DNA of 64,000 bases from Plantactinospora soyae (GTDB taxonomy: Bacteria > Actinomycetota > Actinomycetes > Mycobacteriales > Micromonosporaceae): the NCBI RefSeq assembly GCF_014874095.1, contig NZ_JADBEB010000001.1, positions 8,928,001 to 8,992,000 on the forward strand, given 5' to 3'. The first letter of the stretch is position 1. Each line of letters starts with the position of its first letter. Below are positions 1 through 64,000 of this stretch, one piece after another. The notes under the pieces are model-generated. The model saw only the letters and a program-made list of their open reading frames with translations. It was not told the origin of the DNA and did not search any database. Both the position numbers and the translations under genes were made by a program.

Positions 1-472
1 TCATCGCCGACGCGTCGTCCCGCTCGAAGGCGGAACGGTACCGATCGAGCAGGGGCGCGAGCTGCGGCCCGGCCGCGAAGAGCGGGGGTTCGAAGATGGC
101 CAGCGAGCGTACGTCACGGGAATCCGTCGCTACGGTGTGCAACGACAGCGTCGCTCCGTACGAGGCTCCGACGAGGTGTACCGGGCTGCCCGAGGACTCG
201 CGCACCGCCCCGAGAACGGCGGACAGGTCCGCACTCTCGTCCTTGAACGACTTCGTACCTGCCGGAACGTCACTCGGGCCGTAGCCACGCCTGGCCGGCA
301 TCCACACCTCGTGGTCGTCGGCGAGCAGGTCGGCGACGGCGGCCCAGGAGTGCAGCCCGCCTCCCGACCCGTGTACCAGGACGACGGGGTCGCCGGAACC
401 CACCCGCCGGACCGCCAGCCGGGTACCGTCCGCCGACCTGACGTACTGATCGTGGCTCTCGTGACTGTTCAT
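1..472 (-). CDS. alpha/beta hydrolase, 3' part outside the window
   Basis: Translating from the ATG at 472 gives 157 residues of an alpha/beta-hydrolase fold enzyme before the window edge. The oxyanion-hole loop HGSGGG is at about residues 34-39, and the nucleophile elbow GASYG puts the catalytic Ser at about 104. The Asp and His of the triad would lie beyond the edge. No signal peptide is visible, so it is probably cytosolic; the substrate cannot be predicted. The start codon shares an ATGA overlap with the stop of the TetR gene, so the two are one transcription and translation unit and the hydrolase is the likely regulated target. Confidence 0.85.
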   Translation of the reverse strand, partial: MNSHESHDQYVRSADGTRLAVRRVGSGDPVVLVHGSGGGLHSWAAVADLLADDHEVWMPARRGYGPSDVPAGTKSFKDESADLSAVLGAVRESSGSPVHLVGASYGATLSLHTVATDSRDVRSLAIFEPPLFAAGPQLAPLLDRYRSAFERDDASAM

Positions 473-1056
473 CGTCGTGGTTCCTTCGTTCCGGTCGGCC
501 AGTTGCCCAGCGTGGTGTGTACCGCGTCGAGGATGTGGCTCCACGACTCGTCGATGTCGCGGGGATGCCCGAATCCGTCGACCGTTTCGAGACTCGCGAA
601 ACCGTGGAAGGTGCTGCGTACGAAACGCATCGCGTCGGTCAGGTCTGGCTCGTCGAGCCCGTACCCGCGAAGCATCGCGTAGCTCAGCTCGATCATGCGC
701 AGATGCCCCGCCGACCGCAGGCCGACCTCGCGCGGCAACTGCAGTTGGGTCGCGGCGTACTGCCCGGGGTGCGCCACCGCAAAACTGCGGTAGGCGTCGC
801 CGAATCCGACGAGGGCCTGCCTACCGGCCCGACCGGCGACGGCGAGCGCCAGTTCGTCGGCGAACGCGGCCGCCGCCCGAACCGCGACCTGCTCGATCAA
901 CGCGTCGCGACTTCGGACGTGTACGTACAGCGCGGCATCCGAGACCCCGAAGTGCCGGGCGACCGCCGCGACGGTCAACCGCGACAGGCCCACGGCGTCC
1001 ACCAGATCGGCTGCCGCAGCCGAGACACGCTCGCTCGTCAGACCCTGCCGGGGCAT
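469..1056 (-). CDS. TetR/AcrR-family transcriptional regulator
   Basis: About 195 residues from the ATG at 1056. The N-terminal helix-turn-helix runs through VAAVARHFGVSDAALYVHV and is followed by an all-helical ligand domain containing the TFHGFASLE stretch typical of the WHG-type TetR C-terminus. A longer frame opens at 1113, but its extra residues are Arg/Pro-rich and come from a short direct repeat, so the internal ATG is preferred; GAAAGG lies just upstream of it. The gene comes first in a two-gene operon with the hydrolase. A palindrome about 85 bp upstream of the start suggests autoregulation. Confidence 0.85.
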   Translation of the reverse strand: MPRQGLTSERVSAAAADLVDAVGLSRLTVAAVARHFGVSDAALYVHVRSRDALIEQVAVRAAAAFADELALAVAGRAGRQALVGFGDAYRSFAVAHPGQYAATQLQLPREVGLRSAGHLRMIELSYAMLRGYGLDEPDLTDAMRFVRSTFHGFASLETVDGFGHPRDIDESWSHILDAVHTTLGNWPTGTKEPRR

Positions 1057-1063
1057 ACCGTGT

Positions 1064-1119
1064 ACCGACCTTTCGGGGCACCGCCCTCTCGGCGGCACCG
1101 ACCTTCGGGGCACCGCCCT
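1064..1119. repeat. two-copy direct repeat upstream of tetR
   Basis: Two nearly identical 23-24 bp copies (1064-1087 and 1097-1119), differing by one T, lie in the 5' region of the TetR gene. They create an artificial N-terminal extension if the more distal start is used. Confidence 0.6.
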
Positions 1120-1139
1120 TTCGGGGCAGCAGGCGAAAA

Positions 1140-1154
1140 CTTAGGAGCCCTAAG
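1140..1154. promoter_or_regulatory. candidate TetR operator
   Basis: Perfect inverted repeat CTTAGG-AGC-CCTAAG. A further CTTAG follows ten bases on, at 1161-1165. The palindromic layout and the position upstream of tetR fit an autoregulatory operator; binding is inferred. Confidence 0.6.
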
Positions 1155-1314
1155 GTATCACTTAGCCTCCTCCACCAGCGAACCTGTCCCTCGCCCTCCG
1201 GTCCGGAGACGACGTCCGGACGGCCTCGATCCGGGTCGCGCCGGTCCACCCGGCCCGGCCTGAAGAGTTCCTTAAGCCGGCGCCGCCCGGGTCGGTCGGT
1301 CGGAGACCGGGACC

Positions 1315-1329
1315 TACCATCTGGCGGTG
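1315..1329 (+). promoter_or_regulatory. -10 element of a leaderless promoter
   Basis: TACCAT at 1315-1320 is followed by six bases and then the GTG start, the spacing expected when transcription starts at the first base of the coding sequence. No convincing Shine-Dalgarno is present. The -35 is weak. Confidence 0.45.
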
Positions 1330-2532
1330 CGCATCAAGACCACCTCCGCCCTGCTCGTGGCCGGGCTGCTCGCCGCCACCGCCCTGACCGGCTGCGGTTC
1401 CTCGCCGGCGGAAAAGGCGGCGGGCGGCGCACCGGGCCCCACGGAGACCACGAGCGCGTCCGCGACGCCCTCGCCGTCGGTCCCACCCGGGCCGTCGCCG
1501 ACCGCCAGGCCCGCCACCTCGACCACGCCGGTACCCGCACTGCCCCGGCCGGGCAACCCGAAGGGTCGGGCCAGCGTGCCGGCCGAGGCCCGCGCGGTGA
1601 ACACGGCGAAACCGAGCCGGGTGATCGGCAACGGCACCCCCGGAAGCTGCACCTCGGCGGCGGTGGTCGCGGCGGTGGCCCGGGGCGGCATCATCACCTT
1701 CTCCTGCGGTCCCGCTCCGGTGACCATCACGATGAAGGCCACCGCGAAGATCCGGAACTCGACCGGTCCCCGGATCGTGCTCGACGGCGGCGGCAGGGTC
1801 ACGCTCTCCGGTGGCGGCAAGCGCCGGATCCTCTACATGAACACCTGCGACGAGGCGCAGGGCTGGACCACCTCGCACTGCCAGGACCAGGACCATCCAC
1901 AGCTCACCGTGCAGAATCTGACCTTCGCCGACGGCAACTCCACCGGCGACCGGGTCGAGGGAGGTGGCGGCGGGGCCATTTTCGTCCGAGGCGGCCGGTT
2001 CAAGGTGGTCAACTCGCGGTTCGTCCGCAACCGCTGCGACCAGACCGGCCCGGATCTGGGCGGCGCGGCCATCCGGGTGCTGAGCCAGTCCAAGGGGCTA
2101 CCGGTGTACGTCGTCAACAGCACCTTCGGCGGTGCCTCCGGACAGGGCGGCACGTGTGCCAACGGCGGCGCACTGAGCAGCATCGGCGTCTCCTGGGTGG
2201 TGCTCAACAGCGTGCTGACCTACAACAGGGCGGTCGGCCGGGGGGCCAATCCGGCCCGGGGTGGCACCTCCGGCGGCGGTAGCGGCGGTGCGATCTACAC
2301 CGACGGCAACCGGTTCACGGTGACGATCGCCGGCAGCGTGATCGAGAACAACCGCGCCAACGAGGGCGGCGGCGCGGTCTTCTTCGTCAGCAACGACCGG
2401 ACCGGCACGATGAAGATCGAGGGCTCGACGCTGCGGCGAAACCCCAGCGACGGCTTCGAGACCCGGGGCTTCCCCGGCATCTTCTTCCTCGGCGCCCGGA
2501 ACCCGACGGTCACGGGCTCCAGGCTCGGCTAG
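1327..2532 (+). CDS. lipoprotein with right-handed beta-helix domain
   Basis: 401 residues from a GTG start. A lipoprotein signal peptide ends in the lipobox LTGC (Cys 23), followed by about 60 residues of Ser/Thr/Pro/Ala-rich linker that would hold the domain away from the membrane. The rest is Gly/Asn-rich with recurring short strands (LTFADGNST, NSTFGGAS, ENNRANEGGGAVFF), the pattern of parallel beta-helix proteins related to polymorphic outer-membrane repeats and pectate-lyase-like folds. No catalytic residues could be assigned. A TACCAT -10 element ends 6 bases before the GTG, so the mRNA may be leaderless. Confidence 0.75.
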   Translation: MRIKTTSALLVAGLLAATALTGCGSSPAEKAAGGAPGPTETTSASATPSPSVPPGPSPTARPATSTTPVPALPRPGNPKGRASVPAEARAVNTAKPSRVIGNGTPGSCTSAAVVAAVARGGIITFSCGPAPVTITMKATAKIRNSTGPRIVLDGGGRVTLSGGGKRRILYMNTCDEAQGWTTSHCQDQDHPQLTVQNLTFADGNSTGDRVEGGGGGAIFVRGGRFKVVNSRFVRNRCDQTGPDLGGAAIRVLSQSKGLPVYVVNSTFGGASGQGGTCANGGALSSIGVSWVVLNSVLTYNRAVGRGANPARGGTSGGGSGGAIYTDGNRFTVTIAGSVIENNRANEGGGAVFFVSNDRTGTMKIEGSTLRRNPSDGFETRGFPGIFFLGARNPTVTGSRLG

Positions 2533-2641
2533 CCGGCGACGTGACCGTGGTCGGTCAAACCATCGTGAGCTGGCCGTTGCTGTCGGTTCGGTCGGACCAG
2601 AAGCCTGGCGGGGTCCCGCCGACCGATCCGGCGGCCCGCGC

Positions 2642-3892
2642 CTACCGACCCCGGGGCAGGTACCGCCCACTGACCCCGGCACCGACCGCCGCGACCACAC
2701 AGGCGACGGCGACACCGACCAGCACCGGCAGGTAGCTGCCGGTACCGCTCCGGACCTCGGCGGCGACGACCGGCGCGGTCGCCTTCGCCAGGGTCACCGG
2801 AACGGCGAGCATCCCCGAGACGGCGCCGAAGACGGCGGTGCCGTAGATGTCGGCGACCAGTGCCGGCTGGGCGACGGCGGCGACGCCGAACCCGAGCCCG
2901 AAGAGGAGTACCGCGACGACCGCCCCGACCGCGCTACCCGCCACGGCCGCCAGCGCCAGCGCGCCGACCCCCTGGACCAGGAAGACGACGGCGACCACGG
3001 AGGTGACCCGGAACCGGCGGGCCACCGTGGTCAGCGTCAACCGGCCCGTCACCGACAGCACGCCGAGCAGACCGGCGACGGTGGCGGCGAAGGTCGCCGG
3101 ATGACCGCGTTCGACCAGGTAGATAACGAGATGCACGCCGACCGTGGCGGTCGCGGTGACATGTGCGACGAAGACCAACGACAGGGTCCAGAACCGGCGG
3201 TCGCCGGCCACCGCGCGAAGCGACCGGCGCGGTCGACTCGCCGTCGCGCCGTTCCGACCGGCGTACGGCGGGCGCCGCACCACCAGCCAGTGCCCCGGAA
3301 CGGTCGTGGTGGCGTAGACGGCGGCCAGGATCAGCAGCGTGTTCCGCCAGCCGTACTGGGCGGTGAGGAAGCCGGTCAGCGGCATGAAGACGGTGCTGGC
3401 GAAGCCCGCGACCACGGTGACGGCGAGCAGGGCGTTGGCCCGGCGGTGCGGTTCGGGGAACCAGGTGACGACGACGGCGAGGGCCGGTCCGTACAGCGTC
3501 ATCGCGCCGGCCAGGCCGATGCCGGCCTGGACCAGGTAGAGCGCGGGCAGGGCGTCGACCCGCGACCAGGCCAGGACCAGCACGGCGGCGACGATCGAGC
3601 CGACCGTCATCAGCCCGCGTCCGCCCCGACGGTCCAACCAGCGCCCCACCGGAACCGCCGCGACCGCGCTGGTCAGGACCGAGACGGTCAGCGCGCCGGT
3701 CACGGCGGTGGTGCTCGCGTCGAGGTCGTACGCGATCGGCTCCAGGAGTACGGCGAAGGCGTAGTGCAGGACGCCGTACCCGACGGTGGTGCTGAGGGCG
3801 AGGGTGGCGACGATCGGCCAGCGCCGGTTCCGCCCGGTGTCGGAACTCGCGTCGGTACGTACGGAGGCTCCGGTGCGCGCCGTGACCGGCAT
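2642..3892 (-). CDS. MFS transporter
   Basis: 416 residues with about 12 hydrophobic helices after a 25-residue polar N-terminus. The loop between helices 2 and 3 carries PVGRWLDRRGGRGLM, the major facilitator motif A (GxxxDRxGRR type). This is an inner-membrane secondary transporter; neither substrate nor direction can be inferred. It is transcribed alone, convergent with the beta-helix lipoprotein gene and about 30 bp downstream of the divergent-looking 5' side of the response-regulator operon end. Confidence 0.85.
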   Translation of the reverse strand: MPVTARTGASVRTDASSDTGRNRRWPIVATLALSTTVGYGVLHYAFAVLLEPIAYDLDASTTAVTGALTVSVLTSAVAAVPVGRWLDRRGGRGLMTVGSIVAAVLVLAWSRVDALPALYLVQAGIGLAGAMTLYGPALAVVVTWFPEPHRRANALLAVTVVAGFASTVFMPLTGFLTAQYGWRNTLLILAAVYATTTVPGHWLVVRRPPYAGRNGATASRPRRSLRAVAGDRRFWTLSLVFVAHVTATATVGVHLVIYLVERGHPATFAATVAGLLGVLSVTGRLTLTTVARRFRVTSVVAVVFLVQGVGALALAAVAGSAVGAVVAVLLFGLGFGVAAVAQPALVADIYGTAVFGAVSGMLAVPVTLAKATAPVVAAEVRSGTGSYLPVLVGVAVACVVAAVGAGVSGRYLPRGR

Positions 3893-3962
3893 GGATCAGC
3901 CTACGGTGTCCGCTGTCGGCCGGTGACCGAGGCGCGCCCACCGGCCGGGCCGCCCGGCGCGG

Positions 3963-4607
3963 TCACCGGTTGAGGTACGCCAGGACGGCCCGCACCCGGC
4001 GGTGCGAGTCGTCGGCCGGCGGCAGGTCGAGCTTGGCGAAGATGTTCGTGATGTGCTTCTCCACCGACACGGGCGCCAGTACCAGGGCCGCGCAGAGCGC
4101 CGAGTTGGACAGCCCCTGCGCCATCAGGTCGAGGACCTGCCGTTCCCGGGGGGTGAGGCCGCCGATGCCGTGGCTGCGGCTGTTTCGGGCGAAGAGTTGG
4201 CGTACCACCTCGGGGTCCATCACCGTGCCTCCGGCGGCGACCCGTTCGATGGCGTCGAGGAAGTCGTCGAGCGCGGTGACCCTGTCCTTCAGCAGGTAGC
4301 CGACCCCGCCCCGGCCGTCGGCGAGCAGTTCCGCGGCGTAGGCCCGTTCGACGTACTGGGAGACGATCAGCACCCGGGCGTCGGGCTCGGCCGCCCGGAT
4401 CCGCAGGGCGGCCCGAAGCCCTTCGTCGCGGAACCCCGGCGGCAGCCGTACGTCCACGATGGATAGATCCGGGCGGTGTTCGGTGACGGCGTCCTCCAGC
4501 GCGGACGCGTTGTCCACCGCCGCCACCACCGTGTGTCCGGTGTCGGTGAGCAGCCGTACCACGCCCTCGCGCAGCAGGAGCAGGTCTTCGGCGATCACGA
4601 TGCGCAT
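3963..4607 (-). CDS. NarL/LuxR-type response regulator
   Basis: 214 residues. The receiver domain has the acidic pair ED at 7-8 and phospho-acceptor Asp 52 in SIVDVRLP. The C-terminal LuxR helix-turn-helix starts at GLTPRERQVLDLMAQGLSN. Its start overlaps the end of the histidine kinase gene by 13 bp, making this the last gene of an ABC exporter/two-component operon. By analogy with other kinase-regulator-exporter operons it probably controls transcription of the exporter genes; the palindrome at 9203-9220 is the obvious candidate target. Confidence 0.9.
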   Translation of the reverse strand: MRIVIAEDLLLLREGVVRLLTDTGHTVVAAVDNASALEDAVTEHRPDLSIVDVRLPPGFRDEGLRAALRIRAAEPDARVLIVSQYVERAYAAELLADGRGGVGYLLKDRVTALDDFLDAIERVAAGGTVMDPEVVRQLFARNSRSHGIGGLTPRERQVLDLMAQGLSNSALCAALVLAPVSVEKHITNIFAKLDLPPADDSHRRVRAVLAYLNR

Positions 4608-5860
4608 GGGAACTCCGCGTGCAGGATGGTCGGGCCGCCCGGCGGGCTGGTCAGGGTGAGCGTGCCGTCCAATGCCTCGACCCGGCGCCGCAGCCCGTCG
4701 AGCCCGGGACCGGCCGGGTCGGCGCCGCCCTGGCCGTCGTCGGCGAGGGTGACCGAGATCGTGTCGGCGGTACGGACCAGGTCGATTTGGCAGGCGTCCG
4801 CGTCGGCGTGCTTGCCTGCGTTGGTGAGCCCCTCGGCCACCACGAAGTACGCCGCCGACTCCACCGCCGCCGGGTACCGGTCGGACTGGTCGCCGCGCAG
4901 GTCCACCCGGAGCGGGCTGTCGGCGGCGAGCGCGGCCAGCGCCGCGTGCAGGCCCCGGTCGGTGAGGATCGGTGGATGGATGCCCCGGACCAGTCGGCGC
5001 AGCTCGGCGAGCGCGTCGTCGAGCTGCCGGCGGGCGAGTGCGACGTCGGTGTCCGCCGCTCCTCCACCCCGCAACTTCCGGGCCGCCAGCGCGAGGGTCA
5101 TCCCGGCGGCGACGATCCGGGCCTGCGCCCCGTCGTGCAGGTCCCGCTCGATCCGGCGCAACTCCGCGGCCTGGGCGTCCACCACCCGGGCCCGGGTCTC
5201 GGCGAGCCGGGTGGCCCGCTCCACCAGCCGGCGGTGCGCCCCCGGGGCGAGCAGGGCGCGGGCGACGGCGACCGTGAGCCGGGCCAGCGTACGCAGCAAC
5301 CAGCCGGCCACCGGCAGCAGCATGAGCCCGATCACGGTCAGCCCGAACCGACCGGGCGTTGTCGTCATCAGCGGGCGCATCGGGAACGGCGCGTGCGGGT
5401 TGGGCACCGCCCAGGCCCAGAGGGGCGCCACGATCGCGGCGAGGTCGACAGCGGCGATCACGATCCCGGCGATGCCGCCGGCCAGCCCGATCGGAAAGAG
5501 CAGCACCAGCCAGGCAAGGTCCCGCCAGGTCGCCGGCTGGGCGCCGATCGCGGCGACCCGCTGCCGGATCGAGCCGCCGCCGGCCGGCAGGTACGGGGCC
5601 GGAATCGGCTCGCCGAGTATCCAGCCCGCCCGGTGCCGTTCGACGGTCGCGAGCCGGCGGGTCAGCCAGGCGGCGCCGAGGAAGGCCGGCCCGCCGAGCT
5701 GGGTGATCGAGAGGAGCCCGACCCCGAGCACCGCGGCGAGGCTCCAGGCCAGGTCGACGGCGCCCGCGACGAGGCCGCTGGCCAGGTACGCCAGGGCCCG
5801 TGCCGTCGCTCTTCCCACCGCGCAGATGGTAGTCCGGACAACACGGGCCCCGGGCAGCAC
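4595..5860 (-). CDS. NarX/DesK-type sensor histidine kinase
   Basis: 421 residues from a GTG start that lies 3 bp past the permease stop codon. The N-terminal half contains several hydrophobic segments (about 25-60, 112-150, 172-195), so the sensor is membrane-embedded. The HisKA_3 dimerisation helix carries RRIERDLHDGAQARI with phospho-acceptor His about 242. The C-terminal HATPase region has LADDGQGG and GPGLDGLRRRVEALDG. It pairs with the response regulator downstream. A sensor without a large extracellular domain, encoded beside an exporter, often senses the transported compound or membrane stress; that is inference. Confidence 0.9.
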   Translation of the reverse strand: MLPGARVVRTTICAVGRATARALAYLASGLVAGAVDLAWSLAAVLGVGLLSITQLGGPAFLGAAWLTRRLATVERHRAGWILGEPIPAPYLPAGGGSIRQRVAAIGAQPATWRDLAWLVLLFPIGLAGGIAGIVIAAVDLAAIVAPLWAWAVPNPHAPFPMRPLMTTTPGRFGLTVIGLMLLPVAGWLLRTLARLTVAVARALLAPGAHRRLVERATRLAETRARVVDAQAAELRRIERDLHDGAQARIVAAGMTLALAARKLRGGGAADTDVALARRQLDDALAELRRLVRGIHPPILTDRGLHAALAALAADSPLRVDLRGDQSDRYPAAVESAAYFVVAEGLTNAGKHADADACQIDLVRTADTISVTLADDGQGGADPAGPGLDGLRRRVEALDGTLTLTSPPGGPTILHAEFPCAS

Positions 5861-5863
5861 GTC

Positions 5864-8392
5864 TCAGCCCGCGTCCGCGACGGCCGGCAGGCTCCGGCGG
5901 CGGATCACGAACCGGGCCGGCAGCGCCCCGGCGAACAGGCCCAGCGCCGCGACCCCGCCGAGCATCCCGGCGTACGTCCAGGGGTCGATGATCAGCCGGA
6001 ACGTGCCGTCCTGCGCGGTGCTGAACGCGCCCACCACGATCGAGGTGACCGCGCAGCCGAGCAGCAGTCCCACCGCGACGGTGATCGCCGCCTCCCGGGT
6101 GGCCAGCCCGCGTACCTGGCCGGCGGTGGCGCCGGCCAGCCGCAGTCCGGCGTACTCCCGGCGGCGGGCCGCGGTCGCGATCGCGAAGGTGTTGATCACC
6201 GCGATGGCGGTGAAGCCGAGCGAGATCACCACCATCAGCTCCCAGGCGCCCTGCTGGTTGTCCGCGTCCCCGGCGGCGGGTGCGTCGACGGTCGGGGTCA
6301 GCCGCAGTTCCGGCCAGTCGGCGCGGATCCGCTCCGCCACGTCGCCGTCGTAGCGCAACGCGACCGCGGCGGCGAGCCCGCGCGGATCGTGTTCCGCGAC
6401 CAGCCGGGCCGGCAGGACGAGGTCACCGAAGCCCCGGGACCGCTGGTAGATCGCCGACAGCCGCAACCGGACCGGGGTTCCGTCGGCCAGCCAGATCGGC
6501 ACCTCGGCACCGACCCGCCAACCCCGGGCCTCCGCCAGGGGCCGGCTCGCGGCGAAGGTACCGTCCCCGGCCAGCTCCCCCGCCCGGACGTCCAGGTCGA
6601 GCGCCGGCTCGCCCCCGCGCAGCAGCAGCCCCTGCGCCGGATAGTCCTCCGGCTTGCCTCCGGTGTCGACGATCGCCCGGGTCGGCAGCGTCGCCGCCGC
6701 CCCGCTGACGCCGGGCAGCGCCACGAGCCGCTCGACCGTGCCGAGCGGAATCCCGGCCGCGCCGGTGACCTGGGCGGTCGCGGCGGCGTTCCGGTCCTGC
6801 TGCTCGGCACCGGACAGTTCGACCAGCAGCGCGCCGTTGAGCAGCATGGTGGCGTTGAGCGCGAACATCAGGACCAGCGGTACGGCCACCCCCGTCACCC
6901 GCCGGCTCTCCACCCGGGTGATCGCACCGGCGAGCCGACCCGTCATGCCGGCGAGTCCGGCCAGCCGCGAGACGGGGACGACCAGCAGCCGGACCACGAT
7001 CGGGCCGAGCGCGGCAACCGCGCAGAGCAGCAGCGCACAGGAGACGAAGCTCATCCCCATCCCCAGGTCCCCGCCGAGCGGCACGAAGGTCAGCACCGCG
7101 ACGGCACCGGCGGCCGGGAAGAACGCGAGCAGTAGCCGGAGCAGTACCCCACCCGACGGCGCGGTGGCGGTCTCGGCCAGGGCCTGGGTCGGCGCGATCC
7201 GTACCGCCCGTCGGCCGGCGAGCCGGGCCGCGACGAAGGTCACCAGCACCCCGGCCAGCACGGCGCAGAGCAGGACCAGCACGTTCACCTGCACGGTGAA
7301 CTGTCTCGGCACCGCGCCGAGGGTCCGGAACCGGGCCGCCACCAGGTGGGCGACCAGCACCCCGAGCGGCAGTGCCGGTACCGCCGCGACCAGCGCGAGC
7401 AGGACGCTCTCCAGCCCGAGCAGCCGGCGCAACTGGGTCGGCGTCGCTCCGGCCGTACGCAGCAGGGCCAGTTCACGCAGCCGTTGCCGTACGCCGAGCG
7501 CCACCGTACCGGTGAGCACGAAGACCGCGGCGAAGCCGGTGATGCCGATGACGAACCCGAAGATCGAGATCGGGCCGATGTAGTCCGGCAGCGCCCCGGG
7601 CAGGTCGGCCCGGATCCGGTCCACCCCGGTCAGCACGGGCGCGTCGCCGGCCTCGGCCCGTACCGCCGCCAGCAGCGCCGCCCGGTCGGCGCCGGACGCG
7701 GCGAACACCCCGATCCCGGTGGGTCCGGCCAGCCCGGAGAGCACACCGACCTCGGCGTCGCTGACGAACAGGGCACCCTGGGCCGGCAGCCCGTTCCGGC
7801 CGGCGGGCGCGGCCACCCCGGCGACCCGCATCGGCCGTACCCCGGTCTTCGTGGTGACCGTGACCGCACCACCCACGCCGACCTCGGCTCGGGCTGCCAG
7901 GTCGGCGTCCAGCACCACCTCGCCGCGCCCCGGCGCCATCCCGGCCCGCAGCCGGTACGGGGTCAGGGTCGCGGACGCCCAGCCGTGCCCGATCACCGGC
8001 GCGTCCTGCGCGCCGCGCACCGCCCGCCCGGCCGACCCGGTCAGCGTCACCGGGAACGCGGCGTCCGGAACCGCCTGTCCGACCCCGGGCAGTCCGGCGA
8101 TCCGCCCGACCAGGTCGACGGGAAGGGTGCCGGCGCCGGTCAGTCGTTCGGTCTTGGTCTTGGTCTTGGCCTTGTCCTTCTTCTTCTTGACCGTCTGGAG
8201 GGTGACCTGGCGGTCGCCCGAGACCATCGCGGTGGTGGCGCCGAACCGGTCGGCCGGTGGCTTCGCGGCGAGCACCGAGAACAACAGCAGTCCGGCGCCG
8301 GCCAGCAGCGCGACGGCGAGGAACGCGGCGAAGAACGTACCGAGGTAGCTGCCCCGGTGCCGGCGCAGCGTGCCGAGAGCGAGCCTGATCAT
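5864..8392 (-). CDS. FtsX-type ABC transporter permease
   Basis: 842 residues with two MacB/FtsX permease modules: an N-terminal membrane anchor near 15-42, a large extracytoplasmic domain, three to four helices around 280-420, a second anchor and domain, and final helices at about 720-830. The ATG at 8392 overlaps the ATPase stop as ATGA. This family couples ATP hydrolysis to periplasmic-side conformational work, typically exporting peptides or antibiotics or extracting lipids. An odd Lys/Thr-rich stretch (KKKKDKAKTKTKT) sits near residue 70 in the first external domain. Confidence 0.9.
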   Translation of the reverse strand: MIRLALGTLRRHRGSYLGTFFAAFLAVALLAGAGLLLFSVLAAKPPADRFGATTAMVSGDRQVTLQTVKKKKDKAKTKTKTERLTGAGTLPVDLVGRIAGLPGVGQAVPDAAFPVTLTGSAGRAVRGAQDAPVIGHGWASATLTPYRLRAGMAPGRGEVVLDADLAARAEVGVGGAVTVTTKTGVRPMRVAGVAAPAGRNGLPAQGALFVSDAEVGVLSGLAGPTGIGVFAASGADRAALLAAVRAEAGDAPVLTGVDRIRADLPGALPDYIGPISIFGFVIGITGFAAVFVLTGTVALGVRQRLRELALLRTAGATPTQLRRLLGLESVLLALVAAVPALPLGVLVAHLVAARFRTLGAVPRQFTVQVNVLVLLCAVLAGVLVTFVAARLAGRRAVRIAPTQALAETATAPSGGVLLRLLLAFFPAAGAVAVLTFVPLGGDLGMGMSFVSCALLLCAVAALGPIVVRLLVVPVSRLAGLAGMTGRLAGAITRVESRRVTGVAVPLVLMFALNATMLLNGALLVELSGAEQQDRNAAATAQVTGAAGIPLGTVERLVALPGVSGAAATLPTRAIVDTGGKPEDYPAQGLLLRGGEPALDLDVRAGELAGDGTFAASRPLAEARGWRVGAEVPIWLADGTPVRLRLSAIYQRSRGFGDLVLPARLVAEHDPRGLAAAVALRYDGDVAERIRADWPELRLTPTVDAPAAGDADNQQGAWELMVVISLGFTAIAVINTFAIATAARRREYAGLRLAGATAGQVRGLATREAAITVAVGLLLGCAVTSIVVGAFSTAQDGTFRLIIDPWTYAGMLGGVAALGLFAGALPARFVIRRRSLPAVADAG

Positions 8393-9183
8393 CGGACGCT
8401 CACCGCCATCATCTGGCTCGCGACCTTCTCCGCCGTCGGGTCGGCCAGCTCGGCGACGGTACGGCCGTCGGCGAGGAACACCACCCGGTCGGCCCAGGCC
8501 GCGGCGGACGGGTCGTGGGTGACCATGACCACCGCCGTACCGACGTCGTCCACCGACTCCCGCAGCAGACCGAGCACCTCCCGGCCGGTCGACAGGTCGA
8601 GCGCACCGGTCGGCTCGTCGGCGAAGATCACTTCGGGCCGGCTGGCAAGGGCCCGGGCCAGTGCGACCCGCTGCCGCTGCCCGCCGGAGAGCCGGCCGGG
8701 ACGGTCGTTCTCCCGACCGTCCAGCCCCACCCGGCGGAGCACCTCCCGGGCCCAGTCCCGGTCCGGCTTGACCCCGGCCAACCGCTGCGGCAGCAGTACG
8801 TTGTGCCACACCGACAGCGAGTCGATCAGGTTGTACGCCTGGAACACGAAGCCGACCCGCCGACGCCGCGCCTGGGTGAGCTTCGGCTCCCGGAGCCCGC
8901 CGATCTCCTGCCCGGCGAGCAGCACCCGCCCGCTGTCCGGCCGGTCCAACCCGGCGGCGCAGTGCAGCAGCGTCGACTTGCCGGACCCGGACGGTCCCAT
9001 CACCGCGCAGAACGTACCGGCCGCGAAGGCCACCGAGACGCCCCGCAACGCCTGGACCCCGGCGCCCGGATAACTCTTCACCACGTCGACGACCTCGACG
9101 ACCGGCCGGTCCACGACCACCGGCGCCGTACCCCTGTTTTCCATGGTCATCAGCCTGGTCCGGACGGCTTTCCGAAAACACAT
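8389..9183 (-). CDS. ABC transporter ATP-binding protein (LolD/MacB type)
   Basis: 264 residues from the ATG at 9183, which has AAGG about 8 bases upstream; in-frame ATGs at 9150 and 9144 are credible alternatives because the conserved domain begins only at VVEVVDVVKSYPG. Walker A is GPSGSGKST, the signature is LSGGQRQR, and Walker B is VIFADEP. It energises the FtsX-type permease encoded immediately downstream and is the first gene of the exporter/two-component operon. A perfect palindrome lies 20 bp upstream. Confidence 0.88.
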   Translation of the reverse strand: MCFRKAVRTRLMTMENRGTAPVVVDRPVVEVVDVVKSYPGAGVQALRGVSVAFAAGTFCAVMGPSGSGKSTLLHCAAGLDRPDSGRVLLAGQEIGGLREPKLTQARRRRVGFVFQAYNLIDSLSVWHNVLLPQRLAGVKPDRDWAREVLRRVGLDGRENDRPGRLSGGQRQRVALARALASRPEVIFADEPTGALDLSTGREVLGLLRESVDDVGTAVVMVTHDPSAAAWADRVVFLADGRTVAELADPTAEKVASQMMAVSVR

Positions 9184-9202
9184 GGTGACCTTGGATCTCG
9201 CC

Positions 9203-9220
9203 GGTAGGGGCAGCCCTACC
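9203..9220. promoter_or_regulatory. candidate response-regulator operator
   Basis: Perfect inverted repeat GGTAGGG-GCAG-CCCTACC immediately upstream of the ABC ATPase gene. The operon ends with a LuxR-type response regulator, which makes a feedback site plausible. A short terminator is an alternative reading, but no T-tract follows. Confidence 0.5.
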
Positions 9221-9237
9221 CCCGAAGCCCAGAACGG

Positions 9238-9288
9238 TTAGGAAGGGGCCCTTCTACAACAGAAAACGATAGGAAGGGGCCCTTCCTT
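9238..9288 (-). terminator. intergenic repeat, probable terminator of phnE
   Basis: Two self-complementary GGAAGGGGCCCTT modules separated by an A/C-rich spacer lie directly downstream of the phnE stop codon. The same element recurs at 32407-32460, again just past the end of a minus-strand operon. It can fold into strong alternative hairpins. Confidence 0.6.
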
Positions 9289-9292
9289 GCAC

Positions 9293-10207
9293 TCAGCCCC
9301 AGCGGGAGCGGGTGGAGTCGTCGGACAGGGCGGCGGGGACGCCGAGGCGGCGACGGACGAGCACCGACAGGCCGTCGACCAGCAGCACCAGGATCAGCAC
9401 GGCGGCCATCAGGGTGGCCAGCTCCTGGTAGCGGAACAGGTGCAACGCGACCCCGAGTTCCTGGCCGAGGCCGCCGGCACCGACGTAGCCGATCACGACC
9501 GAGCTGCGGACGTTGCACTCCCACTGGTAGAGCAACTGGGAGGCGATGGTGCCCCGGGCCTGCGGCGCGATCGCGAGCAACGCCGTCGCGGTCCGGGAGG
9601 CGCCGGTGAGCCGTACCGCCTCGACCGGGGCCGGGTCGACGGCCTCCATCTGTTCGGAGCAGAGCTTGGCCAGCATGCCCGCCGAGTGCAGGCTGATCGC
9701 GTACACCCCGGCGGTCGGGCCGAGGCCGACCGCGGCGACGAACAGCAACGCCCAGAGCAGTTCCGGTACGCCGCGCAGCACCGTACCGAGGCCACGGGCG
9801 GCCAGCGCCAGCCAGCGCGGCGCCCGGACGTTGCCGGCGATCAGCACCGCCAGCGGCAGCCCGAGCAGCGCACCCAGCACCAGCGCCGACACCGAGATCT
9901 GGACCGTCTCCAGTACGGCGGTGCCGATCCGGCGCAGCAGTGCCGGATCGAGGTCGGGCGGGAACAGGCCGGAGACCAGTCGGGCGATCCCCTCCCGGCC
10001 CTCCACCAGCTGACCGATCCCGACCCCGGTCGCCGACAGCGACCAGAGCGCGAGCGTGGCGACACCCAGGTACGTCAGCCAGCGGAGGGTGCGCATCGGT
10101 GCCCGAGGTCGGCCGCCGACCGCCCGCTCCCACTCCACCTGTCGATCGCCGCTGCCGGGTCGGGGCGTCTCTCGGACCGGCTCCCCGGTCTCCAGCTCAG
10201 GCCGCAT
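9293..10207 (-). CDS. phnE: phosphonate/phosphite ABC transporter permease PhnE
   Basis: 304 residues with about six membrane helices and the binding-protein-dependent permease pattern (EAVRLTGAS...IAPQARGTI) in the cytoplasmic coupling region. The VLRGVPELLWALLFVAAVGLGP segment is typical of PhnE. The start lies within the end of phnC (11-bp overlap) with GGAG at the proper distance, and the gene is the last of phnD-phnC-phnE. It forms the membrane channel for the ligand delivered by PhnD. Confidence 0.9.
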   Translation of the reverse strand: MRPELETGEPVRETPRPGSGDRQVEWERAVGGRPRAPMRTLRWLTYLGVATLALWSLSATGVGIGQLVEGREGIARLVSGLFPPDLDPALLRRIGTAVLETVQISVSALVLGALLGLPLAVLIAGNVRAPRWLALAARGLGTVLRGVPELLWALLFVAAVGLGPTAGVYAISLHSAGMLAKLCSEQMEAVDPAPVEAVRLTGASRTATALLAIAPQARGTIASQLLYQWECNVRSSVVIGYVGAGGLGQELGVALHLFRYQELATLMAAVLILVLLVDGLSVLVRRRLGVPAALSDDSTRSRWG

Positions 10208-11015
10208 AGATCAGCTCCATCGTCGCCGCGTCCGGGGGCGGGCCGTCGTGCACGATCCGCCCGTCCCGCAGCGCCACCACCCGGGGGAACCGGCCGGCGA
10301 GCGCCACGTCGTGGGTCGCCACCAGCAGGGTCGCCTCGCCCGCGTTCCGCAGATCCTCGATCGCCGCCTCGGCGCGTACCGGATCCAGGCCCGAGGTCGT
10401 CTCGTCGGCCAGCAGCAGTCGAGGCTGCCCGAGCAGCGCCCTGACCAGCGCGACGCGCTGCCGCTGACCACCGGAGAGGTGTTCGATCCGGCGCCCGAGC
10501 AGGTGTGCGATGCCGTGCCGGTGGACCAGCGTGTCGACCCGGGCCGCGTAGCGCGCCGGCACCGCACCCCGGAGCACCGCCAGCCAGTCCGGCAGACGCC
10601 ATCGTGCGGCCTGCCCGATCAGCAGGTTCGTCCGGGCGGTGAGGCCCGGTACGAGGTCGTCGCGCTGCCGGATGAACCCGGCCGCCTGGCGCAGCCGCCG
10701 TACCTCGGTGGGCGTGCCGAACGGGTCGAGACCGCCAACCCGGACCTGCCCGGCGACCGGCCGTACCGCGCCGAGCAGTACCCGGAGCAGGGTGCTCTTG
10801 CCCGCACCCGACGACCCGAGCAGGGCGACCGCCTCGCCTTCCGCCACCCGCAGGTCGATGCGGTCGAGCACGGGTTCGGCCCGGCTGTCGAAGGTCGCCG
10901 TGACCCCGGTGAGTACGACGTCCACCCCACCGCCGATCCGATCCGCGTCGCTGCTGTCGATCCGGTCTGCCGCGCCGTCGATCCGGTATGCCGTGCTGCC
11001 GCCCTGGTCATCCAT
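10197..11015 (-). CDS. phnC: phosphonate/phosphite ABC transporter ATPase PhnC
   Basis: 272 residues. Walker A is GSSGAGKST, the signature LSGGQRQR, Walker B LLLADE, and the H-loop ATHD. The FIRQRDDLVPGLTARTNLL segment after the Q-loop is characteristic of PhnC ATPases. The first 30 residues are a low-complexity Asp/Arg/Ile stretch encoded by short GATCCG repeats, so translation might begin later than the ATG at 11015. The phnD stop is only 4 bp upstream. It supplies ATP hydrolysis for PhnE. Confidence 0.9.
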   Translation of the reverse strand: MDDQGGSTAYRIDGAADRIDSSDADRIGGGVDVVLTGVTATFDSRAEPVLDRIDLRVAEGEAVALLGSSGAGKSTLLRVLLGAVRPVAGQVRVGGLDPFGTPTEVRRLRQAAGFIRQRDDLVPGLTARTNLLIGQAARWRLPDWLAVLRGAVPARYAARVDTLVHRHGIAHLLGRRIEHLSGGQRQRVALVRALLGQPRLLLADETTSGLDPVRAEAAIEDLRNAGEATLLVATHDVALAGRFPRVVALRDGRIVHDGPPPDAATMELIYAA

Positions 11016-11019
11016 GGTG

Positions 11020-11943
11020 CTACCGCACGGTGACCAGACCGAGCCGGGTCGCGTTCTCCCGGACCTCCGTGTAATCCCCCGAGGACACCGTGACGTACGA
11101 CTTCGCCCGCATCAGGCTCAGCAACTCCGGATCGGTGATCCCGGTGAACGCGTCGGTGACCTTCTGCCGGGCCGCCGCGTCCAGACCGTCGCGGGCCACC
11201 CACGGGTATCCCATCACCTCGCGCTGCCCGACGACCCGCAGCGCCCCCGCCGGGATGGTGCCCTGCCGCTCCAACCGGTGCAGGATCCGCAGCTCCAGGC
11301 CGCCGGCCTCGACCGCACCCGTGAACACCGCCTGGGCAGTGGCATCGTGCCCGCCGGTGAACGTCACGGTCCGCAACGGAGGACAGACGTCGAGTTCGTC
11401 GGCCCGGCACTGGGCGCCCGCATCGGTGATCATCATCCTCGGGTAGAGGCTGCCGGACGTGGAGCCGACGTCGCCGAAGGCGAACCGTCCCTTGGCGGCC
11501 ACGACGTCCTGGACCGTCTTCGCGGGCGAGGCGGCCGGTACGACCACGGCGGCGTAGTAGCGCGGTGTCCCGGTCTCCTCGTCGATCTCGGTCACCAGCG
11601 GCGTGACGCCACTCGACTGCTCCACGGCCTGCGCGTACGTGAGGCCGCCGAGGTACGCCACGTCCACCTGCTTGGCGACCAGCGCCGCCACCACCCCGGC
11701 GTAGTTGTTGGCGACGAAGAGTTCCACCTTGACGCCGAGCGTCTCGGTCAGGTGCTCGCGCAGCGGCTCGTACTGCGCCCGCTGCTTCTCCGGGGAGATG
11801 TTCGGAATGATCCCCACCCGGAGTGTCTTCGGCAGCCCGTCGCCACCGCTCTCCCCGGTACCCCCGCAGCCCACGGCGGCCAGCAGCAGCACAATGACGG
11901 TGAGTAGACCGGGTACGGCGTACCCAACCCGACGTCGGCGCAT
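11020..11943 (-). CDS. phnD: phosphate/phosphite/phosphonate-binding lipoprotein PhnD
   Basis: 307 residues from the ATG at 11943, preceded by GAGGAA. A lipoprotein signal peptide ends in AAVGC. The mature protein is a periplasmic-binding fold starting TLRVGIIPNISPEK, with the conserved AYLGGLTYAQA and GDVGSTSGSLYP segments of the PhnD family. It captures the ligand for PhnC/PhnE on the outer face of the membrane. No C-P lyase, phosphonatase or phosphite dehydrogenase gene is nearby, so the ligand (phosphonate, phosphite or another oxyanion) stays open. Confidence 0.9.
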   Translation of the reverse strand: MRRRRVGYAVPGLLTVIVLLLAAVGCGGTGESGGDGLPKTLRVGIIPNISPEKQRAQYEPLREHLTETLGVKVELFVANNYAGVVAALVAKQVDVAYLGGLTYAQAVEQSSGVTPLVTEIDEETGTPRYYAAVVVPAASPAKTVQDVVAAKGRFAFGDVGSTSGSLYPRMMITDAGAQCRADELDVCPPLRTVTFTGGHDATAQAVFTGAVEAGGLELRILHRLERQGTIPAGALRVVGQREVMGYPWVARDGLDAAARQKVTDAFTGITDPELLSLMRAKSYVTVSSGDYTEVRENATRLGLVTVR

Positions 11944-12165
11944 GAATTCCTCGCTTTTCCATCCGGATACGGAAGCGACGACGAGCCCTGGTCTGCGCAC
12001 AGTAGACGGACCGCCGCTGCCCACCCGTCGCGGCCACGCACTCGGTGGCACCGAGACTCTAAGGCCCGGTGGCCGTGCCGGCAGAGGCGACCGCCGCAGG
12101 TGTTCTGATTCCACCGCACCGGTCAGGATGCCAGACGGTCCCGCAGCCGGCTCGGCTCGGTCCGG

Positions 12166-13365
12166 TCACAGCGGTGACGAAGCGGGCGCCGGCTCCCGGC
12201 CTCTGATCCGGGCCACGTCGTGGACGATGATGCCCAGCAGGATGGCGCTGACGATGCCGGCGGCGGCCAGCGGCGGTACGAAGACCAGCGCCGGGGCCAC
12301 GACGACGAGCAGGACGATCCCGATCAGCCGCGACCAGAGCAACCGGGCGTAGACCTCGTACCCGAACCGTGCCCGGCCGGCCATGAAGAGCACCGGGCCG
12401 CCGACGATCACACCGACCCAGGCAGCGTCGGTGTGCCCGAGCGGACGGGTGACCACGAGTTCGTAGCCGACGGCGGTGGTCACCACACCGGCCACGATCA
12501 CCAGGTGGGTGTAGGTGGCCGACCAGGTGAACCGGGTCGGGTCCCGGGCGCTGTTGAAGGCCTCCGCCAGCGCGAACCCGGCCTGGAAGAAGTAGAGCCG
12601 CCACAGCAGCACGGTGGTCGCGAAGGCGATCACGAAGGCGGCCGACCGGGCGATGGTGAACTCGTTGCCGCTGAACGCGAATCCGGTGACCAGGATCGAT
12701 TCGCCGAGCGCGATCAGGAAGAACTGCTGGTAGCGCTCGGCGACGTGCTCGCCCGCGAACCGCCACTCCAGGCTCGCCGCGCGGCCCAGCCTCGGGGTGG
12801 GCCAGCGGAGCAGATGCCCAAGGTAGTCCGCGCCGATGGCCAGTCCCCAGAACAGCAGTCGGAGGTCGCCGGTGGCGAGCGCTCCGCCGATCCAGAGCGG
12901 GGCGGTGCACAGGCCCCAGAACACCAGCCGGACGGAGATCCGCTGCCGGGGGTCGCCGCGCAGGGTCAGCCCCAGGACGAGGGGCCGGCCGATCTGGCTC
13001 AGCACGTACGCCAACGCGAACATCAGGCCGTGCTGCTCGAACGCCCGGGGTACGGCGACCGCCATCACCATGCTGCCGAACATGGTGGCCACGACGATGA
13101 CCTGGACCATCGCCCGTTCCGGGTCGAACCGGCTGGTCATCAGCGTGGTCATCGCCCAGAGCAGCCAGAGGGTCAGCAGCAGCAGTACGGCGCGGAGCGC
13201 CTGGCCGAAGACCTCCCCGTCGAGTTCGCTGAAATCCTGCACGAGCCGCTGTGAGACCCGGGTCAGCGCGAAGACGTACACCAGGTCGAGGAAGAGCTCC
13301 AGGAAGGTCGCCCGTGGCGAACTTTCCTCGTTGCGCAGCAGGTCCGCCCCGCCACCGAGTACCAT
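12166..13365 (-). CDS. ltrA: low temperature requirement A (LtrA) family membrane protein
   Basis: 399 residues with about 12 hydrophobic segments. The N-terminus carries the family hallmark TFLELFLDLVYVFALTRVS, and the centre carries AGEHVAERYQQFFLIALGESIL. The family was named from a Listeria mutant unable to grow in the cold; the molecular function is unknown. It is a single-gene unit, divergent from the LLM oxidoreductase gene across 186 bp. Confidence 0.88.
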   Translation of the reverse strand: MVLGGGADLLRNEESSPRATFLELFLDLVYVFALTRVSQRLVQDFSELDGEVFGQALRAVLLLLTLWLLWAMTTLMTSRFDPERAMVQVIVVATMFGSMVMAVAVPRAFEQHGLMFALAYVLSQIGRPLVLGLTLRGDPRQRISVRLVFWGLCTAPLWIGGALATGDLRLLFWGLAIGADYLGHLLRWPTPRLGRAASLEWRFAGEHVAERYQQFFLIALGESILVTGFAFSGNEFTIARSAAFVIAFATTVLLWRLYFFQAGFALAEAFNSARDPTRFTWSATYTHLVIVAGVVTTAVGYELVVTRPLGHTDAAWVGVIVGGPVLFMAGRARFGYEVYARLLWSRLIGIVLLVVVAPALVFVPPLAAAGIVSAILLGIIVHDVARIRGREPAPASSPL

Positions 13366-13551
13366 TCGGCCCGCTTTCTCCCGTCACGCGTCGCTCACCC
13401 GAGATGTCCGGCTTTCCGTTCCGAGTGATACCACGAGCCGCCCACCGATCGGGCCTTCCTGCGGAAAGACCGGCCCGGAGCAGTCGACGCCCGGCGGGGA
13501 GTTGTCGACCGCCGGCGGAAGAAATCCGGCTCTTCCCGGGTTGCCGAACGT

Positions 13552-14562
13552 GTGATTGACGTACCGCTGTCTGTCCTTGACCTCGCACCGGTCGCCGCCG
13601 GCACCACCGCCGGCCCGGCCCTGCGCCACACCACCGAGCTGGCCCGGCGGACCGAGGAACTCGGCTACCACCGCTTCTGGGTGGCCGAACACCACAACAT
13701 GCCGGCGATCGCGAGCTCCGCGCCGGCCGTGCTGATCGCCCACCTGGCCGCCGCCACCTCGACCATCCGGGTCGGTTCCGGCGGGGTGATGCTGCCCAAC
13801 CACGCGCCGCTGGTGGTGGCCGAGCAGTTCGGGACGCTGGAGGCCCTGCATCCGGGCCGGATCGACCTGGGGATCGGCCGGGCGCCCGGCACCGACCAGG
13901 CGACCGCGCTGGCGCTGCGGCGTACGGTCGAGGGCCTCTCCGCCGAGGGCTTCCCGCAGGAACTGGCCGACCTGTTCAACTACTTCACCGGGGAACGGCC
14001 GGGACCGATCACGGCTACCCCGGGCCGAGGCGAGCGGCCGGCGATCTGGCTGCTCGGCTCCAGCGGCTTCAGCGCCCGGCTCGCCGGGTTGCTCGGCCTG
14101 CCGTTCTCGTTCGCCCATCACTTCAGCTCGGCGAACACGCTGCCGGCGCTGGCGCTCTACCGGGAGAGCTTCCGCCCGTCGCAGTGGCTGGACCAGCCGT
14201 ACGCGATGGTGGCGGTGAACGCGGTCTGTGCCGAGGACGACGCACGGGCCGAGTGGCTGGCCGGGCCGGCCTCGCTGTCCTTCCTGCGCCTGCGCGGCGG
14301 CCGACCGGAGCCGCTGGCCACGCCGGAGGAGGCGGCGGCCTACCCGTACACCGAGTTGGAACGGCAGTTCGTGGCCGATCGGCGCGAGGGGCAGGCGATG
14401 GGGTCGCCCGAGACGGTCCGCCGGCAGCTCACCGACCTGCTGGCCCGGACCGGCGCCGACGAGCTGATGCTGACCACCCTGGTGTACGACATCGCCGACC
14501 GGGTGCGCTCGTACGAGCTGATCGCGGAGAAGGTGGTCGGCGGACTGCGCCGGGAGCACTGA
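13552..14562 (+). CDS. LLM-class flavin-dependent oxidoreductase (luciferase-like)
   Basis: 336 residues from a GTG. It has the bacterial-luciferase-like TIM barrel of MsnO8-type LLM proteins: [10 protein letters not shown] at the N-terminus, [49 protein letters not shown]-type flavin-site residues and [12 protein letters not shown]. Enzymes of this class use FMNH2 or F420 as cofactor; which one, and the substrate, cannot be read from the sequence. It is monocistronic and followed by a tandem repeat and a hairpin. Confidence 0.9.
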
Positions 14563-14672
14563 CCGGCGATCCGTGCGGTGGTGGCCGGCGATCCGTTGTC
14601 CGGTGGGTGGCCGGCGATCCGTTGTGCGGTGGGTGACCGGGGTCCGTTGTGCGGTGGGTGACCGGGGTCACG
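14561..14672. repeat. tandem ~25-bp repeat downstream of the LLM gene
   Basis: Four to five imperfect units built on GGCCGGCGATCCGTTGTGCGG followed by TGGGT start at the stop codon of the LLM gene and decay towards the right. No coding frame is supported across them. Confidence 0.75.
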
Positions 14673-14861
14673 CTGGTCGGCGGGCGCGAAACACACTCTT
14701 CACCGCGCTGTCATCGGCCGGCACCGGAAGGGGCCTAGTGTTCATACCGGTGGTGGTTCGACAAGCGCGATCGGGACGGGTCGCGTGATGTCGCGGTGTG
14801 TGCCGCACCGGCCGGCGGGGAGATGAGCGACCCTGCGGGCCGGTGCGGCTTCGCGTTGTCG

Positions 14862-14903
14862 GGTCCGCCGCGGCGTCCGGCCCTACCGGCGCCGCGGCGG
14901 TCC
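14862..14903. terminator. hairpin between convergent genes
   Basis: A 14-bp stem with one mismatch (GGTCCGCCGCGGCG at 14862-14875 against 14890-14903) around a 14-base loop lies 22 bp past the lyase stop codon and could terminate both convergent transcripts. No long T-tract. The rest of 14673-14861 shows nothing recognisable. Confidence 0.55.
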
Positions 14904-14925
14904 GACCGCCAATCCGAACGGGCCG

Positions 14926-17214
14926 CTACCTCAGGTAGATCGACGGCGCCGGTGCCGTGGACATGCCGTTTCCGATGAAGAAGCTCGGGTGCGGCGGCTG
15001 GTTGTAGGCGGTGTTCTGCCAGGCGATCGCCACTCGGTACATCGGGTCGTGCATCAGGGTGTGGATCCGGGTACTGGTCTGGGTCGGAGTGCTGTAGATC
15101 CGCAGCGCCCCGCTGTCGCTGGTCCGCCAGATCACCTCTTCGCGCCAGTCACCCAGGATGTCGGCCGAGAGCGCCGGGTTGGCCTTGGTGCCGTTGTTCG
15201 ACGCCACCCCGCTGCCGTTCAGCAGCCGGGTGTCGGAGCTGGTGCCGTACTTGTCGATCCGGGTCTGGTCCAACAGTTCCCGGACCGGGTCGCCGTCCCA
15301 CCAGATCAGGAAGTTGCTCGACGACGGCTTGCGGCCGACGTTCGCGCCGGACGGGCTGCGCAGCCCGTCGGCCGCCGACGACCAGGACTCCGCCCCGGCG
15401 CTGCCGGCGTAGATGTCCCCGGCCACGCCCCGGCCGTTATCCCCGGCCGCGGCGGTGGACCAGTAGATCTGTCCGGTACGCGCGTTGGCGAACCAGGACG
15501 ACGGCTTGGAGGAGTCCTCGCTGACCTTGAAGTACTCCAGCCCCGAACGGGCCGGATCGAGGTCGCCGAGGTGGGCCGCGTCGCCGTGCCCGTGGCCGGT
15601 GTTCCACAGCGCCGAGCCGTTGTCGTTGACCGCCATCGCCCCGTACAGGATCTCGTCCCGGCCGTCGGCGTCCACGTCGCCGATGGTCAGCGAGTGGTTG
15701 CCCTGGCCGGCGTACTGCGACCCGGCGGAGTTGGAGTCGAAGGTCCAGCGCCGGGTCAGCGCGCCGTTGCGGAAGTCCCAGGCGACGATGACGCTGCGGG
15801 TGTAGTAGCCCCGGGCCATGATCAGCGACGGCCGCTGCCCGTCCAGGTAGGCCGTACCGGCGAGGAACCGGTCCACCCGGTTGCCGTAGTTGTCGCCCCA
15901 GGCCGAGACGGTGCCCCGGGCCGGCTCGTAGTTGACCGTCGAGAGCACCGCGCCGGTCTGACCGTCGAACATGGTCAGGAACTCGGGCCCGGCGAGCACG
16001 TAGCCGCTGGAGTTGCGATGGTCGGCCGAGGACGATCCGATCAGCTGACCGGTGCCGGACCGGCTGCCGTCGGCCGTCTTCATCGCGACCTCGGCGCGGC
16101 CGTCGCCGTCGTAGTCGTACACCTGGAACTGGGTGTAGTGGGCGCCGGCCCGGATGTTGCGGCCCAGGTCGATCCGCCACAGCCGGGTGCCGGTCAGGGT
16201 GTACGCGTCGACGTAGACGTTGCCGGTGTACCCGGACTGCGAGTTGTCCTTGGCGTTGGACGGGTCCCACTTGACGACGATCTCGTACCGGCCGTCGCCG
16301 TCCAGGTCGCCGACCGAGGCATCGTTCGCCGAGTAGGTGTACGCCTCCCCGGACGGCGTGCTGCCGCCCGGTGGCACCTGCAACCGGACGTCGAGGTAGC
16401 CGCTGCCGAACTGGAGTGCCGGTGCCGACGCGGCCTGCTCGGTCCCGTTGACCACGGCCCTGACGGTGTACGCCGAGCCGGCGGCCGCCCCGGAGTCGAG
16501 GTAGTTGGTGGCGCCGGTGATCGGGGTCGAGTTGACCAGGGTCGAGCCCCGGTAGAGGTTGAACGACACGCCGGAGGTCTCGGTGCCGAGCAGCCGCCAG
16601 GAGACCAGGTTCGCGCTGCCGGACCGGACGCTGACCAGGCCCCGGTCGAGATCCTCCATCTGCTTGGCCCCGGCCGGTGGGTTCGTCGGCGGCGGGGTGG
16701 TGACCGGAGGTGTGGTGACCGGCGGGGTGGTCGGCGGGGGTGTGGTGACCGGCGGGGTGGTGGTCGGTCCGCCCGGCGTGGTGGCGGTCGGGCCCACCGA
16801 GCCGGTGCAGGTGGTGCCGTTCATCGCGAAGCTCGTCGGCACCGGGTTGCTGGAGGTCCAGGATCCGTTGAAGCCGAACGCGACACCGGCGTTGGTGGCG
16901 AGCGCGCCGTTGTAGCTGACGTTGGTGGCCGTGACCTGACTGCCGCTCTGGCCGACCGTGGCGTTCCACGCCTGGGTGACCGTTTGGCCGGCGCCGTACG
17001 TCCAGGTCAGGCTCCAGCCGGTGACCGGGTCTCCGAGGTTGGTGAGGGTGACACTGGCGCCGAAGCCACCCTGCCACTCGTTGGCCACCTGGTAGTCGAC
17101 CCGACAGCCGGCCGCGGCGGCCGAGGCGACCACTGCGGTGAACGCCCCGGTCGCGGTCAGGACGGCCGCCGTCGTCGCGGCGAGCAGGGTGGTGCGATGT
17201 CGCGAAATACGCAT
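14926..17214 (-). CDS. secreted rhamnogalacturonan lyase (PL11) with N-terminal CBM2
   Basis: 762 residues from the ATG at 17214 (GGAG 8 bases upstream; a TTG two codons earlier is less likely). A signal peptide covers about 1-36. A family 2 carbohydrate-binding module follows (GCRVDYQVANEWQGGFGASV ... SWTSSNPVPTSFAMNGTTC), then a Pro/Thr-rich linker at about 145-190, then a PL11 catalytic region starting EDLDRGLVSVRSG and rich in calcium-binding DYDGDGRAE / DLDGDGRYE / DVDADGRDE loops. It should cleave the rhamnogalacturonan I backbone of pectin outside the cell by beta-elimination. A palindromic GG.AAGCGCTT.CC box lies 180 bp upstream. Confidence 0.93.
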   Translation of the reverse strand: MRISRHRTTLLAATTAAVLTATGAFTAVVASAAAAGCRVDYQVANEWQGGFGASVTLTNLGDPVTGWSLTWTYGAGQTVTQAWNATVGQSGSQVTATNVSYNGALATNAGVAFGFNGSWTSSNPVPTSFAMNGTTCTGSVGPTATTPGGPTTTPPVTTPPPTTPPVTTPPVTTPPPTNPPAGAKQMEDLDRGLVSVRSGSANLVSWRLLGTETSGVSFNLYRGSTLVNSTPITGATNYLDSGAAAGSAYTVRAVVNGTEQAASAPALQFGSGYLDVRLQVPPGGSTPSGEAYTYSANDASVGDLDGDGRYEIVVKWDPSNAKDNSQSGYTGNVYVDAYTLTGTRLWRIDLGRNIRAGAHYTQFQVYDYDGDGRAEVAMKTADGSRSGTGQLIGSSSADHRNSSGYVLAGPEFLTMFDGQTGAVLSTVNYEPARGTVSAWGDNYGNRVDRFLAGTAYLDGQRPSLIMARGYYTRSVIVAWDFRNGALTRRWTFDSNSAGSQYAGQGNHSLTIGDVDADGRDEILYGAMAVNDNGSALWNTGHGHGDAAHLGDLDPARSGLEYFKVSEDSSKPSSWFANARTGQIYWSTAAAGDNGRGVAGDIYAGSAGAESWSSAADGLRSPSGANVGRKPSSSNFLIWWDGDPVRELLDQTRIDKYGTSSDTRLLNGSGVASNNGTKANPALSADILGDWREEVIWRTSDSGALRIYSTPTQTSTRIHTLMHDPMYRVAIAWQNTAYNQPPHPSFFIGNGMSTAPAPSIYLR

Positions 17215-17395
17215 GATCAACTCCGTTGGAGGCGGGGGCGCGGCACGGAGGTACGAAGCCCGGCCGGCGACAGCGATGCTGCTCCGGCCTGCCCGGGGCC
17301 GGTGGTACTCGGACCGCGCTTGGGTAGCCGAAAATGGAACAGTTCAACGGCAACCCGACAACGGGGGGACGGCTTCCAGCGCACTTGAATGCTAG

Positions 17396-17409
17396 GGCAA
17401 GCGCTTTCC
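17396..17409. promoter_or_regulatory. candidate LacI-family operator upstream of the PL11 gene
   Basis: GGCAAGCGCTTTCC is palindromic except for one base pair. It has the AAGCGCTT core of LacI/GalR-family operators, the same core as the two perfect boxes upstream of the GH3 gene at 38 kb. Position upstream of a polysaccharide lyase gene fits catabolite or substrate control. Confidence 0.5.
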
Positions 17410-17529
17410 GGAGCACAACATCGAGCCTCGCAATTTAAAGGTTTCATCTCCCGCGCACACCCCTGGCCGACACCCCACGCTCCGGCGTCGATGCGCAGCG
17501 CCCGCGCGCTCGCCACCGACCGCGCGAAC

Positions 17530-17705
17530 CCCCCGCCAGCCGAACGGAAGGAGCGGGGCCGGACGCGGGAGGGCGCGGGTTGGAAGCGAGGGCAGGGCCG
17601 GACGCGCGAGCGGGGCTGGACGCGCGAGGGTGGGGCCGGACGCGAGGGCGGGGTCGACGGAGGGGCGGGGTGGGAACGCAAGGGGCCGGGCTGGACGGAC
17701 GGGGC
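17530..17705. repeat. degenerate G-rich direct repeats
   Basis: About eight imperfect units of 17-20 bp built on GGGGCCGGACGCGAGGG, strongly G-rich on the plus strand. Frames through it are low complexity, and no gene is supported. It fills most of the gap between the PL11 promoter and the terminator of the next gene. Confidence 0.6.
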
Positions 17706-17743
17706 ACCGATTTATCCGACGATTCGAACGAGCGACAGAAGAA

Positions 17744-17783
17744 CGGATGCCCACCCGCGTTGGGGGACGCGGGTGGGCATCCG
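17744..17783 (-). terminator. intrinsic terminator
   Basis: Perfect 17-bp inverted repeat (17744-17760 and 17767-17783) with a 6-base loop, 14 bp after the stop of the minus-strand gene. A short T-rich tract follows in the direction of transcription. Confidence 0.85.
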
Positions 17784-17797
17784 TGGCCGGACAGTTC

Positions 17798-18190
17798 TCA
17801 GAACTTGTCGCGGCCAGTCAGAGTACGTTCGAGGTTGTCGGCGGTCGTCGTCACCAACAACAGGGGGCGCTCAAACTCGTTGATGTTCAGGTTGAGCAGC
17901 GGAACCGCATGGCGGAACGTCACGAGCTTGCCCATCAGCGCCATTCCGCCGCACACCGTCTCGCCAATTTCCTTCAATGCCCGGGACAGGTCCACCGAGC
18001 CGAGCTCGCCGAACGACGACTCGATCTGGACCCACTCCTCCTCGCCGTTCGCCAGCGTCAGGTGCCACAGCAGGACGGCCTGCGACCGAAGGCCCTCGGT
18101 CTCGAAGATGAGCTTGATCAGGTTGGGCTCTTCGTGCGAGATCTTGTAATTCGATCGGACGTAGGAAGCGAGGTCTGTCCAGGTCGCCAT
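17798..18190 (-). CDS. conserved hypothetical protein, YbjN/CesT-like size
   Basis: 130 residues from the ATG at 18190, preceded by GGAGGG. No signal peptide, membrane segment or known catalytic motif. The pattern (alpha, beta-strands LIKLIFETEG and VLLWHLTLANGEEEWVQIES, acidic helix, then FERPLLLVTTTADNLE) resembles small alpha/beta proteins of the YbjN / type III chaperone-like fold; this is an impression, not an assignment. It is monocistronic with its own strong terminator. Confidence 0.75.
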   Translation of the reverse strand: MATWTDLASYVRSNYKISHEEPNLIKLIFETEGLRSQAVLLWHLTLANGEEEWVQIESSFGELGSVDLSRALKEIGETVCGGMALMGKLVTFRHAVPLLNLNINEFERPLLLVTTTADNLERTLTGRDKF

Positions 18191-18504
18191 TAGCCCTCCT
18201 CCAGTTTGTACGACACGAGCAGTGGACACCGGGCGAAAAGAAATCGCAAGCGTCGACACGTACGCTGTACAAGATCTGTCTCTATTCGAAACAGCGGCCG
18301 TACAAAGAATGGATGCGACGCCGTACTGAATAGTCACCGATTCGGACCCGATCGACATCTTGCCCGGTGACTTTCGCCGGTGCCGGATAAACGGTCCGAC
18401 ATAATCGGCGCTACGGGTTCGCTCAGCGCGACCGAACGGCGGAACGGTTCCGGTCGTCCGTTGGCGGCGCCGGATCGGTCGGGCGACACGGGCGGACTCG
18501 ATGG

Positions 18505-18540
18505 TGGACGTCCTCGCCGGGTGGCTACGCTCTGCCGATG
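18505..18540 (+). promoter_or_regulatory. promoter of the Eis-like gene, probably leaderless
   Basis: TACGCT at 18526-18531 is followed by six bases and the ATG at 18538; TGGACG at 18505-18510 could be the -35. No Shine-Dalgarno is present. The remaining 18191-18500 is non-coding and shows no other recognisable element. Confidence 0.45.
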
Positions 18541-19755
18541 CGACCGACCGTTACCGAGATCCGGCAGCTCGAGGTCGGCGAGTTCGCGGCCGCCGGGGAG
18601 TTGGGGCGGCTGGCCTTCGGCTCCGCCCCGAGCGCCGCGCCGAGCGCCGCCCCGACCACCCCGCCGCCGCTGCTGTCCGGGCTGACCCGGTACGGCGCGT
18701 TCGACTCGGACGGGCGTCTGGTCGGCAAGGCCGTCGACCTGCACCACGAGCAGTGGTGGGCCGGCCGCCGGCTGGTCGCGGCGGACGTCGCGGGAGTCGC
18801 GGTGCTGCCCGAGGCGCGGGGGCGGGGCGTGGCCCGGTCGCTGCTCCAGGAACTACTGCGCGGCGCCCACGCCCGCGAAGCCGCGGTCAGCGCGCTGTAC
18901 CCGACCGTGACCGAGCCGTACCGGCGCAGCGGCTGGGAGGTCACCGGCGCCCTGCGGGCCGTCGACCTGCCGACCGTGGCGCTGCCCCGAACCCGGCCGG
19001 CCCCCGACCTCTCGGTCCGGCCCGGCGGCCCCGAGGACCTGCCGGCGGTGGCCGACCTGTACGACCGGATCGCCCGCCACCGCTGCGGCCTGCTCACCCG
19101 CCGGGGTGGCCTGTTCGACCGGGACGAGCCGCCGACCGCGCTGCCGGACGGGATGGACGGGCTCACCCTGGTCGAGCAGGGCGGACACCTGGTCGGGTAC
19201 GCGAGTTGGGAACGCGGCCGAGGGTACGACCAGCACGCCGTACTGACGGTGCAGGATGTGCTCGCCACCACGCCGGAGGCGGCCCGGGAACTCGTCGGCG
19301 TACTCGCGAGCTGGCACAGCGTCACGCCGACCGTACGGCTGTGGCCGCTGGCCCACGACGCGATCGCCGCACAGCTGCCACTGGAACATGCCCGACAGCA
19401 CGAGCAACGGGTCTGGATGCACCGGCCGGTCGACGTGGTCCGGGCGGTAGCCGGTCGAGGCTGGCCGGAGCGAGTACGCGGCCACGTCGAGTTCAGCCTG
19501 ACCGACGACGTCGCACCGTGGAACTCCGGCAACTGGCGGCTGGAGGTCGACGGTGGCGCGGCGGAACTGCACCGGATCTCCGAGCAGCCCCCGCTGACCC
19601 TCTCGGTACGCGGCTTCGCCCTCCTCTACACCGGCGCCGCCAACGCGTACGCGGTCGCCGAGGCCGGTCTGCTGCACTGTCCCGCCGGAACGGACCCGAG
19701 CGGGCTCGACCTGCTCGGCACCGGTCCCCGAGCCGAACTGCTCGACTACTTCTGA
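18538..19755 (+). CDS. eis: Eis-type GNAT N-acetyltransferase
   Basis: 405 residues, the usual length for Eis. An N-terminal GNAT domain has the acetyl-CoA loop VLPEARGRGVARSLL (about 89-103) and YRRSGW with Tyr 128 in the place of the general acid. A second GNAT-like domain starts at PDLSVRPGGPEDL, and an SCP2-like C-terminal domain ends with a terminal Phe (LLDYF); in mycobacterial Eis the C-terminal carboxylate acts in catalysis. Eis enzymes acetylate aminoglycosides and other amines at several positions. Substrate here is unknown. The insert SAPSAAPSAAPTTPPP near residue 29 is a low-complexity loop. Confidence 0.88.
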   Translation: MRPTVTEIRQLEVGEFAAAGELGRLAFGSAPSAAPSAAPTTPPPLLSGLTRYGAFDSDGRLVGKAVDLHHEQWWAGRRLVAADVAGVAVLPEARGRGVARSLLQELLRGAHAREAAVSALYPTVTEPYRRSGWEVTGALRAVDLPTVALPRTRPAPDLSVRPGGPEDLPAVADLYDRIARHRCGLLTRRGGLFDRDEPPTALPDGMDGLTLVEQGGHLVGYASWERGRGYDQHAVLTVQDVLATTPEAARELVGVLASWHSVTPTVRLWPLAHDAIAAQLPLEHARQHEQRVWMHRPVDVVRAVAGRGWPERVRGHVEFSLTDDVAPWNSGNWRLEVDGGAAELHRISEQPPLTLSVRGFALLYTGAANAYAVAEAGLLHCPAGTDPSGLDLLGTGPRAELLDYF

Positions 19756-19786
19756 GCCACCGCACCGGATCTGCCCGCCCGATCGG

Positions 19787-20323
19787 TCACGACGGCGGCG
19801 GGTACGGCACTCCCAGCAGGTCGGCCGTGCTCCGACCCGGAGCCGCCAGCGCGTTGAGGGCTTCGGAGATCTTCTTCTCCTCGTACCGGAAGTGCGTCTC
19901 CATCACCGCCTCCAGGCCCTCCAACTCGGCGCGTACCCGCATCGCCTGATCCGGGTCCGGTTCCGGTTCCGCACCGAGGCCGTCGAGGAGTTCGGTCAGC
20001 TGGCGCAGGATGTCGGTCAGGATCCGGTGGTCGCGTTCAAGCTCCGCCAGCACCGGGCGCAGCGCCGGAAACTGTTCCGCCAGCGCCGGAAACGCCCCGC
20101 CGTCCTCGCCGGTGTGGTGTCGGGTCAACGCCGAACAGAAGGCCAGGCAGTGCGCGGGCAACGCCGCCGCCAGGTTGGCGCGAACGCCGGGCTCCCCGCC
20201 GTCGAGATAGGAGTCGACGTCCTCGCGGAGCCGGGCGAACTCCTCGCGGAGCCAGATGTGGATCTCGATCAACTGATTGCCGAACGCCAGAACCCGGCCG
20301 TCCGGTCCGGTGGTTGACACCAT
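19787..20323 (-). CDS. hemerythrin-domain protein
   Basis: 178 residues from the ATG at 20323, with AAGGG just upstream; a longer frame to 20419 has an unlikely basic extension. Metal-ligand candidates are in IEIHIWLREEF, LTRHHTGEDGGAFPAL, ERDHRIL and METHFRYEEKKISE, matching the H/HxxxE/D arrangement of hemerythrin HHE domains that bind a di-iron centre. Possible roles are oxygen or nitric-oxide sensing, or iron handling. It is transcribed alone. Confidence 0.85.
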   Translation of the reverse strand: MVSTTGPDGRVLAFGNQLIEIHIWLREEFARLREDVDSYLDGGEPGVRANLAAALPAHCLAFCSALTRHHTGEDGGAFPALAEQFPALRPVLAELERDHRILTDILRQLTELLDGLGAEPEPDPDQAMRVRAELEGLEAVMETHFRYEEKKISEALNALAAPGRSTADLLGVPYPPPS

Positions 20324-20449
20324 CAGAACCCTTGCTGTACCGCGCCTCCATGCCCTCGGCGGTCTCCGTGCCGGGTACACCGCGACGCTGCGGACGAGTC
20401 TACCCACGGGAGAACTCATCGATGTCGACCCCAGGCTGGATCGCCCGAC

Positions 20450-21379
20450 TCAACGGTCCGGGGTGTCGATCGGGGCCATCACCCGCAGCGCGTTCGCGTC
20501 AAGCCCGATCTGGATCGGGGTCTTCCCACACACCTCGCCGTCGACCTCCACCGGCGCCGGTCGATCGGTTTCCACCCAGAGTTCGCCGGTGGCGAGGAAC
20601 GGCTCGTCGCCGAGGGTGCGGCGGTGGCCGGTCGCCGCGTTCCGGGCCGTGTCGCGGAGCAGGTCCCGGCGCGCCGGGCCACCGACCGGGTACGCCACCA
20701 GCAGCCGGTCGTCGGCGTTCGCGTCCGCCGTGATCGGGCGGCCGGCGTGGAAGCCGCCGTTGGCGACGTACAGCTGGTGGGTCAGGAACTTCCGGGCCTG
20801 CCCGTCGGCCCGTACGGTGATGCTCACCGGGCGGTGCCGGGGCAGCAGCGCCAGTGCGGTGGCCGGGTACGCGAGCCGGCCGGTGATCCGCTTGAGTCGT
20901 GGCGGCGCCGCGAGCATCACCTCGGCGGACAGGCCGATGCCGACGTGGTTGGCGAACGGCATCCCACCCGCGATCCCGAGGTCGACGTCGATCACCTTGC
21001 CCTCGGCGAGGGTGGCGATGGCCGCGTCGACGTCGAGCGGAACGCCGACGGTCCGGGCGAAGTTGTTGGTGGTGCCGAGCGGCAGCAGGCCGAGCGCGAT
21101 GTCGCGGTGGGCGAGCAGCCGCGCGGCGGCGCCGATCGTGCCGTCCCCGCCACCGACGACGAGCAGATCCGGACCCAGCTCGGCGGCGGCCGCCAGGCTC
21201 ACCTCGAGTTCACCGGGCCGATCGACCGGGTACGTCCCCAGCAGGGTGAAGCCGGCCGCCGCCAGCCGGGACCGGACTCCCGCGTAGAGCCGGCGACCTC
21301 GGCGGGAGCGGGCGTTGACGACGAGCGCCGCCCGGCGCTGCCGCCGGATGGCCTCGCCCAGCTCCTGCTTCGTCCGCAT
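20450..21379 (-). CDS. diacylglycerol/lipid kinase family protein (YegS/DgkB type)
   Basis: 309 residues. Contains the nucleotide-binding motif VVGGGDGTIGAAARLL (about 94-109), PLGTTNNFART and the C-terminal beta-sandwich of the DAGK catalytic family, with VEVDGEVCGKTP near the end. The enzyme phosphorylates a lipid such as diacylglycerol, using ATP at the membrane face. Monocistronic. Confidence 0.9.
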   Translation of the reverse strand: MRTKQELGEAIRRQRRAALVVNARSRRGRRLYAGVRSRLAAAGFTLLGTYPVDRPGELEVSLAAAAELGPDLLVVGGGDGTIGAAARLLAHRDIALGLLPLGTTNNFARTVGVPLDVDAAIATLAEGKVIDVDLGIAGGMPFANHVGIGLSAEVMLAAPPRLKRITGRLAYPATALALLPRHRPVSITVRADGQARKFLTHQLYVANGGFHAGRPITADANADDRLLVAYPVGGPARRDLLRDTARNAATGHRRTLGDEPFLATGELWVETDRPAPVEVDGEVCGKTPIQIGLDANALRVMAPIDTPDR

Positions 21380-21468
21380 GGGCCCAGACCCTATCGCCAG
21401 TCCTCAGCCGGCCGACGCGGCGGAGGACGACCCGGGGGACGGTCCGCCGCCGACCGGACGCCGGACGG

Positions 21469-22551
21469 TCACGACGCGTTCGGGGTGAGCAGATAGTCGT
21501 CGCTTTCCGGGCTCCAGCGCAGCTGGACCGCGCCACTGGTGGCGGCGGCCTTGCAGAACTGGAGGAAGGTGCGATAGCCGAGCTTCTTCTCGCTGAAATC
21601 GGGTCGGGCCCGCCGAAGTTGGTTCTTGAGGCCGGACAGCGCCACCGCGCCCTCCTTGCCGGCCAGGTCCACCACCACGGAGCGAAGCAGCCCGAACGCC
21701 TCCTCCCGATCGCCGTGCTCGGGCAGCGACACCTCGGGGTCGCCCTTGGCCGGGCCCTCGGTCAACTCGATCACGTTGCGCCCGGCGAGGTACCGCAGGA
21801 GTTCCCCGAAGGCGCGGAATCCGTAGTTGGATTCGCTGAACGTCGGGTCCTTCCTGAGCAGGGTTCGCTTCAGCGTGGAGGCGGTCACCGCACCGCCGGA
21901 ACTGCCCTGGAGCCCGGCCACGGTCTGGGCCACGAGGACTGCGAGCGCGTCGACGTCGCGTACGGGTTCCTCGACCGCCGGCTGCGGCTCCGGTTCCGGT
22001 TCCACCTCCACCTGCTGCGGGTCCGGGCCGGCCGGCCGGGCCGGGCGTCCCCGCCGACCCCGTGCCGCCGGGACGTCGACGCCCTCGAGGCGGTCGTAGT
22101 ACAGGAACTCGTCACAGGCGGGCGGCAGCAGTGCCGAGGTGGAGTTCTCGACGCCGACCCCGATGACCCGCTTATTGAGTTCGCGGAGCTTGTGCACCAG
22201 CGGCGTGAAGTCACTGTCACCGGTGCAGATCACGAACGTCGAGATGTACCCGCGTTCGAAGGCGAGTTCCACGGCGTCGACCGCCATCTTGATGTCGGCG
22301 GCGTTCTTCCGCGAGGCACCCATCCGCTGGGGTATCTCGATGAGTTCCACGTGCGACCGGGTGAGCATCCGACGGTCCTCGTCAAAGTACGACCAGTCCG
22401 CGTACGCCCGCCGCGCGATCACCCGCCCCCGCTCGGCGAGGGCGTCGGCGATCGGACGGAAGTCGAACGCCATTCCGCCGAGGTGGTCGCGCGCCCCCAA
22501 CGCGAGGTTCTCGTAGTCGAGGAACAGGGCGATGCGGTCTTCTTGATCCAC
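21469..22551 (-). CDS. NYN-domain protein with C-terminal LOTUS/OST-HTH domains
   Basis: 360 residues. The N-terminal NYN (PIN-like) nuclease fold has Asp residues in FLDYENLALG, AADIKMAVDAVELA and CTGDSDFTPLVHKLRE, the acidic set expected for metal-dependent RNA cleavage. After a charged linker (about 160-195), two helical repeats follow (residues about 205-265 and 285-350, ending DFSEKKLGYRTFLQFCKAA) that match OST-HTH/LOTUS domains, known RNA or G-quadruplex binders. Probably an RNA-processing enzyme. The stop of the TetR gene is only 5 bp away, so they may be co-transcribed. Confidence 0.88.
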   Translation of the reverse strand: MDQEDRIALFLDYENLALGARDHLGGMAFDFRPIADALAERGRVIARRAYADWSYFDEDRRMLTRSHVELIEIPQRMGASRKNAADIKMAVDAVELAFERGYISTFVICTGDSDFTPLVHKLRELNKRVIGVGVENSTSALLPPACDEFLYYDRLEGVDVPAARGRRGRPARPAGPDPQQVEVEPEPEPQPAVEEPVRDVDALAVLVAQTVAGLQGSSGGAVTASTLKRTLLRKDPTFSESNYGFRAFGELLRYLAGRNVIELTEGPAKGDPEVSLPEHGDREEAFGLLRSVVVDLAGKEGAVALSGLKNQLRRARPDFSEKKLGYRTFLQFCKAAATSGAVQLRWSPESDDYLLTPNAS

Positions 22552-22556
22552 GCGGG

Positions 22557-23240
22557 TCAGCCTACGCCCGGCGCAGGGCCGTAGCCGATGACTTGGGCTC
22601 GCGGCGCCGGGCGCGTCCTGGTCGGGGGCAGCCCGCGTCGTTCCACCAGTGGCAGGTACACCTCGTCGACGATTTCGACGATGGTGGCGTCCGGGACCTT
22701 CTTGATGCCCCGGGTCAGGTACTCGTTGCGGAGCAGGTTGATCGCCACGGTGGCGACTCGCGGGTGCAGTGCCTCGGGCCGAGCCTCGCCGCGGGCGACG
22801 GCCCGGCCCAGGATGGTCAGCCAGGTACCCACGTTGGCGTCGGCGGTCTGCTCGTGCAGTTCGGCCAGGAGCGCGGGATCATCGGCGACGCTCGCCAGCA
22901 GGCTGTGCAGGATCTTGCCCCGAGGTGAGGCCGCGTCGCTGTTCAACCGGCCCAGCAGGTCCAGCACATCGTTGCGCAGGTCGCCGGTGTCCGATGGCCG
23001 CAGGTCGGAGTCGACGAGTTGCCGATAGGCGGCGACGCTGAGGGCCGCTCGGCTCGGCCAGCGGCGGTAGATCGCGTTCTTGTTGGTGCCGGCCCGCCGC
23101 GCGACCGCGTCCATGGTCAGGTCGCGGTATCCGCCGTCGACGAGTTCGTCCGCCGCCGCACGCAGGATCGCCTGCTCCAGCTCGGTTCCCCGCCGCCTCG
23201 TCGCGGGCGGCCGGGACCGTGCTGGCACGTCCGCAGCCAT
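22557..23240 (-). CDS. TetR-family transcriptional regulator
   Basis: 227 residues from the ATG at 23240 (GGAGGGG upstream). The helix-turn-helix is LTMDAVARRAGTNKNAIYRRWPSRAAL. The C-terminal ligand domain resembles TetR_C_11-type regulators. Its neighbour downstream is the NYN protein, which it may control together with itself. A perfect palindrome 16 bp upstream of the start is the likely autoregulatory operator. Confidence 0.87.
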   Translation of the reverse strand: MAADVPARSRPPATRRRGTELEQAILRAAADELVDGGYRDLTMDAVARRAGTNKNAIYRRWPSRAALSVAAYRQLVDSDLRPSDTGDLRNDVLDLLGRLNSDAASPRGKILHSLLASVADDPALLAELHEQTADANVGTWLTILGRAVARGEARPEALHPRVATVAINLLRNEYLTRGIKKVPDATIVEIVDEVYLPLVERRGLPPTRTRPAPRAQVIGYGPAPGVG

Positions 23241-23255
23241 GGGCCCCTCCTTCAG

Positions 23256-23270
23256 GGTACGGATCGTACC
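23256..23270. promoter_or_regulatory. candidate TetR operator
   Basis: Perfect inverted repeat GGTACG-GAT-CGTACC between the start of the TetR gene and the end of the GH42 gene. Confidence 0.55.
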
Positions 23271-23357
23271 GCAAACCCACCTCGTCTCCATGCCTTGACC
23301 CGACCAGAGGGTCCTGCCAGTACCCTAGGTCACGAGGCCCGCAGGAGCGCCGATCCC

Positions 23358-25352
23358 TCACCGCTCCCGCAGCACGGCACAACCACCGGCCGGCAGCGTG
23401 ACGGACTCAGCGCGTACCCCGGTCAGCAGGTCCACTCCGGACGCCGGCACGGTCTGCGGGACGTCGGTGTGGTTCAACAGGAACAGCCAGCTTTCCCCGG
23501 CGGTACGCCGGCGCACCGCCTCCACCCCGTCCGGCGCCCCCGGACAGGTCGGCCCGACGCCGGCCGCCCCGGCGACACCGGCCAGCAGTTCGCGGTACGC
23601 GTCGTCGCCCAGCCGGGTCGAGACGTACCAGGCCACGCCGTCGCCGTACCGGTGTCGGGTCACCGCCGGCCGCCCGTCGAGCACCCCGCCGACGTACGTC
23701 AGCACCGGCTCGGCGCCGGTCAGGCGTACCGTCTCGGACCAGAGCCGGCCGGTGCTGGTGCCGTCGGAGAGCGGCAGCCGCTCCGCGGCGTCGAGCGGGT
23801 GGAACTCCTCGACCCGGATCCCGAGCAGGTCACGGAAGGCACCGGGGTAGCCGTCGAGGCGTACCCGACCGTGTTCGTCGGCGATCCCGCTGAAGTAGCC
23901 GACCACCAGGTGTCCACCGGCCGCCACGTAGTCGCGCACCTGCCGGGCGTACGCGTCCGAGACCAGGTAGAGCGCCGGCAGCACCAGCAGGGCGTACCCG
24001 GAAAGCTCGTCGCCCGGGGCGACCACGTCGACGCCGAGGCCGGCCCGCCACAGGGACCGGTGCGCCGCCGACACCTCGGCCAGGTAGTCGAGCTGCTCCG
24101 ACGGCAGTACGACGGCCTGCATCCCCCACCAGCAGGCCGCGTCCCAGGCGATCGCCACCGGTGCCTGGACCACCCCGCTGTCCACCTCGGCCAACCGGTC
24201 GAGGGTCGCGCCGAGCGCCACCGCCTCCTCGAACGCCCGGGTCTGCGGGCCGGCGTGCGGCAGCAGTGCGGAGTGGAAGAGTTCCGCACCGCCGCGCGAA
24301 GCCCGCCACTGGAAGAACATCGCCCCCCGGGAGCCCCGTGCGACGTGCGCGAGGCTGTGCCGGATCATCCGTCCCGGCTCCTTGGCGTGCATCCGGCCGG
24401 GCGTGAGGACCAGGTTCGGCGCGCTCTCCATCAACAGCCAGCTCGGCCCGCCGACGGCCCGTCGACCCCAGCACCGGGCCAGGTCGGCGGCGAACGCGGT
24501 CTGCTCCTCCGCGCCCGGTCCGGCCTCGCCCGGATAGTGGTCGATCGCCACCAGGTCCACCTCCGTCGACCACCGGGTGTGGTCCACCGGCACCCATCCA
24601 CCGAGTACGTAGTTGGTGGTCACCGGCACCTCCGGGGTGGCCGCGCGGAGCAGGTCACGCTGCTCGACGTACGCCCCGAGGAGCTCGTCGGAGAGGAACC
24701 GGCGGAAGTCCAGGAGTTGGCCGGGGTTGCCGAGGTACTGGGTGGCCCGGGGCGGCCGGATCTGCTCCCAGTCCGAGTAGTACTGGCTCCAGAAGCTGCC
24801 GGTCCACGCCTCGTTCAGCCGGTCCAGCTCGACATAGCGCACTCGCAGCCAGTTCCGGAACGCGGCGGCGACGTGCTCACAGTGGCACGTCGTGCCGTAC
24901 TCGTTGTGCACGTGCCAGAGCGCGAGCGCCGGATGGTCGCCGTACCGCCCGGCCAGCGCGGACGCGATCTTCCGGGCCGCCGTCCGGTACGCCGGGGCGC
25001 TGACGCAGTAGGTGTCCCGGCTGCCGTGACTCAGCCGGACCCCGTCGGCGGTGACCGGCAGCCCCTCCGGGTGCCGCAGCGAGAACCACGGCGGCGGGGA
25101 CGCGGTGGGGGTGGCCAGCGCCACCCGGATGCCGCCGTCGTACAGCAGGTCGAGCACCCGGTCCAGCCACTCGAAGTCGTACCGGCCGGGCTGCGGTTCC
25201 AGGCGCGACCAGGCGAAGACCCCGACCGTGACCAGGTTGACCCGGGCCCGGCGCATCAGCTCGACGTCGGCCGGCCAGAGTTCCGGCGGCCACTGCTCCG
25301 GGTTGTAGTCACCGCCGTAGCAGAGCCCGGTCAGGCCGCCCGGCCAGCGCAT
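23358..25352 (-). CDS. GH42 beta-galactosidase, cytoplasmic
   Basis: 664 residues from the ATG at 25352. Full GH42 architecture: TIM barrel starting GLCYGGDYNPEQWP, acid/base Glu 151 in WHVHNEYG, nucleophile Glu 309 in LLMESAPN, four Cys around CHCEH typical of the zinc-binding GH42 subgroup, then the trimerisation domain (LLVLPALYLVSD) and a small C-terminal beta domain. No signal peptide, so it acts inside the cell. It is divergent from the GH95 gene over 66 bp that contain the shared 22-bp operator. In the context of the locus it would remove beta-linked galactose from imported oligosaccharides. Confidence 0.93.
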   Translation of the reverse strand: MRWPGGLTGLCYGGDYNPEQWPPELWPADVELMRRARVNLVTVGVFAWSRLEPQPGRYDFEWLDRVLDLLYDGGIRVALATPTASPPPWFSLRHPEGLPVTADGVRLSHGSRDTYCVSAPAYRTAARKIASALAGRYGDHPALALWHVHNEYGTTCHCEHVAAAFRNWLRVRYVELDRLNEAWTGSFWSQYYSDWEQIRPPRATQYLGNPGQLLDFRRFLSDELLGAYVEQRDLLRAATPEVPVTTNYVLGGWVPVDHTRWSTEVDLVAIDHYPGEAGPGAEEQTAFAADLARCWGRRAVGGPSWLLMESAPNLVLTPGRMHAKEPGRMIRHSLAHVARGSRGAMFFQWRASRGGAELFHSALLPHAGPQTRAFEEAVALGATLDRLAEVDSGVVQAPVAIAWDAACWWGMQAVVLPSEQLDYLAEVSAAHRSLWRAGLGVDVVAPGDELSGYALLVLPALYLVSDAYARQVRDYVAAGGHLVVGYFSGIADEHGRVRLDGYPGAFRDLLGIRVEEFHPLDAAERLPLSDGTSTGRLWSETVRLTGAEPVLTYVGGVLDGRPAVTRHRYGDGVAWYVSTRLGDDAYRELLAGVAGAAGVGPTCPGAPDGVEAVRRRTAGESWLFLLNHTDVPQTVPASGVDLLTGVRAESVTLPAGGCAVLRER

Positions 25353-25388
25353 CCGCCCCCGCCCTTCCACCGCCCGGGATCGTTGACC

Positions 25389-25410
25389 TTTGTTGGGCTT
25401 CCAGCCAAAG
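25389..25410. promoter_or_regulatory. shared 22-bp motif, copy 1 (GH42/GH95 divergent promoter)
   Basis: TTTGTTGGG at the left end and CCAAAG at the right end, in the short region between divergent GH42 and GH95 genes. About 16 of 22 positions agree with the copy at 27738-27759. Proposed operator of the ROK regulator encoded at 36.5 kb. Confidence 0.6.
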
Positions 25411-25418
25411 TAGGCGGG

Positions 25419-27734
25419 GTGGATCTCCCTGTCAACGGACTCGTCTCGACCACCGTGACCGACGACTGGGAACACGCGCTGGTCACCGGCAACGGCCGGC
25501 AGGGCGCCCTCTGCTACGGCGGCCCGGCGGGAATCCGGATCACCGTCTCGCACGAGCGGCTGTTCCTGCCGCTGGGTCCGCCGCTCGACCCGCCACCCAC
25601 CGCCCGGATCCTCGCCGAGCTACGGGCGCAACTCGCCGCCGGGCGCTACCAGGAGGCCGCCGACCGGGTGGCGACGTTCGCCGCCGAGGTGGAACCCGGG
25701 TACGCGACCACCCGCTGGGTCGACCCGCTGGTCGGCGCCGCCACCCTGTTCTGCACACCGACGACCGGCACATCCACGGCCGGCATCCCACCGCTGCCGA
25801 ACCCGGCCGACGGCTATCGAAGGCGTACCGACTTCGCCACCGGGGTGGTCACCCAGTCCTGGCGGGGCGTCGACGGCGAGACCGGTGTCGACGGCGAGAC
25901 CGAGGTGGCCGCGTTCGTCTCCCGGGCACACGACGTGCTGGTGGTCCGGTTGACCGGTCCGACCCGGTGGCGGATGAGGCTCGGCCCGATCGGGGGCGAG
26001 CCGCCGGTGCCGGTCGAGGTGCGGATCACCGCCGACGGGCTCGGCCTGCGCGCCCACTTCCCGACCGCCGGCACCGGGCAGGCCACCGGCTACACGGTAC
26101 GGACCAGGCTGGTCGACGACACGCTCCTGCTGCTGCGTACCACGGTGGACGGCGTACCCTCGCCCGGTCCGGAACTGGCGGAACTGCCGGCGGACTTCGA
26201 CACGCTGCTGGCCGCGCACGCCCGGCGGCACGGCGACCTGGTCGGCCGGGTCCGGCTGGACCTGGGTGGAACACGGGCCGGCCGGGCGGCCGACACCGAG
26301 GACCTGCTCGCCGCGGCACCGGGCACGGCGCTCGTGGAACGACTCTTCGCGGCCGGCCGGTACGCGACCGTCTCCGCCTGCGGCGGCCTGCCGCCGACCC
26401 TCCAGGGCGTCTGGAGCGGGACCTACCGACCCGCGTGGAGCAGTGGGTACACCCTGAACGGCAACCTGCCGGCCGCACTGGCCGCGCTGTCGGTCACCGG
26501 TACGCCGGAACTGATGACCCCGCTGTTCGACCTGCTCGACTCGGTCACCGACGACCTGCGGGACAACGCCCGCCGGCTGTACGGCGCGGGCGGCGTGCTG
26601 ACGCCGACCCATCTGACCAGCCACGGCCGGCAGAACCACTTCGGGCCGGTCTGGTGCCAGACGTTCTGGACCGCCGGGGCGGCCTGGTTGTCCCGGCTCT
26701 ACTACGACCACTGGTGTTACACCGGCGACGACCGCTTCCTGCGGGACCGGGCTCTTCCGTTCCTGCGTCGGGCCGCCGAGTTCTATCTGGACTTCGTCAC
26801 CACCGGCCCGGACGGGGACGGCCCGGCCCGGTTCGCGCCGTCGTACTCGCCGGAGAACGCGCCGGCCAACACCGGCTCGCAGGCCGGCGTCGATGCCACC
26901 GCCGACGTCGCCGCCGTCGGTGACCTGCTGCGCAACCTCTCGGCCGCCACCGCGGCACTCCGCACCGCCGAGACCGCGGAGACGGGCGTCGAACCGACCG
27001 GGGAGGGCGTCGAACCGACCGAGGAGCGTTGCCGGGCGCTGCTGGCGGCGCTGCCCGGGTACCGGATCGCCCCGACCGGCGAACTCGCCGAGTGGATCGC
27101 ACCGGAGCTGTCGGACAACCATGCGCACCGGCACGCCTCGCACCTCTATCCACTCTGGTACGAGCCGGACCCGACGATCACCGCCGATCCCCGGCTGCGC
27201 CGGGCCGCCGCCCTGGCGATCCGCCGCCGGCTGGCCTGGTGGCAGGGCGCGGAGTCCGACGAGATGGGGTACGGGCTGGCGCAGCTCGGGCTGGCCGCCG
27301 CCGGGCTCGGGCTGGCCGAGGAGGCGTACCAGACCCTGCTGCTGATGGCCGGTCGCTACTGGCGCCCCAACCTGGTCTCCACGCACAACCGGAACGCGAT
27401 CTTCAACGTGGACCTCTGCGGCGGACTGCCGGCGGTGGTCGCGGCCATGCTGCTGCGGAGCACCCTCGGTCCCGTCCGGGCCGGCGCCGGGGCACCGCCG
27501 AGCCGGCTGGACCTGTTGCCCGCGCTTCCCCGGGCCTGGCGGCGGGGCAGCGTCACCGGGCTGCTGGCCCGGGGACCGGTGACGGTGGCCCGGCTGGCCT
27601 GGACACCGACGGATGTCGAGGCGGATCTGGTCTCCCCGGTGGACCGGTCGGTGACGGTGGGGCTGCCGGTCGGCGGGCCGGTCCACGTCGAGTTGGTGGC
27701 CGGGCGCTCGTATCGACTCCGCTTCCGCCGTTGA
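25419..27734 (+). CDS. GH95-family alpha-L-fucosidase/galactosidase, cytoplasmic
   Basis: 771 residues from a GTG at 25419. The N-terminal domain opens with ALVTGNGRQGALCYGG, the GH95 entry motif. The catalytic (alpha/alpha)6 barrel has YTLNGNLPAAL in the region of the two catalytic Asn residues, SPEN with candidate acid Glu 479, and NHAHRHASHLYPLW further on. The enzyme inverts alpha-1,2-linked L-fucose (some members take L-galactose). No signal peptide. It sits between GH42 and GH31 and would act first on fucosylated xyloglucan side chains. The gene stop overlaps a TTGACA element of the next promoter. Confidence 0.88.
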   Translation: MDLPVNGLVSTTVTDDWEHALVTGNGRQGALCYGGPAGIRITVSHERLFLPLGPPLDPPPTARILAELRAQLAAGRYQEAADRVATFAAEVEPGYATTRWVDPLVGAATLFCTPTTGTSTAGIPPLPNPADGYRRRTDFATGVVTQSWRGVDGETGVDGETEVAAFVSRAHDVLVVRLTGPTRWRMRLGPIGGEPPVPVEVRITADGLGLRAHFPTAGTGQATGYTVRTRLVDDTLLLLRTTVDGVPSPGPELAELPADFDTLLAAHARRHGDLVGRVRLDLGGTRAGRAADTEDLLAAAPGTALVERLFAAGRYATVSACGGLPPTLQGVWSGTYRPAWSSGYTLNGNLPAALAALSVTGTPELMTPLFDLLDSVTDDLRDNARRLYGAGGVLTPTHLTSHGRQNHFGPVWCQTFWTAGAAWLSRLYYDHWCYTGDDRFLRDRALPFLRRAAEFYLDFVTTGPDGDGPARFAPSYSPENAPANTGSQAGVDATADVAAVGDLLRNLSAATAALRTAETAETGVEPTGEGVEPTEERCRALLAALPGYRIAPTGELAEWIAPELSDNHAHRHASHLYPLWYEPDPTITADPRLRRAAALAIRRRLAWWQGAESDEMGYGLAQLGLAAAGLGLAEEAYQTLLLMAGRYWRPNLVSTHNRNAIFNVDLCGGLPAVVAAMLLRSTLGPVRAGAGAPPSRLDLLPALPRAWRRGSVTGLLARGPVTVARLAWTPTDVEADLVSPVDRSVTVGLPVGGPVHVELVAGRSYRLRFRR

Positions 27735-27737
27735 CAG

Positions 27738-27759
27738 TTTGTTGGGTTACCAAAGAAAC
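27738..27759. promoter_or_regulatory. shared 22-bp motif, copy 2 (upstream of GH31)
   Basis: TTTGTTGGGTTACC followed by AAAGAAAC, immediately after a TTGACA box (27731-27736) at the end of the GH95 gene. Same proposed ROK operator as at 25389 and 36290. Confidence 0.6.
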
Positions 27760-27838
27760 TAATAGGAGCCCGCCGGGTGTCACGGTCACCGCCGCCGACA
27801 ACCGCGCCGGTCCGCGTCCCGGGAGCCGAGGAGACCGA

Positions 27839-30184
27839 ATGCCGTACCGACCGCCCCTGGTCCCGCACGAGACGTTCGTCGCCGACCCGCCCGAGCTACC
27901 GGTCCGGGCGCCGGGCGAGCACGGACTCTCCGCGCTGACCCGGGCCGAGGTACTCAGCGCGGACGGCCAGGGCGTGACGCTCAAGGCGGGCACCTCGGAC
28001 GGTGGCTCGCTCGCGGTCCGGATCACCGCCGCCGGCGAGGGCGTGATCCGGGTACGCCTCAGCGAGGACCCGACGGCCCGGGGCCGCGCCGCTCGCGCCC
28101 TGCCCCTGGTGCACCCCCAGCCGTACCGGGCCGACGTGCGGGTGGAGACCGACCGGGTACGCGTCGACGCCGGGGCCGTCGTCGCGGAACTCTGCCTCGA
28201 CCCCTGGCACCTGCGCTTCGTCGATTCCACCGGGGCCGAACTGGTCAGCCAGAGTCGCGGCGAGCAGGACATCAGCGGACGGCTCCGGACGCTGCCGTTC
28301 GGCCGCTCGCTGGTCGACGGCACAGTGGCCGCCTACCACGAAAGTTTCATCACCCCCGGCGACGAGCAGTTCGTCGGCCTCGGCGAGAAGTTCACCCCGC
28401 TCGACAAGCGCGGCCAGCGGGCGCTGATGTGGAACTTCGACGCCTTCGGCAGCGAGTCCGACCGCTCGCACAAGAACGTCCCGCTCTACCTGTCCAGCCG
28501 GGGCTACGGGGTGCTGGTCGACAGCGGCATGCCGGTCGAGTTCGACATCTGCCAGTCCACCCACAGCTGCGTACAGATCCTGGTGCCGGACGACCTGATC
28601 GACTACTACGTACTCGCCGGCCCCACCCCGGTGGAGATCCTGGACCGGTACGACCGGCTGACCAGCCGGCCCGCGTTGCCGCCGAAGTGGGCCTTCGGCA
28701 CCTGGATCTCGTCCGGGTTCTTCCGGGACAGCCAGCCGCGGGTGCTGGAGCGGGCCCAGCAGATCCGGGACCGGGGCATCCCCTGCGACGTGCTGCACCT
28801 CGACTGCTACTGGCAGGTCGCCGGAGCCTGGTCGGACCTGCGCTGGGACGCCGAGCAGTTCCCGGATCCGACCGGCATGCTGGCGTCCCTGGCCGAGCAG
28901 GGCTTCAAGGTCAGCCTCTGGATGAACCCGTACGTGATGACCGGCAGCCCGCTCTTCGCCGACGCGGCGGAGGCCGGTTACTTCCTGCGCCGGACGGACG
29001 GCTCGGTCTACGTCGCCGACACCTGGCACGGCAGTCATCCGGCCGGCGGAATCGTCGACTTCACCAATCCGGCGGCGGTCGACTGGTTCGCCAGCCTGCT
29101 CCGGCCGCTGCTGGAGCAGGGCGTCAGCGTGTTCAAGACCGACTTCGCCGAGGGCGTACCGGCCGACTCCGTGGCGTACAACGGGATGACCGGCGTCGAG
29201 CTGCACAACGTCTACACGCTGCTCTTCAACGACGTCGTCTCGGCGGTCACCCAGCAGGTCGCCGGGCATGCCACGGTGTGGGCCCGGTCGTCGTACCTCG
29301 GTGGGCAGCGGCACTCGGCGCAGTGGAGCGGGGACGGCAACTCGACGTACCCGGCGATGGCCAGCACGCTGCGCGGTGGGCTGAGCCACGGACTCTCCGG
29401 GGTGCCGTTCTGGAGCCACGACACCGGCGGGTTCCACGGCACACCGTCGCCTGACCTCTACGTACGCTGGGCCCAGTTCGGCGCGCTGTCCCCGCTGATC
29501 CGGTTCCACGGCACCACCAGCCGGCTGCCCTGGGACTTCCCCGCCGATGCCGAGCGGGACGCGGTGGACGCGCTCCGGCTGCGGTATCGGCTGATGGCGT
29601 ACCTCTACTCGGCCGCCGTGGTGGCGGCCCGGACCGGTGCGCCGATGATGCGGGCGCTGCTGGTGGACTCCCCCGACGACCCGGCCGCCTGGACGGCGGA
29701 ACTGGAGTACCGGCTCGGGCCGGACCTGCTGGTGGCCCCGATGACGAACCCGGAGGGGCGCCGGCACGTGTACCTTCCGGCCGGCGACTGGGTCGACTTC
29801 TGGACCGGTGAGGTGCACACCGGCGGCCGGCACCTGCTGGTACGGCGACCACTGCACCAGGTCCCGCTCTTCGTCCGGTTCGGCGCGCTGATTCCGGTGC
29901 TGCCGCCGGCCGACCGGGTCGGCGACGCGCCCTTCTCCGATGTCACCGTGCTTAGCTGGGGCGCCAGCGACGCGAGCACGGTGGTGTACGACGTCGACGG
30001 CGACACGACGATCCGGGCCAGCCGCTCCGGGAACGAGTTCCGGGTCGAGGCCGACGGGCCGCTGTCGATCAGTGGAATCGCCCTCGCCAGGGTGGACGGA
30101 GCCCGGCTGCCGGATCGGCTGCTGCTCAGCGGCGCCGAGACGGTGCCGGTGCTCCTGGATGGACTACCCACCGTGCGGGGTTGA
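27839..30184 (+). CDS. GH31 alpha-xylosidase (YicI type), cytoplasmic
   Basis: 781 residues from the ATG at 27839 (GAGGAG, 6-base spacing). N-terminal beta-sandwich, TIM barrel, then two beta domains as in YicI. Nucleophile Asp 435 is in FKTDFAE and acid/base Asp 499 in WSGDGNS. The KTDF pattern and LDCYWQ are those of alpha-xylosidases rather than alpha-glucosidases. It releases xylose from the non-reducing end of xyloglucan oligosaccharides. No signal peptide. It is downstream of GH95 with its own candidate promoter and operator. Confidence 0.93.
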   Translation: MPYRPPLVPHETFVADPPELPVRAPGEHGLSALTRAEVLSADGQGVTLKAGTSDGGSLAVRITAAGEGVIRVRLSEDPTARGRAARALPLVHPQPYRADVRVETDRVRVDAGAVVAELCLDPWHLRFVDSTGAELVSQSRGEQDISGRLRTLPFGRSLVDGTVAAYHESFITPGDEQFVGLGEKFTPLDKRGQRALMWNFDAFGSESDRSHKNVPLYLSSRGYGVLVDSGMPVEFDICQSTHSCVQILVPDDLIDYYVLAGPTPVEILDRYDRLTSRPALPPKWAFGTWISSGFFRDSQPRVLERAQQIRDRGIPCDVLHLDCYWQVAGAWSDLRWDAEQFPDPTGMLASLAEQGFKVSLWMNPYVMTGSPLFADAAEAGYFLRRTDGSVYVADTWHGSHPAGGIVDFTNPAAVDWFASLLRPLLEQGVSVFKTDFAEGVPADSVAYNGMTGVELHNVYTLLFNDVVSAVTQQVAGHATVWARSSYLGGQRHSAQWSGDGNSTYPAMASTLRGGLSHGLSGVPFWSHDTGGFHGTPSPDLYVRWAQFGALSPLIRFHGTTSRLPWDFPADAERDAVDALRLRYRLMAYLYSAAVVAARTGAPMMRALLVDSPDDPAAWTAELEYRLGPDLLVAPMTNPEGRRHVYLPAGDWVDFWTGEVHTGGRHLLVRRPLHQVPLFVRFGALIPVLPPADRVGDAPFSDVTVLSWGASDASTVVYDVDGDTTIRASRSGNEFRVEADGPLSISGIALARVDGARLPDRLLLSGAETVPVLLDGLPTVRG

Positions 30185-30189
30185 AGGTC

Positions 30190-30224
30190 GGGGCGGGGTG
30201 CCCAGGTGGGGGGCGCCCCGTCCC
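30190..30224. terminator. hairpin between convergent GH31 and MFS genes
   Basis: A 13-bp stem with two G-T wobbles (30190-30202 with 30212-30224), 5 bp past the GH31 stop. Confidence 0.55.
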
Positions 30225-30317
30225 TCTTCAAAGTCGCGCCGATCCCGGCGCACCTCCACCGGGCCCTGGTCTCGACGATCGCGAGCTGGCGGTATTCGAG
30301 GCCGGTGCAGAACCTGA

Positions 30318-31790
30318 TCAGGCGGCCGGCGACGCCACGGCGACCCGGTCGCGCTCCACCGGTCCGGCGTCGGGCCGGCCCTGCGGCCGGCGCAGCACGG
30401 TGAGCGCGACGACGAGGGCGGCGACGACCAGCCCGGTGGCGACCGCGAAGGCGAGCCGGTAGCCGCCGGTCAGCGCCGCCGCCTCGGTCTGGCCGGCCGC
30501 GAGCAGGTCCCCGGTCCGGGACGCCGCGAGCGTGGCGAGCACCGCGACGCCGAGGGCCATGCCGAGTTGCTGGGTCGTGTTGAACAATCCGGAGGCGAGT
30601 CCGGCGTCGTCCTCGCGGGCGCCGGACATCCCGAGGGCGGTCAGCGCCGGAAGGGCGAGGCCGAAGCCGGCGGTCAGCAGCATGACCGGAAGCAGGTCGA
30701 CGACGTAGTTCGCCTCCACCGGAATCCGCACCAGCAGTCCGAGCACCCCGACCAGGAGCACCAGCCCGGCCAGCAGGACGGTGCGTTCGCCGAACCGGGC
30801 GTTGAGCCGGGCCGAGACGCCGAGCGACACCGCCCCGATCACCGCGGCCGCGGGCAGCATCGCCAGTCCGGTCTTGGCGGCGCCGTAGCCGAGCACGTTC
30901 TGCAGGTAGAGCGCGACCAGAATCTGGAACGCGAAGCAGGCCGCGACCATCAGGATCTGCACCAGGTTGGCCCCGGCGACGCTGCGGGACCGGAAGATCC
31001 GTAGCGGCAGGAGCGGGTTCGCCGCGGTGGCCTGCCGGGCGACGAAGGCGACGAGCAGGATCACGGCCAGCGCGCCGTACCCGAGGGTGGCGCCCGAGGT
31101 CGCGCCGCGCGACCCGATGCTGACGACGGTGTGGATGCCCAGCATCAGGCCGGCGGTGACCAGCAGCGCACCGAGTACGTCGGCACCGGCCCCGAGGCCG
31201 AGCCCCCGGTCCCTCGGCAGCACGGGACGGGCGACCACGAGCGCGGCGAGCCCGATCGGCAGGTTGATGAAGAAGATCCAGTGCCAGTCGAGCGCGTCGG
31301 TGAGGAGCCCACCGAGTACGGAACCGAGTGTCGCGCCGACGGCGCCGGTGAAGCTGAAGACGGCGATCGCCGTACCCCGTTCCCTGCGGTCGACGAAGAG
31401 CGTCACCAGGATGCCGAGGCTGACGGCGGTCGCCGCCGCGCTGCCGACGCCCTGGAGGAACCGGGCGACGATCAGTACCGCCGGGGAGCCGGCCACGCCG
31501 GCCAGGAGTGAGGCGGCGGTGAACAGCGCGGTGCCGGCCAGGAACATCCGCTTGCGGCCGAGCAGGTCGCCGAGGCGTCCGGCCAGCAGCAGCAGGCTAC
31601 CGAAGGCGATGAGGTAGGCGTTGACGACCCAGCTCAGGCCGGCGGAGGAGAAGCCGAGATCGCGCTGGATGGCCGGCATCGCCACGGTCACGATGCTGCC
31701 GTCGAGGATGGTCATCAACATCGCCGAGGCGATCACCCCGAGGGCGACCCAGCGGGAGCGCGGCACGGACGAACCGGATGTAGCGGACAT
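30318..31790 (-). CDS. DHA2-family MFS drug exporter
   Basis: 490 residues, about 14 membrane helices, as in the EmrB/QacA drug:H+ antiporter family. TILDGSIVTVAMPAIQRDLG carries motif D1, GRLGDLLGRKRMF motif A, and the helix-5 antiporter motif C is in AVFSFTGAVGATLGSVLGGLL. Start ATG at 31790 with AGGAGG. It lies downstream of the MarR gene; a gap of 72 bp between them contains an imperfect palindrome (ATAGTTT ... AGACTAT) that could be a second MarR site. It is not evidently part of the surrounding sugar locus. Confidence 0.9.
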   Translation of the reverse strand: MSATSGSSVPRSRWVALGVIASAMLMTILDGSIVTVAMPAIQRDLGFSSAGLSWVVNAYLIAFGSLLLLAGRLGDLLGRKRMFLAGTALFTAASLLAGVAGSPAVLIVARFLQGVGSAAATAVSLGILVTLFVDRRERGTAIAVFSFTGAVGATLGSVLGGLLTDALDWHWIFFINLPIGLAALVVARPVLPRDRGLGLGAGADVLGALLVTAGLMLGIHTVVSIGSRGATSGATLGYGALAVILLVAFVARQATAANPLLPLRIFRSRSVAGANLVQILMVAACFAFQILVALYLQNVLGYGAAKTGLAMLPAAAVIGAVSLGVSARLNARFGERTVLLAGLVLLVGVLGLLVRIPVEANYVVDLLPVMLLTAGFGLALPALTALGMSGAREDDAGLASGLFNTTQQLGMALGVAVLATLAASRTGDLLAAGQTEAAALTGGYRLAFAVATGLVVAALVVALTVLRRPQGRPDAGPVERDRVAVASPAA

Positions 31791-31862
31791 TTGTCCTCCT
31801 GTCGAGCGGACTAACAGAAGGACCGTACCAAATAGTTTTGTTGCAGACTATCTGTCTGCGAT

Positions 31863-32363
31863 CTAACTCTCCCGCTGACGGGCGCGGCGTACCGGGGTGG
31901 GCGTCTCGACCGGCGCGGCGAGATACCCGGTCACCAGGCGTTCCATCACCCGCAGCAGGACCGCCCGCTCGTCCGGGGACATCGTCGCCAACGCCTCCTC
32001 GTGCACCCTGTCCACGATCACCTGGCTCTGCGCCGCCACCCGGGCACCCTGCTCGGTCACGGCGATGATCCGGGCCCGGCGATCCCGGCCGGACGGCCGC
32101 CGCTCGGCCAGCCCGGCCGCCTCCAGCGCGTCGACCGTGACCACCATCGTGGTCTTGTCCATGTCACCGATCTCGGCGAGCTGGGCCTGGGTCCGCTCCC
32201 CTTCCATGGCGTGCACCAGCACGCAGTGCATCCGCGCGGTGAGCCCGATCTCGGCCAACGCCGCCGCCATCCGGGTCCGCAGCACATGACTGCCGTGGTC
32301 CAGCAGGAACGACAGATCCGGCTCGGTACGGGTCGGCGCCATAGCGGTCATACCGATCAGCAT
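31863..32363 (-). CDS. MarR-family transcriptional regulator
   Basis: 166 residues. A winged helix-turn-helix is at about 55-110 (TQAQLAEIGDMDKTTMVVTVDALEAAGL ... RRPSGRDRRARII). Start is taken at the ATG at 32363; in-frame ATGs at 32351 and 32342 are possible because no clear Shine-Dalgarno marks any of them. It probably represses the drug exporter downstream and responds to a phenolic-type ligand, as is usual for this pairing. Confidence 0.85.
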   Translation of the reverse strand: MLIGMTAMAPTRTEPDLSFLLDHGSHVLRTRMAAALAEIGLTARMHCVLVHAMEGERTQAQLAEIGDMDKTTMVVTVDALEAAGLAERRPSGRDRRARIIAVTEQGARVAAQSQVIVDRVHEEALATMSPDERAVLLRVMERLVTGYLAAPVETPTPVRRARQRES

Positions 32364-32366
32364 AGC

Positions 32367-32386
32367 AATCCGGTCCGTAACGGATT
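32367..32386. promoter_or_regulatory. candidate MarR operator
   Basis: Perfect 6-bp inverted repeat AATCCG ... CGGATT with 8 bases between, directly upstream of the marR start and next to a GATAAT -10-like sequence. Confidence 0.45.
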
Positions 32387-32406
32387 ATCTACCAACAGTA
32401 ACAAGT

Positions 32407-32460
32407 GTAAGGAAGGGCCCCCTGTTATCGCTTTTTGTAGATGAAGGGGCCCTTCCTAAC
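32407..32460 (-). terminator. intergenic repeat, probable terminator of the sugar ABC operon
   Basis: GGAAGGGCCCC and GGGGCCCTTCC arms around an A/T-rich centre with a T5 run, starting 3 bp after the last permease gene. Same family as the element at 9238-9288. Confidence 0.65.
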
Positions 32461-32463
32461 AGG

Positions 32464-33402
32464 TCAGCCCTTGACCGCGCCGATGATCACGCCCTTGACG
32501 AAGTGGCGCTGCACGAAGGGGTAGACCAGCACGATCGGCGAGACCGTGACGATGACCACCGCCATCTTGATCGCCAGCGTCGGGGGCATCGAGACGCCCA
32601 CCGCCATCCCCGAGGTGTTCGGGGACTGGCCGGCGAGAATGAAACTCTGCAAGATCCGCTGGATCGGGAACTTCGAGTTGTCGTCGATGTACAGCAGCGC
32701 GTTGAACCAGACGTTCCAGTAGCCGACCGCGTAGAACAGGCCGACCACGGCGATCACCGCGCGGGACAACGGCAGCACGATCCGGGCCAGGATCCGGAAC
32801 TCGCCGGCACCGTCGATCCGGGCACTGTCCAGCAGCTCCGCCGGAATGTTCTGGAAGAAGGCCCGGATCACCACCAGGTTGAAGACACTGATCGCGGTCG
32901 GCAGGATCAGCGCCCAGATGCTGTTCTTCAGCCCGAGCCCGGTGACCACGAGATAGCTGGGCACCATGCCGGGATAGATCAGGAAGGTCAGCAGGAAGTA
33001 GAAGAGCAGACCCCGGTGCGCCACCGAGCCGGGGCGGGACAACCCGTACGCGGCCAGCACGGTCAGGGTCAGGCTCACCGCCGTACCCAGTACGGTGATT
33101 ATCGTACTGATCCAGAGCGCCCGGGCGACCAGACCACCGGAGAAGATCGTCACGTACGCCGAGAAGTCGATCTCCCTCGGCACCAGGACCAGACCACCGA
33201 CCTCGTTGATGGTCTCCCTGGACGCCAGACTGGTCACCAGGACCACCCAGAGCGGAATCAGCACCGCCAGAACCACTCCGGTGAGGACGGCGCCCCGAGT
33301 GACCTGGCCGGCCACGCTCGGCTTCTCCTCCCAGGCCGGTCGGCTGCTCGGCCGTCGGCGCAGGTCCGGACCGACCTTCCGTACAGGATCAATCACACTC
33401 AT
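32464..33402 (-). CDS. carbohydrate ABC transporter permease (LplC/YtcP type)
   Basis: 312 residues, six membrane helices. The permease coupling motif is in ELLDSARIDGAGEFRILARIVLPLSRAV (EAA-loop type). It begins with a 4-bp ATGA overlap with the upstream permease gene. Together they form the heterodimeric channel for oligosaccharides delivered by the binding lipoprotein. No ATPase gene is in the operon; actinobacterial sugar importers often share one ATPase (MsiK) encoded elsewhere. Confidence 0.92.
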   Translation of the reverse strand: MSVIDPVRKVGPDLRRRPSSRPAWEEKPSVAGQVTRGAVLTGVVLAVLIPLWVVLVTSLASRETINEVGGLVLVPREIDFSAYVTIFSGGLVARALWISTIITVLGTAVSLTLTVLAAYGLSRPGSVAHRGLLFYFLLTFLIYPGMVPSYLVVTGLGLKNSIWALILPTAISVFNLVVIRAFFQNIPAELLDSARIDGAGEFRILARIVLPLSRAVIAVVGLFYAVGYWNVWFNALLYIDDNSKFPIQRILQSFILAGQSPNTSGMAVGVSMPPTLAIKMAVVIVTVSPIVLVYPFVQRHFVKGVIIGAVKG

Positions 33403-34517
33403 GATCGCGAATACACTCCCCGCTCGCCGAGGGCGTGGGCGAACCGGTTGGCGGCCAGGATCAGCACCAGTCCGACCATCGCCTTGAACAGGCCGGCCGC
33501 CGCTCCGTACCCGTAGTTTCCGGTCGTGATGGAGTTGAAGTAGACGAAGGTGTCCAGCACCTCGGCGGCCTGCCGCCCCACGCCGTCCCGTTGCAGCATG
33601 AACTGCTCGAAGCCGACCGAGAGCGCGTCACCCAGCCGCAGGATCAACAGCAACACGATCACCGGCCGCAGGCCGGGCAGGGTCACGTGCCAGAGCCGCC
33701 GCCAGCGGCTCGCCCCGTCCACCGCCGACGCCTCGTATAGATGTTGGTCGATCATGGACAGCGCGGCGAGGAAGACGATCGTGCCCCAGCCCACGTCCTT
33801 CCAGACGGTCTCGGCGGTGACCAGCAGGATGAAGGTGTCCGGGTTGGACATGATGTTCCACGGTTCGAGCCCGACGTCGCGCATCTCCTGGGCGAGCAGC
33901 CCCGCCCCGCCGAACATCTGGACGAAGAACGTCACCACCAGCACCCAGCTGAAGAAGTGCGGCAGGTAGACCACGGTCTGCACGAAGCCACGCAGCCTCG
34001 AGGAGAGGATGTTGTGCAGCATGATCGCCAGCACGACCGGCAACGGGAAGTAGAAGACGAGCTGGAACGCCGTGATCGCCAGGGTGTTCCGCAGCGCGTC
34101 CCAGAACGCCGGGTCACCGAAGAGCGCCTCGAACTGGCCGAACCCGATCCACGGACTGGACGTGAACGCCGCCAGCGGCGTGTCCCCGGCGTACGGGTTG
34201 TAGTCCTGGAACGCGACCACGTTGCCCAGGGTCGGCAGGTAGTGGAAGACCAGCAGCAGCAGGGCGGCCGGGGTCACCATCAACAGCAGTGGCCAGTCCC
34301 GGCGCAGCCGGGCCCGCAACGGCGCCCGCTTGCCGCGCCGGCCCCGACCCCGTCCGTGCCGGACCGGCGTACCCGGAGGATCGCCGGTGCGGTCCGGGTC
34401 GCTGGCCGCGCTCAGGGCGTCGGCGCCGGTACGGTTGCCGGCCGGCCCGGAGAAGCCGGGCGGGCGGCGCCGGTCCTCACCGGCACCACCCGCCCGGGCC
34501 GCCTCACGAGTGCTCAT
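33399..34517 (-). CDS. carbohydrate ABC transporter permease (LplB type)
   Basis: 372 residues. About 60 residues of polar, Arg/Gly/Pro-rich N-terminus precede six helices starting at LLLMVTPAALLLLVFHYLP. The coupling loop is YEASAVDGASRWRRLWHVTLPGLRP. ATGA overlaps on both sides show tight translational coupling to the binding protein and the second permease. Confidence 0.92.
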   Translation of the reverse strand: MSTREAARAGGAGEDRRRPPGFSGPAGNRTGADALSAASDPDRTGDPPGTPVRHGRGRGRRGKRAPLRARLRRDWPLLLMVTPAALLLLVFHYLPTLGNVVAFQDYNPYAGDTPLAAFTSSPWIGFGQFEALFGDPAFWDALRNTLAITAFQLVFYFPLPVVLAIMLHNILSSRLRGFVQTVVYLPHFFSWVLVVTFFVQMFGGAGLLAQEMRDVGLEPWNIMSNPDTFILLVTAETVWKDVGWGTIVFLAALSMIDQHLYEASAVDGASRWRRLWHVTLPGLRPVIVLLLILRLGDALSVGFEQFMLQRDGVGRQAAEVLDTFVYFNSITTGNYGYGAAAGLFKAMVGLVLILAANRFAHALGERGVYSRS

Positions 34518-36193
34518 CGTCCGGCGTCGGCCAGTGCCTTGGCACGGAAGTCGCGAGCCTCGTCACCACCGCCGCTGCGCCACTCCGAGATGATCGTGTC
34601 GAGATCGGTCAACGGGCGGCGCCCCCGCATGACGTCGATGATCTTCTCGTCGGTCGGGGTCAGGCTGGCCTTGAACCGGGCCGGCATCTCCAGCTTGAGC
34701 CCCGCCCACGGGTCCTTCTCCATGAACTTCACCATGTCGTTGGAGTAGGTGAGCGCGTCCCGGACGAAGTTCGGCGTCTGTGGGAACGGCTGGAGCACCG
34801 GGTTCCGCCCGCTGATGAAGAAGTACTGGTTCTGGATCTCCTTGAAGCCGAGGTCGGTCTTGACCGGCCCGGTGGCCGTCCGGGTGTGGTGCTTGCCCTC
34901 GACCCCGTACTCGCGCAGGTCGAACTCCTTCGTGCCGAACGGCGCGGAGCACCAGTTGATCACCCGCAGCAGCTCCTCGACCCGGGCCTTGCCGAGCCCC
35001 TTCTTGATGAAGGTGAACGAGATCGGGTCGTCGTCGCCCCAGACCAGCGGGTCACCGCCGGTCGCCGAGAAGATCGGCACCGCCTGCACGTTGAAGCCGG
35101 GGGTGGTCTTCTGGTGCTCGGCCTGCAGGCCCTGCCAGGCGCCGGGACCGTCCTGCATGAAGACGATCTTGCCGCCGGCCATCAGCTGCTTGGCGTCGGC
35201 GCCCTTGGTCGCCACCAGGTCGGGATGGACCAGGCCGGCCTGGAAGACCTTCACCATGAACTCGACGGCCTGCCGGAACTCCGGCGTCTCGTACTTGAAC
35301 TCCGGGGTGCCGTCCGGCTTGAGCCGCCAGCCGTCGTCGGTACCCGGTGCCTTGTAGAACATCTGGACCACCGCGAAGATCTCGTTGAAGGCCCAGACCC
35401 CCTTGCCGGGGTTGGTCACCGCCTTGCCGACCTCGAAAAGCTCGTCGATGGTCTTCGGATAGGTCAGCCCGGCGGCGTCGAGCAGGTCCTTGCGGTAGAG
35501 GAGCGCCCACGGGAAGGGACCGTCGGTCGGGTTCGGGACGGCCATCAGCCGCTCGTTCCAGAACGAGTTCCGCCAGGCCCCGGACGGGAAGGTGGCCAGC
35601 ATCGGGTACGCGTCGACCGCGGGGCCCTTGAGATAGTCGGTGAGGTCCTCGAAGAGTACGGCGACCGCGTCGGAGAAGCGCGGCAGCTTCGACACCTCCC
35701 ACTCGGGTACGCAGAGCAGGTCCGGTACGTCCCGCGCCCCGAGCATCGCGTTGAGCTTGTTGGCGTAGAGGAGGCCGTCCTGGACGCTGAAGTTGACCTC
35801 GACGCCGAGTTCCGCGTTCACCGCCGCCAGATAGGCGCTCTGTCCCACGCCGGGCGGGGCCGGCCCCCAGGCCGGGGTCATCGCGGTGATCTTCTGGCCG
35901 CTGGTCGCGGGCTTGTCGGCGATGGCGTCGACCAGGCTGGTCGGGAACTCCGTGTAGCCGTCAGGCACCGGCCGGACACCGGTGATGCTCGGCTTCGGAA
36001 TGTCCAGCGCCAGTTCCTTGTGGTTGGGCAGCAGGCCGGCGAGCTTGTCCAGGTCCTGCGCGTTGCTGGTGGGGCCCACCTCGCCGCCGCAGCCGGCGAG
36101 CAGGCCGCCGCCGGCGGTCGCCGCGGCACCGAGGCCCACCAGGCTCAGGAAGTTTCTACGGTTGGTGGCGCCGCCCGGGCCGGATGGTTCCAC
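34514..36193 (-). CDS. Tat-exported oligosaccharide-binding lipoprotein
   Basis: 559 residues, a large family 1 / LplA-type solute-binding protein. The N-terminus combines a twin-arginine motif (RRNFLSLVG) with a lipobox LLAGC, so it is exported folded and lipidated. The size and the aromatic-rich mature domain suit a ligand of several sugar units. First gene of the three-gene importer operon; divergent from the ROK gene across 270 bp containing copy 3 of the shared motif. Proposed ligand, from context only: xyloglucan oligosaccharides. Confidence 0.92.
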   Translation of the reverse strand: MEPSGPGGATNRRNFLSLVGLGAAATAGGGLLAGCGGEVGPTSNAQDLDKLAGLLPNHKELALDIPKPSITGVRPVPDGYTEFPTSLVDAIADKPATSGQKITAMTPAWGPAPPGVGQSAYLAAVNAELGVEVNFSVQDGLLYANKLNAMLGARDVPDLLCVPEWEVSKLPRFSDAVAVLFEDLTDYLKGPAVDAYPMLATFPSGAWRNSFWNERLMAVPNPTDGPFPWALLYRKDLLDAAGLTYPKTIDELFEVGKAVTNPGKGVWAFNEIFAVVQMFYKAPGTDDGWRLKPDGTPEFKYETPEFRQAVEFMVKVFQAGLVHPDLVATKGADAKQLMAGGKIVFMQDGPGAWQGLQAEHQKTTPGFNVQAVPIFSATGGDPLVWGDDDPISFTFIKKGLGKARVEELLRVINWCSAPFGTKEFDLREYGVEGKHHTRTATGPVKTDLGFKEIQNQYFFISGRNPVLQPFPQTPNFVRDALTYSNDMVKFMEKDPWAGLKLEMPARFKASLTPTDEKIIDVMRGRRPLTDLDTIISEWRSGGGDEARDFRAKALADAGR

Positions 36194-36289
36194 GGGGCGC
36201 TCCCTTCGTTATCGCCGAACGGCGGTGGCCCCCGCGAGCCACGCGGGTGCGAATCGTTCGGTTGCTGGGTGGGTATGGGGTAGAGTTAG

Positions 36290-36311
36290 TTCGTCGGGTG
36301 ACTAAACAAAC
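36290..36311. promoter_or_regulatory. shared 22-bp motif, copy 3 (importer/ROK divergent promoter)
   Basis: TTCGTCGGGTGACT followed by AAACAAAC; 17 of 22 positions match the copy at 27738. It lies between the divergent binding-protein and ROK genes, consistent with autoregulation and control of the importer. Confidence 0.6.
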
Positions 36312-36463
36312 GTAATCGACGGTGACCGGTGCCACAAGCACCGGAATCATGGTGCGGCGGGCGGACGTGGCCCCGGCGCCCGGAGGTACGGCATGATGGG
36401 GCGCACCGTCGGCGACCGGAGCGCACCGGCCCGGACACCGATACGCGGGGAGCGGGGCTGACC

Positions 36464-38047
36464 TTGATCACGACGCAGACCGGGCCACAGCCGGCCGATC
36501 TCGCCGACGTACGGGCCACGAACCTCGCCGTCGTGCTGCGCTTCGTACGCGTACACGCACCCTGCTCACGCGCGGACATCGCCGCCTCGACCGGGTTGAA
36601 CAAGGCGACCGTCTCCAGCCTGGTCGCGGAACTGATCGACCGCCGCCTGCTCCGGGAGACCGGGCTGGCGGAGAACCGAATCGGGCGGCCGGCCACGATG
36701 CTGGTGCTCGACGGGGCCCCCTACGCGGCGATCGGCATCGAGGTGAGCATCGACGAGCTGACGGTGGTCGCCGTCGACCTCTCCGGCACCGAACTGCTTT
36801 CCTGGCGACGGGCCTTCGACGGCTCGACCGCCTCCCCCGGCCGGGCGGTCAGCGCGATCGCCGCACTCGCCGGCCGGGCCGTCAACCGGGTCACCGGTCA
36901 ACAGCGCCAGGTACTCGGTCTCACCGTCGCGGTGCCCGGACTGGTGGACGGGGCCGGCGCCGTCCGGCTGGCCACCACGCTCGGCTGGCGGGACCTGCCG
37001 CTCGGTGCCGACCTGCGCCGGGCCCTGCGCGAGCCCGCCTTCGAGGTGGTGGTGGACAACGACGCCAACCTCGCGGCCCTGGCCGAATACCGGCACGGCC
37101 CGCACGCCGGCACCGCCAACCTGGTCCACCTGACCGGCGGCGCGGGCCTCGGCGCGGGTGTGGTGGCCGACGGCCGGTTGCTGCGCGGCGGGCGCGGCTT
37201 CGCCGGTGAACTGGGCCATGTGACGATCGATCCGGACGGCCCGCTCTGCCCGTGCGGCCGGCGTGGCTGCCTGGAGGCGGTGGCCGGGATTCCGGCGCTG
37301 ATCCGCCGGGCGCTGCCGGATGCGGCGGAGGACGGGCCGGTCACCGACTTCGCGCCCGAGGTCGACCGGATCCGGACCAAGGCCCGCCGGGGCGACCAGT
37401 CCACCCTGGACGCGCTCGCCGAGATCGGCCGGCACCTCGGGCACGGCGTGTCCCTGCTGGCCAACCTGGTGAACCCCGAGGTCGTGCTGCTGGGCGGATA
37501 CTTCGCGACGCTGGCGCCGTGGCTGTTGCCCGCGGCCGAGGCCGAACTGACCGCCCGCTCGCTGGCACCGGAGGCCGGCGGCACCCGGCTGCTCGCCTCC
37601 GCCCTCGGCACCGGCGCCGCGGCCGCGGGTGGCGCGGCCCGGACCCTGGAGACGGTCGACGCGGGCCGGCTGCCGAGCCGCGATCCGGGTCGGGGCACCG
37701 GCCGGGAGCCCGGTCCCGCCGCGAGCGTCACCCGGAAGTCGCCCACCCGGTCCGCCAACCCGCCGGGCGCGGGCGGCCACAGTTCCGCCGCCCCGGATTC
37801 CGCCGGCTCCGACACCACCGCCCCCGGCTCCGGCACCACCGCTCCGCGCTCCGACACCACCGCTCCGCGCTCCGGCACCACCGTTCCCGGGTCGCCCGCC
37901 GCCCCGGCGAGCGGGACCGACAGCGTCGCCGCCGGCTCCGACAGCGCGGTCGTCGATGCGGCCGACGCCGCCGGGTCCGAGCCCGTCGCAGCGGCGACGG
38001 AGCCGCCGTCGACCAGCTCAGAGCGGCTGCCGGCGGGACGTCGCTGA
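36464..38047 (+). CDS. ROK-family transcriptional repressor with long C-terminal tail
   Basis: About 527 residues if translation starts at the TTG at 36464, which has GGGGAGCGGGG upstream; no in-frame ATG or GTG is better placed. Winged helix at about 20-75 (SRADIAASTGLNKATVSSLVAELIDRRLL). The ROK fold follows with DNDANLAALAEY, GHVTIDPDG and the zinc motif CPCGRRGCLE. ROK repressors normally end near 400 residues; here about 130 more residues of Ser/Thr/Ala/Pro/Gly follow, partly a tandem repeat (TTAPRSDTTAPRSGTT). Proposed to repress the GH42, GH95, GH31 and importer units through the 22-bp motif, released by a sugar. Confidence 0.88.
   Translation: MITTQTGPQPADLADVRATNLAVVLRFVRVHAPCSRADIAASTGLNKATVSSLVAELIDRRLLRETGLAENRIGRPATMLVLDGAPYAAIGIEVSIDELTVVAVDLSGTELLSWRRAFDGSTASPGRAVSAIAALAGRAVNRVTGQQRQVLGLTVAVPGLVDGAGAVRLATTLGWRDLPLGADLRRALREPAFEVVVDNDANLAALAEYRHGPHAGTANLVHLTGGAGLGAGVVADGRLLRGGRGFAGELGHVTIDPDGPLCPCGRRGCLEAVAGIPALIRRALPDAAEDGPVTDFAPEVDRIRTKARRGDQSTLDALAEIGRHLGHGVSLLANLVNPEVVLLGGYFATLAPWLLPAAEAELTARSLAPEAGGTRLLASALGTGAAAAGGAARTLETVDAGRLPSRDPGRGTGREPGPAASVTRKSPTRSANPPGAGGHSSAAPDSAGSDTTAPGSGTTAPRSDTTAPRSGTTVPGSPAAPASGTDSVAAGSDSAVVDAADAAGSEPVAAATEPPSTSSERLPAGRR
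37795..37890 (+). repeat. tandem repeat inside the ROK tail
   Basis: Three to four copies of a 24-bp unit built on CACCACCGCTCCGCGCTCCG encode the repeated Thr/Ala/Pro/Ser stretch of the C-terminal tail. Confidence 0.65.
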
Positions 38048-38228
38048 CCGCGTTCCGCCCGCATCCAGCCCGCACTCCGCCCGTCCGGGACCCGGCCCGG
38101 AAACCGACCGCCGCCAATCCGTTCGACGGAAACCCTTGACCGGTACGACGGCTGATGGAAGCCTCGAAATGCTCCTCCGTAACAGGCGGGAAACCGCTAT
38201 CCACGGTGGAGTCTCTTTTCCACGGTCG

Positions 38229-38242
38229 TCGAAGCGCTTCGA
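38229..38242. promoter_or_regulatory. LacI-type operator, copy 1
   Basis: Perfect palindrome TCGAAGCGCTTCGA upstream of the GH3-lacI pair. The rest of 38048-38378 is non-coding. Confidence 0.75.
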
Positions 38243-38293
38243 GCTTCCCGGGCTGGCGACCTGTCCGTTCCGCCATACCCGCCACCGCAGTAT

Positions 38294-38307
38294 TCGAAGC
38301 GCTTCGA
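38294..38307. promoter_or_regulatory. LacI-type operator, copy 2
   Basis: Second identical TCGAAGCGCTTCGA, 65 bp from the first (centre to centre), 72 bp before the GH3 start. Paired sites suggest looping or cooperative binding. Confidence 0.75.
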
Positions 38308-38378
38308 CGATCCGCGCCGCCGCCACCACGATCCGCCACCCGGGCGCGCTAGTCGAAGATCATGGAAGGTGATCGACC

Positions 38379-41300
38379 ATGAGCGACAGGACGTTCCGCG
38401 ACCCCGACCGCCCGCTCGACGTACGGGTCGCCGATCTGCTGGGCCGGCTCACCCTCGCCGAGAAGATCGCACTACTGCACCAGCACCAGGCCCCGGTGCC
38501 CCGGCTCGGGCTGCCCGCCTTCCGTACCGGCACCGAGGCGCTGCACGGGCTGGCCTGGCTCGGCCCGGCCACCGTCTTTCCCCAGGCGCTCGGGCTCGGC
38601 AGCACCTGGAACCCCGACCTGGTCCGGGCGGTCGGGTCCGCCGTCGGCGACGAGGTCCGGGGCCTGCACCACAAGGACCCGACCCGGGTCGGCCTCAACG
38701 TCTGGGCCCCGGTGGTCAATCCGCTCCGGGATCCCCGCTGGGGCCGCAACGAGGAGGGCTACGCCGAGGACCCCTGGCTGACCGGACGGCTCGGCACCGC
38801 GTACGCCCAGGGATTGCGCGGAGACCACCCTGAGTACCTGAAGACCGCGCCCACGCTCAAGCACTTCCTCGGCTACAACAACGAGACCGACCGGTGTACG
38901 ACGTCCAGCAACCTGCCGCCCCGGGTGCTGCACGAGTACGAGCTGCCGGCCTTCCGGGAGCCGATCGCGACCGGCGCCGCAGTGGCGGTGATGGCGTCGT
39001 ACAACCTGGTCAACGGTCGGCCGGCGCACCTGAGCCCGCTGATCGGCACCGAGCTGCGGCGGTGGACCAGCGACGAGATCATGGTGGTCGGCGACGCCGG
39101 TGCGGTCTCCAACATCGCCGGCGCACAGGGCTACCACCCGGACCACCCGAGCGGGTACGCGGCGGCGCTGCGCGCCGGAATCGACAGCTTCACCGAGGAC
39201 GGCGAGGACTCCGGCCCGACCGTCGAACGGGTCGGCGAGGCGCTGCGGCGGGGCCTGCTCGACGAGTCCGATCTGGACACCGCCGTCCAGCGCATCCTCA
39301 GCATCCGGTTCCGGCTCGGCGACTTCGACCCGCCGGAACGCAACCCCTACACGGCGATCACCACCGACGTGATCAACTGCGCCGCCCACCAGGAGCTGGC
39401 CCGGGAGGCCGCCCGACAGTCGATCGTGCTGCTCCGCAACGCTCCCACGGCCGGCGCCGGGCCGCTGCTTCCGCTCGACCCGGCACGCCTGGGCCGGCTG
39501 GCCGTACTCGGTCCGCTCGCCGACACCCTCTACGAGGACTGGTACAGCGGAACACTGCCGTACGCGGTCACCGCCCGCGCGGGGCTGGCCGCCCGACTCG
39601 GCGCCTGCGACGTCGTACACCACACCGGGGCGGACCGGATCGCGCTGCGTACCGCCGGAGGTTACGTCCGGGCCGCCGGCGGTCCGGACGGTGGCCCGTT
39701 GACCCTCGCCACCGCCGCACCCGACACCCGGGGTCCGGCCGGCACCCGCCCGTCGGCCGACGGCGACCGGAGTACCGCCGACAGCCGGTTCCCGGCCGAC
39801 GGCGTGTTCGAGGTCTTCGACTGGGGCCAGGACATCGTCGCGCTCCGGACGCTGGCGAACGGCCGGCACGTCGGCGCCGACGAGGAGGGCACACTGGTCA
39901 ACGACCGGCCCGGCCCCGGTGGCTGGGTGGTCCGGGAGACCTTCCGACTCGTCGGCCGACCGGCCGGCGACCACGTACTGCACCACCTGGCCAGCAACCG
40001 GTACGTCACCGCCGGCCCGGACGGCGTACTGCGGGCCGACGCCGTCGACCTCGACGAGGGCAGCGGGTTCACGGTCGAACTCCTGCACGACGGGGCGGCC
40101 GGGGCGGCGGCACTGGCCCGCGAGGCCGACGTCGCGGTGGTCGTACTCGGCAACCATCCGATGGTCTGCGGCCGGGAAACCGAGGACCGGGCCGACCTGG
40201 CGCTGCCGACCGGGCAGGAGACCCTGCTCCGGGCCGTGTACGCGGCCAACCCGCGTACGGCGCTGGTGGTCAGCAGCAGCTACCCGTACGCGCTGGGCTG
40301 GGCCGACGAGCACCTGCCGGCCGTACTCTGGTCGGCCCACGGCGGCCAGGAGTACGGCACCGCGCTGGCCGCCGTGCTCTGCGGCGACGCCGATCCGGGC
40401 GGCCGGCTGACCCAGACCTGGTACCACGATGCGGCCGAGCTACCCGACCTGTTCGACTACGACGTGATAGCCACCGACACCACGTATCTCTACCATCGGG
40501 GCACCCCGCTCTACCCGTTCGGCCACGGGCTGAGTTACGCCGACTTCGCCTACGCTGACCTGCGGGTGAGCGCGGACGAGGTGGACGCGGCCGGAGAGAT
40601 CGAGGTCAGCGTGCGGGTGAGCAACGTCGGCACGCGACCGGGCGACGAGGTGGTGCAGCTCTACACCCGGCAGCGGCGGTCCCGGGTCAAGCAGCCCCTG
40701 CGCCAGCTCCGGAACTTCGCCAAGGTGACCCTGGCTCCGGGCGAGCGGACCACGGTACGGTTCCGGCTGCGCGCCGCCGACCTCGCGCACTGGGACGTCA
40801 TCCAGGGCCGGTACGTCGTGGAGGACGCCCGGCACACCGTCGCGGTCGGCCGGTCCAGCGCCGACCTCGTACTGAGCACCGCCCTGACCGTGCACGGCGA
40901 GCCGATCCGACCCCGGGAGCCACTCGCCGGTCCACTGTGGGCGATGGACCACGACGAGTACGCCGGCACCGAGCCGCTGCCCGACGGTCCGGGCGGTGCC
41001 GCCGTGGTCGCCCGGGAGGCGGGCGGCTGGATCCGGTTCTCCCGGGTGGACTTCGGCGCCGGGGTACGCGGCGTGGCCGCCCGGGTCGGTGGACGCCGGC
41101 CACTGCGGGACGGGGCCGAACTCGTACTGCGGTTGGACGATCCGGTCTGGGGCCCGGTGGCCGGTACGGTCCCGATCCCGGCCGGCGACGAGCACGATCC
41201 GGGACCGGCCACCGACCAGGGACCAGCCACCGATGCGGGGCCGCGGCTGGGTACCGGTGCCGACCCCGGCATGGTTCCGGCGGTCGTCGGGGCGACGGAC

Positions 41301-41462
41301 CGGCAGCCGGACCGCGAGGTGTCCGGTCACTGGCGCGGCGAGGCCACCGGGGTACGCGACCTGTATCTGCTGTTCGACGCGCCGGGAGCTACCGTGAGCT
41401 GGCTGGCCTTCGAAGACGGGACGGACGGCGACCGTTCCGCGACTGGAAGTGGGGGCGCCTAG
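38379..41462 (+). CDS. GH3 glycosidase with fascin-like insert and C-terminal CBM-like domain, cytoplasmic
   Basis: 1027 residues, no signal peptide. GH3 barrel with LKHFLGYNNETDR and candidate nucleophile Asp 239 in VVGDAGAVSN, where most GH3 enzymes have SD rather than GD. The second alpha/beta domain (DVAVVVLGNHPMV, catalytic-Glu region GRETEDRADLALP) is interrupted at about 420-570 by a beta-trefoil-like segment (FDWGQDIVALRTLANGRHV ... NRYVTAGPDGVLRA) resembling fascin repeats. A fibronectin-like domain follows, then a CBM6-like beta domain at about 870-1015. Activity is likely beta-glucosidase or beta-xylosidase on imported oligosaccharides. Its stop overlaps the lacI GTG by one base. 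Confidence 0.9.
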   Translation: MSDRTFRDPDRPLDVRVADLLGRLTLAEKIALLHQHQAPVPRLGLPAFRTGTEALHGLAWLGPATVFPQALGLGSTWNPDLVRAVGSAVGDEVRGLHHKDPTRVGLNVWAPVVNPLRDPRWGRNEEGYAEDPWLTGRLGTAYAQGLRGDHPEYLKTAPTLKHFLGYNNETDRCTTSSNLPPRVLHEYELPAFREPIATGAAVAVMASYNLVNGRPAHLSPLIGTELRRWTSDEIMVVGDAGAVSNIAGAQGYHPDHPSGYAAALRAGIDSFTEDGEDSGPTVERVGEALRRGLLDESDLDTAVQRILSIRFRLGDFDPPERNPYTAITTDVINCAAHQELAREAARQSIVLLRNAPTAGAGPLLPLDPARLGRLAVLGPLADTLYEDWYSGTLPYAVTARAGLAARLGACDVVHHTGADRIALRTAGGYVRAAGGPDGGPLTLATAAPDTRGPAGTRPSADGDRSTADSRFPADGVFEVFDWGQDIVALRTLANGRHVGADEEGTLVNDRPGPGGWVVRETFRLVGRPAGDHVLHHLASNRYVTAGPDGVLRADAVDLDEGSGFTVELLHDGAAGAAALAREADVAVVVLGNHPMVCGRETEDRADLALPTGQETLLRAVYAANPRTALVVSSSYPYALGWADEHLPAVLWSAHGGQEYGTALAAVLCGDADPGGRLTQTWYHDAAELPDLFDYDVIATDTTYLYHRGTPLYPFGHGLSYADFAYADLRVSADEVDAAGEIEVSVRVSNVGTRPGDEVVQLYTRQRRSRVKQPLRQLRNFAKVTLAPGERTTVRFRLRAADLAHWDVIQGRYVVEDARHTVAVGRSSADLVLSTALTVHGEPIRPREPLAGPLWAMDHDEYAGTEPLPDGPGGAAVVAREAGGWIRFSRVDFGAGVRGVAARVGGRRPLRDGAELVLRLDDPVWGPVAGTVPIPAGDEHDPGPATDQGPATDAGPRLGTGADPGMVPAVVGATDRQPDREVSGHWRGEATGVRDLYLLFDAPGATVSWLAFEDGTDGDRSATGSGGA

Positions 41463-42592
41463 TGTCCGAAACGTCGCGCCCCACCTCGCGACCCGTGCCC
41501 CGGCAACCCGCCGGGACACCCGCCAAACGGCCGGACATGGTCACCATCGCCGACGTCGCCCGGCACGCCGGAGTCGCGGTCAGCACCGTGTCGTACGTGC
41601 TCAGCGGCAAGCGCGCGATCTCGGCGTCCACCCGGGAACGGGTGCTGGCCAGTGTGCGTACCCTCGGCTACCACCCCAACGCCGGGGCCCGGGCGCTGGC
41701 CAGTAGGCGGGCCAACGTGATCGCGCTGGTGCTGCCGCTGCGCTCCGGGATGCACCTGCCGGTCCTCATGCAGTTCGCCACCTCGGTGGTGACCACGGCG
41801 CGGCAGTTCGACCACGACGTACTGCTGATGACCGCCGACGAGGGACCGGCCGGGCTGCGCCGGATCGCCGCCAGCGCGATGGTGGACGGGATCGTGCTGA
41901 TGGACGTCGAGATGCACGACGCCCGGGTGCCGCTGCTCCGCGACCTGGAACGGCCCAGTGTGCTGATCGGCTTTCCGGCCGATCCGACCGGACTGACCTG
42001 TGTGGACCTGGACTTCTACCGGGCCGGGGAGGCCTGTGTCGAGCACCTGGCCGGGCTCGGCCACCGCCGGATCGCGCTGCTCGGCGCACCGGCGGTGGTC
42101 TACGACCGGGACACCGGGTTCGCCCACCGCACCAGGGCCGGGTTCGCCGAGGCCGCCGCGCGGTACGGCATCGCGGCGATCGCCCAGCCCTGCGAGGAGA
42201 ACTTCGACGCGGTCCGCCGGGAGTTGGCCGGACTGCTGGCCCGGCAGCCGGACCTGTCCGCGCTGGTGGTGCACAACGAGGCGGCGGTCGGCCAGGTGCT
42301 GGCGGCGCTGCCGGCGCTCGGCCGACGGGTTCCGGACGACGTGTCGGTGGTGGCGATCTGTCCGGACGAGGTCGCCGAGCGGGCCAGCCCGGCCCTGACC
42401 TCGGTGCTGATTCCGGCCGAGGAGGTGGGCCGGCAGGCGGTGTCGCTGCTGATGCGCAAGCTGGAGGGTGATCCGGTCCCGGAGGGGACCCTGCTCGATC
42501 CCCGGCTGACCGTCCGGGCCAGCACCACTCGGGCACCGGCCGCCGACCCGGGCAGCCCCGCGCCCACCGGGGTGACGCGGCTCCGGAGCTGA
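41462..42592 (+). CDS. LacI-family transcriptional repressor
   Basis: 376 residues from the GTG at 41462, translationally coupled to the GH3 gene; the conserved domain starts only at MVTIADVARHAGVAVSTVSYVLSG, so an ATG at 41537 is an alternative. Helix-turn-helix plus hinge (YHPNAGARALASRR), then a periplasmic-binding-type sensor domain. It most likely binds the two TCGAAGCGCTTCGA palindromes before the GH3 gene, controlling GH3 and itself, and possibly the related box before the rhamnogalacturonan lyase gene. Confidence 0.92.
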   Translation: MSETSRPTSRPVPRQPAGTPAKRPDMVTIADVARHAGVAVSTVSYVLSGKRAISASTRERVLASVRTLGYHPNAGARALASRRANVIALVLPLRSGMHLPVLMQFATSVVTTARQFDHDVLLMTADEGPAGLRRIAASAMVDGIVLMDVEMHDARVPLLRDLERPSVLIGFPADPTGLTCVDLDFYRAGEACVEHLAGLGHRRIALLGAPAVVYDRDTGFAHRTRAGFAEAAARYGIAAIAQPCEENFDAVRRELAGLLARQPDLSALVVHNEAAVGQVLAALPALGRRVPDDVSVVAICPDEVAERASPALTSVLIPAEEVGRQAVSLLMRKLEGDPVPEGTLLDPRLTVRASTTRAPAADPGSPAPTGVTRLRS

Positions 42593-42636
42593 TCGACCAT
42601 CGTCTTGATCCGAAGCGGGTTGCCTGGTCGACTCGG

Positions 42637-44169
42637 ATGATGGCCAATCACATGAGCCCGGACGAGTTCCGCCGGCACGGGCACGCCGTCGTCGACTGGA
42701 TCGCCGACTACTGGTCCAGCCTCGACCAGCGGGCGGTCCTGCCGGCCGGTCCGCCCGGGGCGGTCGCCGCCCGGCTGCCGCCCCGGCCACCCGAGCGGGG
42801 CGAGGGGTTCGACCGGATCCTCGCCGACCTCGACTCGGTGATCGCGCCCGGCCTCACCCACTGGCAGCACCCCGGCTACTTCGGATACTTCCCGGCCAAC
42901 ACCTCCGGGCCGAGCGTGCTCGGTGACCTGGTCAGCGCCGGTCTCGGCGTACAGGGGATGCTCTGGGCCACCGGGCCGGCCTGTACCGAGGTGGAGACGG
43001 TGATGCTGGACTGGCTGGCCGAACTGCTCGACCTGCCGGCCCGGTTCCGGTCCACCGGCTCCGGCGGCGGCGTCATCCAGGACTCGGCCTCCTCGGCCAC
43101 CCTGGTCGCGGTGCTCGTCGCGCTGCACCGGACCGGCGGCGGGCGGTGGCGGGAGCACGGCGTCGAGCGGCGGCACCGGATCTACACCTCCACCCAGGGA
43201 CACTCCTCGATCGAGAAGGCGGCCCGGATCGCCGGGCTCGGCGACGACGCCGTACGGGCCGTCGAGGTCGATCCAGACACGTTGGCGATGGAGCCAGCGG
43301 CGCTGCGGGCGGCGATCGAGGCCGACCGGGCCGCCGGACTGGTTCCGACGGCGGTGGTCGCGACCATCGGTACGACGTCGACCACCGCGGTCGACCCGCT
43401 GCCCGCGATCGGCGAGATCTGCCGGGAGTACGGCGTCTGGCTGCACGTGGACGCCGCGTACGCCGGGTCGGCCGCGATCTGCCCGGAGCTGCGCTACACG
43501 CACGCCGGCCTGGAGTACGCCGACTCGTACTGCTTCGATCCGCACAAGTGGCTGCTCACCGGCTTCGACTGCGACGCGTTCTGGGTGGCGGACCGGGCCG
43601 AGCTGATCGAGGCGTTGAGCATCCTGCCGGAGTATCTGCGCAACGCGGCGACCGAGTCCGGTGCGGTGATCGACTATCGCGACTGGCAGGTGCCGCTGGG
43701 CCGGCGGTTCCGGTCCCTGAAACTCTGGTTCGTGCTGCGCTGGTACGGCGCCGAGGGGCTGCGCGCGCACGTCCGTGCCGGGGTGGCGCTGGCGGACCGG
43801 TTCGCCGGCTGGGTACGCGCCGACGAACGGTTCGAGGTGGTGGCGCCGCATCCGTTCTCGCTGGTCTGCTTCCGGCTGCGCACCCGCGCCGGCGCCGGCG
43901 ACAGCCGCGCCCCGAGCAGCACAGACGCCAACGCGAACGGCACAGACGCCGACGCGAACGGAACGGGCGCCGAGCTGGACCGGGCGAATGCCGAACTGCT
44001 CGACCGGGTCAACGGCACCGGGCGGGTCTACCTGACGCATACCCGGGTCGGCGGTCGGCACACGCTGCGGCTGGCGGTCGGTTCGCCGTACACCCGGGAG
44101 GAGCACGTGGCCGAGGCCTGGCGGCTGATCACCGACGCCGCCACGGCGTCGCAGGTCGGGCGCTCCTGA
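42637..44169 (+). CDS. PLP-dependent group II decarboxylase (aromatic amino acid type)
   Basis: 510 residues. Schiff-base Lys 304 in FDPHKWLLTGFDCDAFWV; HVDAAYAGSA provides the Asp that binds the pyridine nitrogen; HPGYFGYFPA and DSASSATLVA are typical of aromatic-L-amino-acid and tyrosine/tryptophan decarboxylases. It would turn an aromatic amino acid into the amine; which one is not clear. An Asn/Asp/Ala/Gly low-complexity loop (DANANGTDADANGTG) near residue 430 is an unusual insertion in the C-terminal domain. It is transcribed alone. Confidence 0.92.
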   Translation: MMANHMSPDEFRRHGHAVVDWIADYWSSLDQRAVLPAGPPGAVAARLPPRPPERGEGFDRILADLDSVIAPGLTHWQHPGYFGYFPANTSGPSVLGDLVSAGLGVQGMLWATGPACTEVETVMLDWLAELLDLPARFRSTGSGGGVIQDSASSATLVAVLVALHRTGGGRWREHGVERRHRIYTSTQGHSSIEKAARIAGLGDDAVRAVEVDPDTLAMEPAALRAAIEADRAAGLVPTAVVATIGTTSTTAVDPLPAIGEICREYGVWLHVDAAYAGSAAICPELRYTHAGLEYADSYCFDPHKWLLTGFDCDAFWVADRAELIEALSILPEYLRNAATESGAVIDYRDWQVPLGRRFRSLKLWFVLRWYGAEGLRAHVRAGVALADRFAGWVRADERFEVVAPHPFSLVCFRLRTRAGAGDSRAPSSTDANANGTDADANGTGAELDRANAELLDRVNGTGRVYLTHTRVGGRHTLRLAVGSPYTREEHVAEAWRLITDAATASQVGRS

Positions 44170-44175
44170 GCTGGT

Positions 44176-44210
44176 CGCCGGGCGACGGCACGCGGTGCCG
44201 CCGCCCGGCG
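44176..44210. terminator. bidirectional hairpin between decarboxylase and merR
   Basis: Outer 9-bp stem CGCCGGGCG/CGCCCGGCG, one A-C mismatch, inner 6-bp stem CGGCAC/GTGCCG and a 3-base loop, lying between the ends of two convergent genes. Confidence 0.75.
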
Positions 44211-44224
44211 TGGGTAGGACAGGC

Positions 44225-45139
44225 TCAGCGCGGCACCCGGAGCGCGGCGATGAACCACTCGAAGTCCGGCACCCGGGGCGGGAACGCCGGCCGGTCGTTC
44301 AGCACCCCGATGAGCTGCCAGTACCGCTCGACCCGACGGTCGGAGAACGTCTCCATCTGGTCGGCGATCCGGAGCCGCTCGTCGGTCGGCACCGCCGGAT
44401 CCACGAGCCGGTCCAGGATCGCCTGCCCCTCCATCGAGTCCGGCGCCACACCGGCCCGCACCGCGCGTCCGGCGTGCTCGATCACCTGCTCGTGGTCGTA
44501 CCGGGGTGCCTCGGCCGGGCCGTCGGACCGCGCGCCGGCCACCGCCATCTCCCGGACCCGGGCGCCGAAGCTGGCATCGCCGACGAGTTCGGCGAGTTCG
44601 AGCCAGGCGTCCACCTGTTCCGGGGTGGGATCGTCGGGAAGTTCGGCCGGCATCTGCCGCATCCCGTGGGCGATCTGCGCCCCGGGCGTGTCCGGATCGA
44701 TGCCCTCGAAGGTACGGTCGACGAAGTCGTCGATTATCCGCTGCCGCTCCTGGGCGGAGAGTCTGGCCAGTCTGTTCATCACACTCATCTCCTCGGTCGT
44801 GCTGTTCCGGCGGGCGATCGACCGCAGCACCGCGCGGCGCAACTGGAGCGTGCGGATCTCGGTGCCCAGCGCCTCGGCGTGGGCCCGCGCGACCTCGGCC
44901 AGCGTGCTCTGTCGGGCCAGGATCCGTCCGACAGTGCCGAGGTCCAGTCCGAGTTCGCGCAGGGTCCGGACCAGATCCAACCGGGCCAGCGCCTCGGCGT
45001 CGTAGAGCCGGTATCCGCCCGCCGAGCGGGCGGTCGGCGGAATGACGTCGATGTCCGACCAGAACCGGATGGTCCGGACCGGTAGGCCGGTGCGTCGGGA
45101 GAGCTGTCCAATGGTGAAAAGCTCGGTGCGGTCGTTCAC
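44225..45139 (-). CDS. MerR-family transcriptional regulator
   Basis: 304 residues, with GTG start at 45139. The N-terminal winged helix is FTIGQLSRRTGLPVRTIRFWSDIDVIPP ... GGYRLYDAEALARL, followed by a dimerisation helix. The long C-terminal part (about 120-304) is helical and unlike metal sensors; it has no Cys, so a metal ligand is unlikely. The promoter directly upstream has the 19-bp -35/-10 spacing typical of MerR-activated genes, so it probably controls itself. The -10 ends 6 bases before the GTG: leaderless. Confidence 0.88.
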   Translation of the reverse strand: MNDRTELFTIGQLSRRTGLPVRTIRFWSDIDVIPPTARSAGGYRLYDAEALARLDLVRTLRELGLDLGTVGRILARQSTLAEVARAHAEALGTEIRTLQLRRAVLRSIARRNSTTEEMSVMNRLARLSAQERQRIIDDFVDRTFEGIDPDTPGAQIAHGMRQMPAELPDDPTPEQVDAWLELAELVGDASFGARVREMAVAGARSDGPAEAPRYDHEQVIEHAGRAVRAGVAPDSMEGQAILDRLVDPAVPTDERLRIADQMETFSDRRVERYWQLIGVLNDRPAFPPRVPDFEWFIAALRVPR

Positions 45140-45145
45140 GGGACG

Positions 45146-45176
45146 AGCATCAACCTTCCAGTCGCTGGAGACTCAA
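45146..45176 (-). promoter_or_regulatory. MerR-type promoter with 19-bp spacer
   Basis: On the minus strand TTGAGT (45176-45171) and GATGCT (45151-45146) are separated by exactly 19 bp, and the spacer holds the inverted repeat TCCAG-CGA-CTGGA. This is the hallmark of MerR operators, where the protein untwists the long spacer. Confidence 0.75.
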
Positions 45177-45212
45177 GCCCATTATTGACCCGGGCTGCTA
45201 CGTACTGCGATG

Positions 45213-45227
45213 CTACGTTGGACGTAG
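45213..45227. promoter_or_regulatory. candidate PadR operator
   Basis: Perfect inverted repeat CTACGT-TGG-ACGTAG between the -10 region and the PadR start; TTGACC at 45185-45190 may be the -35. Confidence 0.6.
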
Positions 45228-45245
45228 TAGATGGAAGGTGGCCTC

Positions 45246-45560
45246 GTGTCCGGACTATCCGACCTGGGCAGGTTCTCCGAACCCGCGCTGCTCGTCCTGA
45301 TCAGCCTGGCCGCCGGCCCACGACACGGGTACGCCATGCAGGACGACATCGCCGGACTCACCGGTCAACGGCCCGGCCCGGGGACGCTGTACGGCGCGAT
45401 CCGACGCCTGGAGGAACACGGTTACATCGAGGCGCTGGCCGAGCAGGATCGGCGCCGCCCGTACCGGCTGACCGACGCCGGACGGGCCGCCCTCGGTACG
45501 GAACTGGAGCGGATGCGTACCGTCGTCAGCACCGGGCTCCGCCGGCTGGCGGTGTCCTGA
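45246..45560 (+). CDS. PadR-family transcriptional regulator
   Basis: 104 residues from the GTG at 45246, chosen because GGAAGG lies 7 bases upstream; an ATG at 45231 lacks such a site. Winged helix: FSEPALLVLISLAAGPRHGYAMQDDIAGL ... PGTLYGAIRRLEEHGYIE ... RRRPYRLTDAG. Small PadR of the two-component-like PadR/membrane-protein type; it likely represses itself and the membrane protein downstream through the palindrome at 45213. Confidence 0.9.
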   Translation: MSGLSDLGRFSEPALLVLISLAAGPRHGYAMQDDIAGLTGQRPGPGTLYGAIRRLEEHGYIEALAEQDRRRPYRLTDAGRAALGTELERMRTVVSTGLRRLAVS

Positions 45561-45590
45561 TGCGCTCCCTCCCGGCGGTGTCCTGATGCG
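45548..45590. repeat. 17-bp direct repeat spanning the padR stop and the next start
   Basis: GGCGGTGTCCTGATGCG occurs at 45548-45564 and 45574-45590, 26 bp apart. Each copy contains a TGATG stop/start junction. Confidence 0.8.
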
Positions 45591-46608
45591 GCGCCGACGT
45601 CCCGGCGACGGCGAGCCGACCCGGCCGGTCGACCGCGAGCCGGGGCAGCCGGTCGACGGCGAGCCGACCCGGCGGTTCGATGGCGTACTGGCGCGGCTGG
45701 TCGCCACCGTACTGGCGCTGTATCCCCGCCCGATCCGGGAGCGTTACGGCGCGGAGATCGCCGACCTGCTGACCCACTCCCCCACCCCGGTACGCGATCT
45801 CGCCGACGTGACCTGGTGCGCCCTGGCGGACCGGGTCGTCCGCGGCGCGCAGGCGTTGACCCTCGCCCGGGCCCGTACCGGGGTGTTCATCCTGGCCAAG
45901 TTGCTGCTGATCCCGCTGGGGCTCACGATCGCGCTGCTGGTCCTGATGGTGGCCGCCGGACCGCCACTGAACCTGATGGTGGCGCTCGACATCGACGTGG
46001 AACGGACCGCGTCGATGGTGCACAGCCTGTCGATACTGCCCCTCGGGCTGCTCGCCTGGTGGCTCGGGCGCCGGCTGGGCCGTAGCGGCGCGGTCCCGGC
46101 CGCGTGGGCGCTGGCTCCCACCGCTCTCGCCGTCGGGCTGCTCGCCCTGGCCGCGCTGCCCGGAGTGGGCGTGATACTCGGCGAGACCCCGGACTCGGCC
46201 ACGCTCGCCATCCTGTGCTGGTCCGCCGGCACCGCCGTGACCTGCCGACTGCTCCGGACCGCCCTGGTCCACCGACGGGTCGCCAGGGCCTGGCTCACCG
46301 GCCTCGGCGGCGGGCTCGTCCTGCTCACCCTGAGCACCATCGGGTACGTCTGGAGCGCCATCGACGCCGCCCGGGCCCCGCGCGGGTCCGCGCCGTACTG
46401 GTATCTGAGTGCGATCAGCGGAATCGATCCGGGCCTGGTCGACGACACCCATCTACAGCTCGCCGACGCGGTCGCACTGCTGCCGTCGGTGCTCACCGCC
46501 TGCACGGTGTACGCGTTCGCGCTGACCGCCGGGGCCGTCGGGGCCAGCGGCGCGGCCATCACCGCCGATCAGGGCAGGAAGAAGGCCCCGTCCCGGCTGG
46601 CGTCCTGA
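45586..46608 (+). CDS. PadR-associated integral membrane protein
   Basis: 340 residues. A polar Arg/Glu/Pro repeat region (about 1-25) is followed by LYPRPIRERYGAEIADLLTHSP, a short cytosolic motif common in membrane proteins encoded next to PadR genes, and then about seven hydrophobic helices from residue 105 on. Function unknown. It starts in the second copy of a 17-bp repeat whose first copy holds an alternative start leading to an eight-codon reading frame. Confidence 0.8.
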   Translation: MRRRRPGDGEPTRPVDREPGQPVDGEPTRRFDGVLARLVATVLALYPRPIRERYGAEIADLLTHSPTPVRDLADVTWCALADRVVRGAQALTLARARTGVFILAKLLLIPLGLTIALLVLMVAAGPPLNLMVALDIDVERTASMVHSLSILPLGLLAWWLGRRLGRSGAVPAAWALAPTALAVGLLALAALPGVGVILGETPDSATLAILCWSAGTAVTCRLLRTALVHRRVARAWLTGLGGGLVLLTLSTIGYVWSAIDAARAPRGSAPYWYLSAISGIDPGLVDDTHLQLADAVALLPSVLTACTVYAFALTAGAVGASGAAITADQGRKKAPSRLAS

Positions 46609-46643
46609 CCTGCTCGGTACGGCACCGCCGCAAGAACTACCGG

Positions 46644-47198
46644 TCAGATCCAGGCGTTCGGGTCGGCCGCCAACTCGCGGACCCGGTCGGGCAGCTTCCC
46701 ACTGGCGACGTCGGCGATGGTGACCGAGTCGAGGATCTCCCGCTCGCTGGCCCGCAGCGCGATCCAGACCTCCTGGAGCGCCCGCGCCGCGCCCTGGTAG
46801 CCGAGGTCCTCCGGTCGCTGGCCCCGGATGTTGGCCAGAGGGCCGTCGATCACCCGGATCACCTCGGCCAGCGAGATCTCCGTCGCCGGACGGGCCAGCC
46901 AGTAGCCACCCTCCGGACCCCGCTGGGCGTGCACGATGCCGCCCCGGCGCAACTGCAACAGGATGCTCTCCAGGAACTTGGGCGGGATCTCCTGGGTCCG
47001 GGCGATCTGCTCGGCGGTGACCGGGGTCGGCCGCTGGGTCGGCATTCCGGTCCGGATCGTCCCACCCGAACGGCCGCCGGGTCGGGCTCGGCCGTCGGTT
47101 CCGGAGCCGGCACCCGGCCCCGACGCGCTTTCCTCGGCGTGTGCGGCGAGTTCGGCGACGGCACGCAGCGCATAGTCGACCCGGGCGGAGAGACGCAT
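46644..47198 (-). CDS. Rrf2-family transcriptional regulator, cysteine-free
   Basis: 184 residues. Rrf2 winged helix: MRLSARVDYALRAVAELA, then VTAEQIARTQEIPPKFLESILLQLRRGGIVHAQRGPEGGYWLARP. No Cys occurs anywhere, so the iron-sulfur cluster of IscR/NsrR is impossible; other ligands or none must be used, as in cysteine-biosynthesis regulators. A Gly/Ser/Arg-rich insert of about 30 residues at 23-55 interrupts the first helices and is atypical. No obvious target gene is adjacent. Confidence 0.87.
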   Translation of the reverse strand: MRLSARVDYALRAVAELAAHAEESASGPGAGSGTDGRARPGGRSGGTIRTGMPTQRPTPVTAEQIARTQEIPPKFLESILLQLRRGGIVHAQRGPEGGYWLARPATEISLAEVIRVIDGPLANIRGQRPEDLGYQGAARALQEVWIALRASEREILDSVTIADVASGKLPDRVRELAADPNAWI

Positions 47199-47303
47199 GT
47201 CGGCAAGGTTAGTCCGGTCGCCGCGCCGGCCCCGCCGGGCCCCGAGCCAATGCCGCAGCCCGGGTAGGTTAAGGACCGGCGGGGAACGCCGAGCGCCGCC
47301 GGG

Positions 47304-48197
47304 TCAGCCGCCGACGCGGCGGAGCAGACCCTCCTGTACGGCGCTGGCGATCTGCCGGCCGTCGACCGTGAACATCCGGCCGGTGGCCAGCCCCCGGCCC
47401 CCCGAGGCCGACGGGCTCCAGCAGTCGTAGAGGAACCACTCGTCGGCCCGGAACGGGCGGTGGAACCAGAGGGCGTGGTCGAGGCTGGCGCCCACCATGC
47501 CGCCCGGTCCCCACACCTCGCCGTGCACCGACAGGACCGAGTCGAGCAGCGTCATATCGGAGGCGAAGGTGAGCGCGCAGGCGTGCAGCAGCGGGTCGTC
47601 CGGCAGCTTTCCGTCGATCCGCATCCAGACCCGTTGGTGCGGGTCGACCGGCCGGTCGCCGGGCGCGACCCAGCCGGGTTCGCCGACGTAGCGGACGTCG
47701 ATCGGGCGCGGGATCGTCCCCCAGATGCCCAGCCGCTCCGGGTACCGGGCCAGTCGGTCGGCCATCGTCGGCACCTCGTCCGGCGGTGGCACGTCGACCG
47801 GGGTCGGGGCGTGGTGGTCGAGTCCCTCCTCCTGGCGGTGGAAGGAGGCGGACATGAAGAAGATCGTCTTGCCGTGCTGGAGCGCGACGGAACGGCGTAC
47901 CGAGAAGGAGCGGCCGTCCCGGATGTTCTCCACCTGGTACTCGATCGGCTCGGCCGGGTCGCCGGGGCGGACGAAGTAGCCGTGCAGGGAGTGCACGACC
48001 CGGGACGGGTCCACGGTCCGGCCGGCGGCGACCAGTGCCTGGCCGGCAACCTGACCGCCGTAGACCCGCTGGGGTCCGACCGGCGGGCTGATGCCCCGGA
48101 AGGTCATCTCGTCGAGCTGCCGCAGGTCGAGGACGTCCAGCAACTGGTCGACCGCGGCCTGCCCGACGACCACCGCACGCCCGTCCTCGGAACTCAC
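47304..48197 (-). CDS. tesB: acyl-CoA thioesterase II (TesB)
   Basis: 297 residues with the double hot-dog fold: RVYGGQVAGQALVAAGRTV in the first domain, and LTFASDMTLLDSVL with the catalytic Asp plus ASLDHALWFHRPFRADEWFLY in the second. It hydrolyses acyl-CoA to free acid and CoA in the cytosol. The GTG start overlaps the pyruvate kinase stop by 4 bp, so the two are co-translated. Confidence 0.92.
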   Translation of the reverse strand: MSSEDGRAVVVGQAAVDQLLDVLDLRQLDEMTFRGISPPVGPQRVYGGQVAGQALVAAGRTVDPSRVVHSLHGYFVRPGDPAEPIEYQVENIRDGRSFSVRRSVALQHGKTIFFMSASFHRQEEGLDHHAPTPVDVPPPDEVPTMADRLARYPERLGIWGTIPRPIDVRYVGEPGWVAPGDRPVDPHQRVWMRIDGKLPDDPLLHACALTFASDMTLLDSVLSVHGEVWGPGGMVGASLDHALWFHRPFRADEWFLYDCWSPSASGGRGLATGRMFTVDGRQIASAVQEGLLRRVGG

Positions 48198-49645
48198 TGC
48201 CTGGCCCGGGCCGCCGACACCGCGTCGACCAGCGTGCCGAGCTGGTGCACCCGGAGGGTGTTGGTGGAGCCCGGGGTGCCGGACGGGGTCCCCGCGACGA
48301 TCACCACGTAGTCGCCCGGGTTGGCGTGGTTGAGCCCGACCAGCGCCTGGTCGACCTGCCGGAACATGTCGTCGGTGTGCTGGACGAACGGCATCAGGAA
48401 GGTCTCCACCCCCCAGGAGAGGGCGAGCTGGTCCCGGACCTCGGGCACCGGGGTGAAGGCCAGCAGCGGCAGGTCGCAGTGCAGCCGGGACAGCCGCCGG
48501 ACCGTGTCACCGGTCTGCGAGAACGCCACCAGGGCCTTCGCGCCGATGGCCTTGGCGATCTGGGAGGCGGCGACGGTCAGCGCGCCACCGTGGGTACGCG
48601 GGTCGTGCTGCAACCGCGGCACGCCGATCGACCCGGACTCGGTGGTCGTCACGATCTTGGCCATGGTGCTCACCGTCAGCACCGGGTACTTGCCGACGCT
48701 GGTCTCGCCGGAGAGCATCACCGCGTCCGCGCCGTCGAGCACCGCGTTGGCGACGTCGGACGCCTCGGCGCGGGTCGGCCGGGAATTCTCGATCATCGAG
48801 TCCAGCATCTGGGTGGCCACGATGACCGGCTTGGCGTTCTCCCGGCAGAGCTGCACGGCACGCTTCTGCACCAGGGGCACCTCGTCGAGCGGAAGCTCGA
48901 CGCCGAGGTCGCCACGGGCCACCATGATGCCGTCGAAGGCGTCGACGATCGCCTCCAGGTGGGTCACCGCCTCGGGCTTCTCCACCTTCGCCATCACCGG
49001 GCGGTGCACCCCGGCCTCCTGCATGATGCCGTGCGCCAGCTTGATGTCCTCGGGCGAACGGACGAACGACATCGCCACCATGTCGACACCGAGACCGAGC
49101 GCGAAGCGCAGATCCTCGGCGTCCTTCTCCGACATCGCCGGAACACTCACCGCGACGTTGGGCAGCGAGACGCCCTTGTTGTTGGAGACCGGACCGCCCT
49201 CGGTGACCAGTACCCGGATGTCGCTGCCGTCGACGTCGGTGACCTCGACCGCCACCCGGCCGTCGTCGATGAGCAGTCGGTCGCCCGGCTTCACCTCGAA
49301 CGGCAGCTTCTCGTAGGTGCACGAGACCCGTTCCCGGGTGCCGACGATCTTCTCTCCGGTGATCACCACGGAGTCGCCGGTCCGCCACTCGTGCGGGCCG
49401 TCGGCGAACTTGCCGAGCCGGATCTTCGGGCCCTGCAGGTCGGCCAGGACCGCGACCGCGTTGCCGGTCGACTGGGCGGCCTCGCGTACCAGGTGGTAGA
49501 CCTTCTCGTGGTCGGCGTGGCTGCCGTGGCTGAAGTTGAGCCTGGCTACGTCCATGCCCGCCTCGACGAGCCCACGGATCCGCTCCGGTGAGGAGGTCGC
49601 GGGGCCAAGGGTGCAGACGATCTTTGCGCGGCGTGTCACGGCCAT
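48194..49645 (-). CDS. pyk: pyruvate kinase
   Basis: 483 residues from the ATG at 49645. AKIVCTLGPATSSPERI at the N-terminus, the B domain, the active-site stretch MAKVEKPEAVTHLEAI with the catalytic Lys, MVARGDLGVELPLDEVP, and the C-terminal domain from SQTGDTVRRLSR. Final step of glycolysis: phosphoenolpyruvate plus ADP to pyruvate plus ATP. A longer frame upstream is not supported. First gene of a pyk-tesB pair. Confidence 0.96.
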   Translation of the reverse strand: MAVTRRAKIVCTLGPATSSPERIRGLVEAGMDVARLNFSHGSHADHEKVYHLVREAAQSTGNAVAVLADLQGPKIRLGKFADGPHEWRTGDSVVITGEKIVGTRERVSCTYEKLPFEVKPGDRLLIDDGRVAVEVTDVDGSDIRVLVTEGGPVSNNKGVSLPNVAVSVPAMSEKDAEDLRFALGLGVDMVAMSFVRSPEDIKLAHGIMQEAGVHRPVMAKVEKPEAVTHLEAIVDAFDGIMVARGDLGVELPLDEVPLVQKRAVQLCRENAKPVIVATQMLDSMIENSRPTRAEASDVANAVLDGADAVMLSGETSVGKYPVLTVSTMAKIVTTTESGSIGVPRLQHDPRTHGGALTVAASQIAKAIGAKALVAFSQTGDTVRRLSRLHCDLPLLAFTPVPEVRDQLALSWGVETFLMPFVQHTDDMFRQVDQALVGLNHANPGDYVVIVAGTPSGTPGSTNTLRVHQLGTLVDAVSAARARQ

Positions 49646-49813
49646 CAGGCTATTCTCTCTCTCGGATCGGCCCGCTAGACCTCGGAAGCCGAACGGTTGA
49701 CCAACGTCTCGCGGCGGGGAAGTGACCGGCGGGTACGTCACACCGGGACGTTGTCGGCGGGCATCAGCGACCGCGCGGCGCCGAGCCTACCCCCGCCGCC
49801 CTTGCCACGTCCT

Positions 49814-49855
49814 CCCGGCCTGATCTACTCCGGTCCCGGCCTGATCTGCTCCGGG
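49814..49855. repeat. 21-bp tandem duplication
   Basis: Two adjacent copies of a 21-bp unit beginning CCCGGCCTGATCT, differing at two bases, in the 400-bp gap between pyk and the amidase operon. The rest of the gap shows no gene. Confidence 0.7.
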
Positions 49856-50045
49856 TGGTACGCGGACGGCAGCGACGCCCGACGAAAAGTGTACGCCGAC
49901 GCCGCACGGTTCACCGCGACGTGATCTTGCCGTTATCGCGCCGATACCGTTCGGACCCACAGTCGGTGGTCAACGATGTTGATCAAGATGACGCCACTGG
50001 TCGACACGTCGCCACCCCCGGCACCCCCAACGTCCGAGGAGCGCC

Positions 50046-50348
50046 ATGGCCCCCACCCCGCCCACCGATGCCGAACTCAACGTCCTGATCCGGGCCCGGC
50101 TCGCCAGCCTGGGCATCGACCTCGACCAGCTCCCGCCCGGTACCGCCACCGACCCGGAGACCGGTTCGCCGGGTCAGGACTCCGTCCTCGCCTCGCTGCG
50201 CTCCTTCGTCCGGGGCACCGTGGGCGCGCTCGCCGCGTACCAGCTGCCCGCCCCCGCCGGCACCGACCCGGAGGTGGCGAAGGCGCTCTCCCAGCAGGCG
50301 GCACCGATGCTCTATCCCTCGATCAGCACGGAATGGCGGCAGTCGTGA
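50046..50348 (+). CDS. small hypothetical protein preceding an amidase
   Basis: 100 residues from an ATG with GAGGAG upstream. Mostly helical: DAELNVLIRARLASLGIDLDQLP, a polar linker, then LRSFVRGTVGALAAYQLP and VAKALSQQAAPMLYPSIS. No signal peptide, metal motif or membrane segment. Its stop overlaps the amidase start (GTGA), which suggests a functional partner of the amidase, perhaps a small subunit; I do not recognise the family. Confidence 0.75.
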   Translation: MAPTPPTDAELNVLIRARLASLGIDLDQLPPGTATDPETGSPGQDSVLASLRSFVRGTVGALAAYQLPAPAGTDPEVAKALSQQAAPMLYPSISTEWRQS

Positions 50349-52048
50349 CCTCCACCTCCGAAACCGTGAACACCTTCGAACCCGTGGACCGGACGGTCGA
50401 CCGGCGGGCGTTCCTGGCCCGCGCCGCCGCGCTCGCCGCCGCCGGCACCGTCGGCGCCGCCATCGCCCTGCCGGGCACGGCCGGCGCGCACGGACCCGCC
50501 ACCGGAACCCCGGGCGGGCACGGCAACGCCGGAAAGCCGAACCCCGCCCTGGACCGGCCCGACGCGTACCGCCGGCCCCGGCCCGAGGCGCTGGCCGACC
50601 CGACCGAGCTGACCATCGCCGAGGCGGCCTGGCTGATCCGCGCCGGCAAACTCAGCCCGGAGCAGCTGGTCGAGGCGTACCTGGCCCGGATCGGCAGCTA
50701 CGACGGCACGTACCAGGCGTTCAACCTGGTGCTCGCCGACGCGGCGCTCGCCTCGGCGCGGGCCGCCACCCGCCGGTCACACACCGGCGCGCTGCACGGC
50801 ATCCCGGTGGCGATCAAGGACAACTACTACACGGCGGGCGTCCCGACCACCGCGAACTCGTACCTGTTCCGGGACTTCGTGCCGCCGTTCGACGCGACGG
50901 CGGTGGCCCGACTCAAGGCCAGCGGCGCGATCGTGCTCGGCAAGACCCAGATGGGTCCGCTGGCGACCACCCGGGCCACCACCCCGGCGGGCGTGATCAC
51001 CACGGTCAACGCCTGGACGCCGACCAACCCCGGCACCGATCCGGGCGGCTCGTCGACCGGTACCGCCACCGCGGTCGCCGGCCGGATGGCCACCGCCGGC
51101 ACCGGCACCCAGACCGGCGGCTCGATCACCGCGCCGTCCAACGCGCAGAACCTGACCGGGATCAAGCCGACCATGGGACGGGTCTCGCTGAACGGGATCA
51201 TCCCGCTCAGCTACACCCGGGACCACCCGGGACCGCTCGCCCGGGACGCCAAGGACGCCGCGATCATGCTGACCGCGATGGCCGGCGAGGACCCCGCCGA
51301 CCCGCGCAGCCAGGGCCTGCCCGCGGTGCCCCGACTGATCGAGGCGGCCACCCCGGTGTACGCCGGCAAGCGGGTCAAGCTGCGCTGGAAGACCCGGATC
51401 GGCATCCTGCCCGGGTACGCCACCGGCACCTCGGCGACCGCGCTGGCCCGGCAGGCGTTCCTGGCCGAACTGGCGGCGATCTCCGGCGCGACCCTGGTCG
51501 ACGTACCGCTGCCGGAGGAGTGGGACCTGCTCGGCGGCAACACCTTCAACAACATCCGGCTGCCGGAACGCAGTGAGCCGTTCATGCCGTACCTCCGGAC
51601 CGACCTGCGCGGTTTCGGGGTCGCGGTGACGAGCTGGTTGCAGGGCGCGCTGATGGGCGGCAACGAGTTCATCACCGGGCAGCGGGCCAAGCTGCTGTTC
51701 CTGGAACGGGTGCTCGACCAGCTCTTCGACGCCTGTGACGTGGTGGTGCAGACCAGTCCGGTGCCGTTCGACATCCTCGGCCTGCCGGAGATCGCCTTCC
51801 CGATCGGGTTCAGCACCGCCGGCGTACCGGTCGGCACGATCCTCGGCGGCCTGCCGTACGGGGAGGACCGGCTGTTGTCGGTGGTGGCCGCGTACCAGGA
51901 GGTCACCGACTGGCACTGGCGCCGCCCGGCGAACCCGCCGGCTCCGGCGGCCGGCGCCCGGGCCGCGCGCGGCACGCTCGCGGCACCGCAGCCGGACGAG
52001 TCCCGGGGCCGGCTCACCGCCGACCAGGTGGCCGAGCTGACCCAGTAG
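50345..52048 (+). CDS. Tat-exported amidase-signature-family protein
   Basis: 567 residues from the GTG at 50345 (ATG at 50333 is in frame and possible). Tat signal DRRAFLARAAALAAAGTVGAA, then the amidase fold: Lys in GIPVAIKDNYY, and PGGSSTGTATAVAGRMATAGTGTQTGGSI with the Ser-cis-Ser-Lys catalytic site. It hydrolyses amide bonds outside the cytoplasm; substrate unknown. The GTQTGG in place of the common GTDTGG is a minor deviation. Encoded in an operon with the 100-residue protein and followed by a strong terminator. Confidence 0.92.
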   Translation: MTSTSETVNTFEPVDRTVDRRAFLARAAALAAAGTVGAAIALPGTAGAHGPATGTPGGHGNAGKPNPALDRPDAYRRPRPEALADPTELTIAEAAWLIRAGKLSPEQLVEAYLARIGSYDGTYQAFNLVLADAALASARAATRRSHTGALHGIPVAIKDNYYTAGVPTTANSYLFRDFVPPFDATAVARLKASGAIVLGKTQMGPLATTRATTPAGVITTVNAWTPTNPGTDPGGSSTGTATAVAGRMATAGTGTQTGGSITAPSNAQNLTGIKPTMGRVSLNGIIPLSYTRDHPGPLARDAKDAAIMLTAMAGEDPADPRSQGLPAVPRLIEAATPVYAGKRVKLRWKTRIGILPGYATGTSATALARQAFLAELAAISGATLVDVPLPEEWDLLGGNTFNNIRLPERSEPFMPYLRTDLRGFGVAVTSWLQGALMGGNEFITGQRAKLLFLERVLDQLFDACDVVVQTSPVPFDILGLPEIAFPIGFSTAGVPVGTILGGLPYGEDRLLSVVAAYQEVTDWHWRRPANPPAPAAGARAARGTLAAPQPDESRGRLTADQVAELTQ

Positions 52049-52075
52049 CCGATCGGGTACGCGAACGCGTAGGAG

Positions 52076-52107
52076 GGGGGTCCTCAGCCTCGGTGCTGAG
52101 GACCCCC
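52076..52107. terminator. intrinsic terminator
   Basis: Perfect 13-bp stem GGGGGTCCTCAGC/GCTGAGGACCCCC with a 6-base loop, 28 bp past the amidase stop, between convergent genes. A second hairpin (TGATCAGA, 5-base loop, TCTGATCA at 52124-52144) overlaps the end of the S33 gene and may serve the other strand. Confidence 0.85.
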
Positions 52108-52141
52108 TCGTGAACTCGCGACGTGATCAGATCTCGTCTGA

Positions 52142-53614
52142 TCAGCCGGGCTGGCAGTGCCCGGAGAATGTCCGGCCGGTTACGAGATAGCGGACGGCGT
52201 ACCCGGCGCAACTGACCTCGACCAACGAGCCGTGCGTGTCGTCGTCGACGTATCCGAGGGTCCCGCCGATCGCCTGCCGCATCTCCTCCGCCCAGCGGGC
52301 CGGGGTGTTCCACTCGTGGGTGTGGGCCACCAGTTGGAGGGATCCGGACCGACGCTGCTGGACCAGTGGCTGCACCGGGTGCGGCCAGCCGGTGCACTCG
52401 CTGTACCGGGGGCTCATCGATCCGGCCATCGGGAACTGACTCACCTGGCGTTCGTGGGTCGCCCAGACCTGGTCGAAGTTCCGGGACGTGGTGTCCAGGT
52501 TGCAGTAGGTGGCGAGATTCATCAGGCCGCTGTAGCGCTCCCGGTGGTCGGACGACGGCCAGTCCGTCGCTCCGGCGAATGCGGTGTAGGCGGCAGCGAC
52601 AGCGGCCCGGTCACCAGCGACGACACCGGTGATCAGGCGGGCCGTCACCGGCCAGTCGGCTGAAGACCAGGTGGCGAGGCCGACTATGTCGTTGCCGGTG
52701 ATCTCACCACCGTCGAAGCCGAACGGCTCCGCCCGCAGTTCTTCGCGCAGTGCCAGCAGTCGTGACCGCACCTGGACCGGCTGGTCGCCGAGGTGGTAGC
52801 GGTCGTCGTGCCGGGCCAGCCAGGAACTGTAGGCGTGGAAGGCCCGCTCCATGTCGGGTATGACGTCCGCCGCGGTGAACGAGAAGGTCGGGCTCGACAC
52901 GCTGTCCAGCAGCATCCGGTCCACCCGGTCGGCGAACAGGGTTCGGTAGGTGGCGCCGAGCGCGGTGCCCCACGACACGCCGAGATAGCTGATCCGCGGC
53001 TCGCCCAGCGCCGCCCTTATCCGGTCCATGTCCCGGGCGATGTTCTGCGTGGTGAGGTTGCGGGCGAATGCCGGATCCGCGTTGCCGCACCGGCTGATGG
53101 CCGCACCGTACGCCGCGGCCTCCCGAGCCGCCTGCTGCCGGGGGGAGAGTCCGGGTTCGGGCGGGTACGGCGCCGGCGGGTCGCAGCGGAAGCCGGTGCT
53201 CTCTCCGGTACCGCGCGGGTCGAAGCCGATCAGGTCGAAGTGTTCCGCGACCTCGCCGGCTCGGCTGCCGGCAAGGTACGTGGGCAACTGCCGGCCGCTC
53301 CACCCCGGACCGCCCCAGTTCAGCAGCAGCACACCCCGGCGCCGGTTCGGGTCGGCAGCGGCCAGCCGGCTGACGGCGATGGTGACGGTGGGACCGTCGG
53401 GCCGGGCATAATCGAGTGGAACCAGCACGGTGCCGCATTCGAGTCGCTGTGTTGCTCCGCCCGCTGTCGATGGTGTCGCTGTCGATGGTGTCGGGCAGTC
53501 AGCCCAGTCGATCGCGGGTGACGCGCTGCTGGGAGCGGCGGCGACCACGCCGCCGAGCCCCACGCCCAGCAATGTCGCCGCCAATAGCATCCTCATCGGC
53601 CCTCTGCGGTGCAC
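52142..53614 (-). CDS. secreted S33-family alpha/beta hydrolase (tripeptidyl aminopeptidase-like)
   Basis: 490 residues from a GTG with AGGAGG five bases upstream. Signal peptide about 1-32. Alpha/beta hydrolase: NWGGPGWSG oxyanion region, FDPRGTGES, nucleophile elbow GVSWGT, and a TAP-like C-terminal domain ending in VDDDTHGSLVEVSC with the catalytic His. Streptomyces SlpD/Tap-type enzymes of this family cleave N-terminal tripeptides from proteins outside the cell. Monocistronic and divergent from the secreted GH3 gene. Confidence 0.9.
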   Translation of the reverse strand: MHRRGPMRMLLAATLLGVGLGGVVAAAPSSASPAIDWADCPTPSTATPSTAGGATQRLECGTVLVPLDYARPDGPTVTIAVSRLAAADPNRRRGVLLLNWGGPGWSGRQLPTYLAGSRAGEVAEHFDLIGFDPRGTGESTGFRCDPPAPYPPEPGLSPRQQAAREAAAYGAAISRCGNADPAFARNLTTQNIARDMDRIRAALGEPRISYLGVSWGTALGATYRTLFADRVDRMLLDSVSSPTFSFTAADVIPDMERAFHAYSSWLARHDDRYHLGDQPVQVRSRLLALREELRAEPFGFDGGEITGNDIVGLATWSSADWPVTARLITGVVAGDRAAVAAAYTAFAGATDWPSSDHRERYSGLMNLATYCNLDTTSRNFDQVWATHERQVSQFPMAGSMSPRYSECTGWPHPVQPLVQQRRSGSLQLVAHTHEWNTPARWAEEMRQAIGGTLGYVDDDTHGSLVEVSCAGYAVRYLVTGRTFSGHCQPG

Positions 53615-53868
53615 GCGTTCCTCCTGTTCGCTTATGGACGGTGGGAAGTCCTCATAAAGTACGAGCGGAGGGCCTGTTCACACGTCGTGCCCGGGGACGA
53701 CACGGTCCCGGCATCGCGGACGGGGTGAACCCGGTGCCGTACCGGATCTGGTCAGCGCCGTGGCCCGTACGGGTAGCAGTGCGGGCGCAACAACGACCTT
53801 GACGTTCATCAATATGAGCCATACGTTTGCCCCGGGTGCAGCGTCCTCACCGGAGGGGGAAGAACCGG

Positions 53869-56616
53869 ATGAGAACTCGGTCGTGGGCGGCCATCATCAT
53901 GGTCGGCGTCATGGTCAGCAGCGGCGGATCGGCGGTGCCGAGCGCCAAGGCGGTACCCGGATCCGGACCGGAGGGCGACGGCGCCGTACCGCCGATCTAC
54001 TCCAACCGGGCGTACCCGGCCCGGGAGCGGGCGGTCGACCTGGTCTCCCGGATGACCCTGGAGGAGAAGGCCGCCCAGATGGTCAGCAGCCAGTCGGCGG
54101 CCCTGCCCCGACTGGGCATCGCCGCCTACGGCTGGTGGAACGAGGCCGCGCACGGAGTCGCCCGGGAGGGCACCCTGCACAACGCCAACCCGCCCATCCT
54201 GACCAACACCACCTCGTATCCGGTCGACCTCTCGCTCGGCGCGACCTGGAACCCGGACCTGGTCTACCGGGAGGCGACGCTGATCTCCGACGAGGCCCGC
54301 GAGGTGGTCCGGGACAACCGGCTCGACCTGAACTTCTACTCCCCCACCATCAACCTCGCCCGTGATCCCCGCTGGGGGCGCAACGACGAGGCGTTCAGCG
54401 AGGACCCGCTGCTCACCGCCGCGCTGGCGGCACAGTTCGTGAACGGGATGGAGGGCAAGGACCGGGCCGGTCGGCTGCTGCCGCAGGGTGGCGGCTACCT
54501 GAAGACCAGCACCACGCTCAAGCACTACGCGGCGAACAACAGCGAGTTCGACCGGATCACCGGCTCGGCGAACATGGACGACCGGACCTTGCGCGAGTAC
54601 TACACCGCGCAGTTCCGCGAGGTGATCCGGCGCAGCTCACCGGCCTCCATCATGACCTCCTACAACCGGGTCAACGGGGTGCCGACGTCGGCGAGCGGCT
54701 ACCTGATGGACGAACTCGCCCGGCAGACGTTCGGCTTCGGCGGCTTCTTCACCTCGGACTGCGACTCGATCCGGGAGATCCAGCACGGCCACCACTGGCA
54801 GCCGCCGGGTGAGCCGGAGCCGCTGGACCACATCGAGCGGCACGCCTGGGCGAACGCGGCCGGTGAGGACCTGAACTGCCAGCAGGGCTACCACGACCAG
54901 TGGAGCTACGCGAACACCATTCCGGAGGCGGTCGCCCGGGGCATCGACACCCCGAACGGTCGCTACACCGAGGAGCACGTCGACGCCGCACTCGTACGGC
55001 TGCTGACCACCCGGATCCAGCTCGGCGAGTTCGATCCCGCCGAGAACGTGCCGTGGGTGACGGCGGCCCGGAGCCGGGTCGCGCCCGGCACCTGGACGAA
55101 CTCGGACGCCAACGGCGCGGTGACCCAGACCGCCGATCGGCTCGCCCTGGCCCGCGAGGTCGGCGCCGAGAGCATCGTGCTGCTGAAGAACGAGGCCACC
55201 CGGCCGGTGGCGACCGACGCGGCCGGTAACCGGCACGGTGGCCGGAACGCGCTGCTGCCGCTGCGGGTTCCGGCGTCCGGGGCGTACCGGGTGGCGGTGA
55301 TCGGGCACTACGCCAATCCGCCGAGCATGTACCTCGGCGGCTACTCCAGCATCCAGGCCAGCGCCGGGCAGGCGAACGAGGTCAACGGCTACGCCGGGGT
55401 CCGGGCGGCGATTCGGGCGATCAACCCCGGTGCCGTCGTCGACCACCTGCCCGGCGTCACCCCGGGCACCCTGGCCGAGGTCGACCCGGCGTCGGTGGCC
55501 GCCGCCGCCTCCTACGACGCGGTCATCGTGTACGCCGGCACCGACGACCGGCACTCCCGGGAGGACGTGGACCGTCGTACGCTGGCCCTGCCCGGTGCAC
55601 AGGCGTCCCTGATCAGCCAGGTGGCGGCCCGGAACCCGAACACCGTCGTCTACCTGGAGACCGCCGGACAGGTCGACGTCGCCGACTTCGAGGCGGCGGT
55701 GCCGGCGCTGCTCTGGAGTTCGTACAACGGGCAGCGCAAGGGCGAGGCGCTGGCGGATGTGCTGCTCGGGAAGCGCAATCCCAGCGGGCGGCTGCCGTTC
55801 ACCTGGTACCGGGACGTCGGTCAGCTGCCGCCGATCGACGACTACGGAATCCGGGGCGACGGATCCCGCCCCGGTCGGACGTACATGTACTTCGACGGGG
55901 AGGTGTCGTACCCGTTCGGGCACGGTCTCGGGTACACCGGCTTCGCGTACTCCCGGCCGTCGGTCGACCGGTCCAGGGTCGACGCCAACGGCAGCGTCCG
56001 GGTCAGCGTCGACGTCACCAACACCGGATCGGTCGCCGGGTCCGAAGTGGTCCAGCTCTACGTGGGTACGCCCACCGCGCCGGCCGCCCGGCAACGCCCC
56101 GACAAGCGGCTGAACGGCTTCCAGAAGATCTCGCTGCGGCCGAAGCAGACGAAGCGGGTCAGGTTCACCGTCGACGTACCCGACCTTGCCTTCTTCGACG
56201 ACCAGCTCGGCCGGTACGTCGTCGACCGGGGCGCGTACCTGATCCAGGTCGGCAGGTCCAGCGCGGACACCGGCCCCCGGCAGCAGGTCCGGGTCCTCGT
56301 CGGCGGCAGCCTGCGGCCGGAGCTGTCGGTCATCACCGCGACCGCGCCGACGCTGCTCCCCCGGAACGCCGTCGTGTCGCCGAGGGTCACCATCGCGATG
56401 AGCGACGACACCCGGTACGGCTACCGCGCCGAGGGCGCCAGCACGCCGCTGCCGGCCGGCACCATCGTCCGGTACCGCAGCAATCGTCCCGGCGTGGTCT
56501 CGGTGGACCCGGCCGGAGTGATCCGGACCGGCGTGCCCGGCGTCGCCACCATCACCGCCACGGTGAGCTACCGGGGCGTCAGCCGATCGACCGAGTTCTC
56601 CCTCGGGGTCCGCTGA
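53869..56616 (+). CDS. secreted GH3 beta-xylosidase-like enzyme with C-terminal BIG2 domain
   Basis: 915 residues from the ATG at 53869 (GGAGGGGG upstream). Signal peptide about 1-28. GH3 barrel: GWWNEAAHGVAREG, LKHYAANNSEFDR, nucleophile Asp 297 in TSDCDS, the SDC form typical of beta-xylosidases/arabinofuranosidases. Then the alpha/beta sandwich (VIVYAGTDDRHSREDVDRRTLALP), a fibronectin-like domain, and an Ig-like BIG2 segment (RYRSNRPGVVSVDPAGVIRT) at the end. It likely acts on hemicellulose or xylo-oligosaccharides outside the cell. Confidence 0.92.
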   Translation: MRTRSWAAIIMVGVMVSSGGSAVPSAKAVPGSGPEGDGAVPPIYSNRAYPARERAVDLVSRMTLEEKAAQMVSSQSAALPRLGIAAYGWWNEAAHGVAREGTLHNANPPILTNTTSYPVDLSLGATWNPDLVYREATLISDEAREVVRDNRLDLNFYSPTINLARDPRWGRNDEAFSEDPLLTAALAAQFVNGMEGKDRAGRLLPQGGGYLKTSTTLKHYAANNSEFDRITGSANMDDRTLREYYTAQFREVIRRSSPASIMTSYNRVNGVPTSASGYLMDELARQTFGFGGFFTSDCDSIREIQHGHHWQPPGEPEPLDHIERHAWANAAGEDLNCQQGYHDQWSYANTIPEAVARGIDTPNGRYTEEHVDAALVRLLTTRIQLGEFDPAENVPWVTAARSRVAPGTWTNSDANGAVTQTADRLALAREVGAESIVLLKNEATRPVATDAAGNRHGGRNALLPLRVPASGAYRVAVIGHYANPPSMYLGGYSSIQASAGQANEVNGYAGVRAAIRAINPGAVVDHLPGVTPGTLAEVDPASVAAAASYDAVIVYAGTDDRHSREDVDRRTLALPGAQASLISQVAARNPNTVVYLETAGQVDVADFEAAVPALLWSSYNGQRKGEALADVLLGKRNPSGRLPFTWYRDVGQLPPIDDYGIRGDGSRPGRTYMYFDGEVSYPFGHGLGYTGFAYSRPSVDRSRVDANGSVRVSVDVTNTGSVAGSEVVQLYVGTPTAPAARQRPDKRLNGFQKISLRPKQTKRVRFTVDVPDLAFFDDQLGRYVVDRGAYLIQVGRSSADTGPRQQVRVLVGGSLRPELSVITATAPTLLPRNAVVSPRVTIAMSDDTRYGYRAEGASTPLPAGTIVRYRSNRPGVVSVDPAGVIRTGVPGVATITATVSYRGVSRSTEFSLGVR

Positions 56617-56756
56617 TCCGGGGCAGGGTCGGCACGGCGACGCCGAATAGGTCGTCCGGGTCGTACCGGCGCTTGGCGGCCGGCAGCCGAGGATAGTTCG
56701 GACCGTAGGCGAGCCGGACCCGCTCCGGCTCGTCCGGCGCGAGCAGACCCCGAGAT
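56579..56756 (-). pseudogene. 3' remnant of a berberine-bridge-type FAD-linked oxidase
   Basis: The minus strand reads LLAPDEPERVRLAYGPNYPR followed closely by AAKRRYDPDDLF and a stop at 56579-56581, matching the C-terminal BBE region of FAD-linked oxidases (YGPNY...RL..LK..YDP.N.F). No FAD-binding domain or start codon exists upstream; only about 55 codons remain, and they overlap the 3' end of the GH3 gene. A broken relic. Confidence 0.75.
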
Positions 56757-56837
56757 GGCTGGGCGGGGTGCCGGGGCGGCGAAGGCCGCTCCGGAAGTGG
56801 CCGGAAGTCGGGCCACTCCGATGAATGCCCGTTGTTG

Positions 56838-56849
56838 GCTTATATAAGC
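56838..56849. promoter_or_regulatory. palindrome in the promoter of the SRPBCC gene
   Basis: GCTTATATAAGC, a perfect 12-bp palindrome in an otherwise GC-rich stretch, 55 bp before the SRPBCC start. It may be a -10 region combined with an operator. Confidence 0.5.
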
Positions 56850-56903
56850 TCGTCCTGATACGCTCCCACCCGTTCCAGCGGGAAAGACCAGGACAGAGGA
56901 GTG

Positions 56904-57575
56904 ATGGTGGACATCGTCGACGAGATCAACGCGACCCATCGGGTGCTCGGCCGGGCCGACACCCCGGTCGGCGAGGCACGGACCGTCCTGTTGCGACGGA
57001 CCTACGACACCTCCGCCGAGGATCTCTGGGACGCCGTCACCAATCCCGAGCGGCTACCCCGCTGGTTCCTGCCGGTCAGCGGCGACTTCCGACTCGGCGG
57101 CAGGTACCAGGTCGAGGGGAACGCGGGCGGCGAGATCATCGCCTGCGAGCCACCCCGCCGACTCAGGCTGACCTGGGTGTTCGGCGAGCCCACCGAGGGC
57201 GGATTCAGCGAGGTGGAGGTACGGCTCGCACCCGGCACCGGGCCCGACGACGACAAGACCACCGTCTTCGAACTCGAACACATCGCGATCGCGGATCCCG
57301 AGTTCTGGACCAAGTACGGCCCGGGCGCGGCCGGTGTCGGCTGGGATCTGGCCCTGCTCGGCCTCGGTCTGCACCTGGCCGGCGCCGGAATCGAGGACCC
57401 CAGCGCCTGGGAGCAGTCCAAGGAGGCCCGGGAGTTCGCGACGCTCAGCAGCAACGCCTGGGGTGCGGCCTCGGTGGCTGGCGGCGAGTCCCCGGACGTG
57501 GTGGCCGCGATGGTCGCGAACACGACCGCGTTCTACGCTCCGGACGTGCCCGCCCCGGAACCGTCGGGCGACTGA
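56904..57575 (+). CDS. SRPBCC/AHSA1-domain protein
   Basis: 223 residues; GAGGAG overlaps the start region, so GTG at 56901 or 56907 may be used instead. Helix-grip fold: VLLRRTYDTSAEDLWDAVTNPERLPRWFLPVSGDFRLGGRYQ, then RLRLTWVFGEP. Such proteins bind hydrophobic ligands and are often paired with an ArsR repressor; none is present here. Followed by a DUF4865 gene, probably in the same transcript. Confidence 0.88.
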   Translation: MVDIVDEINATHRVLGRADTPVGEARTVLLRRTYDTSAEDLWDAVTNPERLPRWFLPVSGDFRLGGRYQVEGNAGGEIIACEPPRRLRLTWVFGEPTEGGFSEVEVRLAPGTGPDDDKTTVFELEHIAIADPEFWTKYGPGAAGVGWDLALLGLGLHLAGAGIEDPSAWEQSKEAREFATLSSNAWGAASVAGGESPDVVAAMVANTTAFYAPDVPAPEPSGD

Positions 57576-57621
57576 CCGCCTACGCCGCCATCGGCTCATG
57601 CCCCCAGGAGACCGCCGCTTC

Positions 57622-58236
57622 ATGTACGCCAAGCAGTACGAGATCACCCTGCCCGCCGACTACGACATGCGGATCATCCGCAAGCGGGTCGCCGACTTCG
57701 GCCACCTCCTCGACGACCGCGCCGGGCTGGGGCTGAAGGCGTACCTGATCCGCGAGCGGAGCAGCGACGGCTCGCCGGTCAACCAGTACGCCCCCTTCTA
57801 CCTCTGGAACGACGTCGGCGCGATGGCCCAGTTCCTGGCCGGCGGCGGTGGCTTCCAGGGCATCATCCGCGACTTCGGGCGCCCCACCGTCGCGCACTGG
57901 ACCGGGATAGCCAGCGTCGCCGGACCCGGTCGGAAGTTCGTTCCCAGGGCGGCGTCGCGCCGGCTCACCCCGCTGCCGGTCGACCCCGAAACCGAGGCGA
58001 CCGGGCTGGGCCTGACCGCCCGGATCGAGCAGGAGAACGCCGCGCTCGCCCTGCTGGCCCGGCGGGACGGTGTACACACCGCCGCGCTCGCCATCGATCC
58101 CCAACACTGGCAACTGCTGAGATTCGTACTGTGGTCGGACGCCGTACCGGCGGACGAGCAGGCCACCGAGCGGTACGAGGTGCTGCACCTGTCGGCACCG
58201 GGGCTGGCGGAGCTGCCGAACGGCCGAACCTGGTGA
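57622..58236 (+). CDS. DUF4865-family protein
   Basis: 204 residues. MYAKQYEITLPADYDMRIIRKRV at the start and YAPFYLWNDVGAMAQFL are typical of DUF4865. ATG at 57622 is preferred (AGGAG upstream); an ATG at 57598 is in frame. No known catalytic residues; an alpha/beta protein, possibly related to monooxygenase-like folds. Function unknown; 46 bp after the SRPBCC gene. Confidence 0.82.
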   Translation: MYAKQYEITLPADYDMRIIRKRVADFGHLLDDRAGLGLKAYLIRERSSDGSPVNQYAPFYLWNDVGAMAQFLAGGGGFQGIIRDFGRPTVAHWTGIASVAGPGRKFVPRAASRRLTPLPVDPETEATGLGLTARIEQENAALALLARRDGVHTAALAIDPQHWQLLRFVLWSDAVPADEQATERYEVLHLSAPGLAELPNGRTW

Positions 58237-58379
58237 CGACGGTGCTCCGCAGCACAGTCGACTACGCCTCGTCGCGAACTCCTGCCGTCCGGACGTGGTG
58301 ACCGTCTACCCGCAATGTAATGCCGGATCGCCGTTCTTCGATGGCAGACCGCCGGCGACTTGCTGCTGCGCTCGGCTCG

Positions 58380-58715
58380 TCATCGTCGAATACCAGCCCG
58401 GCCTGGGGCCTTGAGGTCCTGGTCCGGCAATGCGGTACGGCTCGCCCGGCGCTGTTGGACCAACCGGGTCAGGTAGATCAGCGAGCCGGCCAGTACGCCC
58501 ATGTCGTCGAGGTAGATCGGATCGGGCAGCAGGTCGACCGGCAGCACCGTGTAGATCAGCGCGCCGTAGAAGGCCACCTTGCCCCCGGCGCCCAACTCGC
58601 CGAGCAGTCGACGGGTCCGCAACACCTTCACCCCGAGTACGACGGCTCCGACCAGCGTGGCGAGGGCCACGATGCCGCCCAGCACCAAGACCACGATCCA
58701 CGTCTCCCGCGACAT
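58380..58715 (-). CDS. YkvA/DUF1232-family membrane protein
   Basis: 111 residues from the ATG at 58715. One N-terminal helix (WIVVLVLGGIVALATLVGAVV) followed by KVAFYGALIYTVLPVDLLPDPIYLDDMGVLAGSL, the DUF1232 core with conserved P-D-x-I-P-D-like segment (here LPVDLLPDPIYLDD). Small inner-membrane protein of unknown role. A longer frame to 58880 is unlikely. Confidence 0.82.
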   Translation of the reverse strand: MSRETWIVVLVLGGIVALATLVGAVVLGVKVLRTRRLLGELGAGGKVAFYGALIYTVLPVDLLPDPIYLDDMGVLAGSLIYLTRLVQQRRASRTALPDQDLKAPGRAGIRR

Positions 58716-58974
58716 GCGGTAACGGTAACCCGGCAGCCCGTCCGCCGCCCGGCGGCACTGCCGATCCCCGACGTTGCCAGCCCAGTACGCCGTAATTGTG
58801 CGAGCGTGGGAACGCTTGTTGTCGGCTCGTTGCCGGCCGTTGCCGCAGGACCCAAGCGGGAATTGTCGACGCTCATGCAATTCCCCTGGCCTGGCTCATT
58901 AGTGGGACTGGCTTCGTTCCATGGGCCGTCACCGTGATCGCATCGAGCGGCCTCGCCGTGCTGTACTGCGAGGC

Positions 58975-59397
58975 ATGGCGACGTGGGGACCGGAACCGTT
59001 CGCGAGTGATGCCGGCCAGGACCTGCTCGACCTGCTGGCCGGGAGTACCGAGGATGAGCGGCGGAGGGTGCTGCGCGAGATCCTCGGCGGCGTGCCCCGG
59101 ATCGGGGAGCGCGGCTTCGACTGGTTCGAGCAGGACGTCGTGGATGCGGCGGCGCTTGTGGCGCTGAGCGTGCCAGGCGGTATGGAGCAGCTAGCCGACA
59201 TTGGGCACGGCGCCAAGGATGCGGTCGTGATCGGTGGCGTCGACGTCGAATTGCGGACTCAGGCGCTCGTCGGGCTGGAGCTGATGCTGCAGCCCGGCAA
59301 CGACTGGTACGACACCTGGATCGACGGCGACGAGGACTGCGAAGGCGCCCGCACGGCCCACGCGATCGCCGCAGTCCTACGCTTGTCTTTGGGCTAG
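58975..59397 (+). CDS. DUF4259-family protein
   Basis: 140 residues from the ATG at 58975 (GAGG upstream). MATWGPEPFASDAGQDLLDLLA at the start and the acidic WYDTWIDGDEDCEGARTAH near the C-terminus are characteristic of DUF4259. Soluble, helical, function unknown. It is the last ordinary gene before the accessory island. Confidence 0.82.
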   Translation: MATWGPEPFASDAGQDLLDLLAGSTEDERRRVLREILGGVPRIGERGFDWFEQDVVDAAALVALSVPGGMEQLADIGHGAKDAVVIGGVDVELRTQALVGLELMLQPGNDWYDTWIDGDEDCEGARTAHAIAAVLRLSLG

Positions 59398-59446
59398 TTG
59401 CAAGCACCACCTATCCGAGAAACGCCATTGGTGGCCTGGTCGGCGT

Positions 59447-59599
59447 CTAAGCGCCGGCAGACTTCGCGGTCGCCTGCATCTCGACCAGGGACGTGAACTC
59501 CCTGCCTTTCCGCCACGAGTCACGGATATACCGCATCTGACGCTCGACGCGGGGCTTGTCCTTGGGCTTGCGGGCCCGCGCCGGGTCGACCAAGACGCC
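59447..59599 (-). pseudogene. IS21-family transposase (IstA) remnant
   Basis: One minus-strand frame, closed by stops at both ends, reads GVLVDPARARKPKDKPRVER, then MRYIRDSWRKGREFTSLVEM. This is the segment after the DDE integrase core of IS21-type IstA proteins. Only about 50 codons survive, with no N-terminal part, catalytic residues or istB. It abuts the degenerate end of the CRISPR array. Confidence 0.7.
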
Positions 59600-59620
59600 C
59601 TAGCGCGCCGCGAGCCGGTT

Positions 59621-59950
59621 GTTGAGACCGACCGACGGCGGACCGTCGACGCTGCTGTTCGCCGAGCCGGCGGCGGACGTCGGCGTTGGACAGGTTGAGA
59701 TCCTCGCCGACGGCGAACCGTCGGCGCTGGTCTGGTACTCCTTGGCCTGGTAGGCACCGTGCTTGGTGAGTTGAGATCCTCGCCGACGGCGAACCGTCGG
59801 CGCTGGACGCTGACGTCAAGCATGTTCGGTTCCGCTCTGTGTTGAGATCCTCGCCGACGGCGAACCGTCGGCGCTGGCTCCAGCTCGGACACGGTGGCGG
59901 TGACCAGGACGGTGTTGAGATCCTCGCCGACGGCGAACCGTCGGCGCTGG
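59621..59950 (-). CRISPR. short CRISPR array, 4 perfect repeats plus 1 degenerate
   Basis: Four identical 37-bp repeats at 59694-59730, 59770-59806, 59841-59877 and 59914-59950, each with an internal 9-bp stem CGCCGACGG/CCGTCGGCG around CGAA. Spacers are unrelated and 39, 34 and 36 bp long. A fifth, decayed copy (59621-59654) sits at the same period, leaving a 39-bp spacer. The degenerate copy marks the trailer, so transcription runs on the minus strand, giving repeats that end in ATCTCAAC. Repeat and spacer lengths suit type III or a 36-37 bp type I system. No cas gene is within the window. Confidence 0.85.
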
Positions 59951-60317
59951 GCTTCGTGAGCTGGGGAAGCGTTGGTGCTGTGGCTGTTGCTTGCTTTGGT
60001 TTGCCTGCACAATGTCCGTTTGGACCCGCTCCACGCCCGGGAACCCCACGCTCAAGACCGCCGCACTTGGGGTTCCTAGATCAACTATCGAGCCCTCGTC
60101 AATCTGGAACCCGTCCCCGAGCGTACCGAAGGTGTTCGACGATAATTCAAGATGACCTGCCGACTTACAGCAAGCAGGCTGAGCACTGTTTGAGCGGACA
60201 CAAGCGCAGGGCGCGGTTGAATCGACGCCGACCCACGCTGTCGACCTCTAAGTCCGTACTATGCGCCAGTCGCGCCTGTCGGGATGCGGCCCGACAGGCA
60301 CTCGACGCTGATGGTGG
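59951..60317. other. presumed CRISPR leader, non-coding
   Basis: The interval between the first complete repeat (minus-strand view) and the GntR gene carries no supported gene. Its position fits a CRISPR leader. It is visibly richer in A/T than the neighbouring genes. Confidence 0.5.
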
Positions 60318-60536
60318 TCACTCCTCAGTGACAAACACTCCGACTCCACCTACGCCTTCGACGACGCCCTCGGTCTTGAGCGCGTTGATCGCCTGACGGA
60401 CCACGATCGCGGAGACGTCGTACTGCTTGCACAGTTCAGTTGTGGACGGCAGTTTGTCGCCGGGACGGAGGTCACCGGACGCGATCTGAGCGCGGATGCT
60501 GTCGACGATCTGCGCCCACTTGGGCTTGGCGGGCAT
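60318..60536 (-). CDS. minimal GntR-type winged-helix protein
   Basis: 72 residues: only the DNA-binding domain (WAQIVDSIRAQIASGDLRPG, then STTELCKQYDVSAIVVRQAINALKTEGV and a wing ending VFVTEE). No effector domain, unlike full GntR regulators of 230 or more residues. GGGAG precedes the ATG at 60536. Such stand-alone GntR domains are common in actinobacterial plasmids and integrative elements. It may regulate itself or the genes to its right, which are divergent from it. Confidence 0.85.
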   Translation of the reverse strand: MPAKPKWAQIVDSIRAQIASGDLRPGDKLPSTTELCKQYDVSAIVVRQAINALKTEGVVEGVGGVGVFVTEE

Positions 60537-60776
60537 AGTGACTCCCAGGTCTGCACCGCCATTTGATCACGCCTGGCCTTATATAGCAACTAATAGCAGC
60601 CAAGCCTTGCGCGTACATCACTTGTTATATACGCTTCCCTTCGATCGGCTCCCAGGTCTGCAACCGGAGTGGGCTGGTCTTGTCCCATCGCACAGAGCCC
60701 GGCCGGCTGATCCCCCGGTCGGTCGGGCGCCCCCATCTGCCCGTACCCGGCGTCCCCAACCGACGGGAGGCAACTC

Positions 60777-60812
60777 ATGGACCCCTACCCACGACGCAGG
60801 ACACGACGGTGA
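60777..60812 (+). CDS. leader micro-ORF (11 codons)
   Basis: MDPYPRRRTRR, preceded by a strong GGAGG at 6-base spacing. Its TGA overlaps the GTG start of the next gene (GTGA). It could be a translational-coupling leader rather than a functional peptide. Confidence 0.45.
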   Translation: MDPYPRRRTRR

Positions 60813-61699
60813 GCGCACTGTCCGGGACCGCGTACGCCAGCTACGCCCGTACCCGGATCGCCGAGGCGCGGGCGGCGGTCGTCCGGCACGCGGTGTGTGC
60901 GTACACGGGGGTGTGTCTGGGGTGTGGGCGGCCCGGCCCCTGCCCCACCCTGGCCGCCGCCCGGCGGACCCTGGCTCACCACACGCACAGGTCGACCAAC
61001 CAACGCGCGCACACCTACGGCTACCGGCAGTTCCCGATGATGAGCGGGGACGTGACCAACGGCGTATCCCCTGCCGAGTTGCGGGCCGCCTGCCTGGCCG
61101 TCGGGGCCGCCGTCGACCCGGCACACCGGCAACTGGCCGGTGTCGACCGTCCGCAGCCCCAGGCCGAGCAGGCCCACTGGGGCGACGCACTCACCGACGC
61201 CTGGCAGGCGCTCGGGATGCTCTACTCCCGCATCTCCGAGGCCCGACGGCCGCCCGGGAATGCTCCGACGAGCGTCCGACACGTACTCGTTGGGCTGGCG
61301 GCGGCTCGGGCGGACGCCGAGCGGGCCGGCGCCGTGGTCGGACGGGTCCGGCGCCAGGTCGCCGCCGCCGAGGACCGGGTCCGCCGGGCCGGCGCAGACC
61401 CGTCGGTCCGGGTCGCGGCCGACCGAGGGCGTACGACCCACGCCCGGCTCGACCTCGTCGCCGCCCGACTCGCGATCGGAGTACGCACCATCGACCGGTA
61501 CGCCGATGCCCTGTCCGGCGCCATCCAATCACGCCGCCCACGGGCTACCTCGACAATCGACGCCGAGTCCATCGCGGCCGGGGCGACTACGGCCGGCGCG
61601 GTGCTGCTGACCGTGCACCCGCAGACCGGCTGGCGAGGTTTCCTGGCCCGGCTACGCCACGGGCACCCACTCGTCCGACGAAGGACGGGACTGTGCTGA
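60809..61699 (+). CDS. unknown actinobacterial accessory protein with Cys motif
   Basis: 296 residues from a GTG coupled to the micro-ORF. The N-terminal part has VCAYTGVCLGCGRPGPCPTL, with closely spaced Cys that could bind zinc. The centre is a long Ala/Arg/Asp-rich helical region (about 130-230), and the C-terminus has a weak hydrophobic stretch (AAGATTAGAVLLTV). I do not recognise it. The company of a minimal GntR gene and lack of homologous neighbours suggests part of a mobile element. Confidence 0.65.
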   Translation: MSALSGTAYASYARTRIAEARAAVVRHAVCAYTGVCLGCGRPGPCPTLAAARRTLAHHTHRSTNQRAHTYGYRQFPMMSGDVTNGVSPAELRAACLAVGAAVDPAHRQLAGVDRPQPQAEQAHWGDALTDAWQALGMLYSRISEARRPPGNAPTSVRHVLVGLAAARADAERAGAVVGRVRRQVAAAEDRVRRAGADPSVRVAADRGRTTHARLDLVAARLAIGVRTIDRYADALSGAIQSRRPRATSTIDAESIAAGATTAGAVLLTVHPQTGWRGFLARLRHGHPLVRRRTGLC

Positions 61700-62442
61700 G
61701 CCGGTACGCCGTCCCGCTTCGCGACCTCGCCACCGGCCGGGTACGCGACTACCAGCACCGGCTGGACCGATTCGACGAGCCAGCCTGGCGGCGGTACGGC
61801 CTGCTGATCGACACCGCGTTCCGGCTCGCCGTCGACCGGCGGTTCCGGGCCGGCCAGGATCGTGCTCCGGTGATCAGGTTCGTGGCGAGTGTGCGGGAGC
61901 GCTACGACCACGCCGGCTACGACCTCGATCCTCGGCTCGCCGAGTCGCTGCTCTGGGCCGCATTGGACGCACACCCGATCCCGGAACCGGTGCACTCCGC
62001 GACCCACACCGCGCAGACGCTGCTGCTTCTCGGCCTGCTCGACGACGAGGGCCTGTCCCGCGCCGAGCTTCACCGGTTCCTGGCCGAGGCCGACACGGCC
62101 AGCGGCGCCGAGTTCGACGCCGCGCTCGGATCACATCAGGACCAGGTAGTACGCCATGAAGGCGATCGGGGCGGCAAGGAAGCAGATCAGGAAGCCGAGC
62201 CGGGCGTACGCAGCCGGCCTCCCGACGATGATCCTGGGCTTTCCCCAGACGTTGAGCACGGTGTACCCGGCGAAGAAGAGCATGGTCGGCAGGCCAGCGC
62301 AGCTCCAGGAGAAGACCCCGATGGTGTTTCGGTCGAAGCCCTTGGAGCCCTGCACCTCGGAGACGGTGAGCAGGATCCAGATGATGATCGCGAGGACGCC
62401 GGCACAGCCGAAGTAGACGGTCATCGCCCGGGCCAGCGGTGA
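61693..62442 (+). pseudogene. unknown accessory gene with lost 3' end
   Basis: A GTG at 61693 overlaps the previous stop. The first 145 residues look like a real protein (LSRYAVPLRDLATGRVRDYQHRL, ERYDHAGYDLDPRLAESLLWAAL). From about 62130 the frame runs antisense through the 3' end of the convergent membrane-protein gene to 62442, turning into charged, low-complexity sequence. The natural stop seems to have been removed at a junction. Family not recognised. Confidence 0.55.
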
Positions 62443-63234
62443 CATCGAGGGCAACAGGGGCGCCTGCTGCGCCATCGTCTCCGCCTGCACGATCATGACG
62501 TCGGCGCCGTCGGCGGCCTGTCGGGCCAACTCCAACTCGCGTCGCGGATCGACCGGCCGCGCGGGCGGCATCGCCGCACCGGGCCCCTGGCCCGGACCGG
62601 CCGGCGACCGTTGGTCGAACGGCAGCCGCGGACCGGGTACCTGCCCGGCCGCCGAGCTGGCCGGCAGCGCCCGCCGCCCCTGACCGCCCGGCAGTTCCGG
62701 GTACGCCTGACCGGCCGGCAACTCCCCACCTCCCGCCTCCTGCCCACGTCCCCCGTACTGGACCGGCGGACCGAACGGCGTCGGCGGGCCGAACTGGCTC
62801 GACTGTCCGGACTGAGTCGACTGTCCGGACTGAGTCGGAGTTCCGAACTCGTTGGAGCGGTCGTACGGAACTGGACGGTCCGACGAGCCAGGCGGGCGGT
62901 CGTACGGGATCGGACGGTCCAGCTGGTCCGGGCCGGCGTACTGGGCGGGCACGGTGGGATGGCCGCCGGAGGCGGGTGGGGCGTACCGGGGCGGCTCGGG
63001 CGGCAGCATCTCGCCGACCAGGGGCGCCGACGGCCCCACTGGCACCGGTTTGCCGATCATCTGGCCGAGCGCCGTCAGCCGCTGCTGTTGCAGGGCGAGC
63101 CGCTGGTCGAGGCGGTCGACGGCCGCGCCCGTACTGCCCCGGTGTTCGGCGACCTGGGCGGCGGTCCGCTCACCGGTCCGGCGCAGGTCGTGCAGGTGCC
63201 GGGCCAGGGCCGCGTACTCGGAGAAACTCGCCAC
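62131..63234 (-). CDS. membrane protein with coiled-coil N-terminus and Pro/Gly-rich linker
   Basis: 367 residues from a GTG. Residues 1-60 are helical and heptad-like (ARHLHDLRRTGERTAAQVAEH, LDQRLALQQQRLTALGQM). Then about 170 residues of Pro/Gly/Gln/Ser, with repeats such as QSGQSTQSGQSSQFGPP. The C-terminal third has about four membrane helices (MTVYFGCAGVLAIIIWILLTV to the end). No known domain. It follows the FtsK-like gene by a single base, so it is a likely accessory or partner of that ATPase. Confidence 0.82.
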   Translation of the reverse strand: MASFSEYAALARHLHDLRRTGERTAAQVAEHRGSTGAAVDRLDQRLALQQQRLTALGQMIGKPVPVGPSAPLVGEMLPPEPPRYAPPASGGHPTVPAQYAGPDQLDRPIPYDRPPGSSDRPVPYDRSNEFGTPTQSGQSTQSGQSSQFGPPTPFGPPVQYGGRGQEAGGGELPAGQAYPELPGGQGRRALPASSAAGQVPGPRLPFDQRSPAGPGQGPGAAMPPARPVDPRRELELARQAADGADVMIVQAETMAQQAPLLPSMSPLARAMTVYFGCAGVLAIIIWILLTVSEVQGSKGFDRNTIGVFSWSCAGLPTMLFFAGYTVLNVWGKPRIIVGRPAAYARLGFLICFLAAPIAFMAYYLVLM

Positions 63235-63235
63235 C

Positions 63236-64000
63236 TCAGTGCCCCTCGTCGTCCTCTTCGTAGCCGGGCCGGACGAACGGCACGATCAGCCGGGTCCGCT
63301 GGTCGTGCCGGTCCACCAGCAACGCCCGGTTCGCCCTCGGGGTGTACGCGAGATCGGTCACCCCGAGGTACATTCCCAGCTCGCCACCGGGCACGTTCAG
63401 GGCCACCAGGCAGGCGATGTCGTCACGGTTGCTGGACCCGCCGATGTCGTCGGAGAGCCGGCGCAGCCCCCGCCACCAGCCGAGCAGGTGCACCCCGTAC
63501 GCGGGGCCCTGCCGGAGCACCGCCTGTAGGTCGTCCAGCCCCGACTTGTAGTTCTCGTCCCGGGCGCTGAGGATGCCGCTGGCACCGTCCATGCCGTACC
63601 CGACGAGGAAGGTCCGGCCCGGTCCGTCGGCCGGTTGGCCGGAGAGTTTGCGCAGTTCGTCGCGGAGCCCGGCGGCGTCGAGCCGGCTGACCGGATGCCC
63701 CGCCTCGGCCAACTCTGCCATCGTCGCGTCGGCGATCTCGTCCGCGACGGCGACCAGCGGGGCGATCAGGAACCGGGCGCTGCCCGGCGGATGCTGCCGG
63801 GCCAGGCTGATGGTGGCGGCGTGCAGCACGCTCGCCCCGACCGGCGAGGTGCCGACCACCGCCAGGTGCCGCCCGGGGGTGGCGTCCAGCGGGAAGAGTG
63901 CCGAGGTCAGGTCGACGTCGACGGTACGGCCGACCAGCGCCAACGGCCGCCGTCCGCCGGGGACCAGTCCCCGGTACGTCGGATCGTCTTCGACGTGCGC
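63236..64000 (-). CDS. FtsK/EccC-like ATPase, C-terminal 254 residues
   Basis: The frame is open through the window edge and continues upstream. It reads as the last RecA-like domain of an FtsK/SpoIIIE-type ATPase: GRHLAVVGTSPVGASVLHAA at the P-loop position, FLVGYGMDGASG, and LQAVLRQGPAYGVHLLGWWR with VPGGELGMYLG. The P-loop lacks the Gly-Lys-Ser/Thr, as in the degenerate terminal ATPase domains of type VII secretion EccC proteins. Its partner membrane-protein gene follows directly. Full assignment needs the missing N-terminal part. Confidence 0.8.
   Translation of the reverse strand, partial: AHVEDDPTYRGLVPGGRRPLALVGRTVDVDLTSALFPLDATPGRHLAVVGTSPVGASVLHAATISLARQHPPGSARFLIAPLVAVADEIADATMAELAEAGHPVSRLDAAGLRDELRKLSGQPADGPGRTFLVGYGMDGASGILSARDENYKSGLDDLQAVLRQGPAYGVHLLGWWRGLRRLSDDIGGSSNRDDIACLVALNVPGGELGMYLGVTDLAYTPRANRALLVDRHDQRTRLIVPFVRPGYEEDDEGH

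Follow-up and report, generated by a model that had tools for sequence, protein, structure and literature searches.

The system closest to the locus described here is that of Ruminiclostridium cellulolyticum, in which the division of labour between a cytosolic GH42, GH31 and GH3 and an importer lacking its own ATPase has been proven (PMC4780118; here and below, statements on published systems refer to excerpts of the cited papers). In this clostridium, Ccel_2451-2458 encode GH42, GH31 and GH3 enzymes without signal sequences and the ATPase-less ABC importer, the secreted xyloglucanases are encoded elsewhere, alpha-fucosidase genes occur in related clusters (Fig. 12 legend), and regulation is of the two-component and AraC types (PMC4780118). 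In Anaerocellum (Caldicellulosiruptor) bescii, Athe_2052-2057 likewise combine an ATPase-less importer with a GH31, and a GH42 and a putative fucosidase have been proposed to help, the GH42 being encoded elsewhere in the genome (Athe_1927; PMC12710961); the regulators predicted there are AraC-family and two-component ones (PMC8579813). The predicted xyloglucan-oligosaccharide cluster of Thermotoga maritima, gloR-gloEFGKL-cel74-fucAI, contains a five-gene importer, Cel74, a gene named as a fucosidase and a local LacI-family regulator; both regulators named in the excerpt, GloR and CelR, belong to the LacI family and neither is a ROK protein (PMC3750489). The XyGULs of Cellvibrio, Bacteroides and Xanthomonas encode a GH95, a GH31 and a beta-galactosidase, together with endo-xyloglucanases (PMC8245568), but differ from the locus studied here in their periplasmic breakdown (PMC4780118), in the TonB-dependent uptake and GH35 of Xanthomonas (PMC8245568), and in the GH35 of Cellvibrio.

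Within the window, that is, the whole 64,000-nucleotide stretch of Plantactinospora soyae DNA that was analysed, the region 23358-42592 is very probably, judging from its sequence, a locus for the use of oligosaccharides from xyloglucan, a polysaccharide of plant walls, and would import its substrates and dismantle them in the cytoplasm. This had been proposed in an earlier, sequence-only reading, and it is supported by synteny, by the presence of GH74 near GH31 in relatives and by a common promoter motif. A Pfam profile search of parts of the window found every gene reported for this region in its place, including the three-gene importer without an ATPase, the GH3 and the ROK and LacI regulators; start codons were set from homology and reading frame, without a gene caller:

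23358..25352, minus strand: GH42, predicted cytoplasmic beta-galactosidase (Pfam 436 bits; top PDB match 9ta3, a beta-galactosidase, 541 bits; start by homology)
25419..27734, plus strand: GH95, predicted cytoplasmic alpha-L-fucosidase (possibly alpha-L-galactosidase), accessory (Pfam 222.5 bits; PDB 7kmq, 4ufc; active-site alignment)
27732..27764, no strand: ROK-type operator-like site before GH31, TTAGTT-N13-AACAAACT (0 mismatches in 14 fixed bases; PWM 18.8)
27839..30184, plus strand: GH31, YicI-like predicted cytoplasmic alpha-xylosidase (Pfam 291.8 bits; top PDB match YicI, 447 bits)
32464..33402, minus strand: importer permease B (Pfam BPD_transp_1)
33399..34517, minus strand: importer permease A (Pfam BPD_transp_1)
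34514..36193, minus strand: twin-arginine lipoprotein, predicted oligosaccharide-binding protein (Pfam SBP_bac_1; invariant RR and Cys)
36284..36316, no strand: ROK-type operator-like site between the divergent importer and ROK genes (pattern search and PWM)
36464..38047, plus strand: ROK-family repressor, probable TTG start (Pfam ROK 151.9 bits)
38229..38242, no strand: palindrome TCGAAGCGCTTCGA, predicted LacI operator 1 (exact copy in genome search)
38294..38307, no strand: palindrome TCGAAGCGCTTCGA, predicted LacI operator 2 (exact copy in genome search)
38379..41462, plus strand: GH3, predicted cytoplasmic beta-glucosidase acting on the debranched backbone (Pfam N- and C-terminal GH3 domains and an Fn3-like domain)
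41462..42592, plus strand: LacI-family repressor, its start overlapping the GH3 stop (Pfam LacI, Peripla_BP_3)

Although GH42, GH95 and GH31 were previously described as lying in a row, GH42 is divergent from GH95-GH31, with 66 bp between the chosen starts, and the wider gene set is split by two genes at 30318-32363, one for an MFS transporter and one for a MarR regulator. No hydrophobic N-terminus was seen by eye on the translations of the four hydrolases. The host shares with R. cellulolyticum the joint presence of GH42, GH31 and GH3, an importer with its ATPase elsewhere and a predicted secreted endo-xyloglucanase in the genome. A two-component regulator was not found in the cluster by Pfam, which identified ROK and LacI proteins instead; we treat this regulator as a variable trait because PMC4780118, in the part cited, links it with the clusters shown in Fig. 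12a and places comparable clusters of distant bacteria in Fig. 12b. Also by Pfam, an ABC importer and GH42 stand in place of the TonB-dependent uptake and GH35 of the XyGULs. The suggestion that GH42 makes the design unusual did not hold, as Gal42A of R. cellulolyticum acts on xyloglucan oligosaccharides in the cytosol (PMC4780118). A design of this kind has precedents in other Gram-positive bacteria; what differs here seems, from the gene content, to be the ROK/LacI control and the optional GH95.

In the mechanism that we propose, xyloglucan would be cut by secreted endo-xyloglucanases whose genes lie elsewhere (a GH74 and perhaps also GH12 and GH5-CBM46 enzymes), and the binding lipoprotein and two permeases would import the oligosaccharides, powered by a shared ATPase encoded outside the locus. 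In the cytoplasm, GH95 would take off L-fucose (or L-galactose) where present, GH42 galactose, GH31 xylose and GH3 the backbone glucose. The ROK repressor, divergent from the importer, would control the importer and the side-chain enzymes, and the LacI repressor the GH3-lacI operon. Every enzyme activity, the order of the steps and the inducers are what we infer here, whereas the gene families, their synteny, the GH74 genes close to GH31 in relatives and the conservation of the operator-like sites were observed directly.

For GH42, the predicted role is removal of galactose from L side chains. Counting against the proposed reading, GH31 scored just under the cut-off of the NCBIfam alpha-xylosidase model NF007940 (587.8 versus 606 bits), and GH3 fits both xylosidase and glucosidase models, its PDB matches including beta-xylosidase, beta-glucosidases and isoprimeverose-producing enzymes. 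The score of GH95 with the Pfam catalytic-domain model, set against a cut-off of 27 bits, places it in the family. Its active-site alignment retains the second Asn of T-x-N-x-N, the Glu of SPEN, which we take to be the catalytic acid, and the Asp of FNVD. The roles of the base Asn and the activating Asp follow PMC4491172 and PMC12282258, and an Asp, instead of a Glu, is named as the GH95 acid in PMC8245568, each as excerpted. Because GH95 is missing from the locus in four of the seven Plantactinospora genomes, the predicted fucose step is optional and outside the core of the locus.

The fucosidase activity of GH95 is likewise a prediction, and it is unlikely, though worth weighing, that this clade removes L-galactose or another sugar rather than L-fucose, with all else as proposed above. 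The clade is divergent (37-40% identity to two aligned members of a second actinobacterial type), the first Asn of T-x-N-x-N is replaced by Asp in all members from outside Plantactinospora whose alignment covers this stretch, and an NCBIfam search gave no match. Against this, the top solved-structure match, 7kmq, is presumably the alpha-1,2-L-fucosidase that PMC8245568 describes from a xyloglucan locus of Xanthomonas, and the residue spacing agrees. We rejected the Thr at the 'fucose/galactose' position as a sign of an alpha-L-galactosidase because 7kmq carries Thr too and because the excerpted PMC8245568 finds that this Thr, formerly linked to L-galactose, does not determine specificity, so that the Thr/His position is no guide to fucose specificity. 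The predicted structure of GH95 was mediocre (mean pLDDT 68.9) and was left out of the evidence.

As the sequence-only reading had stated, no endo-xyloglucanase was seen in the Pfam-scanned parts of the window. Its further suggestion was that the cell may rely on one elsewhere or scavenge; the genome encodes GH74, GH12 and GH5-CBM46 candidates outside the window (assigned at family level, secretion judged by eye), so there is no need to invoke scavenging. The GH74 is 59% identical to that of Thermobifida fusca, with GH74 xyloglucanases as top PDB matches; for the GH12, the top match is a broad-family entry (6sdu) and xyloglucan-specific entries rank lower. The secreted protein encoded next to GH42 in Phytohabitans and close to it in other Plantactinospora was rejected as a candidate xyloglucanase, being a PL11 rhamnogalacturonan lyase.

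The binding lipoprotein and two permeases have no ATPase gene alongside; all five ATPases of the MalK type in the genome are encoded outside the window, two of them apparently stand-alone, and one of the five probably serves the importer as a shared subunit. In the binding protein, the twin-arginine motif and lipobox Cys (R12, R13, C35) are invariant in all 21 aligned sequences, the window's included. Its top fold matches, with a TM of about 0.6, were AlgQ1/AlgQ2 and further binders of large glycans, too general for a ligand to be named from them; the match list was crowded by fused maltose-binding constructs.

Similar GH42/(GH95)/GH31/importer/ROK/GH3/LacI layouts are conserved in other actinomycetes. 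We compared one set of 17 loci and one of 80, some cut by contig ends, with four places in both (L033/L050, L035/L052, L036/L051 and L043/L112). GH31, both permeases, the binding protein and ROK, each with at least 40% identity, occur together in 13/17 and 18/80 loci, and GH42 lies on the opposite strand, its start no more than 3 kb from that of GH31, in 14/17 and 43/80. Against the proposed reading, the full importer and ROK set around GH31 is missing in 62 of the 80. GH74 lies directly after GH31 in T. fusca, and near GH31 also in Phytomonospora and 15 Nonomuraea-type loci (17/80, matches over 591-925 residues).

It is very improbable that the region joins two unrelated systems, GH42/GH95/GH31 acting on one glycan and importer/ROK/GH3/LacI serving a second. 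The MFS and MarR genes do sit between the two halves, GH3-lacI has its own operator type, 13 of the 80 loci lack this importer but carry GH42, GH31, ROK and, in most cases, GH3, and many Streptosporangiaceae have a different importer beside GH31. However, in L039 and in loci of Micromonospora, Phytohabitans and Jidongwangia the importer adjoins GH31 without this pair of MFS and MarR genes, and ROK still adjoins GH31 where the importer is absent (at most 600 bp after it, with no importer between, in 13/80 loci from Micromonospora and one unclassified Micromonosporaceae). Furthermore, the operator motif of the importer and ROK is found again before GH31, GH42 and GH95. A PWM built from 26 distinct importer/ROK sites and scanned over L050-L129 (n = 80; score at least 13, sites merged) gave 122 sites: 69 before GH31, 17 before the binding protein, 11 before GH42, 10 before ROK, 5 before GH95 and 10 elsewhere, these last before GH74 (9) and GH12 (1). 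Twenty column-shuffled matrices averaged 2.7 raw hits (range 0-42) versus 184 for the real one, a single shuffle reaching 42. Because the threshold was picked after scores were seen, the loci are mutually related, the importer/ROK sites are the training set (some from scanned loci) and one shuffle scored so high, we put weight on the 85 GH31/GH42/GH95 and 10 GH74/GH12 sites and not on all 122. The least probable reading, that the main target is a different alpha-xylosylated glycan such as complex glucuronoarabinoxylan, which B. ovatus attacks with GH31 and GH95 enzymes, that GH95 being an alpha-L-galactosidase (PMC4491172, in excerpt), is opposed by the secreted enzymes identified with the motif or near GH31 in relatives, which are GH74 and GH12.

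Returning to xyloglucan, we suggest, with slightly less than even confidence, an actinobacterial regulon in which ROK would read breakdown products and TTAGTT...AACTAA-type operators would place the genes of unlinked secreted enzymes (GH74, GH12, GH5-CBM46 and even LPMOs) under common control with the importer and the cytosolic GH42/GH95/GH31, a separate LacI loop would gate only the backbone-cutting GH3, and GH95 would be a gain/loss clip-on for fucosylated xyloglucans. If the xyloglucan reading of the locus is right, the strategy proven in the clostridium would extend to many soil and plant-associated actinomycetes, in which it would have a genomic marker as well as a defined candidate repressor and operator.

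ROK/importer and GH3/LacI carry different operator-like sequences, which suggests that they are probably two regulatory units, with ROK and LacI as the putative binders. An exact match to palindrome TCGAAGCGCTTCGA occurs just twice in the 9.7 Mb genome, at positions 38229 and 38294 of the window. Against the proposed reading, the window's own GH42/GH95 gap contains no PWM site scoring at least 9. The N13 operator pattern, allowing up to 3 mismatches, occurs at four distinct places in the genome and its backward control at two, so that the pattern is weak when alone; one of the four places, 2340206, is not near carbohydrate genes. The genome's own CBM2-GH12 gene has an operator-like site about 50 bp upstream. 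No N13-type site was found within 1.5 kb of the own GH74, which has an N7 palindrome; palindrome spacing at this gene and at the second GH12 differs from the ROK-type site and is perhaps meant for another regulator. The CelR palindrome was rejected as a candidate: searched with up to 2 mismatches in L129, L147, L146, L178 and the window, it gave a single match, in L178 with 1 mismatch, downstream of the second GH12.

The genome that holds the window is a single contig of 9.7 Mb, and all the genes that the sequence-only reading had placed in the locus were found there, arranged as follows.

23358-25352, minus strand: GH42
25419-27734, plus strand: GH95, divergent from GH42
27839-30184, plus strand: GH31
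30318-32363, minus strand: MFS transporter and MarR-like gene (MarR named from sequence, without Pfam)
32464-36193, minus strand: two permeases and binding protein
36464-38047, plus strand: ROK, divergent from the importer
38379-41462, plus strand: GH3
41462-42592, plus strand: LacI

GH42, GH95 and GH31, described earlier as lying in a row, are indeed neighbors, but GH42 is on the opposite strand to the other two. The locus is broken up by the MFS/MarR pair at 30318-32363, which occupied the identical place in each of the six Plantactinospora relatives fetched. Among the fetched loci, MarR matches and close MFS matches were confined to this genus, with other loci giving MFS matches of 30–36%; the pair looks like a genus-level insertion without relation to the pathway. 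Outside the locus, a CBM2-PL11 rhamnogalacturonan lyase is encoded about 6 kb from GH42 (14926-17220, minus strand), with a relative beside or within roughly 9 kb of GH42 also in other Plantactinospora and in Phytohabitans, and another GH3 gene lies at 53827-56616 (plus strand).

This kind of system is already known. R. cellulolyticum is described as taking up xyloglucan oligosaccharides through an ATPase-less importer and dismantling them with cytosolic Gal42A, Xyl31A and Glu3A, and its authors put such clusters forward as a Gram-positive marker (PMC4780118); a similar system is reported for A. bescii (PMC12710961). The core idea of a xyloglucan locus was right, but the claims of oddness were wrong, including that of an unusual GH42 galactosidase. 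Regarding regulation, a predicted T. maritima xyloglucan cluster has two LacI-family regulators (PMC3750489), and XylR of Firmicutes, a ROK-family protein, is the predicted controller of an alpha-xylosidase cluster (PMC2873477). Neither a ROK-controlled xyloglucan locus in actinomycetes nor xyloglucan in Plantactinospora was found in the literature searched, which is weak evidence of absence as it was open-access only. The repressor prediction made here is a testable addition.

GH31 relatives at 59–100% identity were present in 18 of the 61 genomes searched (window genome counted; 30 gave some match at the cut-off used), the window GH31 sharing 95% identity with the P. alkalitolerans protein. 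The same gene order had been proposed as something to seek in relatives, and the full importer and ROK set (both permeases, binding protein and ROK, each at ≥40% identity) recurred near GH31 in 13 of 17 loci (L033-L049), with GH42 in all 13 and GH3 (at ≥50% identity) in 11. Outside these 13, L033 and L045 were a cut piece or held GH31 alone, while L044 and L047 had the set with the binding protein at 33% identity. Among 80 relative loci (L050-L129), the set was found in 18, also with GH42 in 17 and also with GH3 in 15. The importer was not present everywhere: in 13 of the 80 loci, belonging to Micromonospora and one unclassified Micromonosporaceae, ROK followed GH31 within 600 bp with no importer (L059, L061, L062, L070, L072 and eight more are of this Micromonospora type), and many Streptosporangiaceae had GH31, then a different importer, and GH3 further off. 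The importer is thus variably present, and the neighbors that recur most steadily are GH31 and GH42, joined in Micromonosporaceae by ROK and GH3.

GH95 is accessory, as the window type occurred in only 9 of the 80 loci and in the locus of three of seven Plantactinospora genomes; in genome G002 the only GH95 relative is 38% identical and outside the locus. A second GH95 type, 37–40% identical to the window's (e.g., L072:17273-19450 and L063:8204-10444), followed LacI in 12 of the 80 loci (Micromonospora, Verrucosispora), all without the window type. GH95 retains the Asp and the Glu of the family's active site, along with its second Asn. At the first Asn position of the T-x-N-x-N motif, Plantactinospora sequences have Asn and the other members whose alignment covers this stretch have Asp, in both types and including the clade of the window type (25419-27734) outside Plantactinospora (L080, L087, L129). 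GH31 had YicI as its closest structure and narrowly missed the NCBIfam alpha-xylosidase cut-off, and the predicted role of GH3 could be that of a glucosidase or another activity.

The endo-xyloglucanase absent from the window had been supposed to be encoded elsewhere or replaced by scavenging. The former held and the need for scavenging did not: at least for GH74, the enzyme is predicted to be encoded about 500 kb from the locus, by a gene whose product is 59% identical to Thermobifida fusca GH74 and, among solved structures, matches GH74 xyloglucanases best. In T. fusca the order is GH95-GH31-GH74-permeases-binding protein-ROK-GH3, the GH74 N-terminus being of secretion type as judged by eye. 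GH74 follows GH42 in Phytomonospora, and in 15 further loci, 14 from Nonomuraea and one from '[Actinomadura] parvosata', it lies several kilobases beyond GH31, so that 17 of the 80 loci carry GH74. Jidongwangia has a secreted-looking GH12 at the far end of GH42. The own genome also encodes a CBM2-GH5-X2-CBM46 protein and two GH12 enzymes; the CBM2-GH12, for which structure 6sdu is the closest match and outscores the xyloglucan-specific GH12 entries, may or may not act on xyloglucan.

The importer/ROK gap carries a TTAGTT-N13-AACAAACTAA-like element, which showed 0–4 mismatches over 16 fixed bases in the 31 sequences compared; its 14-base form recurs without mismatch directly before the window GH31. 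The window gave four matching rows (two sites, each on both strands) against a shuffled expectation of 0.06. A weight matrix built from 26 distinct importer/ROK sites yielded 122 merged sites (score ≥13) in L050-L129, of which 112 lay from 30 bp inside to 350 bp upstream of an estimated GH31, GH42, GH95, binding-protein or ROK start, and the remaining 10 preceded GH74 (nine) or GH12 (one). Twenty column-shuffled matrices gave between 0 and 42 raw hits, 2.7 on average; the reversed matrix gave one and the real matrix 184. Counting against the operator reading, the window GH42/GH95 gap had no site scoring ≥9. Hits (score ≥10) lay on the upstream side, by coordinates, of CBM2-GH12 relatives in 7 of 12 loci, with none in the other five, and a second GH12 type had a hit in 6 of 11 loci. 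One own-genome match to the N13 pattern (G000:C1 2340206-2340234) is away from carbohydrate genes and perhaps due to chance.

A differently spaced palindrome, TTAGTTT-N7-AAACTA, had two exact copies in the whole own genome, one preceding the second GH12 and one preceding GH74. Allowing ≤2 mismatches gave eight distinct places (three rows in the backward control), the six further ones being an AA10/PL11 divergent gap, GH5-CBM46, AA10-CBM2, CBM2-GH12, a GH43 and the GH31 site. Those at G000:C1 5794062, 6496765 and 4681171 (L197, L199 and L198) precede two AA10 LPMO genes and the CBM2-GH5-X2-CBM46 gene. This palindrome may be either the putative ROK operator with altered spacing or a sequence that a related regulator binds. 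The LacI-type palindrome TCGAAGCGCTTCGA had exactly two copies in the own genome, both before GH3, and was present in 45 of the 97 relative loci (L033-L129), in 42 of them within 300 bp of the GH3-match start; the exceptions were L041 (a piece without GH3), L126 and L115, where it precedes a second GH3 match.
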